A stretch of DNA of 64,000 bases. Origin: Sphingomonas jaspsi DSM 18422 (GTDB lineage: Bacteria > Pseudomonadota > Alphaproteobacteria > Sphingomonadales > Sphingomonadaceae). The stretch spans positions 1,361,810 to 1,425,809 of the forward strand of contig NZ_KK073876.1 in assembly GCF_000585415.1 (NCBI RefSeq), in the 5' to 3' direction. Each line of letters begins with the position of its first letter. Within the stretch, counting starts at the first letter, position 1. Of the stretch, positions 1 to 64,000 are shown piece after piece. The translations under genes were made by a program, and so were the position numbers. The notes beneath the pieces are model-generated. The model did not search any database. It was given only the letters and a program-made list of their open reading frames with translations, and was not told the origin of the DNA.

Positions 1-2075
<2,075 letters not shown>

Positions 2076-2179
2076 TCAAATTCCCGGATAAAGAAAAGGC
2101 GCCGGAATTGGTCCCGCGCCGCGTGGCGCGCTACTCCCGATGGGGTGAAAATGTCAAGTTTTGCCCGTATCTACGGTGG

Positions 2180-2608
2180 TTATTCGGCGATCTTTGGCGT
2201 CAGTTTGCGAAACTTGTCGATACGGCAGGTGCCGCCGATCCGCGATCGAATGACGTCGCGCTTGGCACATACCATCCCGTTTTCCGGCTGCAGGTAGAAC
2301 TGGCCGTAATAGTCGAGCGCCTGACAGTCGCTGTCCATCTTGGCCCGCACCCGGCTGCGGTCGCGAAGGACGAAGTCGATCGAAGACGCACCCGACAGCA
2401 ATGCCCCTGCGATGGCGCCCGCCGGGATGCATTTCGGGCCCTTGTGCTCATCCCAGACGATGGGGACCACCGTCCTCGGGCGTATCGGAATCCGAAAGAT
2501 GACCTCGTCTTGGATCACGACGCGCCGCACGACCTCCGGCTGCACATTTGACGGAGCGCCGAGGCCGAACAGGGACGGGAAAAAGCCCAATGCGGTGAGG
2601 AGGATCAT
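2180..2608 (-). CDS. Small putative secreted protein, unknown function
   Basis: About 142 residues. From the ATG at 2608 the protein begins with a short hydrophobic stretch (MILLTALGFFPSLFGLG) that could be a signal peptide or membrane anchor. An alternative start at 2710 would add 34 residues of poor character. The body is basic with several cysteines (CIPAG, DCQAL, VCAKR, TCRID) that could form disulfides in the periplasm. The family is not recognised. It is divergent from the SapC gene, with about 200 bases of regulatory space between them. Confidence 0.55.
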   Translation of the reverse strand: MILLTALGFFPSLFGLGAPSNVQPEVVRRVVIQDEVIFRIPIRPRTVVPIVWDEHKGPKCIPAGAIAGALLSGASSIDFVLRDRSRVRAKMDSDCQALDYYGQFYLQPENGMVCAKRDVIRSRIGGTCRIDKFRKLTPKIAE

Positions 2609-2818
2609 GCGGTCGGTACCATTGCGGAAGCCGCTGTGGGCGGCAACCCTTGAATAGGCGATGAATTGGTCGCCATACGTCGGACCTGCGGCCCGGTCGC
2701 GCTGGCGCAAACGCCTTGCGAATTGCGAGGGTCCTCACTAGAGGCGTTGGCACAAAATCCCAGCAGTCCGATCGGCGGCAAGATTCGCCTCGGCCCGCTA
2801 CTCCAGGAGACTGAACAG

Positions 2819-3619
2819 ATGGCGAGCCAAGCGCCGAATACCCTTCCGCTTCTTTACAATGCCCTTGAACCGCTGAACCGCAACCAGCACGGCAATTTCA
2901 AGGTTCGTCGCACGACCGGTATCCCGGCGGTGAATAAGGCTCATGCCATTCCGCTGACGGTCGACGAATTCGCGCTGGCCCAGCGTTTCTACCCGATCGT
3001 CTTCTCGAACGGCGACAATCCCGTTCCGCTGGCTTTGATGGGCCTTCATGAAGGTACCAACACCTTCTTCAACGACGAAGGCCAGACGATCGACGCCAAC
3101 GTCTACATCCCGGCCTATCTGCGCCGCGTTCCGTTCCTGCTTGCTCGCCTGACCGACGACACGGACGAACTGTCGCTCTGTTTCGACCCGACCTCCGACG
3201 CCGTCGGCGAATTCGACGACGGTGAAGCATTGTTCGACGGTGACGAGCCCAGCGAATCGACCAAGGCGATCCTGCAGTTCTGCGAACAGTTCGAACAGGC
3301 CGGCCTGCGCACCCAGGCGTTCTTGAAGGAACTGAAGGATCACAACCTCCTGATGGACGGCGAAGTCGCCATCCAGCCGGAAGGCGCCGACCAGCCCGCC
3401 ATCTACCGCGGTTTCCAGATGGTCGACGAAGAGAAGTTCCGCGAATTGCGCGGCGACGAACTGCGCAAGCTCAACCAGAATGGCGGCATTGCCCTCATCA
3501 TGGCCCATCTCTTCTCGCTGTCGGTGATCCGCGAAGTGTTCGCGCGTCAGGTGCAGCAGGGCACCGGTCCGGAAGGCTTCAACGCCGAACAGCCCGCTCC
3601 GGTCGGCGCGGACGCCTAA
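2819..3619 (+). CDS. SapC family protein
   Basis: 266 residues matching the SapC family, found widely in proteobacteria beside outer-membrane or S-layer-associated genes; its biochemical role is unclear. The core includes VDEFALAQRFYPIVFS, ALMGL and YIPAYLRRVPF near residues 50-115, and an acidic middle. The start is set by a good ribosome site (AGGAGA at 2804-2809) ahead of the ATG at 2819; an upstream in-frame start at 2666 lacks one. Two strong terminators follow. Confidence 0.85.
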   Translation: MASQAPNTLPLLYNALEPLNRNQHGNFKVRRTTGIPAVNKAHAIPLTVDEFALAQRFYPIVFSNGDNPVPLALMGLHEGTNTFFNDEGQTIDANVYIPAYLRRVPFLLARLTDDTDELSLCFDPTSDAVGEFDDGEALFDGDEPSESTKAILQFCEQFEQAGLRTQAFLKELKDHNLLMDGEVAIQPEGADQPAIYRGFQMVDEEKFRELRGDELRKLNQNGGIALIMAHLFSLSVIREVFARQVQQGTGPEGFNAEQPAPVGADA

Positions 3620-3652
3620 CGGCCTGGCGACGGCCCCTAGGGCCGCTTCTTG

Positions 3653-3697
3653 AAACGGCGCGGCGACCCACCACATCGGGTCTGCCGCGCCGTTTTT
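3653..3697 (+). terminator. Rho-independent terminator after the SapC gene
   Basis: A 12-bp GC-rich stem (3653-3664 with 3684-3695) encloses an inner GACCC/GGGTC stem and ends in a T run. It begins 34 bases after the SapC stop codon. Confidence 0.85.
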
Positions 3698-3766
3698 CCG
3701 TTCCCCCCTTAGGCGGATTTGCGGTCGGCACGCACTCCTTTTGGATGCGTTCCTCCCTGACCCCTC

Positions 3767-3800
3767 GGCCATCCCGGCCTATGCCGGGATGGCCTTTTTT
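3767..3800 (+). terminator. Second strong terminator between SapC and the amidohydrolase
   Basis: A perfect 12-bp stem GGCCATCCCGGC / GCCGGGATGGCC with a 4-base loop and six T's. It touches the stop codon of the convergent amidohydrolase gene. The T run is on the + strand, so it insulates the opposing gene from SapC read-through. Confidence 0.9.
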
Positions 3801-4638
3801 ATTCCGCTGCGACGTCCCATTGCCGGCTGGCAAGATGCTCGCCCAAGCTGACGGCAATGGACGACAGGATGGCAGCCAAGCGGTCGAACGTCGCCGCCGG
3901 GCTGCGCTGATCGGCCGCAAGGTAGAGCGACCGGTCGATTTCGATTTGTAACGCGTGGCGGCCGTCTGATGGACGACCGTGGCGCTCGCTGATCGCGCCG
4001 CCCGCATAGGGATCGTTCAGCGCGACGGTGAGGCCGGCGTCCCGAAATGCGCCTGCGGCTGCCTGCGACAGCCACGATGCCGCACTGCTGCCGTGGCGAT
4101 CGCCGATGACGATGCGCGCCTCGCCCGGCCGCCGGGCGGGCATCGAATGCATGTCCAGCAGCAGGGCCTGGCCATGGTCGATGGCAAGCTGGTCAAGCAT
4201 CGTTTCGACCGCCCGGTGATAGGGCCAGTAGATGCGATCGAGCCGCCGCTGGAACTCATCCCGCTCGATCGGCTGCCGCCAGAGCGCACCATGTCGGCGG
4301 GTTCTCGAGGCAATGATGCCGAGTCCGTGCTGCGCGCGCGGGCCCACCGGTAACGGCGCAATGTGACGGATGGCGGCCGGATCGACCTCGTCGGGCCGGC
4401 GATTGCAGTCGATGACGGCGCGCGGCACCGGCTGGACCACCCCGCCGATCCCGGCAGCGAAGGCTCGCCACATCAACCGGTCGACCAAGGGGTCCTCAAG
4501 GGTCTCCAGCGCACGCTGCCCCTGGGTCGAGCGGGCGATGACGGCCGGATCATACGCCCGGCCGGCATGGGGCACCGACAGCATCACCGGCAGGCCGATG
4601 CGGGGAGGGTGGATGATCGGTATTGTGTCCTGGGTCAT
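3799..4638 (-). CDS. N-formylglutamate amidohydrolase family protein
   Basis: 279 residues. The family hydrolyses N-formyl-L-glutamate to formate and glutamate, the last step of one histidine-degradation route; many sphingomonad members have unproven substrates. Visible family signatures are the metal-site-like VPHAGRAYD (about 22-30), the arginine-rich VIDCNRRPDEVD and the LLDMHSMP segment. No other hut genes are nearby, so a role in histidine use is not supported by context. It is divergent from cpdR over about 100 bases. Confidence 0.85.
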   Translation of the reverse strand: MTQDTIPIIHPPRIGLPVMLSVPHAGRAYDPAVIARSTQGQRALETLEDPLVDRLMWRAFAAGIGGVVQPVPRAVIDCNRRPDEVDPAAIRHIAPLPVGPRAQHGLGIIASRTRRHGALWRQPIERDEFQRRLDRIYWPYHRAVETMLDQLAIDHGQALLLDMHSMPARRPGEARIVIGDRHGSSAASWLSQAAAGAFRDAGLTVALNDPYAGGAISERHGRPSDGRHALQIEIDRSLYLAADQRSPAATFDRLAAILSSIAVSLGEHLASRQWDVAAE

Positions 4639-4739
4639 CGTGACGTCGCGGCCACGCTAGGCGTACCAATTCAAGACAGCAACGACGGACCTGCGTCGAG
4701 GCGCTGGAAAAACGGGCGCTTTGGGGGCATAGAGGGTCG

Positions 4740-5117
4740 ATGATCAGGATCCTCTTGGCCGAAGACGATACGTCGATGCGCGAATATCTGCAGCGTGCCC
4801 TGCAGCGCGTCGGCTACGAGGTCGAGGCCGTGGGCTGCGGGACGGAAGCGCTTCCGCTGCTCGAAGCGGGCCGGTACGATCTTCTGCTCACCGATATCGT
4901 CATGCCCGAAATGGACGGCATCGAACTGGCGCAGAAGGCCAGCTCGATCGACCCGGCCATCCGGGTGATGTTCATCACCGGCTTTGCCGCGGTCGCTCTT
5001 CAGGGCGGTCGTACGGCGCCCGAAGCCAAGCTGCTGTCGAAGCCTTTCCATCTCAAGGACCTGGTGGCGGAAGTTGACCGCCTGTTCCAGACCGAGGACC
5101 AGCACGGACGTCTCTAA
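4740..5117 (+). CDS. cpdR: CpdR-like single-domain response regulator
   Basis: 125-residue stand-alone receiver domain. It has the acidic pair E8 D9 D10, the phospho-acceptor D52 in TDIVMPEMDG, T80 in the diagnostic string VMFITGFAAVAL, and K101. This closely resembles CpdR, which when unphosphorylated directs ClpXP to the cell pole to degrade CtrA and other cell-cycle factors in alphaproteobacteria. No output domain is present. The gene stands alone, 119 bases before the tRNA gene. Naming is by motif likeness. Confidence 0.85.
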   Translation: MIRILLAEDDTSMREYLQRALQRVGYEVEAVGCGTEALPLLEAGRYDLLLTDIVMPEMDGIELAQKASSIDPAIRVMFITGFAAVALQGGRTAPEAKLLSKPFHLKDLVAEVDRLFQTEDQHGRL

Positions 5118-5236
5118 CCGGTCGGCTGCGGACGCCCGGCGACACTTTCGTGCCGAACCCCCCTTGCGGGATCGCCAAAGCCCCTCTAAAGGCCCCCTCC
5201 AGATGCCCCGCCGCTGACGCGGACGGGTCCCCGGGT

Positions 5237-5311
5237 GGGCGTGTAGCTCAGTGGTAGAGCACTGTGTTGACATCGCAGGGGTCGCAAGTTCAATCCTTGC
5301 CACGCCCACCA
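5237..5311 (+). tRNA. tRNA-Val (anticodon GAC)
   Basis: Full cloverleaf of 75 bases including an encoded CCA: acceptor stem GGGCGTG/CACGCCC, D stem GCTC/GAGC, anticodon stem CTGTG/CGCAG, loop TTGACAT with anticodon GAC at 5269-5271, and a T arm with GTTCAAT. It marks the chromosome-prophage junction. Confidence 0.96.
5262..5311. other. Inferred prophage attachment site (attL) in the tRNA 3' half
   Basis: A tyrosine integrase gene begins the prophage immediately beyond the tRNA and points back at it, the classic arrangement for integration into a tRNA 3' half that rebuilds an intact gene. The matching attR copy is not in the window, so the exact core cannot be delimited. The anticodon-to-CCA half is given as the likely area. 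Confidence 0.5.
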
Positions 5312-5335
5312 TTTTCTCCCTTAGAAACCAGTAAC

Positions 5336-6544
5336 TTAGGCCCGCTTCAGCGGGATGACCTTTTCGGCCTCTGTCACTGCGGTGTCACTAAACGCCCCCG
5401 GAGCCAGGGCTTCGATCTCGTTGACGATCTCGCCGACGATGCCCTTGACCAGCTGCAGATACGACGGGCTGAACGGCGCGTAGAGCTCCGACACGGCATC
5501 GACGACGCGGTGGCCGAGCCATGCTTCGAGCTGGTCGAGCGGCTTGTCCCGAGCCTCGAGCCGCTGGCGGACGAGGTGAGCCATCGACCGGCGGATCAGC
5601 TTCAGGCCGCTGGCGCCGTCGCCCGGCAGGCCGAGCTCCGACGACATCGCGGCCATCGACTTCTTCGCGCTGCCGACCACGAGGAAGCCCTTGTGGTTGA
5701 ACAGCCACTGGCCGCGCTCGACGATCGGCACCGTCGCGCGGACCTTCTTCGTCTGGCGGCGGCCGGCGGGGTTGAGGTGAACGATGCCGTGCTGGGCGTC
5801 CCACTGCTTGCGGCGCGGGTCGATCGACAGCTCGTGGGCGGCGTCAGGCCGCGCCATCGTCAGCACGCTGACGCGCAGGAACGCGAGCAGGTTGTCGCGG
5901 CGCTTCTTCGGCGTCAGCGCGTAGGCGAACATGGCGGCGAGATCATCGATCGTGGCGCGGTAGCTGGGCGTCCGGTTGAGGGTCTTCACCTGGATCGTCT
6001 TGAACTGCGGCTCTTCCTTGACGCAGCGCATGGCCGCGGCGAGCTGCAGGACGCTGTTCTCGACCGTCGAGAGCGCGCGATCGCGCACGTTGCCAGCTGG
6101 GCTGACGACGGGGATTTGCTCGTTCCACGCGCGGAAGCGGGCGATCCACGCCTCGTCGACCTGGCTGCAGAAGATGTCGGGGCGGGCTTGTGTCTCAAGG
6201 AACGAGACGATGTGGTCGAGCCGGGCGGCGATGGCCTTGTAGCTGGGCTTCGACTTCGAGGTCGCGAGGTGGACCTCGATCGCTTCGAGGACGGTGAATT
6301 GCTTGCCGGTGTCGTAGGGTCGGCGGCACGTTGGGCAGCACTCGACCCCCTTGGTCAGCTCGAGATATTTGTCGTCGAGCTTCAGCTTGCCTTCTTCAAT
6401 CGAGAGCGTACCCGTTGAAGAGTATCGGTTCCCTCCGGCGGTTGGGTCATACCAGGTGATCTCGAGGCTTGGCCGGCCTGGCCGTTGGACGAGCTGGAGG
6501 TTCCCCCGCTGATAGTGGACTGTCGCAGATTTCTTTCGAGGCAT
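5336..6544 (-). CDS. int: Phage tyrosine recombinase (integrase)
   Basis: 402 residues. Catalyses site-specific integration at the neighbouring tRNA-Val. The C-terminal catalytic domain shows the first arginine in LTMARPDAAHEL (R232), the box II region LKLIRRSMAHL (R318/R319), LGH (H345) and the nucleophile in SELYAPF (Y355). The usual histidine of the HxxR box appears to be replaced by lysine or leucine, a tolerated variant in some integrases. The N-terminus carries a CCPTC motif (69-73) of unknown role. The gene ends 24 bases from the tRNA. Confidence 0.93.
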   Translation of the reverse strand: MPRKKSATVHYQRGNLQLVQRPGRPSLEITWYDPTAGGNRYSSTGTLSIEEGKLKLDDKYLELTKGVECCPTCRRPYDTGKQFTVLEAIEVHLATSKSKPSYKAIAARLDHIVSFLETQARPDIFCSQVDEAWIARFRAWNEQIPVVSPAGNVRDRALSTVENSVLQLAAAMRCVKEEPQFKTIQVKTLNRTPSYRATIDDLAAMFAYALTPKKRRDNLLAFLRVSVLTMARPDAAHELSIDPRRKQWDAQHGIVHLNPAGRRQTKKVRATVPIVERGQWLFNHKGFLVVGSAKKSMAAMSSELGLPGDGASGLKLIRRSMAHLVRQRLEARDKPLDQLEAWLGHRVVDAVSELYAPFSPSYLQLVKGIVGEIVNEIEALAPGAFSDTAVTEAEKVIPLKRA

Positions 6545-6696
6545 GTTTCCCTCTGCAGTTCAGCGGCTTTCGCCTGGATGAGCTCACCGACACCGATCGC
6601 GTTCAGCAGATCGAGTGCGTCCGCTTCGAGGCGGATGCCCTTCGCCTTATCGGTCTGGTTCGACCAATGACGAGCGATGTCGGTGAGCGCAACCAT
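6382..6696 (-). CDS. Small hypothetical protein overlapping the integrase start
   Basis: 104-codon frame starting in a TAATG overlap with the stop of the GapR-like gene, which supports translation by coupling. Only the first 60 or so residues look protein-like (helical, with LEADALDLLNAIGVGELIQAKAAELQ). The remainder is Ser/Gly/Gln-rich and runs 163 bases into the integrase gene in another frame. It sits where an excisionase often lies, but no helix-turn-helix is evident. It may be a true overlapping gene or may have recently lost its own stop codon. Confidence 0.4.
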   Translation of the reverse strand: MVALTDIARHWSNQTDKAKGIRLEADALDLLNAIGVGELIQAKAAELQRETCLERNLRQSTISGGTSSSSNGQAGQASRSPGMTQPPEGTDTLQRVRSRLKKAS

Positions 6697-6941
6697 TAGG
6701 CGATGCCCAGCGCGTTGCGATAGGTTTCGAGGAGCGCGTCGATTTCCTGCCGCTTGTGCGGTTCCATCGCGCGCAGCTTGACGATCGTCTTCATGATGGA
6801 CGTGTCATAGCCGTTGGCCTTCGCCTCGGCGTAGACGTCCTTGATGTCGTCGGCGATGCCCTTCTTCTCCTCTTCGAGGCGCTCGATGCGCTCGATGAAG
6901 AGCCGAAGCTCGTCGGCTGCGACGTTGGTCTCGTCAGACAT
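6696..6941 (-). CDS. GapR-like (DUF2312) nucleoid-associated protein
   Basis: 81 residues matching DUF2312/Gap[20 protein letters not shown] is followed by a [16 protein letters not shown] core and a C-terminal helix ending in ETYRNALG. Caulobacter GapR binds overtwisted AT-rich DNA ahead of replication and transcription and assists topoisomerases. A phage copy could support replication of the phage genome or compete with host GapR. It is first in the unit leading to int. A ribosome site (AAGGAG) precedes the ATG at 6941. Confidence 0.85.
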
Positions 6942-7000
6942 TCAAATCTCCTTGTTGATGACGAGGGCTTTGCCGCGAGTGCGGCGGGGGTCTCAATGAG

Positions 7001-7035
7001 GAAGGGGGCAAGTGACCAAGTCACTCGCCCCCTTC
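7001..7035. repeat. Large hairpin containing dyad site a
   Basis: Two 16-base arms, GAAGGGGGC-A-AGTGAC and GTCACT-C-GCCCCCTTC, pair with a single mismatch around a 3-base loop. There is no T run, so it is not a standard intrinsic terminator. It lies directly between two leftward transcription units. Confidence 0.75.
7012..7024. promoter_or_regulatory. Boundary dyad site a: GTGACCAAGTCAC
   Basis: Perfect 5-bp arms around a 3-base centre. It lies 15 bases past the phosphoesterase stop and upstream of the gapR-int unit. It is the loop-proximal part of a larger hairpin (7001-7035). Confidence 0.7.
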
Positions 7036-7038
7036 GTG

Positions 7039-8019
7039 TCAGGCCGGATGGAGACGTTCGTCGATGAACTCCCGGACGTAGCCGGGCACCTCCTTCAGGT
7101 GTTCGTCGAGGATTGCTTTCCAGTCGAACGTGCCGAGCTTGTCGGCGACCGACGGCTCGTCGTTCTCAAGCTCCGATATGCGCTTGCCAGTGAGCTGCAG
7201 ACAGTCGAGGCCGATCGGGAGCTCGTCGCCATCGCGGAGCAGGACGCGGACAGCCTTGTCACGCAGGTCTGCAGGGTCGGCAGCGGCGAGCTCTTCGACG
7301 GTGAGGGTGACATAGAGGTCTCCGTTCGGGTCTTCGGCGTGGGTGTAGGGCTCCAGCGAGCCGGTGCAGGTCACTTCGACGCCGCCCAGCTTGTAGTCGC
7401 CCTCCAGATGCCAGTGGCCGGTGATGATGCGGGCGTTGGGGAAAAGCTCGCGGATCAGCTGCGCGGGCACCAGGTAGGTGTCGTCGCCGCCGAAGCTCTC
7501 CAGATCGTGGTGCAGGACGACGAGCGGGACGTGCTCGCTCTCTCCCATCGCCTCAATCTGCTCGACGACGGGCTTGCCCCACTGCCACGGTACGCACGCG
7601 ATCTGCTCATAATCGCCGCAGTCGATGAAGGTCGGCTTGTCGACGACCCAGATGTTCGGGTGATCGTCGCCGATCAGGCGACGGAAAAGCTCCCACGCGC
7701 CGATCGAGCCCAGCTGGCGGCTGCGGTCGTGGTTGCCAGCCATTGCGACGTAGGTGCGCTTCGGGTTGTTCTGGGCGGCGTTGAGATAGGCGTCGGTGGC
7801 CTCGAGGATCGTGGTGAGGCTCACCTGCGGGTGGTCGAACAGGTCACCGACCATGATGTTGATGTCGCAGTCGGTGGCCAGCTCGTCCTTGAACTTCTGG
7901 AGCTGACGTGCTTCGCGCTCACCGCGTCGGTCGAGGGGGACCCCCGTCTCGAACTTGCGTCCGAGATGGGGGTCGCCGATCAACCAGACCGTGACGCCGG
8001 AGGGGGTTTCAACTTCCAT
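7039..8019 (-). CDS. Calcineurin-like phosphoesterase (SbcD/Mre11-type nuclease subunit)
   Basis: 326 residues. Shows the metallophosphoesterase series DPHLG, GDLFDH, GNHDRS, a later VVLHHD and GHWH, which bind two metals. By family this is likely a DNA-end processing nuclease like T4 gp47 or SbcD, but no SbcC/gp46 ATPase partner gene is visible nearby. The start at 8019 is preferred: GGGAG sits 5 bases upstream, whereas an in-frame start at 8052 has no ribosome site and would overlap the upstream gene further. Overlaps the cupin gene by 11 bases. Confidence 0.85.
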   Translation of the reverse strand: MEVETPSGVTVWLIGDPHLGRKFETGVPLDRRGEREARQLQKFKDELATDCDINIMVGDLFDHPQVSLTTILEATDAYLNAAQNNPKRTYVAMAGNHDRSRQLGSIGAWELFRRLIGDDHPNIWVVDKPTFIDCGDYEQIACVPWQWGKPVVEQIEAMGESEHVPLVVLHHDLESFGGDDTYLVPAQLIRELFPNARIITGHWHLEGDYKLGGVEVTCTGSLEPYTHAEDPNGDLYVTLTVEELAAADPADLRDKAVRVLLRDGDELPIGLDCLQLTGKRISELENDEPSVADKLGTFDWKAILDEHLKEVPGYVREFIDERLHPA

Positions 8020-8623
8020 GCGGTCTCCCTTCAGGAAATTCCCAGCGGTCACAGACCGTGGTGTCGGAGGCGGGATAGGTGACGGGGATGAAGATGGTCC
8101 CGCCGCTGCCGTCGATTATCGGCTGGAGCATCACAAACTCGTCCGAATGTTCGACGTGCGATTGGAGGCAGCGTCCCTTGTCGACGCAGCCCGCGAGGGT
8201 CAGGCCAGCCGCCGCGGCGGCCGCCAGACCAAACCGGCCGACTTCGCGCCGGCCATTGGTGAGCGTCACGAAGCAGTCCTCGTTGGGGAGGAACTCCCGC
8301 CACGTCGGCATCCACGGCCCGCGGAAGGACAGCACCCAGGTGCGGCCTTCGTCGCTGTCGACCTTGTGGAAATCGCTGCGGCGCGTGACGAACGGGCGCC
8401 AGCTGGGCTCGTGACGGCGAACCGAACCATCGAGCATGGTCTCGGTCAGGCCGCCCTTCAGCACCCAGCTGATGCAGTTGAAGGCGTGATTGTGGAAAGC
8501 CTCGCGGCTCTGGCCGTCGAAGCGAAGCAGCACTGCCGAGCAGAGCCGCTTCGCCTCGAACAGCCAGTAGCCGGTCACGGTGCTTTCCGCGCCGCCGTCC
8601 TTCTCGCGGAAGAACGCCCTCAT
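8009..8623 (-). CDS. Cupin-like protein fused to a lipoprotein-like C-terminal segment
   Basis: 204 residues. Residues 1-127 resemble a small cupin-fold family seen in phages, with likely metal histidines H44, H46 and H86 and a conserved WVLSFRGPW strand. Residues 128-146 then form RREVGRFG plus an alanine-rich hydrophobic run ending in a lipobox LAGC. A 58-residue cysteine-containing domain follows. No ATG, GTG or TTG is in frame at the junction, so the two parts are read as one chain. The biochemical role is unknown. It starts in an ATGA overlap with the exonuclease gene. Confidence 0.7.
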   Translation of the reverse strand: MRAFFREKDGGAESTVTGYWLFEAKRLCSAVLLRFDGQSREAFHNHAFNCISWVLKGGLTETMLDGSVRRHEPSWRPFVTRRSDFHKVDSDEGRTWVLSFRGPWMPTWREFLPNEDCFVTLTNGRREVGRFGLAAAAAAGLTLAGCVDKGRCLQSHVEHSDEFVMLQPIIDGSGGTIFIPVTYPASDTTVCDRWEFPEGRPHGS

Positions 8624-9216
8624 GCGGCCTGATCCTCGGGCGGGAGGATTTCGTGGAAGATGCCGTTCTGCGCGCTGAACAGCTGCTTGAGCTGGTAGAC
8701 GCAGTCGAACAGCGCGTTGTGCTTGTCACCGGCCGGCGGCGTCACCCACGAGAGATCGGGTTCCTTGCCGTCCTGGCGGAACAGGCCCGCCTGATACGAG
8801 CGCAGGTCGCGCGCCTCGTTGAACCTGAACGGCATCGGCATGCCATACTGGTCCATGTAGCTCTGGATGAACCAGAAGTCGAAGGTGCCCCGGCTCCAGA
8901 AGCGGAGCTGGCCGTGGCGGCAGACGAACTCCCAGAACTCGCGGATCACGAGGCTGGGCTCTTCGGCGGCGGCGAGGATGCCGCGCAGGATTTCCGGCTT
9001 CTGCTGGCCCCACCAGCGCCGCGTTCCTTCGTCCCAGAAGCGGTTGGCGGGCAGTTCGAGGCAGCGGTTGAACGGCTGGCCGACGGCGCCCGTCTTCAGA
9101 TTGAAGGGCAGCGCGGCGAGCTGGATCATGCCGGTGTGGTAGGGGTTGGTGCCGGTCGTCTCGATGTCGACCATCAGGTCGGTCAGCGGCTCGTCAGACA
9201 GGCGAGCGATCATCAT
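8620..9216 (-). CDS. DEDD-family 3'-5' exonuclease (DnaQ-like fold)
   Basis: 198 residues. Motif I is VDIETTG (D17, E19); the middle aspartate lies in GTFDFWFIQ; HNALFDC supplies the DEDDh histidine and last aspartate. It probably trims DNA or RNA 3' ends in phage replication or recombination. The start at 9216 shares ATGA with the upstream nuclease gene; an in-frame start 90 bases further up lies within that gene and is unlikely. Confidence 0.8.
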   Translation of the reverse strand: MMIARLSDEPLTDLMVDIETTGTNPYHTGMIQLAALPFNLKTGAVGQPFNRCLELPANRFWDEGTRRWWGQQKPEILRGILAAAEEPSLVIREFWEFVCRHGQLRFWSRGTFDFWFIQSYMDQYGMPMPFRFNEARDLRSYQAGLFRQDGKEPDLSWVTPPAGDKHNALFDCVYQLKQLFSAQNGIFHEILPPEDQAA

Positions 9217-9620
9217 AGGGTCCACGGGGTCAGGTCCTTGAATTTGACGGACTTGGCGCCGTCGGCACACAGGGCAGCGAACTGCTGCTCCCGCATGACG
9301 AACCACTCGCCGAGGCCGTAGCTGAAGATGTAGAAGTCGTAGCGACCGCCGACGCGGGCCATCTTGAGCGCCGCAGCGCGCTGCGACGGCCGGATGTCAG
9401 CGAACGGGAAGCTCGTCGCGCTCTGGACCGACTTGACCTCCGCGTAGAAGGTCTGCTGGTCCTTGGTGACGAGATAGTCCGAGGGCTTCGGGAAGTCGCC
9501 GACCTTGCGCCCACCGTTCAATCCGGTGAGCGCCTTCTTGTCGGGGAAACGGTAGAGATCGTCAGCGCCTATGCGGAGCTCAAACGCCTTTTCCGCCGCG
9601 GTGCCGTCATTCGACGCCAT
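9213..9620 (-). CDS. Probable PD-(D/E)XK nuclease (Holliday-junction-resolvase-like)
   Basis: About 135 residues. The pattern PSDYLVT followed by FYAEVKS fits the D-(X)n-E-X-K active site. The early NDGTAAEKAFE helix is typical of RecU/VRR-like folds. Likely resolves branched DNA or processes ends. The start is uncertain: ATG at 9620 or 9632, both overlapping the membrane-protein gene upstream. Its neighbours are nucleases, consistent with a recombination module. Confidence 0.6.
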   Translation of the reverse strand: MASNDGTAAEKAFELRIGADDLYRFPDKKALTGLNGGRKVGDFPKPSDYLVTKDQQTFYAEVKSVQSATSFPFADIRPSQRAAALKMARVGGRYDFYIFSYGLGEWFVMREQQFAALCADGAKSVKFKDLTPWTL

Positions 9621-9828
9621 CGTCGTCCGCATCCTTGAACGCCATCACAAGCGCGAACAGCGTCAGCAGGACGAAGAACATGCGGCACCCGGTCGTCCAT
9701 GCGGCCGGGTTCATGTCCCAGCTGACGAAGGCGGTGACGAGGTAGGCGGCGGCGACGATGATGGCGCTCGCGAAAAGCACGGCGAGTGCATAGATGGAGC
9801 GGCTCACCTGCTCCTGGTTGTCGTTCAT
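9607..9828 (-). CDS. Small two-helix membrane protein
   Basis: 73 residues with two hydrophobic helices (about 11-32 and 46-65) separated by a short loop, and an acidic tail DADDDG. No family recognised. First gene of its leftward unit. Its ribosome site (GAGGAA) lies in the right arm of a perfect hairpin. Confidence 0.65.
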   Translation of the reverse strand: MNDNQEQVSRSIYALAVLFASAIIVAAAYLVTAFVSWDMNPAAWTTGCRMFFVLLTLFALVMAFKDADDDGVE

Positions 9829-9833
9829 AAATG

Positions 9834-9861
9834 GGGGTTCCTCATATCGTTGAGGAACCCC
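9834..9861 (-). promoter_or_regulatory. Hairpin that buries the ribosome site of the membrane-protein gene
   Basis: Perfect 11-bp stem GGGGTTCCTCA / TGAGGAACCCC with a 6-base loop. Read leftward, the only good Shine-Dalgarno sequence for the ATG at 9828 (GAGGAA) is inside the right arm, so folding would block translation. It could act as a translational switch, or as a terminator lacking a T run. Confidence 0.65.
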
Positions 9862-9903
9862 AGTAAGCTCACGGAGTCCGACGCTGCACGGACATAGGCG
9901 GGA

Positions 9904-9916
9904 GTGACTTAGTCAG
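9904..9916. promoter_or_regulatory. Boundary dyad site b: GTGACTTAGTCAG
   Basis: The stop codon (TAA on the minus strand) of the 54-residue gene at 9909-10073 lies inside this dyad. Confidence 0.7.
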
Positions 9917-10073
9917 TCGGCTCGAGGATGCGATCGCCCACCAACCAAGGGCCCTTGTCGGGGTCGGCGAGCGTGCCGATAAAGTGCCAGGTCGAGCCGT
10001 TGAAAGCCGCCGGCTCCCAATCGTCGCTCTCGTCGTTGAATTTCGTCCAGTAGAAGCCGGGTTCGCGTTCCAA
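9909..10073 (-). CDS. Small hypothetical protein, TTG start
   Basis: 54 residues, acidic, Trp-rich (FYWTKFN, DWEPAAFN, STWHFIG). The TTG at 10073 follows AGAGGAAA within the end of the upstream gene and is the best start; the longer ATG frame runs antisense-like through the neighbour. The style recalls small phage proteins of the DUF551 type, but this is only a resemblance. Last gene of the polymerase unit; its stop is embedded in dyad b. Confidence 0.55.
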   Translation of the reverse strand: MEREPGFYWTKFNDESDDWEPAAFNGSTWHFIGTLADPDKGPWLVGDRILEPTD

Positions 10074-10074
10074 A

Positions 10075-10374
10075 TTATTTCCTCTTGAGGCTGACCCGCT
10101 GGCTGCGGGCCGCGAGCCTCGCCACGGAGCGGCGGGGCACGACATATTCGTTGGTCAGGATCATGGGGGCGCGCCCTTCGACGACGCCCCCGGTGTGCGG
10201 GATGGTTTTGTTCTCGGTGGCGAAGTCGATCAGCTGCTTGGCCGCTTTCTCGACTAGCTGCTTCGCCATGTTGCCGATCACCTTGTCGGTGAAGTCGGCA
10301 ACCGTCTTGCGATCGAGGCCGGTCTTCTCGACCAGCTCGTCGATCAGCTTCTCGTGTTCAGCGGTGCGCGTCAT
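10075..10374 (-). CDS. Small basic protein, possibly HU-like
   Basis: 99 residues. The first 35 (EKLIDELVEKTGLDRKTV and on) resemble the N-terminal helices of HU/IHF proteins, and the C-terminus is strongly basic (VPRRSVARLAARSQRVSLKRK in two parts). The beta-arm signature of HU is not clear, so DNA binding is an inference. ATGA overlap with the DNA polymerase gene suggests co-translation with the replisome. Confidence 0.5.
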   Translation of the reverse strand: MTRTAEHEKLIDELVEKTGLDRKTVADFTDKVIGNMAKQLVEKAAKQLIDFATENKTIPHTGGVVEGRAPMILTNEYVVPRRSVARLAARSQRVSLKRK

Positions 10375-13058
10375 GCTGCCATCCTTGCATCTGCGACGAA
10401 CTTGACGACACGAGCCACGATGTCGTCGGTGAGAGCCGACCCCTCCAGCTCTTTGGCGATCAGTCCCTCGATATGCGGGGCTTCGTCAAGTTCGATCTGG
10501 CTGAAGGCCGGGTTCTTCTCGTCGTAGGGCTTGAACGTCCGCCCGACCGAGACCGTGCAATGCAGCGGCAGCGTCGGGTAGAGGTCCTTGTGGTCAGTCA
10601 TGCACCAGCGCAGGACCGGAATGAACTCCGGCACTAGGTCGCGATGGACCGACCAGACGAGCTCGTCGTGGATCGGCACCATGAAGCGGACCTTGCCCTG
10701 CCAGCCGCGACGTTCGATCTCCGCGAGCACCCGCAGGATCGCCCGCTTGGCGAGCGCGGCGCAGCTGCCCTGAACCTTGCCGTTGACGGCCTGGTTCTTC
10801 GCGCGGCTCTGGATGCGCTTCAGCGCCAGCTCGGCGTAGGCCAGCATTGCGGGGGACGCCGAGATGTCGGCGAACTTCCGCATCATGCAGGCGTGCCAGG
10901 CCGGCGTGGCTTCGAGGCGAACGCGGCGATGGTGGTCAGGCAGCTGCACGAAGCCATATTCCACGGCCTCCTGCTGCGTGCGGACCCGCCACGCCTCGGC
11001 GAGAGGGAAACGAGTGCGGTAGCGGTCGACCGCTTCCCACATCTCGTCCGGGGACCAGCCGAGGTTCATGCCGACGGTCGAGAGCGAGCCGGAATACCAG
11101 TAGTTGAAGTTGGCGCCCTTGCCGACCGGCGTGCCGCGGGTCAGCTTGTGGAAGTCCTTGGGCGTCATCTCCTGGCCGGTGAAGATGTGCTTCAGCACAC
11201 GATTGTTCGGGTTCCGGCCGAACTTGAACTCGCGATATTCCTCCTCGGTCAGGCCAGGGAGTGTCTTCACCGCGAGGCAGTCCGCTGCGGCGCCCGAGTG
11301 CAAGTCGCCGTAGGGCAGCTGGCCGAACACTTCGCGAAAGCCGTGGTCACCGCTCTTCTCGCCGATGTCGACCAGCTCAATCGACGACCAATCGGCCGAC
11401 ACGACCAGATGGTCCTCGTCGTCGCCGAGATAGAAGCCCCGGACATATTTGCTTTCGGAATACTTCGAGATCGCCATGACGTTCGGGAACGAGATGGCCA
11501 TGCGGCGCGTCGCCAGCATCGAGGACAGCGACGGGTAGACCCGACTGGTCTCGGGGTCCATCAGCTGCGTGTAGGGCGTCAGGTAGAGCTTCACGGTCTG
11601 CTCGACGTCCGCCATGCGCTGATAAGCCTTGAGGACCTCGATCGCCCGCTCGTCGCCGGCCTTCTCGGCCTTGAGCAGCATCTTGCCGCGCGCTTCCTTG
11701 TCGGTGCTGATCTCGCCGTCGAGATAGACGAGCGGCAGACCCATCAGGTCGTGCAGGATCATCCGCATGCCCTGGTAGTAGACCGGGTTGAGGCGGTTGG
11801 CGGGGGTCTTGACGCCGCGCTCGTTGGCCCACGCGTCGCCGACCGGGTTGGCCGACTGGATCAGCTGCTCGAAATCGTCGGCGCTGTTGGGCGAGTTCGC
11901 CCAGTCCTCGATCCGCTTCCGCAGCTTCTTCCAGTTGTCCTTCGAGGCGCCTGTGTCCTTGTCGTAGCCCTCATACCATTTGCCCTGCTTCTCGATGAGC
12001 TTGGCGTTCGGTTCGTCGGGGAACGGCAGGTAGGCTTTGACGAGCGGCTTGAAGCTGCGGAGAACGTCGGCCATCGCCGCGCGCTCCATGTCGCGACGGG
12101 TGTAGACCTCGGAGAGGTCCAGCCGCATGCCTTCACGCCAGCTGTCGGCGAACACCTTCACCATCGGATTTTCCTGGGTGAGGAAAGTCTTCAGGAGCTC
12201 GGGGTTCGACCGGAGCATGTCGTCCTTGAGGTGCTGGAAGACGCGGACGGCCCAGTAGGCGTCGTCGGCGCCGTATTCCACGACCTGCTCGCCGGTCAGC
12301 TGGCCCATGTGGGTCGCGCCGGCCTTCTTCAGGACCTCGTCGTAAGTCGTCATCTTGAACCCGAACAGGCTCTGGACGAGCTTCTTCAGGTTGTAGCCGA
12401 AGGCGATCTCGCTGACGAAGCCGTTGTAGCTGTGCGCCGCGGTCGAGGTCTTGCCGATGAAGAGCGACAGCAGCTCCTGCTGCTCGCTCGACAGGCTCCG
12501 GCCGCGCGTCTCCGGATCGTAATTGGCGAAGGCCCGCTCGATGTTGCGGGTGTGCTTCGCGAAATTGGTCAGCGGCGTCGCGTAGAAGATCTGCGGATCG
12601 TACTCGTCGGGGCCGTGGTGGCTCACCGCCAGCTGCAGGGTGCAGAGGACGTTCGCCAGCTTCACGCCGAGGCACTGCTGGAACATGCACAGTTCGAACG
12701 GCGCGTTGTGCGCGAGGATCAGCGCGTCTTCGCGGATCGCCGAGAGCAGCACGTCAGCCTTGCGGCGCGGCAGGCGGTTCTCGACGTCGGCGTGGGCCAG
12801 GTTGACATACCAGGCGGTGTCCGACCCCTCGGCGTAGAACGAGAAGCCGGTCATCGTCGTGCGGCGATGATCGAACACCCACCGCTTCTTGTTGCGGTAG
12901 TTCTGGATGCCCTCGTGGGCGGTGTCTTCGTCGGTGGTTTCGCAGTCGAGACCAAGGACGACGGCGGTCTCGAGATCGTCGAGCGCCTGTTGAAAGTCCG
13001 CTTCGGAGGACCGCTTATCTAGCAGTCGGCTGGCAATATGCACGCAGGTATTCCTCAT
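10371..13058 (-). CDS. Family A DNA polymerase with 3'-5' exonuclease domain
   Basis: 895 residues; the phage replicative polymerase (T7/Pol I type). Exonuclease motifs: LDCETTD (D38, E40), AHNAPFE (116-122) and YGADDAYW (Y262, D266). Polymerase motif A is SADWSSIEL (D556), motif B is RGTPVGKGANF (641-651), and motif C is IHDE (796-799). No 5' nuclease domain is fused; that activity is the separate gene upstream. An alternative GTG start at 13043 has a better ribosome site (GAGGAA) and would drop five residues. Next to FEN, helicase and other replisome genes. Confidence 0.95.
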   Translation of the reverse strand: MRNTCVHIASRLLDKRSSEADFQQALDDLETAVVLGLDCETTDEDTAHEGIQNYRNKKRWVFDHRRTTMTGFSFYAEGSDTAWYVNLAHADVENRLPRRKADVLLSAIREDALILAHNAPFELCMFQQCLGVKLANVLCTLQLAVSHHGPDEYDPQIFYATPLTNFAKHTRNIERAFANYDPETRGRSLSSEQQELLSLFIGKTSTAAHSYNGFVSEIAFGYNLKKLVQSLFGFKMTTYDEVLKKAGATHMGQLTGEQVVEYGADDAYWAVRVFQHLKDDMLRSNPELLKTFLTQENPMVKVFADSWREGMRLDLSEVYTRRDMERAAMADVLRSFKPLVKAYLPFPDEPNAKLIEKQGKWYEGYDKDTGASKDNWKKLRKRIEDWANSPNSADDFEQLIQSANPVGDAWANERGVKTPANRLNPVYYQGMRMILHDLMGLPLVYLDGEISTDKEARGKMLLKAEKAGDERAIEVLKAYQRMADVEQTVKLYLTPYTQLMDPETSRVYPSLSSMLATRRMAISFPNVMAISKYSESKYVRGFYLGDDEDHLVVSADWSSIELVDIGEKSGDHGFREVFGQLPYGDLHSGAAADCLAVKTLPGLTEEEYREFKFGRNPNNRVLKHIFTGQEMTPKDFHKLTRGTPVGKGANFNYWYSGSLSTVGMNLGWSPDEMWEAVDRYRTRFPLAEAWRVRTQQEAVEYGFVQLPDHHRRVRLEATPAWHACMMRKFADISASPAMLAYAELALKRIQSRAKNQAVNGKVQGSCAALAKRAILRVLAEIERRGWQGKVRFMVPIHDELVWSVHRDLVPEFIPVLRWCMTDHKDLYPTLPLHCTVSVGRTFKPYDEKNPAFSQIELDEAPHIEGLIAKELEGSALTDDIVARVVKFVADARMAA

Positions 13059-13242
13059 ACATTTCTTCGAACCGACCGGTGGTCAGCGCGATCTCTTCAG
13101 CGGCATCGAGCTTGTTCTCGACGACGACGTTGGCCAGCGTGGTGGCGGCCATGTTCATGAGCGGCAGGATGATGTCTTGGGCCGTCACGCCTTGCTCGGC
13201 GGCTTCGCGGACGGCGCGGTCGATGATTTGGTGGAAGGTCAG
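13015..13242 (-). CDS. Small hypothetical protein with a likely CTG start
   Basis: 75 codons, open and protein-like (acidic helices: FHQIIDRAVREAAEQ, then LANVVVENKLDAAEEIA). No ATG/GTG/TTG occurs near its 5' end. A CTG at 13242 overlaps the upstream TGA in a CTGA arrangement, just as ATGA links neighbours elsewhere, with GGAG nine bases upstream. Ends inside the start of the polymerase gene. Filling an otherwise empty 180-base gap in a gapless operon supports it; the codon choice is the doubt. Confidence 0.5.
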   Translation of the reverse strand: MTFHQIIDRAVREAAEQGVTAQDIILPLMNMAATTLANVVVENKLDAAEEIALTTGRFEEMYEEYLRAYCQPTAR

Positions 13243-14051
13243 AGGAAAAATCTCCGGAAGAGGTCGTTGGCGGCCTCGCGGTTGAGGACGCCCGGCTTCA
13301 TCCCTTTGTTGAGGGTGTCCTCGGGAACCGGGATGAAGCGGGTGATGGAAATGGCGCGGCGGGCCTCGTCCAGCATGGCCGGATCGAGGAGCAGGTTGCG
13401 AGCCCGGGTGGGCAGCTTGAGCTGGGCGACCAGCTCGGTGTTGGCTTCGTCGACCGCGCGCTGCAGGAGCCGCCGGTCGGGCAAGGAAAGGCTGTCCCAG
13501 CTCTTCAGGCCGAAGCCCGGGACGCCCTTGATGTTGTCCGACTTATCGCCGACGAGCGCCTTGAACAAGGGGATGTGGTGCGGCTCGCAGTTCGGGATGC
13601 CGGTCGGCCGGATGCCGTCGATGATGACGTTCCGGTATTGCATCAGCTGCCAGTAATCGAGGTCGTTGGAGTAGACCTTGACCTTGAGGTCCGCCGACTT
13701 GCCGTAGACGTTCCCGCCGACCTGGCGGCTCACGAAGCGGTGGACGAGCGCGCCGACCACGTCGTCGGCTTCCCAGCCGTCGCACTCGACCTGGATCGCG
13801 TTCGAGTGGGTCAGCGCCTCACGGAACACGCCGATCTGGGCGAAGCGGTCTTCAGCCATCGGCGTGCGCTGCGCCTTGTAGTCGGCGTAGATGTCGCGGC
13901 GGCGCTGGTTGTGGTTGCGCCCGTCCCAGCACCAGATGTGAACCGCGCCGTCGTTGCACAGTTCGAAGCGTCGGCGAAGGCCGATGCGCTCGTGACCGAC
14001 CTTGTCGAGGTCGCGCAGCATGACGTTGTTGCCGTCGTAGATATGGATCAT
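13239..14051 (-). CDS. 5'-3' exonuclease, FEN/Pol I N-domain family
   Basis: 270 residues. Removes RNA primers and flaps. Metal-site motifs: D6 in IYDGNN, WDGRNHNQRRRDIYADYKAQR-like helical clamp (42-62), EADD (94-97), SNDLDYWQL (D130, D132) and GDKSDNIKGVPGFG (168-181), the helix-hairpin-helix that grips DNA. Complements the polymerase encoded downstream, which lacks this domain. ATGA overlap with its upstream neighbour. Confidence 0.93.
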   Translation of the reverse strand: MIHIYDGNNVMLRDLDKVGHERIGLRRRFELCNDGAVHIWCWDGRNHNQRRRDIYADYKAQRTPMAEDRFAQIGVFREALTHSNAIQVECDGWEADDVVGALVHRFVSRQVGGNVYGKSADLKVKVYSNDLDYWQLMQYRNVIIDGIRPTGIPNCEPHHIPLFKALVGDKSDNIKGVPGFGLKSWDSLSLPDRRLLQRAVDEANTELVAQLKLPTRARNLLLDPAMLDEARRAISITRFIPVPEDTLNKGMKPGVLNREAANDLFRRFFL

Positions 14052-14272
14052 TGAAGTGCTCCGAGAGCGCGCAGCTCCTTGCGGACGTAACCGGCCGTGT
14101 TCTTCTCGGCACGGCGGTCGCTGTAGCTGCAGGAGAGGATGACGAAACGGCTCTTGCCGCCGTATTTGATGACAGCGCGGGAGTGGCCGCCGCGCTTCGG
14201 CTTGACGAACTCTACCTCGACACCGGGAATTGGGTCGGTCAGCTTCAGGACGGCTTGGCGTTCGTCACGCAT
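14048..14272 (-). CDS. Small hypothetical protein with DNA/RNA-binding look
   Basis: 74 residues, basic: GGHSRAVIKYGGKSRFVI is followed by SYSDRRAEKNTAGYVRKELRALG. The layout beta-hairpin then basic helix recalls small nucleic-acid-binding proteins common in alphaproteobacterial phages, but no named family is certain. The ATG at 14272 overlaps the upstream stop (ATGCGTGA); a longer start lies in the neighbouring gene and is rejected. Confidence 0.55.
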   Translation of the reverse strand: MRDERQAVLKLTDPIPGVEVEFVKPKRGGHSRAVIKYGGKSRFVILSCSYSDRRAEKNTAGYVRKELRALGALQ

Positions 14273-14603
14273 GGGTGGTGATCTCTTTCTGGAGACGCTC
14301 GACGGCGTCGAAGAAGATGGCATCGTTCCGGAGCAGCTCGCGAGCGCGGCGCCAGCCGGTGTGGATCGAAGAAGGATCGCAGCCGTAGAGCTTGGCGATC
14401 TTGGGCTGGGACCAGCCTGCCTCGGTGTTTAGGACGTGGGCGACGGCCCAGCGGGCGCGGGAGATGTTGCCGTTGCGGCGCTTCGGGTTCTGGATCGATC
14501 CCTGCGGGATGTCGAACCAGCGTTCGGCAAACGTAATGAGGCGGGAGCCAAGCTCCCGCCTCACGTTGGCGGCCACGGCGGGGGAAGTGACCGCCAGCTG
14601 CAT
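14265..14603 (-). CDS. Orphan DnaA domain IV-like DNA-binding protein
   Basis: 112 residues. Residues about 20-95 follow the layout of the C-terminal DNA-binding domain of DnaA: LITFAERWFDIPQGSIQ, a basic KRRNGNISRARWAVAHVL helix, then WSQPKIAKLYGCDPSSIHTGW matching the helix-turn-helix and signature loop. The AAA+ domain is absent. It could recognise DnaA-box-like sequence in the phage origin or promoters, or block host DnaA. Starts in a TAATG overlap with the upstream gene within the replication unit. Confidence 0.65.
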   Translation of the reverse strand: MQLAVTSPAVAANVRRELGSRLITFAERWFDIPQGSIQNPKRRNGNISRARWAVAHVLNTEAGWSQPKIAKLYGCDPSSIHTGWRRARELLRNDAIFFDAVERLQKEITTHA

Positions 14604-15304
14604 TACGCGAGCAGCTCGAAGTTGATCACGCCCCATTCGTTGTTGTTACGGTTGGTCTTCTTCTCGTGAACGAGCTTGACCTTCACCGTGTCCTGCAACA
14701 GGTCGGGGTTCGACTGACGCAGACGGCGCATGAACGACTGGAACGGCTTGAAGCCGGTGACCGACGGGGTCAGGCCAACGCGGGTTTCCGCGTCAATCTT
14801 CACCGACGAGCCCTTCTTCGGGTCATCGAGGTCGTCGACCAGGACGCACGGGATTTCCGCGGTCTGGTAGATGCCCGAGGACTTCTGGTTGATCCGGGCG
14901 AGGCGATCGACCTCGGCCTGGAAGTTCTTGCCGTCGGGCGTCGAGACGCCGTCGTAGCTCTTGATGAAGGTGGTGTTGCCACCGCTTTCGAAGCGCGCCG
15001 AGTAGATCGGCAGGACTTCGGTCAGGTCGATCTCGACGATCAGCTCGTCGATCAGACCCTGCATGGTGTCGCCGACCTTGAAGCCTTCCGCCTTCACGCG
15101 GAAGTATTCGTCGACGTCCATGCCGCCGCTGTCGATGAAGTCAGCCATCGACGGCTTGGCGAGCGCCCCGACACTGTTCTGGTTTGCGGCGGTCGGCAGA
15201 ACGGCCGGGGCGGTCCCGACGCCCGGCACTGCCGGAGCCTGGAAGTTGCCGGCGGCGGCCTCGGCCTGAGCCATCACGTTGTCGAGAGCAGAAGCATTGG
15301 TCAT
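14603..15304 (-). CDS. Replication-unit protein, possibly single-strand DNA-binding
   Basis: 233 residues: a flexible Ala/Pro-rich N-terminus (1-50), then a mixed beta domain with LIVEIDLTEVLPIYSARF and a C-terminal VKVKLVHEKK strand. It is first in the unit carrying DnaA-like protein, FEN and polymerase. Phage single-strand binding proteins often sit here and have this size, but no diagnostic motif or acidic tail is seen. Treat the function as inference from position. Confidence 0.5.
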   Translation of the reverse strand: MTNASALDNVMAQAEAAAGNFQAPAVPGVGTAPAVLPTAANQNSVGALAKPSMADFIDSGGMDVDEYFRVKAEGFKVGDTMQGLIDELIVEIDLTEVLPIYSARFESGGNTTFIKSYDGVSTPDGKNFQAEVDRLARINQKSSGIYQTAEIPCVLVDDLDDPKKGSSVKIDAETRVGLTPSVTGFKPFQSFMRRLRQSNPDLLQDTVKVKLVHEKKTNRNNNEWGVINFELLA

Positions 15305-15393
15305 ATAAATGTCTTTCGTTTCTGAATTGGAGCGACGTTGCTCGAAAGTCTCATTGAGCCTCGGCGCTCTAATTTTCCAATGTTGTTGAAGAA

Positions 15394-15406
15394 GTGACTG
15401 AGTCAG
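15394..15406. promoter_or_regulatory. Boundary dyad site c: GTGACTGAGTCAG
   Basis: Begins three bases beyond the helicase stop codon and about 90 bases upstream of the gene starting at 15304. Separates the helicase unit from the polymerase unit. Confidence 0.7.
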
Positions 15407-15409
15407 ATG

Positions 15410-17113
15410 CTACCAGAATTGGAGCACCTTACGGGTATCATCGACGCGGGCCGCGAGCTGCGACTTGCTCGACAGGATGTCGAGCTTCCGGAAGTCGATG
15501 GAGTTGCGATAAACCAGCGACGAGACGCGCAGGATAGTCGTGCGCGACCCGCGGCTGGCGCGGCGGTATGCTTGGACGAAGTTCACGTCCTTGTAGTCCC
15601 AGGAGACGCCGACGACGTGGTCAGCGCGCTCCCAATTATAGCCCACGGCCACAGTGGGACCGGAGCCGACGATGGCGTCGAGCTTTCCGTTGCGGAAATC
15701 CCGATCAATCGCACCGCGCATGGCGGTGGAGACGTTGGCGTTGATGAGCCCGACCTTGAGGCCGCACTCCTGCAACCGGACGACGCAGCGTTCCTGCTCG
15801 GCCTGCGCCGCGGAGAAGACCAGCAGCGGCCGGCCCTCAACGGCGTATTCCATCAGGCGCCGGTCCTTCGCGGTCACCTCGCCCTTGGCCAGCCCCATAG
15901 TTTCGGGGTGGGCCATGATCTGCGTCGCGCGGATCACCGCGACGCCCGGCAGCGAGCCGTCGAGGATGCGGCCGTCTTCGAGCTCGAGCATCGCCTGCTC
16001 GTGGAACTCGTCGTAGGCCGCCTGCTGCTCGGGGAACATGTCGAGCGTGGTCTCTTCGATCGGCGTGAAGTAGACCGGTTCCTTGCCGTAGACCTCTTCG
16101 AAGTCGTGCCTGACGGCGTGGCGGCCGAGGATGCCCTTGAGCTTTTCCTCGTTCTTCCACGTCTCGACCTTGCCGAAGTCGTTGATCCACGCGGCGTGCT
16201 CATGGTGGAACCCGGGCAGGCCACCATAGTAGCGCGGCTCGATCGCGTGGATAACGGGGAAGGCGCTGTCGAGCCGGCCGTCGATCAGGGTGCCGGTCAT
16301 GCCGAGCAATCCCTGGCAGTGGTTGGCGACATGGTAGAAGCTGGTCGTCTGCTCGGAACCCGGCGTCGAATAGCCCATGTGGAGCTCGTCGATCCCGAAG
16401 CCGCCAATCGTCGGCCAGACCTTCAGCAGCCGCTCGTAATTGTTGCGGAGGAAGGCGAAGGTGCAGATGAACACCTTCGGATCGTCGACGTGCTTATATT
16501 TGCGCGGCGCGACCTTGATCTTCGGCGACTTGATAAGGTCCGCCGCTTCCTCTTCGACCTTGACCTCGTCGAACATCGGCTTGCCGTCGGGACCGGCCAG
16601 CACCTTGACGCGGATGCCGGGCAGATCGTTCGCCGCGAACGGCGCCTTGCTGCCGAGCGGCCGCATCTGGCCGTCGTCATTGACCTCGACGATGTCGTCA
16701 TCGGGGCGGTGGGTCTTGATCTCGTGCGCCGTCGTCGGCGGGCCGACGATGGCGAGGTCGTGATCGAGGATGCGAACGCGCGGCGTCCGGATCGTCTTGG
16801 TCCGCCAGAAGGTCGGGCCGGTCCAGCTCTTCTTCAGCGGCTCGAAGTCGCTCTCGAGGATGACGACATCCTCGGGGGCGAAGTCGGTGAAGCGGAGCAG
16901 CTCGTCGCGGTTCTTCTCCATCAGCGACTTCGGCATCGCCCAGATCGTCCGCCAGCCCTTGCGCGCCCACCAGTAGTAGAAGAGCACGCAGGCGGTCGGC
17001 GTCTTGCCGGTGCCGGGGTCGGACAGGTTGAGCGACTTGGGGTTCGCGATGTGGAAGCCCAGGTCGGTGACCTGGTAGCCACGCAGGGTCGGCTTGGCGT
17101 TATTGTCGTTCAT
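15410..17113 (-). CDS. SF2 DNA helicase (SNF2/DEAD-like)
   Basis: 567 residues. Walker A DPGTGKT (32-38), a DELH Walker B in FGIDELHMGY, a motif III-like LGMTGTLIDG, and a C-terminal helicase domain with motif VI QAYRRASRGSR. Probably unwinds or remodels DNA at the phage fork or in recombination. A long insert (about 115-215) separates motifs Ia and II. It is the last gene of its unit. Confidence 0.85.
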   Translation of the reverse strand: MNDNNAKPTLRGYQVTDLGFHIANPKSLNLSDPGTGKTPTACVLFYYWWARKGWRTIWAMPKSLMEKNRDELLRFTDFAPEDVVILESDFEPLKKSWTGPTFWRTKTIRTPRVRILDHDLAIVGPPTTAHEIKTHRPDDDIVEVNDDGQMRPLGSKAPFAANDLPGIRVKVLAGPDGKPMFDEVKVEEEAADLIKSPKIKVAPRKYKHVDDPKVFICTFAFLRNNYERLLKVWPTIGGFGIDELHMGYSTPGSEQTTSFYHVANHCQGLLGMTGTLIDGRLDSAFPVIHAIEPRYYGGLPGFHHEHAAWINDFGKVETWKNEEKLKGILGRHAVRHDFEEVYGKEPVYFTPIEETTLDMFPEQQAAYDEFHEQAMLELEDGRILDGSLPGVAVIRATQIMAHPETMGLAKGEVTAKDRRLMEYAVEGRPLLVFSAAQAEQERCVVRLQECGLKVGLINANVSTAMRGAIDRDFRNGKLDAIVGSGPTVAVGYNWERADHVVGVSWDYKDVNFVQAYRRASRGSRTTILRVSSLVYRNSIDFRKLDILSSKSQLAARVDDTRKVLQFW

Positions 17114-17414
17114 GGGCCATCCTGATCAGGGCGATGATCGCCGCGAGCGCGCCGATCTGCTGGCGCTCCCATTGCTCGTGGGCGAGGTGATCGAAGACAG
17201 CCTCGGTGACGCCGCACTCCCAATAGGGGTCGGACTTCTCGAGGCGGTCATACATGTGTTCGGGAAGCGGCTTGCCCTTCGAGCCGTCGCGCTTCATCCA
17301 ATAGAGCGTGTCGACCCCGGCATCGTCGTCTGTCGACCAGCCGTCGCCGCGTGTGAACCACACGTCGGCGATGACCGGCAGGCCGCCGAGGATCGTCGCG
17401 GGGCCGCTAGGCAC
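17100..17414 (-). CDS. Hypothetical protein, GTG start
   Basis: 104 residues beginning with GTG that overlaps the upstream stop. Contains WFTRGDGWSTDDDAGVDTLYWMKRDGS and a C-terminal helix. No family recognised. Overlaps the helicase start by 14 bases. Confidence 0.6.
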   Translation of the reverse strand: MPSGPATILGGLPVIADVWFTRGDGWSTDDDAGVDTLYWMKRDGSKGKPLPEHMYDRLEKSDPYWECGVTEAVFDHLAHEQWERQQIGALAAIIALIRMAHERQ

Positions 17415-17589
17415 CGAGCACCTTGTCGATTTCGTCGATCAAATTGTGCGCGGCATATTGCAGGTCGTCGACCGGGGTGTGTCCGTCGCCGAAGCCGTGG
17501 CTTTCGACAGGGTTGCCGCAGCAGCACACGCCGCTCTCAAGCGGCGCGCTGATGAGGAACTCGCGGATGCGCTTGAGAAGGTCCTCCAT
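17407..17589 (-). CDS. Small cysteine-containing hypothetical protein
   Basis: 60 residues. The centre GVCCCGNPVESHGFGDGHTPVDD has three adjacent cysteines and two histidines that could bind a metal; flanked by two helices. Similar short proteins occur in alphaproteobacterial phages without known function. Start overlaps the upstream TGA (TGATG). Confidence 0.65.
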   Translation of the reverse strand: MEDLLKRIREFLISAPLESGVCCCGNPVESHGFGDGHTPVDDLQYAAHNLIDEIDKVLGA

Positions 17590-17786
17590 CAGCGCATCCT
17601 CTCGACAATACGGGCGAGGATGATGGTCACGTCGTCGATGTTCTTGACCGCGCCGATCGCGCGCATCAGGGCGTCTTTCTTGTGACGGTCGACGATGGTC
17701 ATCATCCCCTCGCCGGTTCGCTCGCGCTCGGCGCGAACCTCGGCGGCAGATGGCAGGGTCTCAAGCAGTTCGAGAACGCGCGACAT
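17589..17786 (-). CDS. Small helical hypothetical protein
   Basis: 65 residues, predicted all-helical (VLELLETLPSAAEVRAERERTG, then IVDRHKKDALMRAIGAV). No motif recognised. Overlaps its upstream neighbour by 26 bases. Confidence 0.6.
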   Translation of the reverse strand: MSRVLELLETLPSAAEVRAERERTGEGMMTIVDRHKKDALMRAIGAVKNIDDVTIILARIVERMR

Positions 17787-18006
17787 AATTTCTCCACAGC
17801 CCCCAGATGCTGACCCCGCCGTAGAAGGCGTTGATCATCAGGGTGGGCAGATTGAATTGTTCGAAGAGCGACGACAGCACGAGCGCCGCCGCGACGATGT
17901 TGAGAACGAGGTAGGCCGGGCCGTCAGAGACGACCCGGCCGGTTACGAGCAGCCCGTAGTTCAGCATGCCCAAGAGCACGCCGATCATGCCGGCTGCGAC
18001 GAGCAC
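17761..18006 (-). CDS. CBU_0592-like small membrane protein
   Basis: 81 residues with three hydrophobic helices. VVSDGPAYLVLNIVAAALVL and FNLPTLMINAFYGGVSIWGLW match the style of the CBU_0592 family, bacterial membrane proteins of unknown function. Starts with GTG directly after the MazG-like stop (TAAGTG). An acquired host-type gene within a nucleotide-metabolism unit is unusual. Confidence 0.65.
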   Translation of the reverse strand: MLVAAGMIGVLLGMLNYGLLVTGRVVSDGPAYLVLNIVAAALVLSSLFEQFNLPTLMINAFYGGVSIWGLWRNYVARSRTA

Positions 18007-18612
18007 TTAGCGGTTGTCTCCGTCGCCCTGGAGGACGCCGCGCGCCTTGCGGTCGAGCAGCTTCTCGGCGTTGCCCGCCGCGATGGTCGACAGGTCGGTG
18101 CCGAGCAGCGCCGCCTTAACCACCAAGTTGGCCAGTTGGTCGAAGAGCAACGCCTTGAGCTCTTCGCGGCGGGCGTCGGACAGACCCTGCTCGGTCAGCG
18201 TTCCAGCTTCGACATTGATCTGGATCGCGCCCAGCCCGTCGTCGCGGACGGCCTTCCCGACCAGCTCGGCGAAGCGACAGGCGACCTTGGCGCCAACCAG
18301 CGCGTGGGTGTATGTCGAGCCGACATGGCCTTCCAACCCGAAGGTGAAGCCTTCGAGATCGTCCCTGCCCGCGACCTCGGCGAGCGTCGTGCCAAGTTCA
18401 CGGGCCTTGGCTGCGAGATACCACAGTTCATCGCCGACTTCCTTGGTCAGTGCCTTCACCGGCACGAACGGTTCGTCGACGAGGTGCCCGGCGAACTCGC
18501 CAGCTTCGCCCGCGCCCTTCAGCGCGACATACATCAGGCCGAGCGGGCCGCCCTGGCCAGGGTAGACGGCGGTCGACAGGGCGGCCGCTTCATATTCAGA
18601 AAAGGTTTTCAA
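18007..18612 (-). CDS. MazG-like nucleotide pyrophosphohydrolase
   Basis: 201 residues. GEAGEFAG and a downstream KEVGDELWYLAA supply the ExxE and ExxD metal motifs of all-alpha NTP pyrophosphatases, and the C-terminus AGNAEKLLDRKARGVLQGDGDNR-like ending is typical of phage MazG proteins (written here in outline). It would remove aberrant NTPs or lower ppGpp, supporting DNA synthesis. Between HD hydrolase and membrane protein; ATGA-type overlap with the HD gene. Confidence 0.85.
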   Translation of the reverse strand: MKTFSEYEAAALSTAVYPGQGGPLGLMYVALKGAGEAGEFAGHLVDEPFVPVKALTKEVGDELWYLAAKARELGTTLAEVAGRDDLEGFTFGLEGHVGSTYTHALVGAKVACRFAELVGKAVRDDGLGAIQINVEAGTLTEQGLSDARREELKALLFDQLANLVVKAALLGTDLSTIAAGNAEKLLDRKARGVLQGDGDNR

Positions 18613-19169
18613 CGGGAAAGCTCCTCATAGCGTTCGAGAAAGCGGTAGGTGGCCAGATCGGCCGGCCACGGCGTCAGGTCGACGCGCGGCTTGAGGTGGC
18701 TGACGTCCCCGACGTAATCGAGGATCGCCCAGTTGCTGTGGTCGTTCGGAAGGAGCTCTTCCTTCTCGAGCTTCAGCATCTGGTCGTCGACCAGGCGAAC
18801 CTCGGGCGGCAGCGGGTAGCTGAAGTTGAACAGCCGAGACATCGCGCCCTCGATGCGCGTCTCCAGCTCCTTGAAGCCGGGGATTTTGCTCTTCATCGGG
18901 CGGGGGATGTCGTTCGTGAACGCCTCGGCCGTGTCGTGCATGAGGGCGTCGAACTCGAAGCCCTCGGCGACGATGTAGCTCGCGTTCACCGCGTGCTGCG
19001 CCACCGAGTAGAAGTGGCGGCACTGGCCGGCGAAGCGGCAGATTTTCCCCAAGCCCTCGGCGATGTCCTGGACGGCGACGTCGGAGAGGTGGGGATTGTC
19101 GTAATCGAACATCACGCCCGAGAAGAGCCTGATGCCCGCCGACAGCGGGATTGTGACGGGTGCGTTCAT
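18609..19169 (-). CDS. HD-domain phosphohydrolase (YfbR-like nucleotidase)
   Basis: 186 residues. H59 in SVAQHAV and the HD pair at 78-79 (ALMHDTAEAF) define an HD hydrolase; the family includes 5'-deoxynucleotidases. Probably tunes dNMP pools for the phage. The start at 19169 has GGAG five bases upstream; an in-frame start at 19373 lies inside nrdB and is rejected. First gene of its unit, after a strong hairpin. Confidence 0.85.
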   Translation of the reverse strand: MNAPVTIPLSAGIRLFSGVMFDYDNPHLSDVAVQDIAEGLGKICRFAGQCRHFYSVAQHAVNASYIVAEGFEFDALMHDTAEAFTNDIPRPMKSKIPGFKELETRIEGAMSRLFNFSYPLPPEVRLVDDQMLKLEKEELLPNDHSNWAILDYVGDVSHLKPRVDLTPWPADLATYRFLERYEELSR

Positions 19170-19185
19170 GTGTGCTCCAAATGCA

Positions 19186-19221
19186 ATGGAGCCCCGGCAG
19201 TTAGGCCCGCCGGGGCTCCAT
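19186..19221 (-). terminator. GC-rich hairpin between nrdB and the HD gene
   Basis: Perfect 13-bp stem ATGGAGCCCCGGC / GCCGGGGCTCCAT with a 10-base loop, 10 bases after the nrdB stop. Downstream in the leftward sense come TTGCATTTGG, only weakly T-rich, so attenuator or processing site are alternatives. Confidence 0.65.
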
Positions 19222-19231
19222 GTCTCAAGCG

Positions 19232-20227
19232 TCAGGGCAACTGACTGGGTCTCTTGTCGAAACGGCTCCAGCTGTCCTGCCAGTTGCCGCTCACCGCCGC
19301 CTTCGAGTATTCCGTCGCGCGGTTCTCGAAGAAGTTGGTGTGCTCGACCCCGTTGAGCAGCGGGATCAGCCACGGCAGCGGATGCTCGGTGATGCCGAAG
19401 ATCGGCGCCATCTTGAGCTGCTGCAGACGCCAGTCGGTGATGAACCGGACATAACGCTTCACGTCGCCCGCGGTCATCCCCTCGACCGGCCCCATCGCGA
19501 AGGCCAGGTCAACGAAGGCGTCTTCCATCTCGACCACCTTGACGGCGTGCTCGCGGATGCGCTCGATCACCGTCGGCGTCAGCGCGCCGGTCTCGCGAGC
19601 GAACTCGTGGAACAGGCGGATGATGCCTTCGCAGTGCAGGCTCTCGTCGCGGACGGACCAGCTGACGATCTGCCCCATGCCCTTCATCTTGTTGAAGCGC
19701 GGGAAGTTCATCAGCATGGCGAACGAGGCGAAGAGCTGCACGCCCTCGGTGAAGCCACCGAACATCGCCAGCGTCGTCAGGATGTCCTCGTTCGAGGACA
19801 TGCTGAACTGCTGCCCATAATCATGTTTCTCCTTCATGGCCTCGTATTCCATGAAGGCTTGGTATTCGGCTTCCGGCATCCCGACGGTATCGAGCAGGTG
19901 GCTGTAGGCCGCGATGTGGATCGTCTCCATCGCGCTGAACGAGGTGAGCATCATCTGCACCTCGGTCGGTTTGAAGACGCCCAGATACCGCTGCATGTAG
20001 CAGCTGGCGACGTCGATGTCGGCTTGGGTGAAGAAGCGGAAAATCTGCGTGAGCAGGTTCTTTTCGGCGGGAGTGACGTTCTGCGCCCAGTCACGCACGT
20101 CCTCGCCAAGGGGGACTTCCTCGGGGAGCCAGTGGATCTGATTTTGCAGCTTCCAATAGTCGAACGCGAAGGGATAGCGGAACGGCTTGTAGGCCGTCGA
20201 TGCGGTCAGCAGACCGGGCTTAGACAC
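19232..20227 (-). CDS. nrdB: Ribonucleotide reductase class I beta subunit
   Basis: 331 residues from a GTG at 20227, chosen because GGAG lies nine bases upstream within the end of the HNH gene. An ATG at 20242 has no ribosome site. Di-iron and radical residues are present: E101 and H104 in ETIH, the radical tyrosine Y108, a later E in FTEGVQLF and the pair in RDESLH. Generates the tyrosyl radical used by NrdA to make dNTPs. Its last codons contain dyad d. Confidence 0.93.
   Translation of the reverse strand: MSKPGLLTASTAYKPFRYPFAFDYWKLQNQIHWLPEEVPLGEDVRDWAQNVTPAEKNLLTQIFRFFTQADIDVASCYMQRYLGVFKPTEVQMMLTSFSAMETIHIAAYSHLLDTVGMPEAEYQAFMEYEAMKEKHDYGQQFSMSSNEDILTTLAMFGGFTEGVQLFASFAMLMNFPRFNKMKGMGQIVSWSVRDESLHCEGIIRLFHEFARETGALTPTVIERIREHAVKVVEMEDAFVDLAFAMGPVEGMTAGDVKRYVRFITDWRLQQLKMAPIFGITEHPLPWLIPLLNGVEHTNFFENRATEYSKAAVSGNWQDSWSRFDKRPSQLP
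19241..19253. promoter_or_regulatory. Boundary dyad site d (degenerate): CTGACTGGGTCTC
   Basis: Falls within the last codons of nrdB at the boundary to the HD-MazG-helicase unit. Weaker match than the other sites (two arm mismatches), constrained by coding. Confidence 0.4.
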
Positions 20228-20690
20228 GGGCAAATTCTCCATGATATTTGTGGGCGGCTGCGGTGTAGGCCGCGTGGGCCTCTTCCGAGGTTTCGAAGGT
20301 TCCGAGGTAGTGGCGTGCGCCGTTGTCGTCCCTGATGCGGGCGCTGAAGCGCCCGCTGGGCTTTTCTTGAACCCCTTTGAGACCAACCGAGTTGGTCTTT
20401 TTCATGCAGCTGTTCTGGGCGTTCCGGCGCTGGACGGTGACACGCAAGTTTTTGCGGCGGCAATCAAATGTATCGCCGTTCACATGATCAACCACTGTTC
20501 CCGGTTTTGCTTTGAGCAGCCAACGATGAAGGTCGACGTGTCCTTCACCGCGGATGAACGATCGGAAATAGGCCCGTCCATCCGCGTGTCTGCTCTCGGT
20601 CCAATTGTAGAAGAAGGCGGCACGCCAATCCCCGTCATCGACGAGAACGGGCGTGCCGGAGGAGGCAAATATCACTGACACGCAAGACAC
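20220..20690 (-). CDS. HNH homing endonuclease with C-terminal AP2 domain
   Basis: 156 residues, GTG start. HNH core: LHRWLL, VVDHVNGDTFDCRRKNLR, RRNAQN (about 55-95). The AP2-type DNA-binding domain follows: GVQEKPSGRFSARIR and LGTFETSEEAHAAYTAAA (about 105-152). It lies precisely between nrdA and nrdB, overlapping nrdA by 19 bases and nrdB by 8. Such genes cut uninterrupted alleles in competing phages and copy themselves in. Confidence 0.92.
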   Translation of the reverse strand: MSCVSVIFASSGTPVLVDDGDWRAAFFYNWTESRHADGRAYFRSFIRGEGHVDLHRWLLKAKPGTVVDHVNGDTFDCRRKNLRVTVQRRNAQNSCMKKTNSVGLKGVQEKPSGRFSARIRDDNGARHYLGTFETSEEAHAAYTAAAHKYHGEFARV

Positions 20691-22444
20691 TCGTCGAAGT
20701 CGATCGGGGCCGCGATCACCTTCGGCTTATCGAGCGTGTTATCGGCGTCGACAGACCCCGCGAATGCCGCCCGCTTGGCGGAGCGGCTTCTCAGGTAGTA
20801 GAGGGACTTGATGCCCAGCTCCCATGCACGGAAGTGGAGCATCAGGAGCTGCCACACGTCGACGTTCGGCGGGAGGAAGATGTTGTTCGACGCCGCCTGG
20901 TCGATGAAGTCCGTACGATCGGCGGCGAGCTCCAGGAGCCAACGCTGGTCGATCTCGAAGCTCGTCTTGAAGACGTCAGCATCAGGCAGATCGAGATGCT
21001 GGACCGAACCCTCGTGTTCGAGGATCGAGTTCCAGACCGCGTCGGTGTTCTTGCCCTCGGTCTCGAGCACGCGCTCGAGGTGCGGGTTCTTGACAACGTA
21101 GCTGCCCGACAGCGTCTTGTGGGTGTAGATGTTCGCCGGGATCGGTTCGATGCAGGCGCTGGTCCCGCCGCAGATGATGCTGATCGACGCCGTGGGCGCG
21201 ATCGCCATCTTGCAGCTGAACCGTTCCATCACGCCAGCATCGGCAGCGTCAGGGCAGGGGCCACGTTCGCCGGCCAGCACCAGGCTGGCGCGATCGGCGG
21301 CGGCGCGGATGTGGCGGAAGAAGCGCATGTTCCAGCTCTTGGCCATCGCGCTTTCCATCGGGATGCCGCGCGACTGCAGGAAGCTGTGGAAGCCCATGAC
21401 GCCGAGACCGACCGAGCGTTCGCGCGCTGCCGAATAGGCGGCCCGGGCCATGCTCGGTTCGGCGCGCTCGATGTAGTCGGTGAGGACGTTGTCGAGGAAG
21501 CGCATGACGTCTTCGATGAACTGCTCGTCGCCGTTCCACTGATCCCACGTTTCGAGGTTCAGCGAGGACAGGCAGCAGACGGCCGTGCGATCGTTGCCGA
21601 GATGGTCGCGGCCGGTCGGCAGCGTGATCTCCGAGCATAAATTGCTGGTGGTCACCTTCAAGCCAAGCTGGCGGTGATGCTCGGGCATCGCCTTGTTCAC
21701 ATGGTCGATGAAGACGATGTAGGGCTCGCCGGTCGCAAGGCGGGTCTCGACCAGCTTCTGGAACAGCGTGCGGGCGTGGACTTCGCCGCGCTTCGACCCG
21801 TCGCGGGGCGAGCGGAGCGGGAACATCCGGTCGTCGCGGACGGCTTCCATGAAGGCGTCGGTGACCAGCACGCCGTGGTGCAGGTTCAGCGCCTTGCGGT
21901 TGAAGTCGCCGCTGGCCTTCCGGATTTCGAGAAACTCTTCGATCTCGGGGTGGTCGATCTGGATGTAGACCGCCGCCGAGCCGCGCCGCAGCGAGCCCTG
22001 GCTGATCGCGAGGGTCAGGCTGTCCATGACGCGGACGAACGGAACGATGCCGCTGGTCTTGCCGACGTCGCCGACCTTCTCGCCGATGCCGCGGACATTG
22101 CCCCAGAAGGTGCCGATGCCGCCGCCGCGCGAGGCGAGCCAGACGTTTTCGTTCCAGGTGTTGACGATGCCGTCGAGGCTGTCGTCGACCGAATTGAGGT
22201 AGCAGCTGATGGGCAGGCCGCGGCCGGTGCCGCCGTTCGACAGAACGGGCGTGGCGGGCATGAACCAGAGCTTGGAGATGGCGTCGTAGAGACGCTGGGC
22301 GTGGGCGTCGTCGTCAGCGTAGGCCGAGGCGACACGGGCGAAAAGGTCTTGCGGGCCTTCACCCGGAAGCAGGTAGCGGTCCTTGAGGGTCTCCTTGCCG
22401 AAATCAGTCAGCAAGGCGTCCCGAGAATGGTCGATCTGGACCAT
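20672..22444 (-). CDS. nrdA: Ribonucleotide reductase class I alpha subunit
   Basis: 590 residues, shorter than the roughly 760 of E. coli because the N-terminal ATP-cone is absent. Redox cysteine C81 in PISCYLNS; active-site N268, C270 and E272 in SNLCSEITL; C290/C291 partner in AVCCLSS; C-terminal CLACQ shuttle cysteines. Reduces ribonucleotides with NrdB. Lack of the cone suggests insensitivity to dATP inhibition. AGGAG precedes the ATG. Confidence 0.95.
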   Translation of the reverse strand: MVQIDHSRDALLTDFGKETLKDRYLLPGEGPQDLFARVASAYADDDAHAQRLYDAISKLWFMPATPVLSNGGTGRGLPISCYLNSVDDSLDGIVNTWNENVWLASRGGGIGTFWGNVRGIGEKVGDVGKTSGIVPFVRVMDSLTLAISQGSLRRGSAAVYIQIDHPEIEEFLEIRKASGDFNRKALNLHHGVLVTDAFMEAVRDDRMFPLRSPRDGSKRGEVHARTLFQKLVETRLATGEPYIVFIDHVNKAMPEHHRQLGLKVTTSNLCSEITLPTGRDHLGNDRTAVCCLSSLNLETWDQWNGDEQFIEDVMRFLDNVLTDYIERAEPSMARAAYSAARERSVGLGVMGFHSFLQSRGIPMESAMAKSWNMRFFRHIRAAADRASLVLAGERGPCPDAADAGVMERFSCKMAIAPTASISIICGGTSACIEPIPANIYTHKTLSGSYVVKNPHLERVLETEGKNTDAVWNSILEHEGSVQHLDLPDADVFKTSFEIDQRWLLELAADRTDFIDQAASNNIFLPPNVDVWQLLMLHFRAWELGIKSLYYLRSRSAKRAAFAGSVDADNTLDKPKVIAAPIDFDECLACQ

Positions 22445-22486
22445 GCGGCGGTTCTCCTAAATAGGCGTGAACCGACGCTAGTAAGC

Positions 22487-22513
22487 GGGGGCGGGACGAA
22501 GTGTCCCACCCCC
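22487..22513 (-). terminator. GC-rich hairpin in the nrdA leader
   Basis: 11-bp stem GGGGGTGGGAC / GTCCCGCCCCC (leftward reading) with loop ACTTC. One position is a G-U pair in the leftward RNA but a C-A mismatch on the other strand, which favours function in the leftward transcript. Lies directly after dyad e. Confidence 0.65.
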
Positions 22514-22521
22514 ATTGACGA

Positions 22522-22534
22522 GTGACTGGGTTAC
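22522..22534. promoter_or_regulatory. Boundary dyad site e: GTGACTGGGTTAC
   Basis: The TAA stop of the small gene at 22531 lies inside the dyad. Separates the regulator unit from the nrd unit. Confidence 0.65.
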
Positions 22535-22725
22535 TTGGCGGTGGTGGACCGCTTCGTGGCGTAGTGCTGGTTAAGCACGGTGTTGATCCGCGCCACCATG
22601 CGCGGGGGAAGCTGCTTTTTCTTGAGCTCTTCCAGGTCCATAATAGCAGCGCCCCGAGCGAGTTGTCGCTCGGAGCGCCTGAAACGATGGACTGCTTTGA
22701 AGTAGGTGGTCAGATGTTCAAGCAA
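22531..22725 (-). CDS. Small basic hypothetical protein
   Basis: 64 residues from a TTG at 22725 (AAGG seven bases upstream), or 36 from an ATG at 22641. The second half MDLEELKKKQLPPRMVARINTVL is helical and basic. A 12-bp hairpin lies just upstream of the internal ATG, which could mean that the shorter protein is the real product with its own leader. No family recognised. Confidence 0.5.
   Translation of the reverse strand: MLEHLTTYFKAVHRFRRSERQLARGAAIMDLEELKKKQLPPRMVARINTVLNQHYATKRSTTAK
22649..22678 (-). repeat. Hairpin within or ahead of the small gene at 22531
   Basis: 12-bp stem GCGCTCCGAGCG / CGCTCGGGGCGC (leftward) around a 6-base loop, with one G-U pair only in the leftward RNA. 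Ends eight bases before an ATG. Confidence 0.55.
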
Positions 22726-23216
22726 CGGCGCACCTTTTCGAATTGCTCCGCGGACAGAAGATTGCGGAGCATCATGACCGTGAAGTCCTGACCTGTCGAG
22801 GCCGCGAGGCGCTCGAGTTGCGATAAACGGAAGTCGTGCTGGCCACCGCGCTGCGAGGCCAGCAGCTGCTGGGCCTGCGTGAGACCCGTATCGCGCGACA
22901 CCTCGAGCTGGTGCCGGCCGGGGGCGTTGCGGTAGTCGTAGACGACGTTCGCCATATTGTTGCGGAAGGTGCGACTGGCATCAGACAGCCGCGGCGGCGT
23001 AGATTGCGGATCGGGGGTATACTCGATGCCGTATTCGGCAGCTAGGCGTCGAGTGGCCTTACGGCAGTAGTCAGGCTCAAGGCCCTCCAGCTCGGCGATT
23101 GCTGCGACCGGGCGGCCTTGACGCATTGCCGTGATGATGCGTTCATCACGTTCATCCAACAGGGTTTTCCGCTGATCGCCCCTGCTAACTTCTGTCCGTT
23201 TCTCCACTCCAAACAT
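22710..23216 (-). CDS. Putative helix-turn-helix regulator
   Basis: 168 residues. An N-terminal helical unit (RIITAMRQGRPVAAIAELEG) looks like a homeodomain-like reader, and residues 95-145 (LEVSRDTGLTQAQQLL, then FRLSQLERLAASTG) resemble a Cro/CI-type HTH. One of four candidate lysogeny or lytic regulators in the prophage. No peptidase or dimerisation domain of a CI repressor is visible. Confidence 0.5.
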   Translation of the reverse strand: MFGVEKRTEVSRGDQRKTLLDERDERIITAMRQGRPVAAIAELEGLEPDYCRKATRRLAAEYGIEYTPDPQSTPPRLSDASRTFRNNMANVVYDYRNAPGRHQLEVSRDTGLTQAQQLLASQRGGQHDFRLSQLERLAASTGQDFTVMMLRNLLSAEQFEKVRRCLNI

Positions 23217-23487
23217 CTCTTAGAAACACCTCTTCGTACACTTGCCTCACCAGCGCCGACGGTTCCACGCCGACGAGCCCCGCTCGTGCCTCTTTCAGGA
23301 GTCGGATTTTCTCCACATCCGACCCGATCTCGATGGTGGTCATGGTCTCCAACCACGCCTCCACCAAGGCTTCGAGCATTTTCATCATCAGAACATCCTT
23401 GGACATTTCACCCACCTCTACGATGGGTGCATAACGACACACTGATTGGTCTGACAATTCAAATTTCATTATTTGGTCTTGGGTCAT
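23185..23487 (-). CDS. Small acidic helical protein
   Basis: 100 residues, starting at the ATG at 23487 with GGGAG three bases before; a start at 23523 is less likely. Contains long amphipathic helices (VLMMKMLEALVEAWLETM). No motif recognised. First gene after dyad f. Confidence 0.55.
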   Translation of the reverse strand: MTQDQIMKFELSDQSVCRYAPIVEVGEMSKDVLMMKMLEALVEAWLETMTTIEIGSDVEKIRLLKEARAGLVGVEPSALVRQVYEEVFLRDVWSGETDRS

Positions 23488-23535
23488 AGTCTCCCTAAAC
23501 CAGCGGATATGACTCCGCGTCACCGGATCGCCGAA

Positions 23536-23548
23536 GTGACCAGGTCAC
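23536..23548. promoter_or_regulatory. Boundary dyad site f: GTGACCAGGTCAC
   Basis: Perfect arms. In the 162-base gap between the winged-helix gene (stop 23650) and the gene starting at 23487. A weaker hairpin (AGCCCC/GGGGCT, 23567-23593) lies between it and the upstream stop. Confidence 0.7.
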
Positions 23549-23649
23549 ATGTTACATCTTTTACAGAGCCCCTCCCCGGGCTGGGTTGGGGCTTTGCGAA
23601 TAAACTGCTGTGGGGACAATGAAATTTTCCCGCACGTTGCGGTTAACGG

Positions 23650-23988
23650 TCAGTCGTTTCGACGAACGGCCTGATGGAGTTCGACGAACAACGGGACCGC
23701 TTCTGCGGCGATGGCAGGGCGCAGCCGATAAAAGCACGTCCTGCCGAGTTTGCGACAGTCGAGAACGCCCGCCCGATACATCTTCGCCAGCCGGCGGCGA
23801 GCGGTGTCGTCGCTGATCTGGCCAATACGCTGGGCGACATAATCCGTTGTGATCTCGGGGGTTTCCGACAGATACGCTTCCAGCGCCACACATCCCACGG
23901 TGAAATTCACCAGTAGGCGGTGGAGCCTCAGCGTATTGTCGAGCCGGCACCCGACGATCTGCCGCATCGCAGCTAAATCGTTTCGCAT
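23650..23988 (-). CDS. Winged-helix DNA-binding protein
   Basis: 112 residues. The core ITTDYVAQRIGQISDDTARRRLAKMYRAGVLDCRKLGR, read in outline, has the recognition helix and wing of MarR/ArsR-like regulators. AGGAG lies before the ATG at 23988. Its own 75-base AT-rich upstream gap suggests separate control. A plausible phage repressor or activator. Confidence 0.6.
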   Translation of the reverse strand: MRNDLAAMRQIVGCRLDNTLRLHRLLVNFTVGCVALEAYLSETPEITTDYVAQRIGQISDDTARRRLAKMYRAGVLDCRKLGRTCFYRLRPAIAAEAVPLFVELHQAVRRND

Positions 23989-24063
23989 GGTGCTCCTGCT
24001 TCAAAATGGACATAAATCCCTCGCTAGGTCAATGGTCGTTCACAAATTATCAACGCCAAAATC

Positions 24064-24852
24064 CTACATCGCAAGGAAATTCGTTCTCTTTTCGTTCTCA
24101 TTCACGAAACCGGAACGATCGGCCTTGGCAAAGTTTCCTTTCGCTTTCAGACCCACCACCACACCGCGAGGGTCGGCAGGGCGGAAGTCGTGTTCATCGC
24201 CATCGATCACCGGTCGGCCGAGGTGTTGAGCCGGGAGTTCCTGAAAGAAGACCGACGCGATGTTCATGCCGCGAGCCATCTCGGCTGCGACATCTCCCGC
24301 GTTTATCTCGCTCTCGCTGAACGTCAGATGATAGTTGGCAGGCGGCGTGCGCCCCGGGATTTTGGTGTAATCGTAGAACGACACCTCCGGGAACAGGTCG
24401 ATGATGTTGTCGGCGGTGCGGCCGATCTTGGCCGCCACATCCGGGAACAGGATGAAGCGGCGCTTCTCCCAGACGATGTCGCTAGTGCCGTTGAGGCGGA
24501 CGCCGGGTTTCATGCCCTCGCGGCCAGCCTTGCGGACGTGGGCCGCGATCTCGAGCGCCAGCAGGTTGAGGAACAGGTTGCGGTCACGGAAGAAGAGGTC
24601 GGTCTTGGCCACCCTCGACTTCGTCTTGGCGTCGAGCGTCACCGGGTTCCCGGCGAAGTGCAGACACGCCGCGCTGCAGCCAGGGCTGCGCTTCGGGCAG
24701 GTCTCCCTGCCCGACATGTTGCCTGGCGCAAGGTGGAGCACGGCGCCGAGCACGCCCACCTTCTTATTCTTCGCGACCTTCGGGTTTGCGTCCGGACGGG
24801 ACAGCAGCGATCGAAGCCCCGCGCGGTCGCGGAGCTGCTTCAGTGATGACAT
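24064..24852 (-). CDS. GP88-like (gene product 88) phage protein
   Basis: 262 residues resembling the gp88 family of phage proteins: VGVLGAVLHLAPGNMSG, a cysteine cluster CPKRSPGCSAAC (52-63), RLNGTSDIVWE and a C-terminal ANYHLTFSESEIN segment. The cysteines could hold a metal or iron-sulfur cluster. The function of the family is unknown. Confidence 0.7.
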   Translation of the reverse strand: MSSLKQLRDRAGLRSLLSRPDANPKVAKNKKVGVLGAVLHLAPGNMSGRETCPKRSPGCSAACLHFAGNPVTLDAKTKSRVAKTDLFFRDRNLFLNLLALEIAAHVRKAGREGMKPGVRLNGTSDIVWEKRRFILFPDVAAKIGRTADNIIDLFPEVSFYDYTKIPGRTPPANYHLTFSESEINAGDVAAEMARGMNIASVFFQELPAQHLGRPVIDGDEHDFRPADPRGVVVGLKAKGNFAKADRSGFVNENEKRTNFLAM

Positions 24853-24885
24853 GGAAATTGGTCCCCTGGTTCGGGGTGATCGGGT

Positions 24886-25107
24886 CTAGTCGGTGATAAA
24901 GCTGACGAAGGCGGCACCCTGCGGGACGCCGGCCTCATCGGCCGACGACACCTTCAGCTCGGCCCGCGCGGGCAGCTCGCCTTCGAGGGGTTCGGGCAGG
25001 TCGACGCCGAAGTAGCGGCCGTCTTCCAGCTCGAGGATCAGACGACGATCGCCAGCCATCTCAACGGTGGCGAACGTCACGGTGGTGGGCTGGGTGCGCT
25101 TGGTCAT
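24886..25107 (-). CDS. Small acidic hypothetical protein
   Basis: 73 residues, beta-rich (TFATVEMAGDRRLILEL), no motif recognised. Short gaps on both sides. Confidence 0.6.
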   Translation of the reverse strand: MTKRTQPTTVTFATVEMAGDRRLILELEDGRYFGVDLPEPLEGELPARAELKVSSADEAGVPQGAAFVSFITD

Positions 25108-25160
25108 GCCCGCCGTCCTGCCGCGTGGTGGCGGCAGGACGGAAGGATAGACCGGTCAAC

Positions 25161-25412
25161 CTAAGTCAACCGCACCCGTGCTTCGACCTCTTCGAGGCGG
25201 TAGCGGGTGTCGTCGTGCGGCAATTTATTACCCTTGCCGGCCCAGATTTGGACGATTGCGACGAGCCAGTCGTCGTCGCCATCGCCGAGCGGCTTGCCCA
25301 TCAACGCGCTGAAGGTTTCGAGCGACGGCTTTTCGGGCCACCACGCTTCGAGGTTGTTGTCGGGTTGGTCGTAATTGTTCGCGACCGAGAAGAGGCACCA
25401 AATCTTATTCAT
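25161..25412 (-). CDS. Small acidic hypothetical protein
   Basis: 83 residues from the ATG at 25412 that overlaps the upstream stop by eight bases. It has a repeated WW/DDDW character (EAWWPEKPSLETF, GDGDDDWLVAIVQIW). A weak dyad-like sequence (TTGACTTAGGTTGAC) spans its stop codon. Confidence 0.6.
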   Translation of the reverse strand: MNKIWCLFSVANNYDQPDNNLEAWWPEKPSLETFSALMGKPLGDGDDDWLVAIVQIWAGKGNKLPHDDTRYRLEEVEARVRLT

Positions 25413-25602
25413 CTTGGATTTCCTGCCAGAAGGCGAACACATCCGGGGCGTCGTTGTTGTAGATTTCGAGGTCGTCCAACGAGTAGCGACCGCGGTCCTT
25501 GAGGAACCAGTCCTTCATCTCCTCACGGGTGCCGGAGAAGACGACGGACTGGCCCTCGTAGGGTTCGTGGTGGAAGACCGAGTAGGTCGGCTCAGTCGAC
25601 AT
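25405..25602 (-). CDS. Small hypothetical protein
   Basis: 65 residues from the ATG at 25602, which overlaps the stop of the zinc-ribbon-like gene. Contains EEMKDWFLKDRGRYSLDDLEIY. No family recognised. Confidence 0.6.
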   Translation of the reverse strand: MSTEPTYSVFHHEPYEGQSVVFSGTREEMKDWFLKDRGRYSLDDLEIYNNDAPDVFAFWQEIQDE

Positions 25603-25966
25603 CCATCTCGTTCCGATGAAAGCTGTCATCGAGCGACGGCGTGTCGAGCGGGGGCTCTTCCGGTTCGGGCGTGCAGCTGAAGCAGTAAGGGTCGCTACCC
25701 TCGCCGTGATCGATGAAATCCGAGCATTTCTCGCAGATGCGTTCGGTCTCACTGTAGCCGTCGACGCAGAAGCCGCCGCTGGCGTCGATCACGATGGCCG
25801 TGTCACCGACCTCACGATCTTGGTCGTTCCAGGCTTCGATTTCCATCGCGGTCGGCGACAGGCCGGTCTCGACATAATCGTCGGCACAGCGACGGGCGGC
25901 GGCGGCGTCGGGGGCTTCGACCTCGACGATGATGAAGGACTTCACGTCCACCTTGAACTTAGGCAC
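25592..25966 (-). CDS. Hypothetical protein with DpnD/PcfM-like N-terminus and a cysteine ribbon
   Basis: 124 residues from a GTG at 25966 (GAGG nine bases upstream). The first 30 residues (FKVDVKSFIIVEVEAPDAAAAR) have the beta-then-helix pattern also seen in four other small proteins of this phage. CEKC and CFSC about 15 residues apart could bind zinc. Function unknown. Confidence 0.6.
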   Translation of the reverse strand: MPKFKVDVKSFIIVEVEAPDAAAARRCADDYVETGLSPTAMEIEAWNDQDREVGDTAIVIDASGGFCVDGYSETERICEKCSDFIDHGEGSDPYCFSCTPEPEEPPLDTPSLDDSFHRNEMDVD

Positions 25967-26159
25967 GGGCAATCACCTCGTTGTCGAGCTGGACCTCGAC
26001 GATCTTGACTTTGCTGATGTGGTCCTCGTCGACGCCCATGCTCATGATGTGCTCGGCGAAACCGGCGTTGGTCATCGGGCCGTCGTAGACGCCGGCCGTG
26101 ATGATGAATTTGGCGGTGACCTCGTAGACGACGTCGATACGGTCGTGGGTGCCGGTCAT
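25959..26159 (-). CDS. Small hypothetical protein
   Basis: 66 residues, VYEVTAKFIITAG then an acidic helix. Starts in an ATGA overlap with the small gene upstream. No family recognised. Confidence 0.6.
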   Translation of the reverse strand: MTGTHDRIDVVYEVTAKFIITAGVYDGPMTNAGFAEHIMSMGVDEDHISKVKIVEVQLDNEVIARA

Positions 26160-26332
26160 AACCCTGACGGCAGTCCATGAGCGGCCTTGACCGTGAGCGG
26201 CCCATTGCCACTGTCATGATAGGTTGTGCCGATGTAATTTCCGTGTCGGTCGTAGTTGACGCGGCTAGATAAGCGGGGGTTGGTCAAGCCCCCGCAGGCA
26301 CAGTAGCAGCGATAAGAGATGGTGCTCGTCAT
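26156..26332 (-). CDS. Very small cysteine-rich protein
   Basis: 58 residues. Starts in a TGATG overlap with the ligase stop and ends in an ATGA overlap with the next gene, so it exactly fills the gap between them. The N-terminus RCYCACGG has three close cysteines; the rest is polar (VNYDRHGNYIGTTYHDSG). Function unknown. Confidence 0.65.
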   Translation of the reverse strand: MTSTISYRCYCACGGLTNPRLSSRVNYDRHGNYIGTTYHDSGNGPLTVKAAHGLPSGL

Positions 26333-27405
26333 CACAGCGTCCTCTCAGCACCGTGGAACTTCGTGACGACCGGGAAGCGCGGGACGCCGTCCGGGGTCAG
26401 GGCGAAGAACCGGACGGTTACGACCTTGTGCTGCTCACCAAGAAGGGAAGCCGCGCGCTCACGAGTTCCGCGGATGCCTGCTCCGAAAACGCGACCATCA
26501 GGAAGGCGGCAGCTGACGCGCTTTGCGACGCCCGCCCAGTTGCCGTTGCCCTCGTCGATCGAAATGACCTCATATTCCGCATCCTGGAACTCCTTCCGCT
26601 TCAGCAGGCTCTTCGAACGCTTCTGCTCGTAGAGCGCGTCGAGGCGGACCATCTGGCCTTCGTAACCGGCTTCGAGCCAGCGGCCGTAGAGCTCATCAAG
26701 CTCCACCGCGCTCTGCACCAGGACGGTTTCGACCGGGACGATCCAGCCGCAGGCGAGCGACTTGAACATCGTCGCCAGATCGTCCGCGCGGAAGCGGAAC
26801 GGGCTGTTGCCGACCGAGGGCACGTCGTAGACGTGATACTGCATCACGGCTTCCGCCTTCTCGAGGTCGGCCGCCGACGGCTTGGCCTTGCGGACGATCG
26901 AGCTGATCTCGCCGAAGTCATCCTTCAGGTCGTGGTTGTAGAGCTCGCCGTCGAGGATCAGGCCGGGGTTGGCCTCGAACAGCGGCGCGAGCGCGGCGTG
27001 GATATGCGGCACGGCGGTGATCGGCTTGCCCTGGCGGGAGAACATGCCGTCCTTGGTCGTGATGCAGCGGATGCCGTCCAGCTTCGGCTGGGCGAAGACC
27101 GGGAACGAGGTCGGCGCATATTCCTTCGCCAGCATCGGCTTGAAGAAGTGCGCGCCGCCGTCCGTCGCCTCGATCGTGCGATGATATTCGCGCGTCAGCT
27201 TGTTGTCGTAGGCCGACTTGATCTCGAAGTTGGCCTGCGCCTCGTCGGTCGACTGGCTGGCGGCTTTGGCCTGCGTCCAGCCGGTCACCGCGAGGGTGCC
27301 GTCGACGAGGCCGGAGTGGACGCGGTAGCGCGAGCCGTCCTGCTCGATGAACCAGGTCCGGAGCCGGCCCTGGCTATCACGCTTGTAGATGCGATCGTGG
27401 TTCAT
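26332..27405 (-). CDS. ATP-dependent DNA ligase with N-terminal WGR-like domain
   Basis: 357 residues. Residues 1-75 resemble a WGR module. The ligase core has motif I QPKLDGIR (adenylated K108), motif III ILDGELY, motif IV GYEGQMVR and motif V LLKRK, then an OB-type C-terminal domain. Seals nicks in phage replication and joins Okazaki fragments with the polymerase and FEN products. ATGA overlap upstream. Confidence 0.92.
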   Translation of the reverse strand: MNHDRIYKRDSQGRLRTWFIEQDGSRYRVHSGLVDGTLAVTGWTQAKAASQSTDEAQANFEIKSAYDNKLTREYHRTIEATDGGAHFFKPMLAKEYAPTSFPVFAQPKLDGIRCITTKDGMFSRQGKPITAVPHIHAALAPLFEANPGLILDGELYNHDLKDDFGEISSIVRKAKPSAADLEKAEAVMQYHVYDVPSVGNSPFRFRADDLATMFKSLACGWIVPVETVLVQSAVELDELYGRWLEAGYEGQMVRLDALYEQKRSKSLLKRKEFQDAEYEVISIDEGNGNWAGVAKRVSCRLPDGRVFGAGIRGTRERAASLLGEQHKVVTVRFFALTPDGVPRFPVVTKFHGAERTL

Positions 27406-27629
27406 GCGTTGTGCCCGTGAATTTTGGTGGTGATCTTGCGGATTTCGTCCGCAGCTTTGGCCAGGCTCGCGCCTGCCCGAGGGTTGGGGTTGGTCGGCGC
27501 GATCTTGCCGTGCTCGAGGGCGTCAGCCGCGGTGTCGAGGAAGCGGGCGAAAACGCCCGCCGCCCCGCCACGCTTGATGCGGATGACGATCTCATCGCTC
27601 TCGAAGTCGCGAGTGACGTTGACGGCCAT
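27402..27629 (-). CDS. Small hypothetical protein
   Basis: 75 residues with a FARFLDTAADALEHG helix and a basic C-terminal helix. One-to-four-base overlaps with both neighbours. No family recognised. Confidence 0.6.
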   Translation of the reverse strand: MAVNVTRDFESDEIVIRIKRGGAAGVFARFLDTAADALEHGKIAPTNPNPRAGASLAKAADEIRKITTKIHGHNA

Positions 27630-28018
27630 CAGTTCAGCTTCGGCCCGAGGGTGCTGACCGCCAGCGAGGTCTCGGTCAGCTCGATTTGGATTTCGAACGC
27701 GGTGTCGAGACCCGGGATTTCATCGAGCGCGATGCCTTCGCAGAAGTCGTCACCGCCGCAGAGGCTGCGGGCAGTTTCGTAGAAGTCGTCATCGACGCCG
27801 GGGTTGCACCCCTTGGCGTAGACGACGACACACTTCTCACCTTCGCCGGTCAGCTGCCGCGGATCGGTCGGGGCCATGAGGTAGGCTCCTTGATCCTTGA
27901 CCAGCATCAGGCTCGGGGCGACGGGTTCGCCGTAGACCGATTGACCTTCGGGGTTCGCCCGCGAGTGCGCGATGATCGACTTCAGCGTGTCGTCGACGGG
28001 GAAGACGAGCAACCCCAT
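27629..28018 (-). CDS. DUF3085-like protein
   Basis: 129 residues. The start (LVFPVDDTLKSIIAHSRA) and centre (SLMLVKDQGAYLMA) match the layout of DUF3085, a family often found on plasmids and phages, of unknown function. Contains a CNPGVDDDFYETARSLCGGDDFC acidic-cysteine segment in outline. Confidence 0.5.
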   Translation of the reverse strand: MGLLVFPVDDTLKSIIAHSRANPEGQSVYGEPVAPSLMLVKDQGAYLMAPTDPRQLTGEGEKCVVVYAKGCNPGVDDDFYETARSLCGGDDFCEGIALDEIPGLDTAFEIQIELTETSLAVSTLGPKLN

Positions 28019-28224
28019 CAGCCGACGTCCTTGTCGCCGGCCAGGTCTTCGAGCCAGCCAAGCCCTTCCTCGACGGCGTCCGGGTCGGCGCGCAGTCGCG
28101 TCTGGATTTCCTTGGCGAGGCCGCGACCGCGGTCATTGAAGAGCTCGACGATGGCGACGAAGACGTCGGCCGCCTGCTCGTCGGTGAGTTCGTAGGTGTT
28201 GTCGATGATGTTCTGGACGTTCAT
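28018..28224 (-). CDS. Small acidic helical protein
   Basis: 68 residues; ATG at 28224 with GGAG six bases upstream. All-helical (IIDNTYELTDEQAADVFVAIV). Stop and next start overlap as TGATG. No family recognised. Confidence 0.6.
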   Translation of the reverse strand: MNVQNIIDNTYELTDEQAADVFVAIVELFNDRGRGLAKEIQTRLRADPDAVEEGLGWLEDLAGDKDVG

Positions 28225-28274
28225 GTTGGTCTCCAGTTGGGGGCGAGGCCATGACTCCTCGCCCCCGGTCGGCG

Positions 28275-28556
28275 TCACGCGACGAGTCGGATTTCGAACT
28301 CTTCGGTGACCTGCAGCGGCCGGAGCTCCAGCGTCTTGCTGTCGCTTTCCAGCCAGAGGCGTGCCCCACACGGCAACGGATCGTGGGGGCGGTAAACGAA
28401 CTTGCCGACGACCTGTCCGTCGACGACGAGCTCGACTTCATGGGCGCGCTTGGCGCCCTTGTAGTTGCGAACGATGATGGGCGGCTCCAGCTCGCCGTCA
28501 GTGCGCTTGCGGTTGGCCGCGATGGCGCACTGGGCGACGTGCAGGACCTGCTTCAC
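28275..28556 (-). CDS. Small beta-rich hypothetical protein
   Basis: 93 residues, GTG start overlapping the rIIB-like stop (GTGA). Contains EVELVVDGQVVGKFVY and a regular beta pattern. No family recognised. Confidence 0.55.
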   Translation of the reverse strand: MKQVLHVAQCAIAANRKRTDGELEPPIIVRNYKGAKRAHEVELVVDGQVVGKFVYRPHDPLPCGARLWLESDSKTLELRPLQVTEEFEIRLVA

Positions 28557-29788
28557 TCGGTCGGCCCCAGCAGCCAGCGCCAGAAGCCCTTGCGGGTCTC
28601 TTTCTGCTCGACGTGGAAGTCGACGAGATCATACTGGGCTTCCTTGGCCCGCCCATCCGGATGCCAGCCGCGGGTGACCCAACGGCCACACTCCAGAACC
28701 TGGCCGACCGCACCGGTGTCGAACACCTTGTCGACCCGCGCCAGCGAGCCGTTGCGGAGCCGGAACTTGACGCCCTCTTCGGGCTCGACCGTCTCGACGA
28801 CATCATCCAGCAGCTCGACAAGGTCGAACGGATGGTTGTCCTGACAGTCCGAGAAGAACCCTCCCTCCGTCCAGGTTTGCTCTTCCCCGTCGAGCCTGCC
28901 GGAGATCGGGTAGTAGAAGTCACCCTCATCAATCGCATCGATATAGGCGATCGAGCCGCCGCGGGTCCGATAACGCTCGCCGACACGGATGTCTTCAAGG
29001 CCGTCGGCGTCGTCATGACTGTAGCTGTAGTCGTAGCTCGACACCGGGCTCGGGAAGAAGTCCTTCGCCTTGGCCGGCGGGATTTCGCCGACGACCTCGT
29101 AGCGGCAAGCGCGGCCCTTCGAGACGTTGTAGTCGCGCGGGAACGCGACGACGTCCTTGGGGTGCAGCTTGACGACCAGCACGCGCCGGTTGCCGTTGTA
29201 GGCGCCGAACGCGGGGAGGTAGGCCGTCGAGCAGAAGTGCAGGCCGTAGCTGCAGGTCCGATCGGGGTCCTCGTCGCACTCGTTACGCGGCTGCTCGACG
29301 ACGTTGCCGATCGAGTTGTCCATCGTGCCGGTGTGGCAGTCGGTGTAGTCGGCGTTGACGATCTTCCACGCGAGGATGTCGCCCTCGGGGGTGATCGGCA
29401 GACCCGACCGGTCGCACCAGTCGTAGAGACCCTGCACCGCGCGGCGGCTCGGGTTCTCCATGACCTTCTCGAAGAAGGCCATCAGCGGCTTGGCCATGCC
29501 TTCCTGCCCTTCGTCCATGAAGTGCAGGATGCGGCGGGTGAGCCCGCTGTCGATCGCACGGCCCTTGTAGTAGAGCGTGCGGTCGACGAGCTGGATTTCG
29601 CCCTGCATGTAATCGGCGATCGCGGCCGGCAGGTCCATCAGTCGATAGACCTCGTTGTCGTTACCGGCCTTGAGGGCCGTCACCACCTGGTCGAAGGCGG
29701 CGTGGGTGTGGGGCATGGTCTTCGGGACGAAGTCCTTGCCCAGGATCGTGACCGACGTGTCGGACAGGGTGTAGTGGACGTTGCTCAT
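28553..29788 (-). CDS. rIIB: RIIB-like protein
   Basis: 411 residues. Positions about 110-245 carry the RIIB-type core: NPSRRAVQGLYDW, GDILAWKIV, HTGTMDNSIG, GLHFCS and VVAFPRDYNVSKGRACRYEV in outline. In T4, RIIB acts with RIIA at the membrane to protect infection against resident prophage exclusion. It directly follows rIIA with a TAATG overlap, reproducing the T4 gene pair. A serine/tyrosine-rich linker leads to a C-terminal domain not obvious in T4. Confidence 0.85.
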   Translation of the reverse strand: MSNVHYTLSDTSVTILGKDFVPKTMPHTHAAFDQVVTALKAGNDNEVYRLMDLPAAIADYMQGEIQLVDRTLYYKGRAIDSGLTRRILHFMDEGQEGMAKPLMAFFEKVMENPSRRAVQGLYDWCDRSGLPITPEGDILAWKIVNADYTDCHTGTMDNSIGNVVEQPRNECDEDPDRTCSYGLHFCSTAYLPAFGAYNGNRRVLVVKLHPKDVVAFPRDYNVSKGRACRYEVVGEIPPAKAKDFFPSPVSSYDYSYSHDDADGLEDIRVGERYRTRGGSIAYIDAIDEGDFYYPISGRLDGEEQTWTEGGFFSDCQDNHPFDLVELLDDVVETVEPEEGVKFRLRNGSLARVDKVFDTGAVGQVLECGRWVTRGWHPDGRAKEAQYDLVDFHVEQKETRKGFWRWLLGPTE

Positions 29789-31926
29789 TACAGGTTCTCC
29801 TGGAAGAGGCGCATGTCGTCCTCATCCATGATGTGAGACAGAGCGGTGAGGAGGCGCGCGGCCTTCCACTGCTTGCTGCGGAACTGCGTGTTGAGCTCTT
29901 CCGGCTTGATGCGGCCGGGGAGCTTGGCGGTGACGAACTGGGCCAGCTTCAGCTGATGCTGGTCCAGCGGTTCGACGTAGGTCTTGTAGATGCTGAAGAT
30001 GCGACCGAGCGGCTTCTTCGAGGTGAAGTCGGTGCCCGGGTGGCGGCGGAAGAAGTCGAAGAGCCAGCGGAGGCTGGAGTTGCTGACCGCGAGGCGAGCC
30101 GCGAGGTCCGGATATTTGGCCAGCTCGGCCTTCTTCCGGTTCTCGAACTCGACCGCATAGTCGGTCCAGTTGCCCTTCGGCAGCTTCTTGGCGTCGCCGG
30201 AGTTGACGAACGACAGCTCGCTCCAGCGGAGCAGCCCCGAGTCCACCTTCTCACGAAGGTCGTCCGGGATGTTGAACGTCTCCATGACGACGAGGATGCC
30301 GGTCTCCGGCTGGTCGGCGTAAGCGATCTCTTCCACACCGTCCTTGCCGTAGGCGCCGGGGTTGATGTTGTTCGAGTTACGGCGCCAGTCGTAGCCACGG
30401 GCGGTGGTCCCGTCGTAGCTGAACATCCGGACCTTCGGACGGTTCAGGTTCTTGCTGTAGGTCCGCTCCATGACCGGCTCCGGCAGCGAAGACGTCAGCA
30501 CGACCTGGTCATGCGGCGGGTAGCCCATGCCAGCGACGATCTCGGCCGGCGTCAGCTCGACGTCGACGTCCGGACGGATGACCATCAGGCGCCCGCCGTT
30601 CTCGTCGGCGAACTCCTTGATCTTCTTGATCGCCTTGTGCTTCGGGGTCTGCGGCAGGTCGTCGATCACCAGCGCGGCGAACCGCCCCGGCTGGAAGCCG
30701 TGCTTGCCGGGATATTCGAACTTGGCCGACCCGATCTGCTTGATCGTGCCGCCACGGCCGCGGCGCTCCCGGCGAGCGTCGATTTCCCAGACGGTGAAGC
30801 CGCTGACGTCGACCAACTTCTTCTCACCCCAGCTGGTCTCGCGCTGGGCGAGCATCGGAAAGGCCAGGCTGGTCTCGAGCTTCGCGCCTTTCCACTTCGC
30901 ATGCTCCGACAGGAACTTGGCCCGTGCGCTGTAGTGGTTGTCGCCGAGCTCATTATGCAGGGCGACGGCGGCTTCCCACGGGCTGTCGATGTGGTCGAAC
31001 ATGGTCGAGAAGCTCTCGGCCACCTCTTCGATCACCGCCTCACAGGCGAGACGGATCGCCTCGATCGTGCGGTCGTCATAGCTGAGGGCTTCACGCGACA
31101 GCGCGACCGAGCAGGTGCCGATCGGCAGGCGCAGGTCCAGGCCGTATTCGAGCAGCTTGCGGGCGGCGCTGTCCTCGGGGAACTTGTAGGTGAGGTTGCT
31201 CGCCGACACCGGGTAGAGGATGCCACCCATGATGACGTTGAGCGCGCCTGCGTTCTGACGCATGCCCCAGGTCTTGCCCTTCGAGACGTAGGCCGGCGGG
31301 GTGAACCCGCCGCCGACGGCGTTCTTCACCTCGGGCAGCGGCTCGAAGTAGCGCAGCGCCTCGAACGCCGCTTCCTCGAACGTGGTGAAGTCTTCCGGCT
31401 TGACCGGGAAGCTCACCTCGACGCCGTTCGGCTGGTCGGTGACGCGCTGGCCGAGCAGGCCGATCGCCGGGATGCCGTCGTCGTCCTTGAACACCGAGTA
31501 GGCGCTCTCGACGCCGTCGAACCTTGAGGTCACGGTGTATTGGTCGACATAAGCAAATGGCGATTTGCTGCCGATGCCGAAGCCGCCGATCGCTTCGTTC
31601 GAGCTGTCCTTGGTCGAGCCGTCGGCGTAGCACATGAACGACGTCATCATGAAGTCGTGGCTCATGCCCAGGCCGTGGTCGCGGACGCGGAACACGGGGT
31701 CGAGCAGGGTTGGGAGCCACACCTCGATCGGCAGGTCGGGCTTGCCGGCCATGACGTGGCTGTCCAGTGCGTTGGCGGCCAGCTCGCGGCAGATGGCGCG
31801 CGGCTTGTTGGCGTAGGTCTGGTCGGCGAAGAAGTTGAAGATCTTCGGCGACGTCTTGATGGTGGCTCGGGCGACCTGCTGGACGCCGTTCGTCACAATG
31901 GTGCGATTTTCTTTGTCGAGAAGCAT
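29788..31926 (-). CDS. rIIA: RIIA-like GHKL ATPase
   Basis: 712 residues. N-terminal GHKL ATP-binding fold: CRELAANALDSH (E48, N52), RVRDHGLGMS (D83, G85) and GGFGIGSKSPFAY (114-126). Matches the RIIA family, membrane-associated in T4 and needed to plate on lambda lysogens. In a temperate phage it may guard against superinfection or other prophages. First gene of the 31.9-to-23.6 kb unit; a GTGGGAC hairpin lies in its leader. Confidence 0.88.
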   Translation of the reverse strand: MLLDKENRTIVTNGVQQVARATIKTSPKIFNFFADQTYANKPRAICRELAANALDSHVMAGKPDLPIEVWLPTLLDPVFRVRDHGLGMSHDFMMTSFMCYADGSTKDSSNEAIGGFGIGSKSPFAYVDQYTVTSRFDGVESAYSVFKDDDGIPAIGLLGQRVTDQPNGVEVSFPVKPEDFTTFEEAAFEALRYFEPLPEVKNAVGGGFTPPAYVSKGKTWGMRQNAGALNVIMGGILYPVSASNLTYKFPEDSAARKLLEYGLDLRLPIGTCSVALSREALSYDDRTIEAIRLACEAVIEEVAESFSTMFDHIDSPWEAAVALHNELGDNHYSARAKFLSEHAKWKGAKLETSLAFPMLAQRETSWGEKKLVDVSGFTVWEIDARRERRGRGGTIKQIGSAKFEYPGKHGFQPGRFAALVIDDLPQTPKHKAIKKIKEFADENGGRLMVIRPDVDVELTPAEIVAGMGYPPHDQVVLTSSLPEPVMERTYSKNLNRPKVRMFSYDGTTARGYDWRRNSNNINPGAYGKDGVEEIAYADQPETGILVVMETFNIPDDLREKVDSGLLRWSELSFVNSGDAKKLPKGNWTDYAVEFENRKKAELAKYPDLAARLAVSNSSLRWLFDFFRRHPGTDFTSKKPLGRIFSIYKTYVEPLDQHQLKLAQFVTAKLPGRIKPEELNTQFRSKQWKAARLLTALSHIMDEDDMRLFQENL

Positions 31927-31946
31927 TTTGGCAATATCCTGTTGAT

Positions 31947-31970
31947 CCGGTGGGACGACTGTCCCACCGG
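31947..31970 (-). terminator. Hairpin in the rIIA leader
   Basis: Perfect 10-bp stem CCGGTGGGAC / GTCCCACCGG with a 4-base loop, 21 bases before the rIIA ATG and after dyad g. Shares GGTGGGACA and TCGTCCC with the nrdA-leader hairpin. Confidence 0.65.
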
Positions 31971-31999
31971 GCGCGGTTTGTTGAGATGCTGTGGAGGAA

Positions 32000-32012
32000 G
32001 TGACTTAGTCGG
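32000..32012. promoter_or_regulatory. Boundary dyad site g: GTGACTTAGTCGG
   Basis: The TAA stop of the small gene ending at 32005 is inside the dyad. One arm mismatch. Separates the small-gene unit from the rII unit. Confidence 0.65.
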
Positions 32013-32199
32013 TTGCGAGACGGGGCCGGCGGGTCAGGTGCCAGTCCAGGTGATCCGCACTGAGCGGCTTCTCATTGTCGTTGTCGAAGTCGCTATCGAT
32101 CGTGTCGCGGCTGAAGTTCTTGACTTGGGAGCCCATGAAAAATGAGCGACGGGCGTGATAGGCTGAGGTCGACGACGGACGGGTCATGATGACGTTCAC
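32005..32199 (-). CDS. Small polar hypothetical protein
   Basis: 64 residues from a GTG at 32199 (GAGG seven bases upstream), or 60 from an ATG at 32187. Ser/Asp/Asn-rich with a basic N-terminus (TSAYHARRSF) and FDNDNEKPLSADHL. Two bases separate it from the upstream stop. Its stop is embedded in dyad g. Function unknown. Confidence 0.55.
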   Translation of the reverse strand: MNVIMTRPSSTSAYHARRSFFMGSQVKNFSRDTIDSDFDNDNEKPLSADHLDWHLTRRPRLATD

Positions 32200-32201
32200 G
32201 G

Positions 32202-32483
32202 CTAGTCCTCGTCGCCCGTCTTGAGGACCAGCTGGCTTTCCAACCACTCGCCACCGTCGACGTCGATGAAGACGCGCTCCATGACGTAGCCGCCGTTGGT
32301 GGCGTCGCGGGTGACCTGCTTCTGGCCGTCCCAGTCGACGTCGGTGCCGGTGCCGTCGTAGTCGAAGTCGTAGGTGCCGTCGTCCTTGCGGGTGACGGTC
32401 CCTTCGCGGATGCCGCACGACCCGGGGATGGTCTCGAGCGTGCGGTCGATGAGGCGCCCGTTCGGGGCGTAGAGGTCAGCCAC
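32202..32483 (-). CDS. Small acidic hypothetical protein
   Basis: 93 residues, Asp/Gly-rich beta pattern (GTYDFDYDGTGTDVDWDG). Overlaps the next gene upstream by eight bases. No family recognised. Confidence 0.6.
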   Translation of the reverse strand: MADLYAPNGRLIDRTLETIPGSCGIREGTVTRKDDGTYDFDYDGTGTDVDWDGQKQVTRDATNGGYVMERVFIDVDGGEWLESQLVLKTGDED

Positions 32484-32913
32484 GGAGCAACGCCTCGAGG
32501 CGGGCCGTCGTGTCTTCGATCACGACCCGGTCCTTGAAGATCGCCACCGCGCCGCCGCCGAAGGCGTCGAGCCGGTCGCTGCTGCAGTCATTGGCATACT
32601 GGAAGCCAATCGGCAGCTCGGGCTGCAGCACGACGCGCAGCACGTTGGCGATCGCCCACGGGTTGGCCTGGTAGCCACTGATGACCAGCTCACCGCCGCC
32701 GTAGGTGGCGTCGGCATCGCACGAGAACCAGAGGTCGTCGGCCGCCTGATCGTAGATGTTGGCGGCGAAGTCCTCGATCGGCCCGAACGCTGCGCGCAGC
32801 TCATCGGGATAGGGCTCGTCGTCGCCGGAGAAGTTCAGCGCCAGGTCGACGAGGGCGGCCTGCTCGGCCGTGCAGGGCACGGCGAAACAGAGCTTGGTGA
32901 AATAATCAGCCAT
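32476..32913 (-). CDS. Hypothetical acidic protein
   Basis: 145 residues: FAVPCTAEQAALVDLAL and GELVISGYQANPWAIANVL suggest an alpha/beta fold. pI clearly acidic. Eight-base overlaps on both sides. No family recognised. Confidence 0.65.
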   Translation of the reverse strand: MADYFTKLCFAVPCTAEQAALVDLALNFSGDDEPYPDELRAAFGPIEDFAANIYDQAADDLWFSCDADATYGGGELVISGYQANPWAIANVLRVVLQPELPIGFQYANDCSSDRLDAFGGGAVAIFKDRVVIEDTTARLEALLRG

Positions 32914-33289
32914 AGATGACGTCTCCGAAGAGGCAGCACTGGAGGAAGACGTCGTGGGTGTCCGCGTCGTCGTTCTCGCTCGTCATGTCGGCGAAGTGCC
33001 GGGCGTATTTCTCGGCCATGACCCGAAGGCCGTTGGTGACCGAGGCGGGCTCAAGGGTGTAAAGGGCGTCATCGGGCACCGCGATGGTGACCTTGAAGTC
33101 CTCGGCGAAGACGTTGCGCTTGCTGTTGCCATACCAGACGACGCCGTCGTCGGGCAGCTCGGCGTAGGCAGGGCGCAGCAGTTCGACCCGGCCGCGGCCG
33201 AGCCAGTAATTGGAGCCGCCCTCGAACGCGCCGACAATCATGTCCTGGACGCGCTGGGGGTCAACAGAGATGGTGGTTTGGTAGGTCAT
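32906..33289 (-). CDS. Hypothetical acidic protein
   Basis: 127 residues. Contains VQDMIVGAFEGGSNYW and YAELPDDGVVWYG, features shared by several phage proteins of unknown function. Starts in an ATGA-type overlap. Confidence 0.65.
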   Translation of the reverse strand: MTYQTTISVDPQRVQDMIVGAFEGGSNYWLGRGRVELLRPAYAELPDDGVVWYGNSKRNVFAEDFKVTIAVPDDALYTLEPASVTNGLRVMAEKYARHFADMTSENDDADTHDVFLQCCLFGDVIYG

Positions 33290-33480
33290 TCGGACAGGTC
33301 CACAGTTTCAAAGGAACCGATCATGAGCCCGAGGTCGCCTTGAAAGGTCTCGGCGACTTCGAACACATTGGCGGAATTGGCGGGGTCATTGTCCCGCTGG
33401 ATGATGAGGGCGCGAGCCGCGGCCTCGGTTGCATTGTCGGCGTCGATGTCGATCTCCCACCGGACGCGGAAGTTAGGCAT
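33286..33480 (-). CDS. Small DpnD/PcfM-like protein
   Basis: 64 residues: MPNFRVRWEIDIDADNATEAA begins a beta-beta-alpha unit resembling four other small proteins in this phage. Acidic. Function unknown. Confidence 0.6.
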   Translation of the reverse strand: MPNFRVRWEIDIDADNATEAAARALIIQRDNDPANSANVFEVAETFQGDLGLMIGSFETVDLSE

Positions 33481-33667
33481 CCGGCGCCTCCAGCTTGTCA
33501 GCCTCGGTCACCAGCTGCGCGGCCAGTTTCCTGGCCTCTGCCGGCGAGATGCAGCCGCCCCCGGCGTCGCCGCCGCGGGGGCCGTAGAGTGAGAGATGGA
33601 TTTCGGGCTTGTCGTAATTCGCCCAACCCAAGGTGGTGACGGCGGCGTAGCCGCGGCGGTTGGTCAT
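33473..33667 (-). CDS. Small hypothetical protein
   Basis: 64 residues from the ATG at 33667 (ATGA overlap upstream). Contains KPEIHLSLYGPRGG and a C-terminal helix SPAEARKLAAQLVTEADKL. No family recognised. Confidence 0.6.
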   Translation of the reverse strand: MTNRRGYAAVTTLGWANYDKPEIHLSLYGPRGGDAGGGCISPAEARKLAAQLVTEADKLEAPDA

Positions 33668-33954
33668 GCGACCAGCTCCATTTCGTTGATGTTGACCCAC
33701 CAGCGGCCCCAGTCATGTTCCTGGACGAAGTCGTCGTCATCGCCGTAGCGGTCGACGAGGTCATCCCAATTCTCGGCAGTCGGTTTCAGGTGGACGAGCA
33801 GCGGGTGGTTAGCGTTCTTGATTGCCCAATAGGCCTTCAGGAACATCTCGGTCAGCTCGACGGCTTTCGCCGTCGCGCCTTCCAAGGTGGCGTGCACCGA
33901 TTGCGGGTAGAAGGGGTCGAAGGGGTGCTCCCCGTCGACGATGTAGACGATCAC
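33664..33954 (-). CDS. Hypothetical acidic protein
   Basis: 96 residues with an alpha/beta start (MIVYIVDGEHPFDPF) and a Trp-rich end (EHDWGRWWVNINEME). No family recognised. Confidence 0.6.
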   Translation of the reverse strand: MIVYIVDGEHPFDPFYPQSVHATLEGATAKAVELTEMFLKAYWAIKNANHPLLVHLKPTAENWDDLVDRYGDDDDFVQEHDWGRWWVNINEMELVA

Positions 33955-34409
33955 TGGCCAACCGCCACGACCGGCCGGCCGTCGCCGCTGCAGCAGATCA
34001 GCTTCTCACCCGGCTCGAGCATCGAGATGGCTTCGTGATAGGTGGCCTCAAACGTCGACATCCCGTCGATCGAGTAGAGGCCCTTCGCTTGATGGGCCGA
34101 CACCGACCAGTCCCCGTAGAACTTGCCGTCGTAGACGACCAAGCCGTCATCGACCGGCAGGAAGATGTCGAACTCATCGCGCACGACGGCGTTCGCGTGG
34201 CGGGCACGGAACTCGTTGTCGCGCTCGATTTCCTCGGGGAACATGATGGCGGTCTCGGCGCGCGGCAGCGCGAACTTGATGTCGCAGCCGTAGGTGCCGT
34301 GGACATATTCGACCGGGCCGATCGTCGGGCCGTTGAAGCCCCAGCCGTCCATGTCGCTGTCCTTGGCGTCGCGGCCGTGGAAGAGGTGCAGGTAGAGCTC
34401 GGCCATCAT
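33951..34409 (-). CDS. Hypothetical protein
   Basis: 152 residues from the ATG at 34409 (TGATG with the upstream stop). Begins AELYLHLFHGRDAKDSDMDGWG, then beta-rich. Similar opening strings occur in uncharacterised phage proteins. Acidic. Confidence 0.65.
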   Translation of the reverse strand: MMAELYLHLFHGRDAKDSDMDGWGFNGPTIGPVEYVHGTYGCDIKFALPRAETAIMFPEEIERDNEFRARHANAVVRDEFDIFLPVDDGLVVYDGKFYGDWSVSAHQAKGLYSIDGMSTFEATYHEAISMLEPGEKLICCSGDGRPVVAVGQ

Positions 34410-34678
34410 TCGCTCTCCGAGATGTCTTCGAGCGTGAGCTCCTGGTCGGCGATCGTCATGGCCGGCGAGAGGTTGAACTCGTCGCTTTCGGCCAGCTGGT
34501 CGAACGGGGCACCGGTCATGGCGACGCCGTCGCCCAGCCACTGGTAGTCGCTGTGAAATTCGATGCCGGTGTTGCCGTTGGTGATTTCCTTCAGCTGCGA
34601 CAGCGCGTCTTCGGCGCTCTCGGCGTTGAAGTAGACGGTGGCGTAGAGCTGGATGTCAGCTTGGAAGAGTTTGGTCAT
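34406..34678 (-). CDS. Small DpnD/PcfM-like acidic protein
   Basis: 90 residues from the ATG at 34678. TKLFQADIQLYATVYFNAES then a helix follow the beta-helix pattern of the recurrent small family; the C-terminus is strongly acidic. Function unknown. Confidence 0.6.
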   Translation of the reverse strand: MTKLFQADIQLYATVYFNAESAEDALSQLKEITNGNTGIEFHSDYQWLGDGVAMTGAPFDQLAESDEFNLSPAMTIADQELTLEDISESE

Positions 34679-35031
34679 AGCGTGCAAATCTCCGCGTTGT
34701 TGCGGGCACGTTCGATCGCGCCGTGGGCAAGCAGGAGTTGATGGGCGAGGGGCAGCTGTTCGAACTGCTCCTCGATCTTGAGGGATGCGTCGAGGTAGGA
34801 TGGCAGCACCGGGGCTGGCACTGCCCGCGGTGCTGCCTCGGGCGCCGAGCCGCCCGATAGGAAATCATTCTCGACGCTCGCGGCGCCGATCTGGTCATAG
34901 AGGCCGTTGATGAAGTGCATCAACCCCGCCTTGTCGGTCGGGATGTCGATCTGTTCGAAGTCGCGGTCGATCGCCTTGGCGTCGGCTTGGGTGCCGCGCA
35001 GGGTGTTGCCGTTGCAGAGGTAGAAGATCAC
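34675..35031 (-). CDS. Hypothetical protein with Ala/Pro linker
   Basis: 118 residues: an N-terminal domain, a linker rich in Ala/Pro (APEAAPRAVPAPVLPSY) and a C-terminal helix. No family recognised. Confidence 0.6.
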   Translation of the reverse strand: MIFYLCNGNTLRGTQADAKAIDRDFEQIDIPTDKAGLMHFINGLYDQIGAASVENDFLSGGSAPEAAPRAVPAPVLPSYLDASLKIEEQFEQLPLAHQLLLAHGAIERARNNAEICTL

Positions 35032-35032
35032 G

Positions 35033-35458
35033 TCAGTCGACCAGCTCGAATGGCGGCAGCGGGGCGGCCGCCTTGTCGAAGTGCTCGAGCACCTTTTCGT
35101 ACGAGCCGAGCTCTTCGATCTCGCCGCGGGACAGGCACGGGCCGTTCTCGCCGGTCGTCTCGAAGGTCTCGCCGGTCGCGGCGTAATAGCGGCGGTTGAT
35201 GCGGTCCCAGTCGGGGCCGCTGCCGCAGCTGTAGTCGTAGTCGAGCCCGCGCTCCTTCGCGAAGTCCTCGAGCTCGTCCAGGTCGCCGAAGTTGACGCTG
35301 TCCGAGGCCAGCTGCTCGCCCAATTCGTCGATGACGGTTTCGCCGCCGCACATGTCGACGGTCAGATATTTGTCGTTCACGAGCTCGAGCAGCTCGGGGG
35401 CGTGCTCGCGCTTCAGCTTTCCGCCGAACTGGATGCCGGCGTAGATATATTCGCCCAT
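35033..35458 (-). CDS. Hypothetical acidic protein
   Basis: 141 residues from the ATG at 35458 (GGAG six bases upstream). GEYIYAGIQFGGKLKREHAPELLEL opening in outline, then an acidic domain with CGGETVIDELGEQL. No family recognised. Confidence 0.65.
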   Translation of the reverse strand: MGEYIYAGIQFGGKLKREHAPELLELVNDKYLTVDMCGGETVIDELGEQLASDSVNFGDLDELEDFAKERGLDYDYSCGSGPDWDRINRRYYAATGETFETTGENGPCLSRGEIEELGSYEKVLEHFDKAAAPLPPFELVD

Positions 35459-35459
35459 G

Positions 35460-35741
35460 TCAGGCTCCTGCGGGCGGCCAGATGGTCTGGCCGTCGATGA
35501 TTTCGTCGGGACCGTCGAAGGTCGGCAGGTCCCCGTCGATGAAGATGCCGAGTGCCTCGGCTTCGGAGTGGGTAAGATCGCGCTCGTCGTCACCCGATTG
35601 GATGGCGATGACGTCCCACACCCTGACGATGTCACCGTTCGGCAGGCGGACGCCCGAGCCGGTCTCGGTCAGTTCCGAGCCGACCGGAGCGACCAGCGCG
35701 CCGCGCAGCGCCCAGTTGAAGGTGACGCTCTGGTCGCTCAT
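35460..35741 (-). CDS. Hypothetical acidic protein
   Basis: 93 residues, beta-rich (FNWALRGALVAPVGSEL, VRVWDVIAIQSGDD). ATGA-type overlap upstream. No family recognised. Confidence 0.6.
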   Translation of the reverse strand: MSDQSVTFNWALRGALVAPVGSELTETGSGVRLPNGDIVRVWDVIAIQSGDDERDLTHSEAEALGIFIDGDLPTFDGPDEIIDGQTIWPPAGA

Positions 35742-36184
35742 CCCGGCACGCTTTCATTGAAGATGGCCAGGCCTTCGAGGACCTTTCGCTTGAAGGCATG
35801 CAGCTCGTGGTTCTCAGCCGTGAGGCGTTCGAACTCGGCTTTCGCCTCGGCGATGACCGCCGGGTTGGGCCACTGAGAGGCCAGGCGGCCGGCCAGGTCC
35901 CACTCATCCATCGAGCCGTCGTCGGTCGACATCGACCAGTCGAGGACCATGTTAAGCGGGCCGATGATCCAGCTGCCATGATGGAGCTTCACCCGTTGGC
36001 GGATGAAGTCGGTGACGCTGCCCTTGAACTCGGTCTCGCGACCGTTCGGGTGGCGGATGACGATGACGGTTCCCTCGGGATTGCCGACGCCGTCGAAGGT
36101 GGCGTTCTCGAGGGCGGCGGACTCGCGGGCGTCTTCGAGCATCTCGACGACGCGCGGCGGGAGGCGGTGTTGGGCTTCACTCAT
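35738..36184 (-). CDS. Hypothetical protein
   Basis: 148 residues from the ATG at 36184. Contains GTVIVIRHPNGRETEFKGSV and a C-terminal coiled helix. No family recognised. Confidence 0.6.
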   Translation of the reverse strand: MSEAQHRLPPRVVEMLEDARESAALENATFDGVGNPEGTVIVIRHPNGRETEFKGSVTDFIRQRVKLHHGSWIIGPLNMVLDWSMSTDDGSMDEWDLAGRLASQWPNPAVIAEAKAEFERLTAENHELHAFKRKVLEGLAIFNESVPG

Positions 36185-36416
36185 CGTCGGGTCCGATCTG
36201 AACTTCGATCTGCCAGCCGACCTGGGCGAGAGGCAGCAGCTCCTGCTTGATGAGCGTGGCGAGCTCATCCTCGAGCAGGTCCTGCATGTGGTCGGGCAGG
36301 TGGATCGCGATGCTGACCGAGAGGTCGGTCTCGGTGGTTTGCTGGGTGGCGTTCATGAAAGCGCCCGACTGCGTCGACGCGGGCACCCCGGTCGTGATCT
36401 GGAGGTAGTCGCTCAC
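36177..36416 (-). CDS. Small acidic hypothetical protein
   Basis: 79 residues: Thr-rich start, then SVSIAIHLPDHMQDLLEDEL. An internal ATG (MNATQQTTE) is a possible later start. No family recognised. Confidence 0.55.
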   Translation of the reverse strand: MSDYLQITTGVPASTQSGAFMNATQQTTETDLSVSIAIHLPDHMQDLLEDELATLIKQELLPLAQVGWQIEVQIGPDDE

Positions 36417-36610
36417 CGACCGACCCCCAACCGCAGGCGGCGCTCGGCTTCCATGACAAGCTGTTGGAGCCGCTCGATTGCGTCGTCATAGGTGGCGGCC
36501 TCGTCCTCGCCCCGCCCGGCGAGGGTCGTGTCGACATAGATGTCGGCGTCGGCGGCCGCCCGCAGCTGGTCGGCGAGGTCTTCGTTGGAAAGTTGTTCGT
36601 ATTGGGTCAT
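36413..36610 (-). CDS. Small helical acidic protein
   Basis: 65 residues, all-helical (LSNEDLADQLRAAADADIYV, DDAIERLQQLVMEAERRL). ATGA overlap with the upstream gene. No family recognised. Confidence 0.6.
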   Translation of the reverse strand: MTQYEQLSNEDLADQLRAAADADIYVDTTLAGRGEDEAATYDDAIERLQQLVMEAERRLRLGVGR

Positions 36611-36915
36611 AGGATGTCGCACCTTTCTTGATACCAGCGGTCGAGCTGGCGGCCGGCGGGGGTGCCCACTAGGGCTTCGATCGCGGTCTGGACTGGCGAT
36701 TGGAACGGCAGGCCGTCCTCGAGCTCCGTGCAGCTGTCGAGATGGAATTGGTCGTCGAGATATTCCCGGAGCGGCGTGTCTTCCCGGCCGTAGGCCAGGC
36801 GCATCTCCTGCGCGGCTTTGCGCTTGGCCTCGGCGGGGCCGCGCGCGGTGATGGTGAAGGACGAGGTGGCGAGCATTTCGCCGTCCTCGTGGCACTCGAT
36901 GTAGTAGCGGTTCAT
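36607..36915 (-). CDS. DpnD/PcfM-like small protein
   Basis: 102 residues. MNRYYIECHEDGEMLATSSF then ITARGPAEAKRKAAQEM repeats the strand-strand-helix pattern with an A..A...A helix. C-terminal extension of unknown role. Confidence 0.6.
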   Translation of the reverse strand: MNRYYIECHEDGEMLATSSFTITARGPAEAKRKAAQEMRLAYGREDTPLREYLDDQFHLDSCTELEDGLPFQSPVQTAIEALVGTPAGRQLDRWYQERCDIL

Positions 36916-37265
36916 AGCTCATCGGCCTCCGTGTCGGGGTGGACCTCTTTGGCCTCGTCATAGAGGGGGCAGTCGGCGCTGCAGGGGTTGAGGCGGTAGT
37001 CGCTGTTGTCCCGACCACAGTGCTTGCACTGGCCGTTCTCGTCGTTGTCGGCGATCAGCTCGAGGTCGCTTGGGTCCCCGGCGAAATAGACTTCCCGCTC
37101 CATGTTGGTGCAGTCGTCGCGCTCGAACCTGAGCATGCCGGTCTGGCCGAACTGGCGGGCCTTTTTCACCGCGGTTTCGATCGCTTCTTCGGGGTTGTCG
37201 GCTTCGACGCGCCAGGTGGTGGTTTCGGTCACGTCGCGCGTGACGGGGACGTTATAGGTCGGCAT
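36912..37265 (-). CDS. DpnD/PcfM-like protein with cysteine ribbon
   Basis: 117 residues from the ATG at 37265. PTYNVPVTRDVTETTTWRVEADNPEEA gives the recurrent N-terminal pattern in outline; CKHCG and CSADC, 15-20 residues apart, look like a zinc ribbon. The same pairing (N-terminal unit plus ribbon) occurs in the gene at 25592. Confidence 0.6.
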   Translation of the reverse strand: MPTYNVPVTRDVTETTTWRVEADNPEEAIETAVKKARQFGQTGMLRFERDDCTNMEREVYFAGDPSDLELIADNDENGQCKHCGRDNSDYRLNPCSADCPLYDEAKEVHPDTEADEL

Positions 37266-37464
37266 CGACTGTGTCCTTTTTCTCATAGCTGAAGACGACA
37301 CCGTGGACGTCGCCGTAGCGGTCGGCGTCCCACGAGAAGCTGCCCTCGGCCGGGAGCGCGAAATGGTTGCGGATGATGATTTCGACGTCTTCGAGGTCGA
37401 GTTCGAGCTTGGTTCGCTCGATCGTCGTGATCGTGCGGGATTTGGTGACCTTGACCTCGGCCAT
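37252..37464 (-). CDS. Small acidic hypothetical protein
   Basis: 70 residues; KSRTITTIERTKLELDLEDVE then an IIIRNHFALP segment. No family recognised. Confidence 0.6.
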   Translation of the reverse strand: MAEVKVTKSRTITTIERTKLELDLEDVEIIIRNHFALPAEGSFSWDADRYGDVHGVVFSYEKKDTVDADL

Positions 37465-37856
37465 CAGAGGCGCCCTTCCGGCCGCAGCTGACTGACGATC
37501 AGCTGGTAGAGGTTCGGTGCGTTGTTCGGCAGGTTGGCGAGACCGCAGCCGAGGCTGGGCTCGTCGGTGCCTGGCAGGACCGGCACGACCACGTCCATCG
37601 TGCGCGCCATCGCCTTGACCATGAGGATTGCGGTGACCAGCGCCTGCTGGTCGCGGGCGTTGCCGTCTTCGAAGAAGGACTCGAGGCGGTTGTCCGGTTC
37701 CCGCTTGGTCGGGACGCCGAAGGCGTTGGGTTCGCAGCGGATGATGGCTTGGCCACCGAAGCCGCGGCGCATGAGGTTGTCGCCGAACAGGAAGACGTGC
37801 AGCGGGTTACCGCGGCAGAGGTCGGCGCTGTAGTGGCCGTCGAAACTTACGAGCAT
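37464..37856 (-). CDS. Conserved phage protein with FGDN...GGQA motif
   Basis: 130 residues from the ATG at 37856 (GGAG six bases upstream). VFLFGDNLMRRGFGGQAIIR followed by PNAFGVPTKREP is a conserved pattern in uncharacterised phage and bacterial proteins, possibly a nucleotide-binding fold; the function is unknown. Confidence 0.65.
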   Translation of the reverse strand: MLVSFDGHYSADLCRGNPLHVFLFGDNLMRRGFGGQAIIRCEPNAFGVPTKREPDNRLESFFEDGNARDQQALVTAILMVKAMARTMDVVVPVLPGTDEPSLGCGLANLPNNAPNLYQLIVSQLRPEGRL

Positions 37857-38037
37857 GGAGAGCTCCTGCAAGACGCGCCCAATCGTCCGCGGTGTTGTGC
37901 CACGGGTGCATATTGAGGGCGCGGATCATGTTGTTGGTCGGGACGCCGGGTTTGATGTTGTCGGCGTATCGCTGGATGTCGTCGTCGGTGGCGCCGGCCG
38001 CGTGGGCTCGGGCAGTGGCTTCACGCAGCGATAGCAT
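37807..38037 (-). CDS. Small hypothetical protein
   Basis: 76 residues, helical (SLREATARAHAAGATDDDI), Arg/Pro-rich end. Its 50-base overlap with the downstream gene is the longest in the block, so its C-terminus is less certain. Confidence 0.5.
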   Translation of the reverse strand: MLSLREATARAHAAGATDDDIQRYADNIKPGVPTNNMIRALNMHPWHNTADDWARLAGALHARKFRRPLQRRPLPR

Positions 38038-38323
38038 CGAGCTGCGCCACCATGTGCGGCAGCTGCTTGTCGTTGAGCGAGTAGCCGTCGCGCGGCTCCT
38101 CGAAGGTCAGCGGGAGGACGGTCAGGTCCTCGATCTTGTCGACGGTGAACAGCTTCCAGCCGAGCTCGCGCTGGGTGCCGCCGGCTGGCTGGAACCCGCG
38201 CATGCTCATCTTGCCCTTGCTGGTAGCGCCGAGGGCGTGCGGTTCGACGAGGCGGTTCTCGTTGTCGTAGCGGAAGGAGATGAGGTTCTTGCCGTTGATG
38301 GCTTTTTCGATGAGGTCGATCAT
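38021..38323 (-). CDS. WYL-domain-like protein
   Basis: 100 residues from the ATG at 38323. IEKAINGKNLISFRYDNE, RLVEPHALG and GWKLFTVDKIEDL match the SH3-like WYL fold, a ligand-sensing module in bacterial regulators. No DNA-binding domain is attached. It could modulate another regulator or bind a nucleotide ligand (inference). Confidence 0.6.
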   Translation of the reverse strand: MIDLIEKAINGKNLISFRYDNENRLVEPHALGATSKGKMSMRGFQPAGGTQRELGWKLFTVDKIEDLTVLPLTFEEPRDGYSLNDKQLPHMVAQLDAIAA

Positions 38324-38469
38324 TTGATGCTGGCTCCCGGAAGGAGTTGGAAGATGCACCCGAAGACACGGGTGGCGAGGCCAAGGGCGAGGGCGGCGTC
38401 GGCCGCCTGGCGCCAATCGCCATAGGGTTTGGTGACCGGCTGGCCGGCGAAGTGGAGGGTGTAGGTCAT
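38320..38469 (-). CDS. Very small protein with hydrophobic C-terminus
   Basis: 49 residues from the ATG at 38469 (AAGGAAGGG upstream). A hydrophobic stretch AALALGLATRVFGCIFQLL could be membrane-seeking. First gene after dyad h. Confidence 0.55.
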   Translation of the reverse strand: MTYTLHFAGQPVTKPYGDWRQAADAALALGLATRVFGCIFQLLPGASIK

Positions 38470-38518
38470 GACCCTTCCTTTCAGAGGTCGGGCGGGTTGG
38501 GCAGAGGGAACGGAGGTA

Positions 38519-38531
38519 GTGACCAGGTCAC
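38519..38531. promoter_or_regulatory. Boundary dyad site h: GTGACCAGGTCAC
   Basis: Perfect arms. The TGA stop of the gene at 38528 lies inside. Divides the long small-gene array into two units. Confidence 0.7.
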
Positions 38532-38671
38532 TTGCTGTGGGCGCGCTCCCAATAGGCATGCAGCCCCGGCTGGGTGATCTGGTCGTAGGGGTTGGGCGTG
38601 CTGCGCCGGGCCTTGCGGCCGCGGCGCGCGGCGACGGAATAGCTGATGCTGTCGAGCGTCGACTTACGCAT
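38528..38671 (-). CDS. Very small basic protein
   Basis: 47 residues, Arg/Ser-rich (ISYSVAARRGRKARRSTPNP). Start in TGATG with the upstream gene; stop within dyad h. Possibly nucleic-acid binding by charge only. Confidence 0.55.
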   Translation of the reverse strand: MRKSTLDSISYSVAARRGRKARRSTPNPYDQITQPGLHAYWERAHSK

Positions 38672-38895
38672 CAGACTTCGTTCGCGAACGTGATGTCGAA
38701 GCCGTCTTCCTTGATGGCGACGATGATGGTGTCGGCCTGGGCCGGGTTGTCGACCACGCCGCAGTTGCCGACGGCGTCCTCGAAGTGGGTCTCCCACCAG
38801 TCCAGCGGGCAGGGTTGGTCCGAGCGGGCGTCGGCGACGGGGGTGAAGACGGTCACGCCGCGGGCGCGGGTGACGATGAAGCCGGTGTTACGCAT
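38671..38895 (-). CDS. Small acidic hypothetical protein
   Basis: 74 residues; TGFIVTRARGVTVFTPV strands then WWETHFEDAVGNCG. No family recognised. Confidence 0.6.
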   Translation of the reverse strand: MRNTGFIVTRARGVTVFTPVADARSDQPCPLDWWETHFEDAVGNCGVVDNPAQADTIIVAIKEDGFDITFANEV

Positions 38896-39232
38896 CGAGC
38901 AGTTCCTTGAACGGCATTGATTTGAGGTCGTCGATAATCAGCCCCTCGACGGCGCCGGCCAGCAGGTCGGCGCGGCCGTGGATCAGGCAGATGGCGTTGT
39001 CGAGGTCGATGTATCGACGGGGGAGGCGGAGGTTGATGCCGGGGTTGGGTTTGCCGTCACGGGGTGCGACGTTCGTCCCTTGCTCGGTCCACACGCCGAC
39101 CGCGTCGTAGTCGTCGTAGATGGCGACGCCCATGAACACGGTCTGGGAGTCGCGCGGGCGGCGCATTTCGCGCAGGATTTCGACCTGGCAGCGACCCCCG
39201 ACGGTTTCGTAGATTTTGCCGACTTCAAGCAT
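38888..39232 (-). CDS. Hypothetical protein
   Basis: 114 residues from the ATG at 39232. MLEVGKIYETVGGRCQVEIL opening suggests a small beta barrel. Eight-base overlap with its upstream neighbour. Confidence 0.6.
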   Translation of the reverse strand: MLEVGKIYETVGGRCQVEILREMRRPRDSQTVFMGVAIYDDYDAVGVWTEQGTNVAPRDGKPNPGINLRLPRRYIDLDNAICLIHGRADLLAGAVEGLIIDDLKSMPFKELLDA

Positions 39233-39590
39233 CGAGCAGCTGCCTGATCTTGGGCAGGTTGGCGAGGCGGGCGAAGGGCAGCACGAAGCTGACCATCTCG
39301 CCGTCGTCGTGGACGTCCTCGCAGCCGAGGTCTTCGAGGTCCTGCGGGTTGAAGTCGTCTTCCGTTTCGATGCGGAGGGCGATGCCCACCACATTGTCGC
39401 CGGTCAGCGCGTGGAGCGTGGCCGCGGCGCTGTTCAAGAGGAACGAGATGCTGGTGGTCCGCGCCTCATCGACGCGCGTCGGATAGTTGGTGAGCTGCGC
39501 CAGCAGCCACCACAGCTCCTCGTCGGTTGACGGGACGAAATGGCCGGCTTGCGGGCGGCTCGCGAAGAGCTTCTTGAAGCGTTCGATCAT
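39225..39590 (-). CDS. Hypothetical protein
   Basis: 121 residues from the ATG at 39590. Basic start (MIERFKKLFASRP), then an acidic alpha/beta domain. No family recognised. Confidence 0.6.
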   Translation of the reverse strand: MIERFKKLFASRPQAGHFVPSTDEELWWLLAQLTNYPTRVDEARTTSISFLLNSAAATLHALTGDNVVGIALRIETEDDFNPQDLEDLGCEDVHDDGEMVSFVLPFARLANLPKIRQLLDA

Positions 39591-39757
39591 CGGTTCGACC
39601 CGACGAAGGCGAGGACGAGGAGGACGCGCCAGCCGGCGTACGACGACCAGAACCACTGCAGGTCCCACATGATGAAGCTGGTCACGAGGCTGGCGATGGC
39701 GCAGACCATGAAGAGCCAGAGGGCGAAGATGCCGAGGGCGGCAGAGCCGGTGTTCAA
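39587..39757 (-). CDS. Very small membrane protein, TTG start
   Basis: 56 residues with two hydrophobic helices (ALGIFALWLFMVCAIASLV; then WRVLLVLAFVG). TTG overlaps the upstream TGA (TTGA) and its own TGA overlaps the next ATG (ATGA), so it exactly fills the 167-base gap. Topology suggests an inner-membrane protein. Confidence 0.6.
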   Translation of the reverse strand: MNTGSAALGIFALWLFMVCAIASLVTSFIMWDLQWFWSSYAGWRVLLVLAFVGSNR

Positions 39758-40041
39758 AGCGAAATTCCAATCTGCTTGAGGGCGTCGGCGAGGTCGAGCT
39801 TCCCGCCCATGTCAATGCGCTTGCCCATGTGGTTGATGACGAAGTGGACGGGGTCGACGCCGATCATGCGGGCCGTCGTCTGGGCGACGTCCATGTGGTC
39901 GGCGATCGTGCCGTAGGACGACCGATCGAAGTCGTGTCGCGAGAGCTCGTAAAGCGCGCTGCCCCCGTCGAGGGCGTCGGCCATCGTCGGGTAGCCGTTC
40001 CACGGGCTGTAGGTCTCGAGCTTGATCTGGCTATTGGGCAT
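39754..40041 (-). CDS. Hypothetical protein
   Basis: 95 residues with HMDVAQTTARMIGVDPVHFVINHM, suggesting a helical fold. No family recognised. Confidence 0.6.
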   Translation of the reverse strand: MPNSQIKLETYSPWNGYPTMADALDGGSALYELSRHDFDRSSYGTIADHMDVAQTTARMIGVDPVHFVINHMGKRIDMGGKLDLADALKQIGISL

Positions 40042-40417
40042 CGGACCATGCTTTCTTGAACGCGGCGTGCGCCGGGCGGACGTCGTGGAGGTCGAGGCGC
40101 TGCAGCAGGCAGTGAGCGTATTCGACCTGATGCGGCATCAGGATGGTGCCGACGGCGAGCTGGGCGAACTCGCTGGCGCGCGACTTGACGTCAGGGTTGT
40201 CGGTCGTCGTCATGATGATGTCGTGCGCGGCCGTCGACAGCGCCTCGGTCCAGCGCACGCCGAGCTTGCGGCGCACGTCCTGGCCGAAGTCGCCAGCGAT
40301 GACGAAGCTGCCATCGTCGTTGAGGTGGAGGTGGGCCGGGGTCGACGCCGGCGTCGGCTGGTCCCAGATGGTGGGTCTGCCCTCGATGAGGGAGAAGTGG
40401 ACGGGGAAATTACGCAT
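40031..40417 (-). CDS. Hypothetical protein
   Basis: 128 residues from the ATG at 40417. Beta-hairpin start (HLHLNDDGSFVIAGDFG), then helices. No family recognised. Confidence 0.6.
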   Translation of the reverse strand: MRNFPVHFSLIEGRPTIWDQPTPASTPAHLHLNDDGSFVIAGDFGQDVRRKLGVRWTEALSTAAHDIIMTTTDNPDVKSRASEFAQLAVGTILMPHQVEYAHCLLQRLDLHDVRPAHAAFKKAWSDAQ

Positions 40418-40625
40418 TGCGGGTCTCCAGGCTGGCACGGGCCAGCAGGTTGTGGGCGAGGTGAAGGTGGGCGATCGCCTCCTCGACGAGGTGGGCGGCC
40501 GGTTCGGGCAGCTCCGAGGAGCAGAAGGCACGGGGCAGGCCGCGATATTCGCGGGTGCTGATCGTGCGGGCGAGGTCGATGACGGTCTCGGTGTCGTCGT
40601 TCAGCTGGCGGACGTGGTCCGTCAC
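40410..40625 (-). CDS. Small helical protein
   Basis: 71 residues, all-helical (VEEAIAHLHLAHNLLARA). Four-to-eight-base overlaps. No family recognised. Confidence 0.6.
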   Translation of the reverse strand: MTDHVRQLNDDTETVIDLARTISTREYRGLPRAFCSSELPEPAAHLVEEAIAHLHLAHNLLARASLETRNA

Positions 40626-40819
40626 CAGAGCACCGAGACCGCGGTGACGTGGGCGAGGTTGAAGAAGACGTCGTTGTCTTCCCGGTCCTTGAAGTGCGGG
40701 CCGGGGTAGACCCAGACCTCGATGTCGGTTTGGCCCATCAGGTGGATCATCAGGGTGTAGCCGGCGCCGCCGTGCTTCTCGTCGTTGGCGAAGGCGAGCG
40801 CCTGGTCGAGGACGCTCAT
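40622..40819 (-). CDS. Small hypothetical protein
   Basis: 65 residues; MIHLMGQTDIEVWVYPG strand region. No family recognised. Confidence 0.6.
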   Translation of the reverse strand: MSVLDQALAFANDEKHGGAGYTLMIHLMGQTDIEVWVYPGPHFKDREDNDVFFNLAHVTAVSVLW

Positions 40820-41214
40820 CCGCGCTGCATCCCTTCGCTGTTCAGCAGGTCGACGATCTCGTCGGCCGGGACGGCTTCGGTGGGGTCGTCCGGGTCACCG
40901 TCGGAATAGTGGATCGCGCCGTCGACCACGCTCCAGCGCGGGACCTCGAGCGTGACCTGCTGGCTCTCGTCATTCCACGGCTCGGCGCAGATGAAGTAGC
41001 CGAGGCGGTTCACATAGTGCCGGCCGGGCGCGATCCACATCGTGCCGTCCTCGTCCATCAGCGTCCAGACGAGGTGCGGGTCGGTGGCGTGGACCTCGGT
41101 GATCTCGTCGCCGAAGGTCTCGAACAGGGTGCCGTCGTAGGAGGCGTGCTGGTCGAGGTGGTTCTTGATGGGCTGGTAGGTGTCCAGCCACTCGAAGTAG
41201 CAGAGTTCTTTCAT
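40816..41214 (-). CDS. Hypothetical acidic protein
   Basis: 132 residues, Trp-rich and acidic (VWTLMDEDGTMWIAPG). No family recognised. Confidence 0.65.
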   Translation of the reverse strand: MKELCYFEWLDTYQPIKNHLDQHASYDGTLFETFGDEITEVHATDPHLVWTLMDEDGTMWIAPGRHYVNRLGYFICAEPWNDESQQVTLEVPRWSVVDGAIHYSDGDPDDPTEAVPADEIVDLLNSEGMQRG

Positions 41215-41384
41215 CAGAGGGTCACTCCTTCGTCGAGGCAGAGCGCGCGGCGGGCGTCGAGCACGGCGCGCAGGTGTTCGTGGTCGATCCGCGGCAGCGG
41301 GTTGTTGAGGGTGCGCGGGCCGGAATAGGTCCGGTGCCCGGGCGCGGGCTTGGCGGGCGCGCGGGTGAAGAACTCAGTCCGCAT
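41214..41384 (-). CDS. Very small basic protein
   Basis: 56 residues from the ATG at 41384, which overlaps the upstream stop (ATGCGGACTGA). Pro/Arg-rich N-terminus (TRAPAKPAPGHRTYSGPR), helical end. Function unknown. Confidence 0.55.
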   Translation of the reverse strand: MRTEFFTRAPAKPAPGHRTYSGPRTLNNPLPRIDHEHLRAVLDARRALCLDEGVTL

Positions 41385-41709
41385 TGGCGATCGCCTTGTC
41401 GATGAGAGCGAGGACGTCGGCGTGAGTGGTCTCGGGGTCGTCGTTGAATTGGAGGTGGTTGCGGCCTGCGAAGTTAGAGAGCCGGTCGGCGGCGTCGCGA
41501 TATTCCCCGAAGCGATACGGGTTCGAGGTGTTGACCTCAGGGTGCAGCTCGTGGGCGGCGCGGATGAGGGCGCCGTCCAGGCAGAAGCAGCGGGCAACCG
41601 GCTCGGTCGGGTCGATGAAGTACCCGTTGTCGTCGCGGGCGAAGCTGTCCTTCGTCCAGTGCTCGGGGTCGGCGAGGATTTCGCGGACGCGGATGAGGAG
41701 GTCAGGCAT
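41374..41709 (-). CDS. DUF6197-like protein (paralogue 1)
   Basis: 111 residues. LLIRVREILADPEHWTKDSFARD, CFCLDGALIRAAHEL and the end ADVLALIDKAIANAD match the next gene closely in layout: VREIL-W-cysteine cluster-GAL and a shared LALIDKAIA-type tail. The pattern fits DUF6197, unknown function. Confidence 0.6.
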   Translation of the reverse strand: MPDLLIRVREILADPEHWTKDSFARDDNGYFIDPTEPVARCFCLDGALIRAAHELHPEVNTSNPYRFGEYRDAADRLSNFAGRNHLQFNDDPETTHADVLALIDKAIANAD

Positions 41710-42040
41710 CGGCGATCGCCTTGTCGAACACGGCCAGCACGTCGGCGAGGGTGGTGGTGTCGGCGTCGTTGAACTCGGTCACGAGGTCGAAGGTGGTGTC
41801 GCGGTCGGCCGTCGGGTCCAGCGCACGGGCGAGCGCGAGGCTTTCCGGCGTCTCGGTGAGCAGGATGTCGGCGGTGCGGTTGACGACGCCCAGCGCGCCG
41901 AGCATGCAGAAGTGACAGGTCTCGGCGTCGGCATAATTGTAGTTCATAGCCACGCCGTGTGGATCGGCGGCGTAGCAGCCGCCTTGGGTCCACTGACCCT
42001 TGGCGAGGATTTCGCGGGCTTTGATGAGAGTGTCACGCAT
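41702..42040 (-). CDS. DUF6197-like protein (paralogue 2)
   Basis: 112 residues from the ATG at 42040. LIKAREILAKGQWTQGGCYA, CHFCMLGALGVV, and the end LADVLAVFDKAIADA mirror its downstream neighbour, indicating tandem duplication and divergence. Confidence 0.6.
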   Translation of the reverse strand: MRDTLIKAREILAKGQWTQGGCYAADPHGVAMNYNYADAETCHFCMLGALGVVNRTADILLTETPESLALARALDPTADRDTTFDLVTEFNDADTTTLADVLAVFDKAIADA

Positions 42041-42218
42041 CGATTTGGTCTCCAAAGGCGAGACGGACGAGGCGGTGGGCCTCGGTCTCGTCGGGGTTCA
42101 TGCTGTCGGCCATGTCACCGCGGGCGCGGTGGGTGATGTAGGCAAGGTTGGGCTGGCCCTGCTTGCTGAAGGTGCGCTCGGCACGCTTCAGCTCGCAGGC
42201 GAGGAAGGGATTGATCAA
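42033..42218 (-). CDS. Small basic protein, TTG start
   Basis: 61 residues. TTG overlaps the upstream TGA (TTGA). Contains CELKRAERTFSKQGQPNLAY. No family recognised. Confidence 0.55.
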   Translation of the reverse strand: MINPFLACELKRAERTFSKQGQPNLAYITHRARGDMADSMNPDETEAHRLVRLAFGDQIDA

Positions 42219-42529
42219 AGACCGAGCACCTCGACGGGCTTGGTGGTCGACAGCGCGAAGAGGAAGGTCTCCTCTCCGGCGTAGACCGAGCGGTGCTTGA
42301 GGTGCGAGACGTGGAAGCTGCCCTTGACGCGCCGGCCGTCCTCGAAGCTGAGTTCGTAGAGGTCGGAGCGGCCGGTCACGGCGTCGGACAGTGCCTGGTC
42401 GCGGGCCTGCTTGCTGACGAACACACCGGTCCCGGCGAGGGTCATCTTGCCAGGCGGGTTGTGGGTGACTTCGTCGGTCTTGAGACCGGCGATGGTGTGG
42501 CCGTCGCGTTTGACGAGGTAGGCGGTCAT
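42215..42529 (-). CDS. Hypothetical protein
   Basis: 104 residues from the ATG at 42529 (TGATG). Beta-rich (TAYLVKRDGHTIAGLKTD; SFHVSHLKHRSVYAG). No family recognised. Confidence 0.6.
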   Translation of the reverse strand: MTAYLVKRDGHTIAGLKTDEVTHNPPGKMTLAGTGVFVSKQARDQALSDAVTGRSDLYELSFEDGRRVKGSFHVSHLKHRSVYAGEETFLFALSTTKPVEVLGL

Positions 42530-42828
42530 CAGATGGCCTCCTTGCGGGCGCGGGCGACGGTCTCGATCTTGCGACAGGTGGGGAAGGCGTCCCCGTCCCA
42601 GTTGACCAGCACCTTCTGGTTTTCGCAGTCGAACCCGATGAGACGGGCGCGCAGGCTCACGACCTGGCTCTCGGCGAGCTCGTTGACGGTGAGGGTGTCG
42701 GGGTTCGCGACGACGGCACCGTTGTGGACGACGATGACGTTGTCCCAACGGTGCTCGCGCTCGTTGAGGAAGTTGCCGGTCAGGATGCCGATGGCGCCAA
42801 TCATGGCGGGGATGATGAAGCGGTGCAT
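42529..42828 (-). CDS. Small protein with N-terminal membrane anchor
   Basis: 99 residues. Residues 4-18 (FIIPAMIGAIGILTG) form a short hydrophobic anchor; the rest is a beta-rich domain with two cysteines (GFDCENQ, PTCRKIE). First gene of the array; AT-rich regulatory DNA lies upstream. Confidence 0.6.
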   Translation of the reverse strand: MHRFIIPAMIGAIGILTGNFLNEREHRWDNVIVVHNGAVVANPDTLTVNELAESQVVSLRARLIGFDCENQKVLVNWDGDAFPTCRKIETVARARKEAI

Positions 42829-42880
42829 GGGGTGAACTCCGTCCTATAAGGATTTTTCTTACTAACTTATTTTCTTAGAC

Positions 42881-42909
42881 TCTATAACCAGATGAATTAA
42901 AAAGAGTAA
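42881..42909 (-). promoter_or_regulatory. Candidate sigma70-type promoter for the small-gene array
   Basis: On the minus strand, TTACTC and TATAGA are separated by exactly 17 bases, about 50 bases upstream of the ATG at 42828. The -10 matches four of six consensus bases and the -35 three of six, in an AT-rich island. Confidence 0.4.
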
Positions 42910-42958
42910 GAGAAACAGTTAGTTAGACTATCCTTGGGTGAGGGGGATTTGATGGGAT

Positions 42959-42974
42959 TTGGGAAATTTCCCAA
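42959..42974. repeat. Palindrome TTGGGAAATTTCCCAA, copy 1
   Basis: Perfect 16-bp dyad with no loop. A partial second copy (GGGAAATTTC at 42994-43003) lies next to it. Confidence 0.8.
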
Positions 42975-43027
42975 CTGTCCGCTCCCAGAAAGTGGGAAAT
43001 TTCGCTAACAGTTGGGATTGGGGACAA

Positions 43028-43040
43028 GTGACCTAGTCAC
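43028..43040. promoter_or_regulatory. Boundary dyad site i: GTGACCTAGTCAC
   Basis: Perfect arms, 11 bases past the stop of the HTH gene at 43052. Confidence 0.7.
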
Positions 43041-43051
43041 TCGAAAAAATC

Positions 43052-43465
43052 CTATAAGGCGCGAGTCCGACCACGGGCCGCAACCAGCCGCACACCGGTC
43101 AAAGGGTCGAAAATGACGTTTCGCCGCCACCGCCAGACCTTTTTCGGGTGAACACCCAGTTCACGGGCAATGGCCGCGGCCGACCTCTTGTCGTTCTTGA
43201 GGTCGAGCTGCGTCCACAGCGGCGCGGCACCGGCATAGTCCGGACACACGGCGGCGATCATCTTCAAACCATCTCCTGGGAGGAGGCTTTCTGCGAGCAC
43301 CTGGCCCTCGGCCGGGTCGGCGGCGTCGATCATATTGGTCAGACCCTTGCGGGCCTTGGGACCGATGCCGCCGAGCGCGTAGACCCACTCTATAGGAATA
43401 CCGGGCGTCGTCGCGAGCAGCACGAGGTCTGCCCGCGACGGGCGCTTAAGCAGTTTCGAGAGCAA
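43052..43465 (-). CDS. Putative DNA-binding protein with C-terminal HTH
   Basis: 137 residues. A C-terminal helix-turn-helix (SAAAIARELGVHPKKVWRWRRN, in outline) followed by a basic tail; N-terminal domain helical. Resolvase- or Sak-like HTH placement. It sits next to the AT-rich control region and both palindrome families, making it a candidate regulator of early genes. Confidence 0.5.
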   Translation of the reverse strand: MLSKLLKRPSRADLVLLATTPGIPIEWVYALGGIGPKARKGLTNMIDAADPAEGQVLAESLLPGDGLKMIAAVCPDYAGAAPLWTQLDLKNDKRSAAAIARELGVHPKKVWRWRRNVIFDPLTGVRLVAARGRTRAL

Positions 43466-43709
43466 GGTTGATGATCGGCCGTTCGATTTTCATGACCATC
43501 GCCTTGGACCGGCCGAGGGCGCGGACGAGGCTCTGGGTCGTGAGGACAGGGTAGCGCGCGGCCTCCAGCAGGTCATACATGCGGTTGGCGTGGATGGCGA
43601 AGCCGGCGTCGTCGCCGGCACGGCCGCACCGCAGCGCCTGCTTGGCCTGCCACTCGGCGAGGCTCGCGACCTTGGCGATCGGCAGGGTGGGAATGAGGGT
43701 CGTGTTCAT
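43446..43709 (-). CDS. Small HTH-like protein
   Basis: 87 residues. VLTTQSLVRALGRSKAMVMK looks like a helix-turn-helix. Strong ribosome site AGGAGG eight bases before the ATG. Overlaps the downstream HTH gene by 20 bases; the two may form a regulatory pair. Confidence 0.5.
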   Translation of the reverse strand: MNTTLIPTLPIAKVASLAEWQAKQALRCGRAGDDAGFAIHANRMYDLLEAARYPVLTTQSLVRALGRSKAMVMKIERPIINLALETA

Positions 43710-43823
43710 GGCAAAGTCCTCCTGTGGCCGGGCGCACGAGCGGCCGGCGAATGTTGAAACGTGGTTGGTTGGTGACGCTGGAACTGTCCTAAAATCCGGC
43801 GGGCGTCATCCACCGGTAGGGCA

Positions 43824-43836
43824 AGTGACTAGGTCA
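43824..43836. promoter_or_regulatory. Boundary dyad site j: GTGACTAGGTCAC
   Basis: Perfect arms. The TGA stop of the membrane-protein gene (43834-43836) is inside. The remaining 43,710-43,823 holds no gene. Confidence 0.7.
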
Positions 43837-44031
43837 CTTGATGCGAGCGAGATCCTTGCGGAGCGCGCGAAAGACGAGGGCCGAGGCGGTGCCGTAGGCG
43901 ACGACGTTGAGGCCGCAGGCGGCGAGGATCATCAGGGGCGGGCGCTCGAGCGCGACCACGACCGAGACCACGACCGTGGCGAGGCAGAGCAGCGCCATCG
44001 CGCCGCCGACGAGGATGACGAGCTTACGCAT
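43834..44031 (-). CDS. Small two-helix membrane protein
   Basis: 65 residues with two hydrophobic helices (LVILVGGAMALLCLATVVVS; LMILAACGLNVVAYGTASAL) and a basic tail. No family recognised; a holin is possible by shape but the location among early genes argues against it. Confidence 0.6.
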   Translation of the reverse strand: MRKLVILVGGAMALLCLATVVVSVVVALERPPLMILAACGLNVVAYGTASALVFRALRKDLARIK

Positions 44032-44173
44032 CGGCCAGGACTCCGCCGAAGGCTACAAAGAGACCCTTGGCCCAGCGGGCCTTGGCGGCCCATTTGGCCG
44101 AGCCGTAACGGCGGGCGAGCGTGTCGTAGTGCGTCCAGTCCGCGAGCGCCTGGGCGCGAAGAATTTCCATCAT
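44024..44173 (-). CDS. Very small basic protein
   Basis: 49 residues from the ATG at 44173 (GGAG eight bases upstream). Contains a YDTLARRYGSAKWAAKARWAK basic helix in outline. Lies just after an intrinsic terminator. Confidence 0.55.
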   Translation of the reverse strand: MMEILRAQALADWTHYDTLARRYGSAKWAAKARWAKGLFVAFGGVLADA

Positions 44174-44188
44174 GTCGTTCACTCCAAT

Positions 44189-44210
44189 AAAAAACCCCGC
44201 CGAAGCGGGG
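44189..44210 (-). terminator. Intrinsic terminator, UUCG tetraloop
   Basis: CCCCGC-TTCG-GCGGGG followed by six T's on the minus strand, 30 bases past the stop of the gene at 44240. Confidence 0.9.
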
Positions 44211-44220
44211 TGAGGTTGGT

Positions 44221-44236
44221 TTGGGAAATTTCCCAA
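44221..44236. repeat. Palindrome TTGGGAAATTTCCCAA, copy 2
   Basis: Perfect 16-bp dyad, three bases past the stop codon of the gene at 44240 and ahead of the terminator. Confidence 0.8.
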
Positions 44237-44239
44237 AAT

Positions 44240-44722
44240 TCAGTCGATAACCTTGGCCATCTTGCGGTCGAACGCGGCCAGCGCCTTGCCCAAGGCCTTG
44301 TCGGCTTGCTTGGCGCGGATGGCGGCCGCCTCGGCCTTGGCGGCTTCGGTGGCGCGGGCCAGCCGGTCGCACTCGGCCGCAATCGCTTCGGGCGAAAGCG
44401 GGTCGAGCTTCGCCTTGACCGGCAACGGGGCGCGCGGCGCGGGTTGGCGTTCGTGCCGCTCGATGAACGGTTGCGGCTGGACGGCTTCGAGCGACGTTTT
44501 GAACGCTGACAGGAAGGCGCGCGACTTTGCGATCGACTGGAAATAGTCGCACTCGGCGCGCGGCCGGCCCTTCACAAGCGGCGCGGGCGTCGGCTTGCGA
44601 TAGCCGTTCCTGTTCTGGCGCGCCTCTTTGCGCGACGGTTGGCAGGTTTCCATTTCCCGCCGGTCGCGTTCGGCAACCCACGGGTTGCCAAGGCGGGCGA
44701 ATTGTTGCGCGTTCGTGTCCAT
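44240..44722 (-). CDS. Hypothetical basic helical protein
   Basis: 160 residues from the ATG at 44722, which has an excellent GGAGG five bases upstream. The C-terminal half is a long Ala/Lys/Glu helix (ARATEAAKAEAAAIRAKQAD), probably coiled coil. No family recognised. Flanked by the 16-bp palindromes. Confidence 0.6.
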   Translation of the reverse strand: MDTNAQQFARLGNPWVAERDRREMETCQPSRKEARQNRNGYRKPTPAPLVKGRPRAECDYFQSIAKSRAFLSAFKTSLEAVQPQPFIERHERQPAPRAPLPVKAKLDPLSPEAIAAECDRLARATEAAKAEAAAIRAKQADKALGKALAAFDRKMAKVID

Positions 44723-44779
44723 AACGGCCTCCAGATAAAGCAGGGTCAGGGGAAGGGGCGGCGCGCGTCCCTTGCCATG

Positions 44780-44811
44780 ACCCTGCTTTGGGAAATTTCC
44801 CAAAGCAGGGT
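44780..44811. repeat. 32-bp perfect palindrome containing copy 3 of TTGGGAAATTTCCCAA
   Basis: Both halves of 44780-44811 are exact reverse complements with no loop. The inner 16 bp (44788-44803) is the recurrent dyad; the flanks ACCCTGCT/AGCAGGGT extend it. Intergenic between the genes at 44821 and 44722. Confidence 0.9.
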
Positions 44812-44820
44812 TGCGGGCGA

Positions 44821-45534
44821 TTAACCGTTGACGGCTTCGGCTTCGGCTTCGCCTTCGGCTTCAAGGGCGCGATTTTCCGCCGCGCGGATGGCTTCCATCA
44901 GGGCGAACAACGCCTTGTCGGCCGCAATGACTTCGGCAACGTCGGCTTCGGCAAGGCGAAGCGCCAGTCGCTCGGCCATGACGGCAAGCGGAGTCGTCGC
45001 AACCGCTTCGCCCGTCGCTTCGCCTTCGCCTTCGCCTTCGCCTTCGCCTTCGCCTTCGCCTTCGCCTTCCGCTTCGCCCTTGTCGGCCTTGGCGGCTTCG
45101 CGGCGCATCGCGGCCATTTCATCGCGCAAGGCATAAAGCGACTTCGGCGCATCGGGCGATGCGGTGATGAACGCCACCAGTCGCGGCTTGAACGTGTCGG
45201 CGATGCGGCCCGCTTCGGCTGCTTCAATCATTTCCAGACACAGCGTCGCTGCCTTGCGGACGGCATCGCCACCCTTGGCATAGCGAAGCGATGAGAGGCT
45301 ATCGCCCGCCTTGCCGTTCGGCTTTTTCGGCTTGAACGTGGCGAGCAAGGCAGCCGTCAAGTCGCCTTCGGTCATCGCCTTGGTGTAGAGGCCGAACAGG
45401 GTTGCTTGCCCCCATGCCGAACGGGCATTCTCGCTAGCGACTTCTTTCTGGCGTAGGGCTTCGGTCGTGACGGCATAGTCGGCTGCATTGAAAGCTTCAG
45501 CCGAAAGGGCAATGGTGCTGGTTTCATTGGTCAT
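44821..45534 (-). CDS. Hypothetical protein with Gly-Glu repeat
   Basis: 237 residues from the ATG at 45534 (AAAGGAAA upstream). Helical N-terminal domain (about 1-130), a linker of eight GE dipeptides, then a helical C-terminal domain rich in Ala/Glu. The linker is encoded by a perfect hexanucleotide repeat. No family recognised; a copy of the 16-bp palindrome lies 27 bases upstream. Confidence 0.65.
   Translation of the reverse strand: MTNETSTIALSAEAFNAADYAVTTEALRQKEVASENARSAWGQATLFGLYTKAMTEGDLTAALLATFKPKKPNGKAGDSLSSLRYAKGGDAVRKAATLCLEMIEAAEAGRIADTFKPRLVAFITASPDAPKSLYALRDEMAAMRREAAKADKGEAEGEGEGEGEGEGEGEGEATGEAVATTPLAVMAERLALRLAEADVAEVIAADKALFALMEAIRAAENRALEAEGEAEAEAVNG
45019..45066. repeat. 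Tandem hexanucleotide repeat (TTCGCC)8
   Basis: Eight exact 6-base copies within the gene at 44821, encoding (GE)8. Unit length is a multiple of three, so copy-number change alters linker length without a frameshift. Confidence 0.95.
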
Positions 45535-45561
45535 GGTATCGTTTCCTTTTCCGTTGCTGCC

Positions 45562-45577
45562 TTGGGAAATTTCCCAA
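45562..45577. repeat. Palindrome TTGGGAAATTTCCCAA, copy 4
   Basis: Perfect 16-bp dyad, 27 bases upstream of the ATG at 45534, a classic operator position. Confidence 0.8.
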
Positions 45578-45935
45578 AGGCCGTTGGCATGAGACGGGCA
45601 CGCGCCGAGGCCGAGCGAGAGGACAGTCCCGCGCGCTTCAGACATAGCTAGCCCCAACCCCTTCGGGGTTTGGGTGGGCGTTGCGCCTCGCTGTGTGTTC
45701 CGTCTCATGCGATTGTTCTGACAGAAACAGTGACCACTAAAAGAAAAACTTCTCATGCCATAGTAACACACCCCGATAGGTGACTAAATGACGTGTCAAG
45801 CACTAAGAAACCTTTGTTTTCAGGCACTTAGGCCGGAAGGGTGCCACCTTTTTTGCCCCAGATTTTTTCACTTAGAGGGAGATCATGCCCCAAATATCCC
45901 GGGGAAATTTTCGCGTTTTTCTAATCCACAACTAC

Positions 45936-45974
45936 GAAAAAGGGGCCGAGAACGTGTCTCGACCCCTTGTTTTT
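45936..45974 (-). terminator. Terminator after the primase gene
   Basis: Stem AAGGGG-CGAGA / TCTCG-CCCCTT with one internal mismatch and a 5-base loop; T runs flank both sides, so it may work in both directions. It starts 19 bases past the primase stop. Confidence 0.85.
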
Positions 45975-45992
45975 GTTCAAAACCGCGCTGTT

Positions 45993-48440
45993 TTAGGCAG
46001 CTTTGGCCAGAGTAGGCACAGTAACCTTCAATCCGACGACTTTGTCGCGCGTCACGAGCATCTCGTCCTGATATTCGATCACCCGGTAGCCCAGGCCCTC
46101 GAGCATCGTCTTGAACCGCTCGAAGGTGACGCCCATGCCGCGGCTGACATCCTTCATGTAGAAGAGATACTGGTCGAACACCGTGCGGCAGTCCGCGACC
46201 GAGGCTTCGTCCGGACGGACGCGCTCGCACGACTGCAGGAACGCGGCCACGCTGTTGTTCGAGCGGAGCACCAGGTTCTCCAGCCGCTTGTGCGACTTGG
46301 GCAAGGTATATTCCCGCTGCTCCAGCAGACGCTTCAAGCCGTCGACCGCCCACGCGGCGATCGCCTCGCGCTCTTCCGAGATCACGACCTCGGCGAAGTT
46401 CAGGATGCGCTCGCTCTCGGGGACCTTCCTCGTGAACTCGAAGATGATCCAGCGGCGGATGAAGCCATCCGAGGTGTCGCGCGAGCGCGGCAGGTGGTTC
46501 GAGGCGAACCAGTGCGCCGCCATCGGCGGGAACGTGAACCCGTCCTTGCCCTTGTATTCGGTGTCCTGGCGCTCGCCGCAGACGATCCCCTTGAACCGCT
46601 CGCCCGCGATCATCGCGTCTTCCGGCAGCTCGCCGCAGACGTTGAGCACCTTGCCGACCAGAGCCGTCAGCGCGAACCGCTCGCCCCATTTGTGCGGGGG
46701 TAGGGCGCAGACCGCGTTGTCGGGCATCATCGCGTCGAGGATTTCCAGCACCTGGCTCTTGCCGGTCTTGCCCGGGCCGTAGAGCAGGATCGCGCGCTGA
46801 TACTCCGGCGCGATGCCGAACATGGTGGCCGCGATGACCTCCTGCAGCGCCGCGACCTTCTCGTTGTAGTCGGCGTCATCGCCCCACGCGCTCTCCAGCA
46901 TGCCGAGGAAGCGGTGGCACTCGTGGCGGCGCTCGGGGATGTAGTTGAACGGCAGGGTGAACGTCTTGCCGAAGTGCGGCGCGTGGTCGTGCAGCTGCAG
47001 CGACATGTCGAGGAAGCCGTTGGCGAAGTTGATGCCGAGCTCCGGATTTTCCTCCAGCGGCATGTTGACCAGCGCGCTGATCGTCTTGACGATCGACGCA
47101 TAGTCGTTGTGGCGCCGCGCCAGCGCGTTGCCCTTCACCCGCTCCGCGATGTGGCGGTAGATGTCGTTGTCGTCGAGCATCCCGAAGCACGACCCGTTCC
47201 ACTGCCAGAAGGCACCCTGGTCGTGACGCAGCTCGCCGCCGCGCGAGATGTCCTCGATCACCATGCGGGCGATCGCCTCATGATCTTCCGCCGCCCCGTC
47301 GCCGGAGCCGACGCGGGCCATGACGAACATCTTCTTGAGGGCGGGCTTCGACATCTTCACCGCCCCGAGGGCATTGACCAGCACCGGGATCAGCGCGTCG
47401 AAGTGGTGCTCGGCGAACTGCTCGTCCTTCGCGACCTGAGCCACCAGCTCCTCGACCTTGGTCAGCGCCCAGTCGTCGTCGGCGGGCTTCGCCGAGACCT
47501 GCTCGTTGATCCAGTCGCGGGCGCGGGAGAAGGTCCAGCGTTCCGCCTTGTTCTTCTCGGCGATCGCCGCGATCGTCGGGTGGGCCAGCTGCTCTTCGGT
47601 GAGACCCGCGTCCCAGCCTTCCGGCAGCGTACGGCCGCCTTCGATGTCCTTCAGCAGGAACTCGAGCAGTTTCGCGATGCCCTTCTGGGGGTCCATGTCA
47701 TCACCCGCGACGCCCGCGGTGAAATTCTCGACCCAGTGGTGCATGTGCTGCATCGCTTCCGACAGCGACCACTTCTCGTTCTTGTCGAGACCGAACACGA
47801 CGCGCGCCAGGTAGCCCGCGTGGCGGACCAGCTGAATATCACGCTCGCCGGCCGGGACGACGTCGAGCGGCTTCGAGCGCCCCTCGTGGGCGAGCGACAC
47901 GCCGCCCTTGACGCCGAGCGCCTCGCGCAGCTGCGTCTCGATGGTCACCGGCAGCACCGGGATTTTGTCCATCACCTCCCACAGGTTGGTGTTGGCGGTA
48001 TACGCCTCGCCCGTATCGGGGTGGATCGACGGCGGCAGCACCATCTGGTTGCCCAGACCGAGGAACTCGCAGATCATCCCCTCGTCCGAGCGGATTTTGA
48101 AGTTCTTCTGGCCCTGCCAGCGGTAAATCAGCGCGCAGCCCTTCGCACCGACACGGCGCCACGGGGTCATCGGGAGGCAGTCCTCGATGATCTCGACCAG
48201 CTCGGGGTCGGTGGTGTCGATGTCGATCGCGCACAGGCCCGAGGCAGGACCGAACGGCAGGCCGATGTTCGAGCGGGGGTAGGTTTCCAGCCAGTGGCCG
48301 CGGACGGCCGCGGACGGCATGTTGGTGCCATACTGGGTCCACTCCGACAGGATCGGAGCCTTGCTGCGGACCTTGAGCGGCATGGCGGGGAGACCCGCCT
48401 CCCAGTAGAGCGGGGCAAATTCACGGAAGACGTTGGACAT
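45993..48440 (-). CDS. Primase-helicase: AEP prim-pol plus D5/SF3 helicase
   Basis: 815 residues. The N-terminal prim-pol (about 1-190) has the metal motif AIDIDT and the later SIHPDTG. The middle is a D5_N-like helical region. The C-terminal SF3 helicase (about 520-740) has Walker A YGPGKTGKS and the FASNHLPRSRD ... FIRRWIIFEF sensor/arginine-finger region. Initiates and unwinds at the phage origin. It pairs with the separate polymerase. Own terminator downstream. Confidence 0.93.
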   Translation of the reverse strand: MSNVFREFAPLYWEAGLPAMPLKVRSKAPILSEWTQYGTNMPSAAVRGHWLETYPRSNIGLPFGPASGLCAIDIDTTDPELVEIIEDCLPMTPWRRVGAKGCALIYRWQGQKNFKIRSDEGMICEFLGLGNQMVLPPSIHPDTGEAYTANTNLWEVMDKIPVLPVTIETQLREALGVKGGVSLAHEGRSKPLDVVPAGERDIQLVRHAGYLARVVFGLDKNEKWSLSEAMQHMHHWVENFTAGVAGDDMDPQKGIAKLLEFLLKDIEGGRTLPEGWDAGLTEEQLAHPTIAAIAEKNKAERWTFSRARDWINEQVSAKPADDDWALTKVEELVAQVAKDEQFAEHHFDALIPVLVNALGAVKMSKPALKKMFVMARVGSGDGAAEDHEAIARMVIEDISRGGELRHDQGAFWQWNGSCFGMLDDNDIYRHIAERVKGNALARRHNDYASIVKTISALVNMPLEENPELGINFANGFLDMSLQLHDHAPHFGKTFTLPFNYIPERRHECHRFLGMLESAWGDDADYNEKVAALQEVIAATMFGIAPEYQRAILLYGPGKTGKSQVLEILDAMMPDNAVCALPPHKWGERFALTALVGKVLNVCGELPEDAMIAGERFKGIVCGERQDTEYKGKDGFTFPPMAAHWFASNHLPRSRDTSDGFIRRWIIFEFTRKVPESERILNFAEVVISEEREAIAAWAVDGLKRLLEQREYTLPKSHKRLENLVLRSNNSVAAFLQSCERVRPDEASVADCRTVFDQYLFYMKDVSRGMGVTFERFKTMLEGLGYRVIEYQDEMLVTRDKVVGLKVTVPTLAKAA

Positions 48441-48443
48441 GGG

Positions 48444-48971
48444 TTAGCTCCGGAAGGGCTCGAGGCGCTTGAGAAATTCGTCCCGCTTTTCGTCGGGCAC
48501 GAGGTCGTCGAGGATGCCGACGACGGTGGACTGGAAGGTCGCGACCTTGCGGACGGATGCGAACCGCTCGCGGATGGAGACCAGCTTCTCCATCAAGGTC
48601 GTCTGGGTCTTGATGATCGTCAGCTTGGTCGACGTGTCGAGGTTCTTCAGCTCGCCGTCGGCATCCTTGCCCAGCTCGCGCAGTTCCTTGAGCAATTCCT
48701 TCGCCTCGGTTTCGAGCTCGACCGCGTCATCGTCGGTGATCTCGCCCGACTTCTTGGGCCGGCCGACCTGGCCGCGGGTGGGCTTGTCGATATATTTCTC
48801 GACGATCACCTCGATCTCCTTGGGCTGGAACAGCTTTTCGAGGAGCGCGACAGTGTCGTTGTCGTAGGGGCAGTCCGGCTTGCGAAGGAACCCGGGGGTT
48901 GCGTCGCACTGTGCCTTGAGATCGGCGAGGCCAGACAGCACGCCGAGGCGAAGGGTGGGGTAGTTGCTCAT
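48444..48971 (-). CDS. Coiled-coil protein upstream of the primase; possible small terminase
   Basis: 175 residues from the ATG at 48971 (a GTG six bases upstream is an alternative). The N-terminal region has GRPKKSGEITDDD, a DNA-binding-like AT-hook motif, followed by a long coiled coil (ETEAKELLKELRELGKDAD) and a terminal helical domain. The layout and place beside the large terminase gene would suit a small terminase, but it is read the other way with the primase. Undecided. Confidence 0.45.
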   Translation of the reverse strand: MSNYPTLRLGVLSGLADLKAQCDATPGFLRKPDCPYDNDTVALLEKLFQPKEIEVIVEKYIDKPTRGQVGRPKKSGEITDDDAVELETEAKELLKELRELGKDADGELKNLDTSTKLTIIKTQTTLMEKLVSIRERFASVRKVATFQSTVVGILDDLVPDEKRDEFLKRLEPFRS

Positions 48972-49021
48972 GCCCACCCTATGCCCCTCGGCCGGAAATT
49001 TTCTCCAGCCAACTTTTTGAA

Positions 49022-49034
49022 GTGACTCAGTCAG
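49022..49034. promoter_or_regulatory. Boundary dyad site k: GTGACTCAGTCAG
   Basis: Lies in the 128-base divergent region between the leftward primase unit and the rightward virion arm. A further TCAGTCACC half site follows directly. Confidence 0.65.
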
Positions 49035-49099
49035 TCACCGTCCACCACATCTGATTTCCACCTTGTTCAACCACCCCGTTCTCGGCCTTAGCGTGGTGG

Positions 49100-50842
49100 A
49101 TGTTCGAAGAGCTCTACCAGACTGTGAAGGCGCGCTACGGCGCGGGCGCTTCGAACCAGTCGATGAGCGACTGGATCAGCAACAACACGACGATCAAGCG
49201 GGCCACGCCGTTCAGCTTCGACAAATACGAGTTCCAGCGCGCGATCATCGACGACATGCACCCCGACCTGTCGGTCATCAAGTGCTCGCAGGTCGGTCTG
49301 ACCGAGGTTCAGCTCCGCAAATATCTCGCGATGCTGACCCGCCAGGACAACCTCTCCGGCATCTTCACCCTGCCGAACGAGGACATGTTCAAGCGCGTCT
49401 ACAAGACCCGTCTCAAGCCGATGATGGACCGCGACGAGATCTTCAATCCGCCCACTGACACCAAGCCGATCCGGTCGACCGGCCTCGTCCAAATCCGCGA
49501 CAGCTTCGGCTACATCACCGGCTGCGGCGAAGACGACGCGACCTCGATCCCGGCCGACTTCCTGTTCCACGACGAGCTCGACCTGTCGCCCGAGGACATG
49601 ATCGGCCTCTACCAGTCGCGTCTGCAGAACTCGGACATGAAGATCACGCAGAAGTTCTCGACCCCGACCTTCAAGGGCTTCGGGATCGACAAGAGCTACG
49701 CGCTCACCGACCAGCGTGAATATCTGGCCCGCTGCGGCAGCTGCAACCACTGGCAAATCCCGGTTTTCAACCGCCGCTTCGTCCACTGCGAAGAAGCCGA
49801 CATGCTGGACGTCAAGGACCTGACGGACATCACGGCCGAGCAGATCGCGCTGATGGCGCTCGATGAGACCTATGTGAAGTGCGAGAAGTGCCACGCGCGG
49901 CTCGACCTGGCGAACCCGGAGATGCGCGAGTGGGTGGCCCGCCACCCGGGCCGCACCGCCTTCCGCGGCTACTACGTCCGCCCGTTCAGCGCCGGCCGGC
50001 TCAACCCGGCCTATGTCTTCGGCCAGCTGGCGAAATACCGGACGCAGGGCTTCATCCGCGGCTTCTACAACACCGTGCTCGGCGAGCCCTACAACTCGGC
50101 CGACGCGCAAATCCAGCGCGACGACGTCGAAGCCTGCATGAAGGGCGGCGAAATTCCGAACGTCGGGGATGACACCCCGGTGTTCCTCGGGGTCGACGTC
50201 GGCTTCCAGTGCCACATCACCCTATCCTACGACGACCCGGTCACCTTCGAGCCGGTCTGGGTCCTGTTCGAGACCGTGCCTTACGCCCGCCTCGAGACCC
50301 GGATCGCCGAGCTGCGGATGGTCTACAACGTCGTGCAGGGCGCGATCGACCGCTTCCCGTTCACGCCGACGGCGGACGCCATCCGCCAGCACACCGGTGG
50401 CGTCATCATGCCGATCCAGTGGCGTGGCGTGGCCGGCCTGGCGCCGGTCAAGGACGAGCTGGGCGAGCTCACTCACTACAGCGCGAACCCGACCCTCATC
50501 TTCGACCGCATGCAGGCCGTGATCGGCCAACGGAAGATGGTGATCCGTGGTTACACGCATTTGAAGGAGACGCTCATCACCCACGTCTGCGACATGGTGC
50601 GCGACGAAAAACCCGACGCCAACGCGGAAGCGGTGTGGAAGAAGACGAGCGGCAACGATCACTTCTTCCACAGCATGGCGTTCAACATGCTTTCCCGGAG
50701 GATTTGCGAGCACATGTATCACACGCAGAGCGGCTCCGAAGGCAGTTCCTCCACCATCGTCGGCACCGTTGTCGGCGCAACCACCCAGGGCCGCCCGCTG
50801 CTCGGCAGCGCGGCCCGTAGTTCGAGGCTTGGACGCGAATGA
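49100..50842 (+). CDS. terL: Terminase large subunit (GpA-type)
   Basis: 580 residues. ATPase motor: CSQVGLTE replaces the usual Walker A as in the lambda GpA family, FLFHDELD is the Walker B, and a CGSC ... CEKCH zinc-finger insert lies near 210-265. The nuclease domain begins at LGVDVG (about 356). Packages DNA into the prohead. First rightward gene; only a weak ribosome site (GGTGG). ATGA overlap with the portal. Confidence 0.92.
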   Translation: MFEELYQTVKARYGAGASNQSMSDWISNNTTIKRATPFSFDKYEFQRAIIDDMHPDLSVIKCSQVGLTEVQLRKYLAMLTRQDNLSGIFTLPNEDMFKRVYKTRLKPMMDRDEIFNPPTDTKPIRSTGLVQIRDSFGYITGCGEDDATSIPADFLFHDELDLSPEDMIGLYQSRLQNSDMKITQKFSTPTFKGFGIDKSYALTDQREYLARCGSCNHWQIPVFNRRFVHCEEADMLDVKDLTDITAEQIALMALDETYVKCEKCHARLDLANPEMREWVARHPGRTAFRGYYVRPFSAGRLNPAYVFGQLAKYRTQGFIRGFYNTVLGEPYNSADAQIQRDDVEACMKGGEIPNVGDDTPVFLGVDVGFQCHITLSYDDPVTFEPVWVLFETVPYARLETRIAELRMVYNVVQGAIDRFPFTPTADAIRQHTGGVIMPIQWRGVAGLAPVKDELGELTHYSANPTLIFDRMQAVIGQRKMVIRGYTHLKETLITHVCDMVRDEKPDANAEAVWKKTSGNDHFFHSMAFNMLSRRICEHMYHTQSGSEGSSSTIVGTVVGATTQGRPLLGSAARSSRLGRE

Positions 50843-52332
50843 AGCTCAACCCGGTCAAGCTGATCCTGCCGAAGGGCAAGGGCGTCAAGGGCGGCAAGTC
50901 CTTCACGCCGACCTACAACCAGCGTCAGCCGCTCCTGAAGGCTCCGACCTACCGCGAGCACCTCCAGGACCTCTACAACTCGCGCCTGTCGAGCGACAGC
51001 CGCGACCTTCTGAGCGCCGCGGTCAACCAAGACCCGGACGTCTCGGCCGCCGTTCACGCCTACCTCACGATCGCGGGTAGCGCGGACCTCGTCATCTATG
51101 CCTTCGACGACAAGGCCCAGCTGGACATGGAAGGCGTCAAGCTCGGCCGGGCGCTGCTCGACCAGCTGACGACCGTCTCGGATTACTCGGTAGGCTATTC
51201 GGCCAAGCCGCTGCTCTCGTCGCTGTGCGAGAGCATCCGTTATTTCATGATGCTCCGCGGGATGGTCGCGGCCGAGCTCGTCTTCGACAAGCAGATGGTG
51301 CCGAGCGAGCTGCGGCTCGTCGACCCGGCATCGCTGATCTGGAACGAAAAGACGCCGGGCGTCTTCGCACCGGTCCAGAAGCCGAAGGGCTCGCAGGTCG
51401 AGATCGACCTCAACATCCCGACCTTTTTCACGAGCCGGTTCCACCAGAACCCGACCGACATCTACACCTTCTCGCCCTTCGTCTCGGCCATCAACACGAT
51501 CGCCGCGCGGCAGGAAGTCATCAACGAGCTCTACCGCATCATGCGGGTGGTCGGCTATCCGCGCCTCGACTTCGAGGTGCTGGAAGAGGTGCTGCAGCAG
51601 AACGCTCCGGTCATCATCCGCAATGACCCCAAGAAGATGCGCGAGTTCGTGGACGGCGAGATCGCCAAGCTGACGACCGCCCTGCAGACCATCCGGTCGG
51701 ACCAGGCGCTGGTCCACTCGAGCGCGGTCAAGGCCAGGGTCATCAACGACAAGAACCCCGGCGCCGGGATGCAAATCCAGCAGATCATCGACGTGCTGGA
51801 CGCGCAGAACCAGTCGGCGCTCAAGGTCATGCCGGCCGTGATCGGCAAGGCGGATGGCGGCCAGGTGGCCGGCACCGAAGCGCGCCTGTTCGCGCTCGGC
51901 GCCGACAGCATGAACCGCGCCGTCGCGGGCGTCCTGACGCAGTCGCTGACCCTCGCCGCACGCCTCGCGGGCTATCAGGGCCGGATCGAAGCGCGCTTCC
52001 GCCCGGTCGAGCTCCGGCCGGAGCTGGAGCTGGAGCCGCAGAAGGTGATGAAGTCGTCGCGCCTCAAGCAGGACCTGTCGGCCGGCCTCATCACCGACGA
52101 CGAATACCACATGGAGATGTATGGCCGCCCGGCACCGGAAGGCGCGGAGCAGCTGTCGGGCACCAACTTCCTGACCCCGAACGCCGGGGCGGCGAACGTC
52201 GACGTGACCGACATCTCCCCGAACCAGGACGCCCACGGGCGCTCGCTCGCCCCGCCGGGCGGCAAGTCGGCCAAGTCCAACGCGAGCAAGCCCGCTGCGG
52301 CGCCCCAGACGAAAACCGCCAAGAAGGAATAG
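50839..52332 (+). CDS. Portal protein
   Basis: 497 residues. Position immediately after terminase, ATGA overlap, size, and segments such as DPDVSAAVHAYLTIAG, ELRLVDPASLIW and a Lys/Ala/Pro tail fit siphophage portals, the dodecameric ring through which DNA enters. Confidence 0.85.
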   Translation: MKLNPVKLILPKGKGVKGGKSFTPTYNQRQPLLKAPTYREHLQDLYNSRLSSDSRDLLSAAVNQDPDVSAAVHAYLTIAGSADLVIYAFDDKAQLDMEGVKLGRALLDQLTTVSDYSVGYSAKPLLSSLCESIRYFMMLRGMVAAELVFDKQMVPSELRLVDPASLIWNEKTPGVFAPVQKPKGSQVEIDLNIPTFFTSRFHQNPTDIYTFSPFVSAINTIAARQEVINELYRIMRVVGYPRLDFEVLEEVLQQNAPVIIRNDPKKMREFVDGEIAKLTTALQTIRSDQALVHSSAVKARVINDKNPGAGMQIQQIIDVLDAQNQSALKVMPAVIGKADGGQVAGTEARLFALGADSMNRAVAGVLTQSLTLAARLAGYQGRIEARFRPVELRPELELEPQKVMKSSRLKQDLSAGLITDDEYHMEMYGRPAPEGAEQLSGTNFLTPNAGAANVDVTDISPNQDAHGRSLAPPGGKSAKSNASKPAAAPQTKTAKKE

Positions 52333-52335
52333 ACG

Positions 52336-52920
52336 ATGAGCACGATGTGTCGCACCCTGATCAACCCGACCTACGACCGGGCATGGATCGCCAAGCAGGC
52401 TGGCATCCCCAGCTATGCCGAGACGCTCGATGAGGAAGGCTTCTGGGTCTACTCGGCCTCGGACGCCGAGCGCGCGATGGAGATCATCAACGACTATCCG
52501 GTCCTGTATCTCGCCAAGGCCGGCCCCGAAGCGAAGAAGCTGATCGAAGCCCGGGCGGCCAAGGCGTTTCTCGACGGCTTCGAAGTCAGCCAAGGCCCGC
52601 TCGCCGGCCACCGGCTGCAGTGCCGCGACGCCGAAGACCGGACCAACTGGCTGTCCAGCCAGGTCAGCTATTCCGCGGCGATCGGGCTCGGCCTCGGCGA
52701 CGAGCCCGGCGCGACGTTCCGCACGGCCGCGAACGAGACCCTGCAATGCACCTACCGCGAAGGCTCGGCCGTCCTGCTAGCGATGGGTAAATGGGGTGCG
52801 GGCATCATGGGCCGTGCGTGGCAGCTCAAGGACCAGGTCAAGTCGGCCGGTAGTCTTGCCGAGCTGCAGCTCGTCATCGACGACATCGACAATGGTTGGC
52901 CGACAACCGCGGCGGTGTAA
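52336..52920 (+). CDS. Hypothetical protein, DUF4376-like
   Basis: 194 residues. The C-terminal half (CRDAEDRTNWLSSQV, FRTAANETLQCTY, VLLAMGKWGAGIM) resembles DUF4376, commonly attached to or near tail-fibre genes. No catalytic motif recognised. Its place right after the portal suggests a receptor-binding accessory role together with the following genes. Confidence 0.5.
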   Translation: MSTMCRTLINPTYDRAWIAKQAGIPSYAETLDEEGFWVYSASDAERAMEIINDYPVLYLAKAGPEAKKLIEARAAKAFLDGFEVSQGPLAGHRLQCRDAEDRTNWLSSQVSYSAAIGLGLGDEPGATFRTAANETLQCTYREGSAVLLAMGKWGAGIMGRAWQLKDQVKSAGSLAELQLVIDDIDNGWPTTAAV

Positions 52921-52965
52921 TCCTCTTTCCTAGAAATCGACCATGCCTCTGGCGAAAGCCGGGGC

Positions 52966-53298
52966 ATGGTTGAGCCCGAAGCCCTCGTAGACAACAACGG
53001 CGACATCCACCTGCACGGCCGGCAGGGTGCAGTCCTTACGGTCGAGTTCACCGACATCACGGGCGCGCTCCGCAACATGGTCGGCACCACGGTGATGTTC
53101 GAGGTTGGCCCCAACATCAACGTCGCCCTGACGAACGTCGTCGGTCAGCCCGCGCAGATGCAGCTGACGCTGACCCAAGCGAACGTGAAGGCGATCTACC
53201 AGTCCAAGATCAAGGATTTCATCTTCCTCGAGACCAGTGCCGCGCAGCCGACCCCGCTGTGGACCGGCGTCTGCTATGTGACTGGGTGGGTTGAATGA
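52966..53298 (+). CDS. Putative tail or baseplate protein
   Basis: 110 residues, beta-rich (GAVLTVEFTDITGALRNM, PAQMQLTLTQANV), similar in style to the N-terminal domain of BppU-like baseplate proteins. Overlaps the tail-fibre gene by four bases. Function inferred from style and neighbourhood. Confidence 0.45.
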   Translation: MVEPEALVDNNGDIHLHGRQGAVLTVEFTDITGALRNMVGTTVMFEVGPNINVALTNVVGQPAQMQLTLTQANVKAIYQSKIKDFIFLETSAAQPTPLWTGVCYVTGWVE

Positions 53299-55430
53299 CC
53301 CAGATCACGCAGCAGGTCCTCGAAAAGGTTGTCGTCCAGCCGGGCAAGCCGCCGATGCGCGTCATGGTAGCCTACGGCACGGGCGCGCTCTCGGTTCTCG
53401 ACGACGCCAGCGCCGCGGCTGACCGCACCTGGTCGGCCCAGAAGCTGATCGCCCAGTTCGCCGCGAAGGCCAACGCGGCTCACACCCACGCAATCGCAGA
53501 CGTCACCGGGCTGCAGGCGGCACTCGACGGCAAGCTCGCCGCCGCAGGCGGAACCGTCACCGGCAACCTTACGGTCAACGGCACCTTCACGATGGGTGGC
53601 ACGACCCTTTGGTCGACCTTTGGCCGCCTGTTCGTCGATGCGAACGCCGCGAATTATCGGGCCGTCAAGCATAAGTTCCAGCCCGCCGACGGGTCCACCA
53701 CCTGGCTGCAAGCGGGCAGCGACGGGGTGATCATCGACGGGGGTGGGGCCTATAACCAGCCTTCGCTGAAGATTTCGAACAATGGCTCGGGCTACTCCGG
53801 TATCCAGGTCAGCCAGCAAGGCCAGGGTCGCACCCGCACGGTCGGATCGGTCACCGATTACCAGGCCTTCACTGACAGCTGGTATAATGGGACCGCGCTG
53901 TTCCTCGTCAACGGGACGCAGTTCTACGACACCGGCGCGGCCCATTACCATTTCCAGGCGGGGATGGGCGGCACGCTCCCGGTGTTCCAGCTGAAGAACG
54001 TCGTCAACGGGGCGACGGGCGATTTCCTCCGGGCCGTCGACAGCGCCGACGCGATCAAGTTCCGCCTCAAGGCGGACGGGGCCGCCGAGTTCGCGAGCGT
54101 TCAGGTCAACGACGTCGCCTACGGTGCGGGCTGGGCGGGCTCGCTGCTCGCCCCGACCCGCAATGCGGTCTACAACAAGATCGCGGCCCTTGAAGCGACC
54201 GTCAACGGCAAGATCGACAGCTCGCTGATCGGCGTGCCGAACGGCCTGCTGCTGACCGACGCGACGAACAAAATCCCGGCCAGCTACCTGCCGAGCTACG
54301 TCGACGACGTCCTCGAATACGCCAACTCGGCGGCCTTCCCGGCGGTGGGCGAGGCGGGGAAAATCTACATCTCGCTGAACGACAGCCACATGTGGCGCTG
54401 GTCGGGCAGCGCCTACTTCGACATGACCGCGGCGGCGTCGGGCGGCACGACCGCGACGTCGACCGACAGCCTGGCCGAAGGCGCGACCAACCTCTACTTC
54501 ACCGTCGGGCGCGTGCGCGCGACGGCGCTCACGGCGATCGATGTGGCAACGACCGGTGCGGTCAGCGCAACCGACACGGTCCTGTCGGCGATCGGCAAGC
54601 TCGAGGCCACCAAGCTGTCGAAGGCTGGCGGCACCATGACCGGCCTGTTCACGTCCAAGGCGTCGGCTGCCGGCGGCGCGGGTGTGAACCACCCGCACGG
54701 CGCGGACCCGACGGCCCCCAACAACGGTGACTTCTGGTCGACGACCGCTGGCTTCAAAGCCCGGGTCAACGGCGTCACCGTGACCTTCTCGGTCAACGGC
54801 CACACCCACGCCTGGGCGGACATCGTCTCGGGCAAGCCGACGACCCTCACGGGCTACGGGATCACCAACGGCGCCGCGCTCGACGCGACCGAAAACGTCT
54901 TCTCGGGCATCGGCAACTTCATCACGCCGAACGCAGGCACAACCGGCGGCCTTCGCCTGCGCGCGAACGCCACCTTGGGCTATGCGATCCAGCAGATGCT
55001 GTCTTCGGACGGCGCCACGCAGTGGGGCTACTGGCGCTACAACGCGACCGGCGACGCCGACTGGTATGGCACTGGCGGCCTGAAGTGGAATGGCAACAAA
55101 GTCGCGCTCAACAACCCGCAGCTGCCGGCCAACCAGGCGACGCCCGCGACGCTGACGCCCGACTTCGCCTACGACCAGATCAACGTCACGGCGCTGGCGA
55201 ACGCTATGAACGTCGCCAATCCGACCGGCACGGCTGTGGACGGTTGGGGCATGGCGCTTCGCATCAAGGACAACGGCACCTCGCGCGCCATCACTTGGGG
55301 CTCCCAGTATCGCGGCATCGGCGGCGCGCTGACCGCGGCGACGACGGCTGGCAAGACCATGTATTTCCCGATGATCTGGAACGCTGCTGACAGCAAGTTC
55401 GACGTGTTCCCGCCGCAGATCGAACCGTAA
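53295..55430 (+). CDS. Tail fibre protein
   Basis: 711 residues. Contains two collar-type HTHAxADV elements, one as HTHAIADVTGLQAALDGK (about 61-78) and one HTHAWADIVSG (about 504), GNLTVNGTFTMGG, and a region SLAEGATNLYFTVGRVRA common in fibre proteins; Gly/Ala/Thr-rich beta pattern. Likely trimeric host-recognition fibre. Confidence 0.88.
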   Translation: MTQITQQVLEKVVVQPGKPPMRVMVAYGTGALSVLDDASAAADRTWSAQKLIAQFAAKANAAHTHAIADVTGLQAALDGKLAAAGGTVTGNLTVNGTFTMGGTTLWSTFGRLFVDANAANYRAVKHKFQPADGSTTWLQAGSDGVIIDGGGAYNQPSLKISNNGSGYSGIQVSQQGQGRTRTVGSVTDYQAFTDSWYNGTALFLVNGTQFYDTGAAHYHFQAGMGGTLPVFQLKNVVNGATGDFLRAVDSADAIKFRLKADGAAEFASVQVNDVAYGAGWAGSLLAPTRNAVYNKIAALEATVNGKIDSSLIGVPNGLLLTDATNKIPASYLPSYVDDVLEYANSAAFPAVGEAGKIYISLNDSHMWRWSGSAYFDMTAAASGGTTATSTDSLAEGATNLYFTVGRVRATALTAIDVATTGAVSATDTVLSAIGKLEATKLSKAGGTMTGLFTSKASAAGGAGVNHPHGADPTAPNNGDFWSTTAGFKARVNGVTVTFSVNGHTHAWADIVSGKPTTLTGYGITNGAALDATENVFSGIGNFITPNAGTTGGLRLRANATLGYAIQQMLSSDGATQWGYWRYNATGDADWYGTGGLKWNGNKVALNNPQLPANQATPATLTPDFAYDQINVTALANAMNVANPTGTAVDGWGMALRIKDNGTSRAITWGSQYRGIGGALTAATTAGKTMYFPMIWNAADSKFDVFPPQIEP

Positions 55431-55431
55431 C

Positions 55432-55833
55432 ATGATGCCGATCCAGATGCTGCTGATGGCCAAGCGCGCATCGACAGCCCTCGACACCCAGACGGTTGTG
55501 GCCGGTTCGGTCGGCACGACGCCGAACCGCACCCGTGGCTTCACCTTGGGTGGCGTCGGCACCTGCACCGACGGCACCAGCGCCCTTTACGGCGAAGCGA
55601 CCATCAACGGCATCTACCACGACGAAGCGACGAACTCGCTCATCTTCGAAGTGGCGGGCGTCCGCGCCAACAGCGGCTGGACGACCATGACCATCAAAAA
55701 TGGCGCGACTGTCGTTGCGACCGTCACGCGCGCGTCGGCGACATTCACCTCTCCGTCCTATTCGCGCTGGACTTGGGCAGGCGTGGCCAACCCCTGGACC
55801 AACGGCCAGAGCCGCACGGTCGAGTTCACATAA
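55432..55833 (+). CDS. Small tail-fibre accessory protein
   Basis: 133 residues directly following the fibre gene. Gly/Thr-rich beta pattern (RTRGFTLGGVGTCTDG). Possibly a fibre tip or assembly protein. An ATG pair at 55432/55435 gives an ambiguous start. Confidence 0.6.
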   Translation: MMPIQMLLMAKRASTALDTQTVVAGSVGTTPNRTRGFTLGGVGTCTDGTSALYGEATINGIYHDEATNSLIFEVAGVRANSGWTTMTIKNGATVVATVTRASATFTSPSYSRWTWAGVANPWTNGQSRTVEFT

Positions 55834-55898
55834 GCGGTGGATCGCGGTTGACGGCTCTTTCCTCGAAGGGGCCATCCCCCGCCGCGTAGGCGCAGGGT

Positions 55899-57038
55899 AT
55901 GAAGCGCCTCGAACTCACCCCCGAGCTGATCTCGCTGATCCACGACCGCGTCGGCCCCGACGTCGATACGGACGGCATCGCCGTTTTTGAGAGCATCTCG
56001 CTCAACAACCTGCCGCTGCCCGGCAAGAAGGGCACGATCTGGGAAGGCGCGATCGCGACCCCGCTGACGCTGCGCCAGATCGCCGACCACATCAACAATG
56101 GCGGCCACATCCCGCTGGTCATGAACCATGACATGTCGGGCGTGCCCAAGGGCCGCGTGTTCCAGGCGGGCATCGACTACAGCTCGAGCGGCGACTTCGA
56201 GCTCCGCACCCTCTTCTACCTCGACAAGACCGAAGCCGAGATGGCGGCGAAGATCGATGCCGGCTCGATGGACGAGGTCAGCATCTCGTTCCTGCCCACC
56301 AGCTACCAGTGCTCGGAGTGTGACTTCGACTACCTGGGCGAGGGCGCGAACTGGGAGAACTTCTACACCCGCACCTGCTCCAACGACCATGAGGTCGGCA
56401 AGGATGGCGTCCATGTCCGCATGGTCGGCCTCGCTAGCCTCATCGAGTTGAGCTTGGTTGCCCGCGGTGCAGCCGACAAGCCTAAAATTGTTGGCCGCTC
56501 CACGTCAAAGCTCGCCCCCGCGTCTGCACAGCGTCTCGCTGCCGCAGGCTTCGAAATCGACGGTCTGGTTTGCCAGGCGTCTCGTGGAGAAAGCACACCG
56601 ATGGACACGAATAAGCTCACTGCCGACCTCATCGACGCCAAGACCCAGGTCGGCGTCCTGACGGCTGCGGCGACGGCGCATGAAGCGCAGCTCACCGCCG
56701 CTCACACCGCACGCGACGAAGCTCTCGGGCAGGTCGCGACGCTGACCGCCGAGCGCGACGAGCTGCAGACCAAGCTCACGGCCGCCGAAGGCGAAAGCCG
56801 CACGGCCGACGCTGAAGCCGCCGTCACCTGGCTCACCGCCTCGCTGACCAAGCTGCTCACCGCGGCTGGCAAGACGGCCGAGAACCTGCCGACCGACGTT
56901 GCCGCGCTCACCGCCGCGATCGACGCCGAAACGCAGGGCCTCACCGCGCTCATTCCGGCTGGCGGCGCTTCGCAGCAGGCCGGTGGTGATGACACCGCTC
57001 CGAAGGCCGACCTCTCGGCTTTCAAGACCCGCAAGTAA
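55899..57038 (+). CDS. Prohead protease fused to scaffold
   Basis: 379 residues. The N-terminal part is a herpesvirus-type (U35-like) serine protease: catalytic histidine in LVMNHD (about 77-82) and serine in DEVSISF (about 128-134). Between them and the next strand is a cysteine group (CSEC ... CS) like a zinc ribbon. The C-terminal 170 residues are Ala/Glu/Thr coiled coil, a scaffold domain. Matures the capsid of the downstream gene. Confidence 0.88.
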   Translation: MKRLELTPELISLIHDRVGPDVDTDGIAVFESISLNNLPLPGKKGTIWEGAIATPLTLRQIADHINNGGHIPLVMNHDMSGVPKGRVFQAGIDYSSSGDFELRTLFYLDKTEAEMAAKIDAGSMDEVSISFLPTSYQCSECDFDYLGEGANWENFYTRTCSNDHEVGKDGVHVRMVGLASLIELSLVARGAADKPKIVGRSTSKLAPASAQRLAAAGFEIDGLVCQASRGESTPMDTNKLTADLIDAKTQVGVLTAAATAHEAQLTAAHTARDEALGQVATLTAERDELQTKLTAAEGESRTADAEAAVTWLTASLTKLLTAAGKTAENLPTDVAALTAAIDAETQGLTALIPAGGASQQAGGDDTAPKADLSAFKTRK

Positions 57039-57050
57039 GGGAGACCTAGA

Positions 57051-57443
57051 ATGTACGATCCCCGTAATGTTGTCTCGTTCGGTTTCCCGCTCGACGACTT
57101 CACGTTCACCTACAACCTGGCGGCCGGCACCGTCCTCGCCGACGTCGGCAAGGCGCTGTCGATCGACCCGACCGGCGCGAGCAAGATGAAGCTCGCCGGT
57201 GACGGCGACACCATCCGTGGCCGTCTGACCACGTTCGAAGACCGCACCCAGCAGGGTGCGGGCCTTAAGGGCGCTGTCCAGCGTCGCTTCAAGGAAAAGC
57301 TCCCGGCTGCGGCCGCGCACGGCATCGTGCCCGGTGACAGCGTCGTGGGCGCGGGCGGTGGCCTCGTGAAGAAGGCTGCTGGCGCGAACAACACCCTCGT
57401 CGTTGAAGCCGGCGCCGACTTCGTCGTCGTCGAGCTCCTGTAA
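57051..57443 (+). CDS. Head decoration / capsid-stabilising protein
   Basis: 130 residues, Gly-rich beta pattern (GDTIRGRLTTFEDRTQQGAG). Position between the protease and the major capsid gene and size fit a decoration protein. Good ribosome site (GGGAG). Confidence 0.7.
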   Translation: MYDPRNVVSFGFPLDDFTFTYNLAAGTVLADVGKALSIDPTGASKMKLAGDGDTIRGRLTTFEDRTQQGAGLKGAVQRRFKEKLPAAAAHGIVPGDSVVGAGGGLVKKAAGANNTLVVEAGADFVVVELL

Positions 57444-57458
57444 GAAAGGCTCAAGAAG

Positions 57459-58667
57459 ATGAAGACCCCGTTCCTCCTCGACCTCGCCCGTAACCGTCAG
57501 GCGGCCGACGTCGTCCTCGCGGGCCTCGACAGCCAGAACCCGGCCGAGAGCCTGGCCGCCGGCCAGACCCTCGTTGCCGCGGCGAAGAACCACGGCCTTG
57601 CCATGCGCGATTACCTGCGCCTGGCGATCGACCCCAATGCGGGCGAATACAAGGGCTCTGGTCTCAACGGCTACGAAGTCGCCCTCCATCACCTCGGTCT
57701 GCCTGTGCAGGACGACATGGACTCGGGCATCCTGCTTCAGGCGGCCGCCGAGACGTTCCAGTATCGCCCCGGCACCCGCGCGCTGTTCCCGGAAGTCGTC
57801 GATGACGTCGTCCAGTGGCGCTACCGCCAGGACCAGATCGAGCGCGTCGATGGCATGCTCGCCGGTAGCCGCGGTTCGGACGGCGTCGAGCTGATCACCA
57901 AGATCATCGACGACAAGGCCGACGACTACCAGGCCACTGGTGTCATCGCCGAAGGCGCCCGCATCCCGATCCGGTCGCTGAAGACCGACCAGAAGTCGGT
58001 GACCTTCCACAAGTTCGGTGGTGGTTACGAGTTCACCTACGAGTTCGAGCGTCGCGTTTCGCTCGACGTGGTGACCCCGTATGCCAACCGCGTGAACCGC
58101 GAGGCGGGTCTCGGCCAGGTGGGCATCGTCACCGACCTGCTCATCAACGGCGACGGCGTGAACGGCGCGGCCTCGGTGACCAACGCTTCGGCGCTGGGTG
58201 CCGGCTATGTCGACCACGCGGCCATCAAGGCCGGTCGTATGAACTGGGAAATCTTCCTGAAGTGGCTGATCAGCCGCGCGCAGAAGGGCCTCCCGGTTGA
58301 CACCGTGGTCGGTAACTGGGACATGTTCTTCGAGTGGGAGCGCATGTTCGCGACCCCGACCGGCCAGGGCATGACCATGACCGACATCCTCGCCAAGGCT
58401 GGCGTGGAAACGGCGATCGCCAACCCGCGCTTCAACGCGAAGGTGAACTTCGAAGTCAGCTCGAGCGCCCCGGCCTCGAAGCTGATCGGCTTCATCCGCG
58501 GCGAAACGGTCGAAGAGCTCCGTGAAAACGGCTCGGACATCGAAGAAAGCGTCCGCGCGATCGAGAACCAGAAGGTTCGCTACGTCAAGACCGAGAACAA
58601 GGGCTACCGCCTGGTCTTCGGTGACACCCGCGACATTCTGAACCTCGACGCGGTGGCTGCGGCCTAA
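57459..58667 (+). CDS. Major capsid protein
   Basis: 402 residues, HK97-like fold expected from order and composition: N-arm, E-loop, spine (ELITKIIDDKADDYQATGVI), domain with KSVTFHKFGGGYEFTYEFERR. Codon use is strongly biased to C/G-ending codons, as for highly expressed genes. A strong terminator follows 26 bases later. Confidence 0.85.
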   Translation: MKTPFLLDLARNRQAADVVLAGLDSQNPAESLAAGQTLVAAAKNHGLAMRDYLRLAIDPNAGEYKGSGLNGYEVALHHLGLPVQDDMDSGILLQAAAETFQYRPGTRALFPEVVDDVVQWRYRQDQIERVDGMLAGSRGSDGVELITKIIDDKADDYQATGVIAEGARIPIRSLKTDQKSVTFHKFGGGYEFTYEFERRVSLDVVTPYANRVNREAGLGQVGIVTDLLINGDGVNGAASVTNASALGAGYVDHAAIKAGRMNWEIFLKWLISRAQKGLPVDTVVGNWDMFFEWERMFATPTGQGMTMTDILAKAGVETAIANPRFNAKVNFEVSSSAPASKLIGFIRGETVEELRENGSDIEESVRAIENQKVRYVKTENKGYRLVFGDTRDILNLDAVAAA

Positions 58668-58693
58668 GTCCGCTTCCTTCGGGAACTAACAGG

Positions 58694-58726
58694 AACCCCG
58701 GGCCGTGAGGCCCGGGGTTTTCTTTT
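58694..58726 (+). terminator. Strong terminator after the major capsid gene
   Basis: 11-bp perfect stem AACCCCGGGCC / GGCCCGGGGTT, GTGA loop, TTCTTTT tail. Confidence 0.92.
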
Positions 58727-58729
58727 GCC

Positions 58730-58774
58730 TAATCCACAGTCCAATCTGGGCCGTCTTGGCCGCCCATGCGTAGG
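58730..58774 (+). promoter_or_regulatory. Late-element copy 1: TAATCCACA-N30-CGTAGG
   Basis: TAATCCACA (58730-58738) and CGTAGG (58769-58774), eight bases before the ATG at 58782, directly after the capsid terminator. A new promoter is expected here. The same two blocks at the same spacing occur at 61542. Confidence 0.55.
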
Positions 58775-58781
58775 TCGCGAC

Positions 58782-59102
58782 ATGAAGGAAATCACCGTCA
58801 AAACCAGCGGCAACTTCATGCTGCTCGATCGCACCTCCGGTCACGAAATTCTGCCCGGAGTTCCTACCACCGTCCCGCACACGGACTTCATTACGGAACG
58901 CCTCGAGCTCGGCCAGCTGGTCGAGACGGACGAGGAAGGCGTGACGGCACCGCCCGCAGTGCCGCCGGCCGATCCGATACCGACGAAGGCCGAGGCCGAA
59001 GCCGAAGCCGAAAAGGAAGCGGCTGCGAAGGCCGAAGCCGAAAAGGAAGCGGCTGCGAAGGCCGAAGCCGCCAAGGAGCCGACGAAGAAGGCCGGTAAGT
59101 AA
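58782..59102 (+). CDS. Small head protein with Ala/Glu/Lys repeat tail
   Basis: 106 residues from the ATG at 58782. Compact N-terminal 60 residues, then AEKEAAAKAEAEKEAAAKAE helical repeats (twice the 8- to 10-residue unit). Stop and next start overlap by one base (TAATG). Unknown head or neck role. Confidence 0.6.
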   Translation: MKEITVKTSGNFMLLDRTSGHEILPGVPTTVPHTDFITERLELGQLVETDEEGVTAPPAVPPADPIPTKAEAEAEAEKEAAAKAEAEKEAAAKAEAAKEPTKKAGK

Positions 59103-59806
59103 TGCGCTCGGGCGTGCCGCTTTCGCAGCTCGTCGAGTTCGACCAGGGCTTCCCCGACGGGGACATCCTCTGGAGCCTGCTCGACGCGCGTGGCCTGACG
59201 GTCGCGAGCGGAAGCGTCACGCCCGCCGCGGACAGTGTGTCCGCCATCATCTTCGTCTCGGGTGACGACAACACAATCGAACCCGGCCTACTGGCCAGCC
59301 CGCGCGAGCTGGCGTGGGTCTACACGGCGGGCGGTATGGTCGTGAACGGCCGCCGCCGCTACCGCCTCGAAGCCTTTCTTCCGCTCGGCCTGTCGGAAGA
59401 CGGCGTCCGCCGGAAGCTGGGCGTCGAGCCTCACGAGCTGGGCGACGAAGCGATCGACCTCGTCGGCGCTTACGGGCGCTTCCGCGAGACGGTCGGAGCC
59501 GACAACCTCACGGCAGTCGAGCTGGCCGGCGGGCACGACGCCCTGCTGGTCTGCGACGCCATCGAGGCGTTCGCTGCCATCTCGCTTATCCCGTCGCTGC
59601 AGGTCAGCCTGGCCGCCAAGGAAGCGTCGGGCACCAACCAGTTCCAGCGCGCCACCATCAACTGGCAGCTGATCCGCGCGCAGCTTGAGGGCTACATCTC
59701 CGACGGCACCCTTGCCGCGGCGCCCGAGCTTGACCCGACGCTCAACACGGGCGCGCTCCTCGTGGTCGTCGTTCGCGATGACCCGGTGACAGGCACCACG
59801 GCGTAA
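59102..59806 (+). CDS. Putative head-tail connector protein
   Basis: 234 residues. The place after the capsid genes and the domain from about 95 on (VRRKLGVEPHELGDEAIDL) are in keeping with head-tail adaptors. No certain family. Confidence 0.5.
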   Translation: MRSGVPLSQLVEFDQGFPDGDILWSLLDARGLTVASGSVTPAADSVSAIIFVSGDDNTIEPGLLASPRELAWVYTAGGMVVNGRRRYRLEAFLPLGLSEDGVRRKLGVEPHELGDEAIDLVGAYGRFRETVGADNLTAVELAGGHDALLVCDAIEAFAAISLIPSLQVSLAAKEASGTNQFQRATINWQLIRAQLEGYISDGTLAAAPELDPTLNTGALLVVVVRDDPVTGTTA

Positions 59807-59822
59807 GCTACACCCCCGCGCC

Positions 59823-60116
59823 ATGAAAGCGCATATCCTTGTCATCGCCCTGGCGCTTGCTGCCTGTCAGCAGGAGCCCCACCAACAACCTGTCTCGGCC
59901 GAATGGACACAGAGCGAGCTCGCCTTGATCTCGCATGAGATCCAAGGCGGGATGTCGAAGCAGGATGCGGAGGCTTTCGTGCGAAAGGTGCGGGAGGTCC
60001 GCGCGCAAAACGCAACAGACCCGGCAGTCGCCCACCGGGTGGCCGAACGCCAGAAAGACCTGGATAAGCTCGCTGCGATTGCCTGCAAGGAAGAGCCCTA
60101 CCGCAGCGGTTGTTAA
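59823..60116 (+). CDS. Small phage-encoded lipoprotein
   Basis: 97 residues. Signal peptide MKAHILVIALALAAC with lipobox LAAC; mature part helical and polar, ending in a second and third cysteine. Exported and lipid-anchored. Its place among virion genes and separate gap on both sides suggest a moron, perhaps for superinfection exclusion (inference). Stop shares TTAA with the convergent gene. Confidence 0.7.
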   Translation: MKAHILVIALALAACQQEPHQQPVSAEWTQSELALISHEIQGGMSKQDAEAFVRKVREVRAQNATDPAVAHRVAERQKDLDKLAAIACKEEPYRSGC

Positions 60117-60562
60117 GTCCCGGTGCGGAGGACCTCGACGCCGATCGACCGGTAATTCCGCACCTGCGTCTGGCCCATCGGCAGGACCTCGCAGTGGACG
60201 CAGACCAGCTCGTTGGTCTGCTCGACCTCGCCTGCGATCTCCTCGACCAGCGCGATCTTGCGCTTCTCGCCGAAGCGCGAGTGGATCATGTCGATGATGT
60301 CCGCCTCTTCGAGCAGGTTCGCGTCGTCGACGGTGGAGATGGTGAGACCGAACCGGACCAACCAGAGACCGCTATTCTCTTCGAACGAGAAGCCGTTGAC
60401 TCCGAGCAGCGGCACGCGAGGCATCTTGTCCTCGTCCATGCGGCTCTCCCAAGCCCAGTATTGCAGATCGGCCTGCCCCGGCACGGTGGACTGAATGTCC
60501 TTGACCAGCTCGTTCACCGCACGGAGGACGGATTTGTAGAGGGTGCTGTAGAGCTTCGACAT
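60113..60562 (-). CDS. Conserved-looking protein on the opposite strand within the virion arm
   Basis: 149 residues from the ATG at 60562; an ATG at 60592 would add ten basic residues and overlap the next start. Alpha/beta protein: YKSVLRAVNELVKDI, LGVNGFSFEENSGLWLVRFGL, DMIHSRFGEKRKIALVEEI. Length and order would suit a tail terminator or head-closure protein, yet it is read leftward between rightward genes. Function unknown. Confidence 0.6.
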   Translation of the reverse strand: MSKLYSTLYKSVLRAVNELVKDIQSTVPGQADLQYWAWESRMDEDKMPRVPLLGVNGFSFEENSGLWLVRFGLTISTVDDANLLEEADIIDMIHSRFGEKRKIALVEEIAGEVEQTNELVCVHCEVLPMGQTQVRNYRSIGVEVLRTGT

Positions 60563-60590
60563 CCCTCTGCGGTGATTGAAGGGTTTTCGC

Positions 60591-61544
60591 ATGTCCAGCT
60601 TCCGCCTGCGGTTCAGGTTCAACCAACAGTCGAAAGCCTCGACGAAAGGCCTCGGCGGGACGCGTGGCGGCGACAACTTCTCGCGCGTCATCGTCGAGGA
60701 CGTGGCCTTCTCCTATTCGGAGGGTCTCTTCAAAAAGCTGAAGGCCGACATTGGCGGGCGCATCCACGGGGATGTGGACAAAGAGCTCGCCCACATGGCA
60801 CGCATGTTCATGAGCGGCGTCGTCGGCATCGCCGGGCGCAACCGGGGCGCCACCGGCATCCTCACGGCCAAGTCGCCGAAGGCTGACATGTTCAACGAGA
60901 GCCTCTACGTCCCGGTGCGGTCGGTAGCCGGCACCTGGCCGCGTCGCAGCCCCGACTATCTGAAGTGGCGGAAGCGGCGTGAGGACGGGGGAGACCCGAG
61001 CTGGTTCCACCGTAAGGGCAACGTGCTGGCGAAGCTCGCCTCGGCGAAGACCTGGACCAGCGCCTACGGCGGCATCACCGTGACCGTGAAGCGGCACACG
61101 AGCTTCGGCCCGTCTGACCCGGCCGCCCGCGGCTTCAACACACGCCTCGGCGGGACCCGCGGCGGCAACGCGCGCGTCGGTGTCGCTACGATCCGCGTCG
61201 ATGCAATGGGCGGGATCACCCCGGCGATGCTCCCGGCGACGGGGGGCGGCGCGCTAGGCGACTTCGGGGCCAACCCGCGCAGCAACGGTCTGCTCGACAA
61301 GCTCGGCGACGACATTGCCTACCGGCTCGGCGGTGACCCGCTGCGCGTCCCGTTTCGCCCGACGGTCCAGCCGTTCCTGGCGTTCTTCCTGACGCGCCAG
61401 CTGCCGAACGCCGTCTTCAAGCGCATCGAGCAGGGCCTCGACGGCAAGCTGCTCAACGACAACACCGGCTCGGCCGGTCGCGCGTCGAAGGGGCGTTACT
61501 CGGAACGGTCGCTGTCGCTCAAGGATTACTCGCCGCGGCGGTAA
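60591..61544 (+). CDS. Putative tail completion / neck protein
   Basis: 317 residues from the ATG at 60591 (GAAGGG seven bases upstream); an ATG at 60576 is less likely. Basic, with FSYSEGLFKKLKAD, YVPVRSVAGTWPRRSPDYLKWR and a Gly-rich section. Order suggests a neck or tail component. Confidence 0.5.
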   Translation: MSSFRLRFRFNQQSKASTKGLGGTRGGDNFSRVIVEDVAFSYSEGLFKKLKADIGGRIHGDVDKELAHMARMFMSGVVGIAGRNRGATGILTAKSPKADMFNESLYVPVRSVAGTWPRRSPDYLKWRKRREDGGDPSWFHRKGNVLAKLASAKTWTSAYGGITVTVKRHTSFGPSDPAARGFNTRLGGTRGGNARVGVATIRVDAMGGITPAMLPATGGGALGDFGANPRSNGLLDKLGDDIAYRLGGDPLRVPFRPTVQPFLAFFLTRQLPNAVFKRIEQGLDGKLLNDNTGSAGRASKGRYSERSLSLKDYSPRR

Positions 61545-61586
61545 TCCACAGGACGTCATTCACCGGCAACCACTGGCCACCGTAGG
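61542..61586 (+). promoter_or_regulatory. Late-element copy 2: TAATCCACA-N30-CGTAGG
   Basis: TAATCCACA (61542-61550), beginning with the TAA stop of the upstream gene, and CGTAGG (61581-61586), exactly 30 bases apart as in copy 1. Followed by the RHH-like gene. Confidence 0.55.
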
Positions 61587-61622
61587 GCGGGTTCACCACT
61601 CGCAACCGGCCAAGGAGCCACA

Positions 61623-61859
61623 GTGTCCAAAAAGACCCATCGCAGTTTCACCCTGCGCGTCGATACCGACTTCTACCTCACGCTCGCCGCGTCGGCGCAG
61701 GCCGAGGGCATCCCGCTCAACCAGCTGGCCAACCGGCTCCTTCGTCTCGGCATGGACAAGCACGTCTCGCTCGAGAAGGCCATCACCTCGCTGCTCCTCG
61801 ACCGCATGGTTGACGACCCCGAACTCAAGGCCGCGATCGCCGCACAGGTGCAGGCATGA
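61623..61859 (+). CDS. Small protein with ribbon-helix-helix-like start
   Basis: 78 residues, GTG start with strong AAGGAG five bases upstream. The beginning (SFTLRVDTDFYLTLAASAQAEGIPLNQLANRLL) resembles Arc/HicB-type ribbon-helix-helix proteins. Might regulate late genes or be a small tail protein. ATGA-type overlap downstream. Confidence 0.55.
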   Translation: MSKKTHRSFTLRVDTDFYLTLAASAQAEGIPLNQLANRLLRLGMDKHVSLEKAITSLLLDRMVDDPELKAAIAAQVQA

Positions 61860-62284
61860 GCGCGATGACGGCCGGCGAGCTCAAGCGCCCGAGCCTCACG
61901 ATCAGCATCAAGCTCGAGGACGAGACCGAGCAGACGATCAAGTGGACGTACGGCTTGTCCCAGGACCTCCAGCGCGTTCTGCCCGACCCGGCCTCGGTCG
62001 TCGATGTGATCATGTCCGACCCGGTGACGCGCGACTACATCATCCGCCGCTGCATGACGCCGCTGAAGCGCATGGTGACGGACACGGACAAGGACCTGCT
62101 GGCGTTCGAGGATTGCAAGCTCGACGACCCGGATGAGGTCGAGAAGCTGGTCCGTTGGGTCGCGGAGCACCTTCTGTATTTTTTCGCCATCTCGGCGGGG
62201 GGTCTGAAGAAGATCGGGGAGGCTCTCAAGGCCGCGACCAACCCGGGCCTACCCGACCCCTCGAAGACTGGTTCGCAGGACTAA
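61856..62284 (+). CDS. Tail assembly chaperone (gpG analogue)
   Basis: 142 residues preceding the tape measure gene. Order, size and the -1 overlapping frame fit the gpG role: coats the tape measure protein during tail assembly. Ends IGEALKAATN... in the zero frame. Confidence 0.75.
   Translation: MSAMTAGELKRPSLTISIKLEDETEQTIKWTYGLSQDLQRVLPDPASVVDVIMSDPVTRDYIIRRCMTPLKRMVTDTDKDLLAFEDCKLDDPDEVEKLVRWVAEHLLYFFAISAGGLKKIGEALKAATNPGLPDPSKTGSQD
62179..62203 (+). promoter_or_regulatory. Programmed -1 frameshift region with two slippery heptamers
   Basis: T_TTT_TTC at 62179-62185 and G_GGG_GGT at 62197-62203 are both in register with the upstream zero frame (X_XXY_YYZ). The -1 frame is open from before both sites to 62574. 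Confidence 0.75.
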
Positions 62285-62574
62285 CCTTCGAGGACAGCAT
62301 CTGCTGGGCCTACGGGGTTGATGAGGGGGACCTCGAAGACCTCTACTGGCGACTGAGCTTCTACGAGCTCGTCGCCAAGGCCCGGCTGAAGCTGGGCGAA
62401 ATGCACGCAGTCCAGCTCTGCCACTACTCGGCGTTCGCCAAAGTGGTGAGCCAGGCGCTGGGTGGTGACGACGGGGACAGCAGCGGGCGTGACCCCGATC
62501 GGGTCAACCTTGCCGACGCGCCCACCTACGACGCTGCGATCGCAAACATCAACGCCGCGCTGGGATTTGGTTGA
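62185..62574 (+). CDS. Tail chaperone -1 frame extension (gpT analogue)
   Basis: About 125 codons in the -1 frame, with a protein-like acidic sequence (EDWFAGLTFEDSICWAYGVDEG, LSFYELVAKARLKLGEM). No suitable start codon or ribosome site of its own, so it is expressed as an extension of the chaperone above. It would recruit tail-tube subunits as gpGT does in lambda. Confidence 0.75.
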   Translation, partial: RHLGGGSEEDRGGSQGRDQPGPTRPLEDWFAGLTFEDSICWAYGVDEGDLEDLYWRLSFYELVAKARLKLGEMHAVQLCHYSAFAKVVSQALGGDDGDSSGRDPDRVNLADAPTYDAAIANINAALGFG

Positions 62575-62651
62575 CGACTTTTTCCGGGACGTCGCCAAAA
62601 CCGCGGGCGTAGATGTTCGCAGCACAGGCTGCGAAAGGAGGTGATCTCGCC

Positions 62652-62768
62652 ATCTACCCGCCGCTGGTTCCCCAGCCAGCCTCGGGTCAGACCTTTGGGA
62701 GCTGCCAGGCGTCCACCACGATTTCTAAGCGTGGTGGACGCCTAATCCACAACCCCACCGTGAACTAG
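62652..62768 (+). CDS. Possible 38-residue ORF with ATC start
   Basis: Open frame of 39 codons headed by ATC, preceded at 62635-62645 by AAGGAGGTGAT, a near-full complement of the 16S rRNA 3' end. An alternative GTG at 62641 in another frame is also open to 62745. Pro/Gln start, Ser/Thr/Arg end. The protein is doubtful; the ribosome site is not. Confidence 0.3.
   Translation: MYPPLVPQPASGQTFGSCQASTTISKRGGRLIHNPTVN
62708..62742 (+). terminator. Hairpin between tail chaperone and tape measure genes
   Basis: Perfect 13-bp stem GGCGTCCACCACG / CGTGGTGGACGCC with a 9-base loop; no T run. Could attenuate tape measure transcription or protect the mRNA end. Confidence 0.6.
62743..62751 (+). promoter_or_regulatory. 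TAATCCACA box ahead of the tape measure gene
   Basis: Exact copy of the late-element box, immediately after the hairpin and 43 bases before the tape measure ATG. The CGTAGG block is not at the 30-base position; CTAGG lies 13 bases on. Confidence 0.4.
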
Positions 62769-62794
62769 GCACCTCACTCCTGTTGAGAAGCGCC

Positions 62795-64000
62795 ATGAGC
62801 ACCAATGGCGCCGTCGAGGCTGATGTCTTTCTGGGTGTGGACGGGCGGCAAATTGATGCCGCCTTCGCCAACATCAATAAGCACCTGTCGCAGATGCAGG
62901 GCCAGATCAATGGCATGGGTGACAAGCTCAAGTCGACGCTGAACGGCCTCGACGCCCAGATGCTCAAATCCCTGAGCAACCTGAACAAGGCGATCTCGAC
63001 GCTCGACGCCGCACAGAAGAACGTGCAGCGGTTCAACCCGGCGGTCCAATCCGGCCAGAGCTGGGCCAAATACCAGGCGGACCAGAAGCAGGCTCGGGCG
63101 GACGAACGCAAGCACATGCGCGAAGTCGACGCTGCTTACCAGCAGCGCGAGCGGCAGGTGGCCAACGCCGCCGACCGCCGCGCCCGCCAAGAGGCCCAGA
63201 TGTGGGCGCAGCGGGACCGCGCGGCCCAGACCGCCGAAGCCAAAGAGGAGCAGCTGGCTGAACGCCGCTGGGCTGTCGCCCGCGCGCGTGAGACCCGGCT
63301 CGAGCGTGAGCGCGAGCAGTCGATGCAGCGCACTTCGCGCCTCGCCGAGCAGAACAATTTCAAGATCGCCCGCGACAAGGTCCAGCAGGAAGTCAAGGCC
63401 GCCAGCGGTCTTCGCGAACTGGACAACCAGCGTCTCGTAGCCGCCGACCGGCTGAACCGCGCCCGCGCCATGCTCGGGAAGTTCGGCGCCGAGGAAGACC
63501 GCCAGCTCCTCCAGATGATCCAGCTGGAGAAGGAACGGCTGGCGCTGGCTGAAGCTCGGATCAAGGCCGACCGGGCGGCGGCGTCGAGCCGCTTCAAAAG
63601 CGACGCGGCCGTTGACGGCCGGCTCAACGTCCGCACCGGCAAGACTGACGAAGCGCAGCTCGCCTCGGCGCTGGGGCTCGGCCAGGCCCGTGCCCGGCAG
63701 GCCCAGCTTGAGACGCAGATCGCAAACCAAATCCAGCGTGCCCGCACCCTAACCGGGGAAGAGAAAGTCGACGCGGAGCGTGTGCTCAAGGTCGACGAAG
63801 CCCGGCTTCAGGTCATCAAGTCGCGCGTGCGCGAGCTTGAGCGTGAAGCGAAGGCGATGGTCCAGTCGGCGCAACCCAAGCCCGGCATGTATGGCCCGCC
63901 GACCCCTCCGGGTTTCAAGCCTCCGGGTGCCCCGCCGGCCCCGCCGAGCGGCGGGGGGCTGGGCGGTCTCTTCGGCAGCGGCGGCATCGGCGGCATCTTC
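62795..64000 (+). CDS. Tape measure protein (N-terminal 402 residues; runs off the window)
   Basis: Open from the ATG at 62795 to the window edge. Long Ala/Gln/Glu/Arg coiled coil (residues about 20-350) then a Pro/Gly-rich stretch (GMYGPPTPPGFKPPG) and Gly-rich segment. Directly follows the frameshifting chaperones, the standard place for the protein that sets tail length. Siphophage (or myophage) tail implied. Confidence 0.88.
   Translation, partial: MSTNGAVEADVFLGVDGRQIDAAFANINKHLSQMQGQINGMGDKLKSTLNGLDAQMLKSLSNLNKAISTLDAAQKNVQRFNPAVQSGQSWAKYQADQKQARADERKHMREVDAAYQQRERQVANAADRRARQEAQMWAQRDRAAQTAEAKEEQLAERRWAVARARETRLEREREQSMQRTSRLAEQNNFKIARDKVQQEVKAASGLRELDNQRLVAADRLNRARAMLGKFGAEEDRQLLQMIQLEKERLALAEARIKADRAAASSRFKSDAAVDGRLNVRTGKTDEAQLASALGLGQARARQAQLETQIANQIQRARTLTGEEKVDAERVLKVDEARLQVIKSRVRELEREAKAMVQSAQPKPGMYGPPTPPGFKPPGAPPAPPSGGGLGGLFGSGGIGGIF

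Follow-up and report, generated by a model that had tools for sequence, protein, structure and literature searches.

A palindromic repeat dispersed over a Sphingomonas jaspsi prophage: putative operators of one phage-encoded regulator

Fourteen copies of an odd-centred palindrome of 17-19 bp, CRAGTGACYNRGTCACTYG, are spread across one 77.8-kb prophage in the 2.55-Mb chromosome of Sphingomonas jaspsi. We judge, at a probability of roughly 60%, that the repeats are dispersed operators of a single, putative, phage-encoded master regulator, probably the lysogeny repressor. The window, that is, the whole stretch of DNA that was analysed (64,000 nucleotides), holds 11 of the sites, and three more lie to its right (Table 1). 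The regulator would control the early and replication units, the primase/terminase pair and the lysis operon at once, and in a lysogen it would most likely act as a master repressor. A dimer would bind the palindrome at or just upstream of the start of each unit and block initiation there, and the bound dimer may also stop polymerase that arrives from upstream.

Table 1. Motif sites and candidate DNA-binding proteins of the prophage (window coordinates)
Feature	Position	Strand	Context
Site	7009..7027	-	67 nt before GapR-like gene 6696-6941 (PF10073); within a longer near-perfect stem
Site	9901..9919	-	overlaps stop of 9909-10073; 72 nt before start of 9607-9828
Site	15391..15409	-	behind 15410-17113 (weakly helicase-like); 86 nt before 14603-15304
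Site	19238..19256	-	within 3' end of 19232-20227 (homolog of Seuss RNR small subunit); 68 nt before 18609-19169
Site	22519..22537	-	74 nt before RNR large subunit gene 20672-22444
Site	23533..23551	-	heads unit with candidate regulator 22710-23216; leader about 320 nt with small ORF
Site	31997..32015	-	70 nt before 29788-31926 (homolog of Seuss rIIA)
Site	38516..38534	-	46 nt before 38320-38469
Site	43025..43043	-	upstream edge of AT-rich control region 42829-43024 with TTAATTCATCYG-like box
Site	43822..43840	-	top score; 112 nt before unit 43446-43709 + 43052-43465
Site	49019..49037	.	divergent gap between primase operon (-) and terminase gene (+)
Sites	78818, 80817, 82932		right of window; 80817 and 82932 at borders of lysis operon
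Candidate master regulator	22710..23216	-	168 aa; N-terminal HTH and C-terminal Cro/CI-like HTH, both predicted
Second DNA-binding candidate	43052..43465	-	HTH_23-like C-terminus, below Pfam cut-off

Definition and distribution of the motif

All 11 copies listed in a sequence-only reading of the window are present, with one position corrected from 43824 to 43825, and five of them have the perfect 5-bp arms ascribed to them. The loose 13-mer, with up to two mismatches, shows no excess over chance (36 found and 36.8 expected). The signal sits in the extended palindrome, and counting of the 13-mer was abandoned for an extended position weight matrix (PWM). The PWM was built from the 11 sites, such that the scores of these 11 of the 14 prophage sites are in-sample; scores are out-of-sample for the three prophage sites right of the window and for the sites in other records except G410. 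In-sample, the lowest of the 11 sites (19238) reaches 22.6 bits and the best non-member 14.1 bits.

An 18-mer pattern with up to three mismatches gives 27 match rows at 15 places genome-wide, 13 of them in the prophage and two elsewhere (88811 and 2478045, each with three mismatches), as compared to three rows for a reversed-pattern control. Site 78818 escapes the 18-mer pattern, yet its 13-mer core is perfect. The perfect 13-mer is found at eight places in the genome, seven in the prophage and one outside (2326917). Across the whole chromosome, the matches outside the prophage are few and weak. The motif could have proved as common within genes or in the host chromosome as between units, but it is rare in both. 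One motif is repeated at the borders of transcription units, as deduced from gene order, and is rare elsewhere.

Placement relative to genes and units

Thirteen of the 14 sites lie outside gene interiors, either between genes or overlapping a stop codon (p=2.6e-13), and the only one in a called gene, 19238, is at that gene's 3' end. By the gene calls of this analysis, the leftward arm (6.5-49.1 kb) has 21 gaps of at least 35 bp, 11 with a site and 10 with none. The claim that nearly every boundary is punctuated is therefore too strong. The 10 site-free gaps count against the operator reading, as does site 82932, which lies with a hairpin at the end of the lysis operon and has no following unit on that strand; the operator reading is nevertheless the one that we hold to be probable.

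The system reaches beyond the leftward arm, since three of its sites lie to the right of the window, two of them, 80817 and 82932, at the borders of the lysis operon. In this prophage, no site scores above 12 at 49-78 kb, in keeping with the suggestion that the virion arm is free of the motif, but the suggestion does not carry over to relatives, in which virion-arm sites occur (G397 20059, G397 30541 and G398 31842).

Two sites lie in divergent gaps, and several families show little variation in how far the site stands from the start codon that follows; both observations fit operators at promoters. The sites also crowd the preceding stop codon. Judged by standard deviation, 6 of 10 families hold the start codon at the tighter distance, but by median deviation only four do, with the stop codon tighter in five and one tie. 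These distances rest on the gene caller of this analysis, and apparent wrong starts, recognised by reading the sequences (G397 74654, G397 55425 and G398 6855), inflate the spread of two families and were kept in the counts. Dispersed palindromes outside gene interiors could also be centromere-like or DNA-organising sites, for which the dispersed partition sites of N15 are a model. Such a role is highly improbable, given the spacing to start codons in those families and the integration of the phage at a tRNA gene, where partition is not needed by a prophage.

Related phages and a shifted word

Absence of the motif from the same boundaries in related phages would have spoken against a regulatory site, but in related viral contigs the homologous boundaries carry the site as well. 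Matches were found in 39 viral stretches, 20 of which fall in 13 records; the other 19, with one palindrome each, were left aside. Excluded from the site and family counts are G404 (which overlaps G405 and G399), G408 (one site), G401, G402, G403, G406 and G407 (near-identical to G397 or G398) and G409 (near-identical to G400). A primase search of genome contigs gave no relative (seven stretches).

A more distant relative, G410, retains the boundary sites with the word changed to GTTAC/GTAAC, as expected if a trans-acting protein co-evolves with its sites. G410 was scored with its own PWM and, on account of its different word, excluded from the 56-site arm counts.

Dyad symmetry with neighbouring hairpins might instead mark an RNA element, whether for nut/put-like antitermination, processing or termination by a stem; a longer stem is found at the GapR boundary and, by eye, a compensated pair lies just outside the motif in G398. 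In the motif core, however, not one mismatch between the arms has a compensating change (0 of 19 at the variable pair), which argues for a DNA site rather than an RNA hairpin and disfavours the RNA processing sites that had been offered as an alternative. In addition, several G410 sites read GTGAC..GTAAC, with one pair broken, and a site placed between divergent genes may well go untranscribed. We regard an RNA element as very unlikely.

Promoters, hairpins and the step affected

Scans for sigma-70 promoters and terminators were confined to 7000-26900 and 30000-49100. The two stretches contain four and five consensus promoters, as compared to 2.7 and 2.1 in shuffles. None in either stretch overlaps a site, and the nearest begins 63 nt after site 31997 and extends into the gene. 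Placing the operator over a promoter therefore leans on spacing, for which the evidence is mixed.

The missing consensus promoters would suit upstream activating sites: after infection, a phage activator comparable to P2 Ogr would occupy the dyad, about 55 bp ahead of weak promoters, and switch on all units. By eye, a TTGRGA/TTGGAC-N17-YTWAYT pair follows the site at a fixed distance in two families, which would place the dyad near -55, and there is an excess of TTA at 33-35 nt past the site (4.5 of 23 families, with a mean of 0.58 per 3-nt bin). A similar TTA count, 4.2, recurs elsewhere, 80 nt ahead of the end of the site, and a -10-like YTTAST at +33-36 that was promising by eye was treated as weak, given how few families have the TTA; in the primase family, TTAGGG at the YTTAST place adjoins the start codon. 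The promoter-like pair is visible in few families, and in others a spacing of 46-48 nt that includes a Shine-Dalgarno leaves little space for it. Sites at the endolysin start and the lysis end are unsuited to an activator, and arrays of two to five sites around the control region favour a repressor. Activation is thus an unlikely explanation.

The sequence-only reading had proposed a symmetric system akin to stoperators. The part of that proposal which calls for a dispersed, symmetric and phage-specific regulatory site is well supported, and true stoperators, at which bound protein would halt elongation at unit ends besides or instead of blocking initiation, are a real if minority possibility. 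In their favour, conservation is higher in the arm that faces the downstream gene: of 56 tandem sites, 17 have the greater deviation in the 5' arm and three in the 3' arm, while 36 are equal (7 versus 2 of 28 by family). Sites are often in contact with the upstream stop codon, although the motif can contain stops in two frames, which alone would cause ORFs to end in it. Hairpins with z<-2, as scored with mononucleotide shuffles, are enriched within 60 nt after the sites (19 of 45, versus 9 of 65 gaps that lack a site and 9 of 45 stretches immediately upstream), but in median raw folding energy the stretches after sites match control gaps (-16.8 in both) and canonical terminators show no excess in the two scanned stretches (12 versus 14.3 and 11 versus 16.3 in shuffles). 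Site 82932, which closes its operon with no unit behind it, is suggestive of a halt to elongation, whereas the two sites in divergent gaps have no incoming unit to halt.

A candidate regulator

We infer that the protein encoded at 22710-23216 is the best candidate for the master regulator that binds the motif. Its predicted structure, with a pTM of only 0.59, contains a five-helix, lambda-like DNA-binding domain with the Cro/CI HTH fold. The protein would repress its own unit via site 23533, which is not the top-scoring site in this prophage, nor is its counterpart in G405. Searches gave no family match, even at E<=0.1, no Foldseek match at E<=0.001, no match in INPHARED at E<=0.01 and no relative in genome contigs (211 pattern stretches, none confirmed). 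The structures 7R6R and 7TZ1, which serve as fold comparison for an N-terminal HTH plus Stoperator domain, are absent among the structure matches listed. TGLTQ is invariant in 22 aligned sequences, and the G410 regulator carries a T110I/T113I change, which is compatible with the shifted G410 word, though it is one event among many differences.

The product of 43446-43709 was favoured at first as the regulator for its conservation; it was rejected, the PDB entries that it matches being mostly helical bundles and the matches weak (best E 0.24). A further HTH candidate, at 14265-14603, was noticed by eye.

Comparison with known systems

Control of a whole prophage via one dispersed operator is known from few phages (P1, SPbeta and the cluster A mycobacteriophages), and, if true, the operator reading adds a group of phages of about 80 kb, temperate and related to Caulobacter phage Seuss. 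Several relatives share one common word and one has a shifted word, which would open the co-evolution of repressor and operator, as well as superinfection immunity, to test in this group; the candidate protein is small and distinctive, and its 14 putative targets are exactly placed. More speculatively, and with low confidence, a stoperator system may have evolved independently of mycobacteriophages, in which a short protein with two fused HTH domains acts on near-symmetric, polar sites and, by halting initiation as well as elongation, silences the whole 78-kb prophage, and in which diverging words (GTGAC to GTTAC/GTAAC) define separate immunity groups. Among the matches listed for literature on stoperators, dispersed phage operators, P1, SPBRE, Seuss and Sphingomonadaceae prophage repressors, the motif is unreported.

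The lambda CI/Cro operators are likewise odd-centred palindromes of 17 bp, and the predicted fold of the candidate is Cro/CI-like, but the six operators of lambda are gathered in a single region, as compared to 14 over 78 kb here. In excerpts of PMC8546580, the C1 repressor of P1 represses lytic genes from 22 widely dispersed operators with a 17-bp consensus. The likeness lies in one motif dispersed over the phage genome for one phage repressor, here putative; the P1 consensus, however, is asymmetric and of other sequence, and P1 lysogens carry the phage as a plasmid. SPBRE of SPbeta is a repeated element in promoter regions across the prophage that is bound by one master repressor, MrpR (excerpts of PMC10516654). 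As described there, MrpR is tyrosine recombinase-like and its motif is 15 bp, whereas the candidate here has two predicted HTH domains.

Cluster A mycobacteriophages, such as L5 and TipsytheTRex, have more than 20 dispersed sites, mostly in one orientation, with motifs that diverge along with the repressors among relatives (excerpts of PMC9283540 and PMC6550527). The prophage shares the dispersed sites and the diverging words. The repressors described in the excerpts of PMC9283540 also pack two DNA-binding domains into one short protein, as is predicted for the candidate, a likeness in favour of stoperators. Against them, the cluster A sites in the same excerpts are 13 bp, asymmetric and bound by a monomer, whereas those of the prophage are near-palindromic with an odd centre. 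Palindromes have no strict orientation; the arm polarity of the prophage sites is 17 versus 3, with 36 equal.

Definition and extent of the site

The eleven copies of a GTGAC-YNR-GTCAC dyad described by the sequence-only reading are all present, one of them shifted by a base (43825). Searching for GTGACNNNGTCAC with two mismatches revealed no excess (36 found versus 36.8 in shuffles). Alignment of the eleven sites gave a longer conserved unit, CRAGTGACYNRGTCACTYG, an odd-centred palindrome in which the central YNR is symmetric too. With a matrix built from the same eleven sites, so that their scores are in-sample, they reach 22.6-29.7 bits in the given orientation; the next sequence scores 14.1 bits. 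An 18-mer pattern with at most three mismatches was found across the whole 2.55-Mb chromosome at 13 places inside 76 kb and at 2 elsewhere, and the reversed pattern, used as a control, returned 3 rows. A fourteenth site, at 78818, has a perfect 13-mer core, yet was missed by the 18-mer pattern. Three of the fourteen (78818, 80817 and 82932, numbered as in the window) lie past the window's right edge.

A 57-bp direct repeat covers the 3' part of a tRNA-Val gene, and its copies (5264-5320 and 83054-83110) mark the ends of a 77.8-kb prophage, over nearly all of which the fourteen sites are spread. Among the best matches listed, relatives of its primase and terminase belong to phages of 77-85 kb, including Caulobacter phage Seuss, Achromobacter phage JWF, Xylophilus phage Lumi and Acinetobacter phages. 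The protein adjoining attL has no match in Pfam, PHROGs or NCBIfam, and by eye resembles a divergent tyrosine-recombinase integrase. The first gene of a rightward operon (80838-82938) encodes a homolog of the Seuss endolysin, so sites 80817 and 82932 bracket what appears to be a lysis operon.

Features of the prophage and of related phages (G-numbers, related viral contigs)
Feature	Genome	Coordinates	Strand	Details
tRNA-Val gene	prophage	5237-5311
402-aa protein adjoining attL	prophage	5336-6544	-	homologs in G397 (63%) and G398 (77%)
GapR-like DNA-binding protein	prophage	6696-6941	-	PF10073; first gene past site 7009; homologs in G397, G398 and G405
AT-rich control region (putative)	prophage	42829-43024
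AT-rich control region (putative)	G397	50296-50668
AT-rich control region (putative)	G400	6160-6410
Related contig	G397			82.2 kb; 87-bp terminal repeat; 20 sites scoring >15
Related contig	G398			81.4 kb; 109-bp terminal repeat; 17 sites scoring >15
Mutually overlapping contigs	G405/G404/G399			8/3/5 sites scoring >15
Related contig	G400			5 sites scoring >15
TTTACC-N3-GGTAAA dyad	Seuss (KT001914)	717, 1515, 68938, 76122, 82486		two repeated within terminal repeat

Placement at gene junctions

Thirteen of the fourteen site centres lie outside gene interiors, in sequence that makes up 8.8% of the element (p=2.6e-13), as do 20/20 in G397, 16/17 in G398, 7/8 in G405 and 16/16 in G410. Gaps of 35 bp or more number 21 between 6.5 and 49.1 kb; 11 have a site and 10 do not, so the claim that nearly every boundary carries one was overstated. 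Spacing was compared in ten families of homologous tandem boundaries, each found in at least three genomes. By standard deviation, the distance to the next start is less variable than that to the preceding stop in six families and more variable in four; by median deviation, it is tighter in four, looser in five and tied in one. The tightest families place the site 68 nt (4/4), 63-67, 62-66 and 70-74 nt from the start, and the divergent primase gap, outside the ten, places it at 41-47. Stop distances concentrate at -7 and -12, since stops in two frames can occur within the motif itself. The sites thus belong to the gene junction, and by spacing they may serve either flank.

Conservation in related phages

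An exact 17-mer scan of viral contigs returned 39 stretches, of which 20, in 13 records, were examined further; several of these records are near-identical to one another, and the comparison leaves out the other 19 stretches, with a single palindrome each. The site is kept at homologous boundaries, divergent gaps included. A further phage, G410 (81.6 kb), was absent from the 17-mer matches and was reached through relatives of two conserved proteins. Near-matches lie at its unit borders; the half-sites there read GTTAC and GTAAC, and many of these have GTGAC as partner. This is the kind of shift that a trans-acting DNA-binding protein of drifting specificity would leave. In the more distant Seuss no sequence scores above 10.9, and across 397 host-family genomes an exact 15-mer occurs once in each of three others. 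Seuss has a different repeated dyad near annotated gene starts and Shine-Dalgarno sites, which may be another dispersed control element.

In six genomes the site flanks an AT-rich segment that carries a TTAATTCATCYG-like box with an invariant TTCAT core, followed by A-rich runs. Two to five sites surround the segment in five relatives and one in this prophage; in G397, three copies lie in a 61-bp tandem repeat (50296-50436). The segment appears to be the main control region for early transcription.

DNA site or RNA hairpin

The core's outer G-C pair is replaced by C.C in 15 and by G.G in 4 of the 56 tandem-boundary sites, and none has a compensated pair. These substitutions indicate that the site acts as DNA, not RNA. 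The far arm deviates more in 17 sites, the near arm in 3 and neither in 36; the arm adjoining the downstream gene is thus better preserved (by families, 7 v 2). Hairpins (z<-2, mononucleotide shuffles) occur in the 60 nt past 19 of 45 sites versus 9 of 65 gaps lacking a site (p=0.0004), and the median raw folding energy is -16.8 in both. By eye, the Shine-Dalgarno sequence lies within the hairpin's 3' arm in several families, where translational control is possible. These hairpins, of the GGTTCC..GGAGAACC type and also read by eye, stand directly ahead of the first start codon of several units (for example at 22444-22519, 9828-9901 and 78751-78818). By eye, a longer stem encloses the motif at the GapR boundary and has a compensated pair in G398, so in some places a hairpin and a site overlap. 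In 7000-26900 and 30000-49100, canonical terminators are no commoner than in shuffles. One, ACCCCGCTTCGGCGGGGT TTTTT, lies at 44194-44211 (-), at a boundary that is siteless here and has several sites in relatives.

Mode of action and known counterparts

The sites could instead serve activation, and in the scanned stretches (7000-26900, 30000-49100) no consensus promoter overlaps a site. The site is common to early, lysis and primase/terminase units, and a conserved copy ends 2 nt ahead of the endolysin-homolog start codon in four genomes; silencing would suit this distribution better than activation. The sites may also block elongation, as stoperators do. From their symmetry and from counterparts in other phages, the sites are read as a dispersed-operator regulon that most likely belongs to a repressor. 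The P1 C1 repressor is described with 22 dispersed operators (PMC8546580), and the SPBRE of SPbeta MrpR are located in promoter regions (PMC10516654). Cluster A repressors are reported to bind operators and elongation-blocking stoperators with two DNA-binding domains (PMC9283540, PMC6550527); as described there, the cluster A sites are not symmetric, whereas those of the present prophage are.
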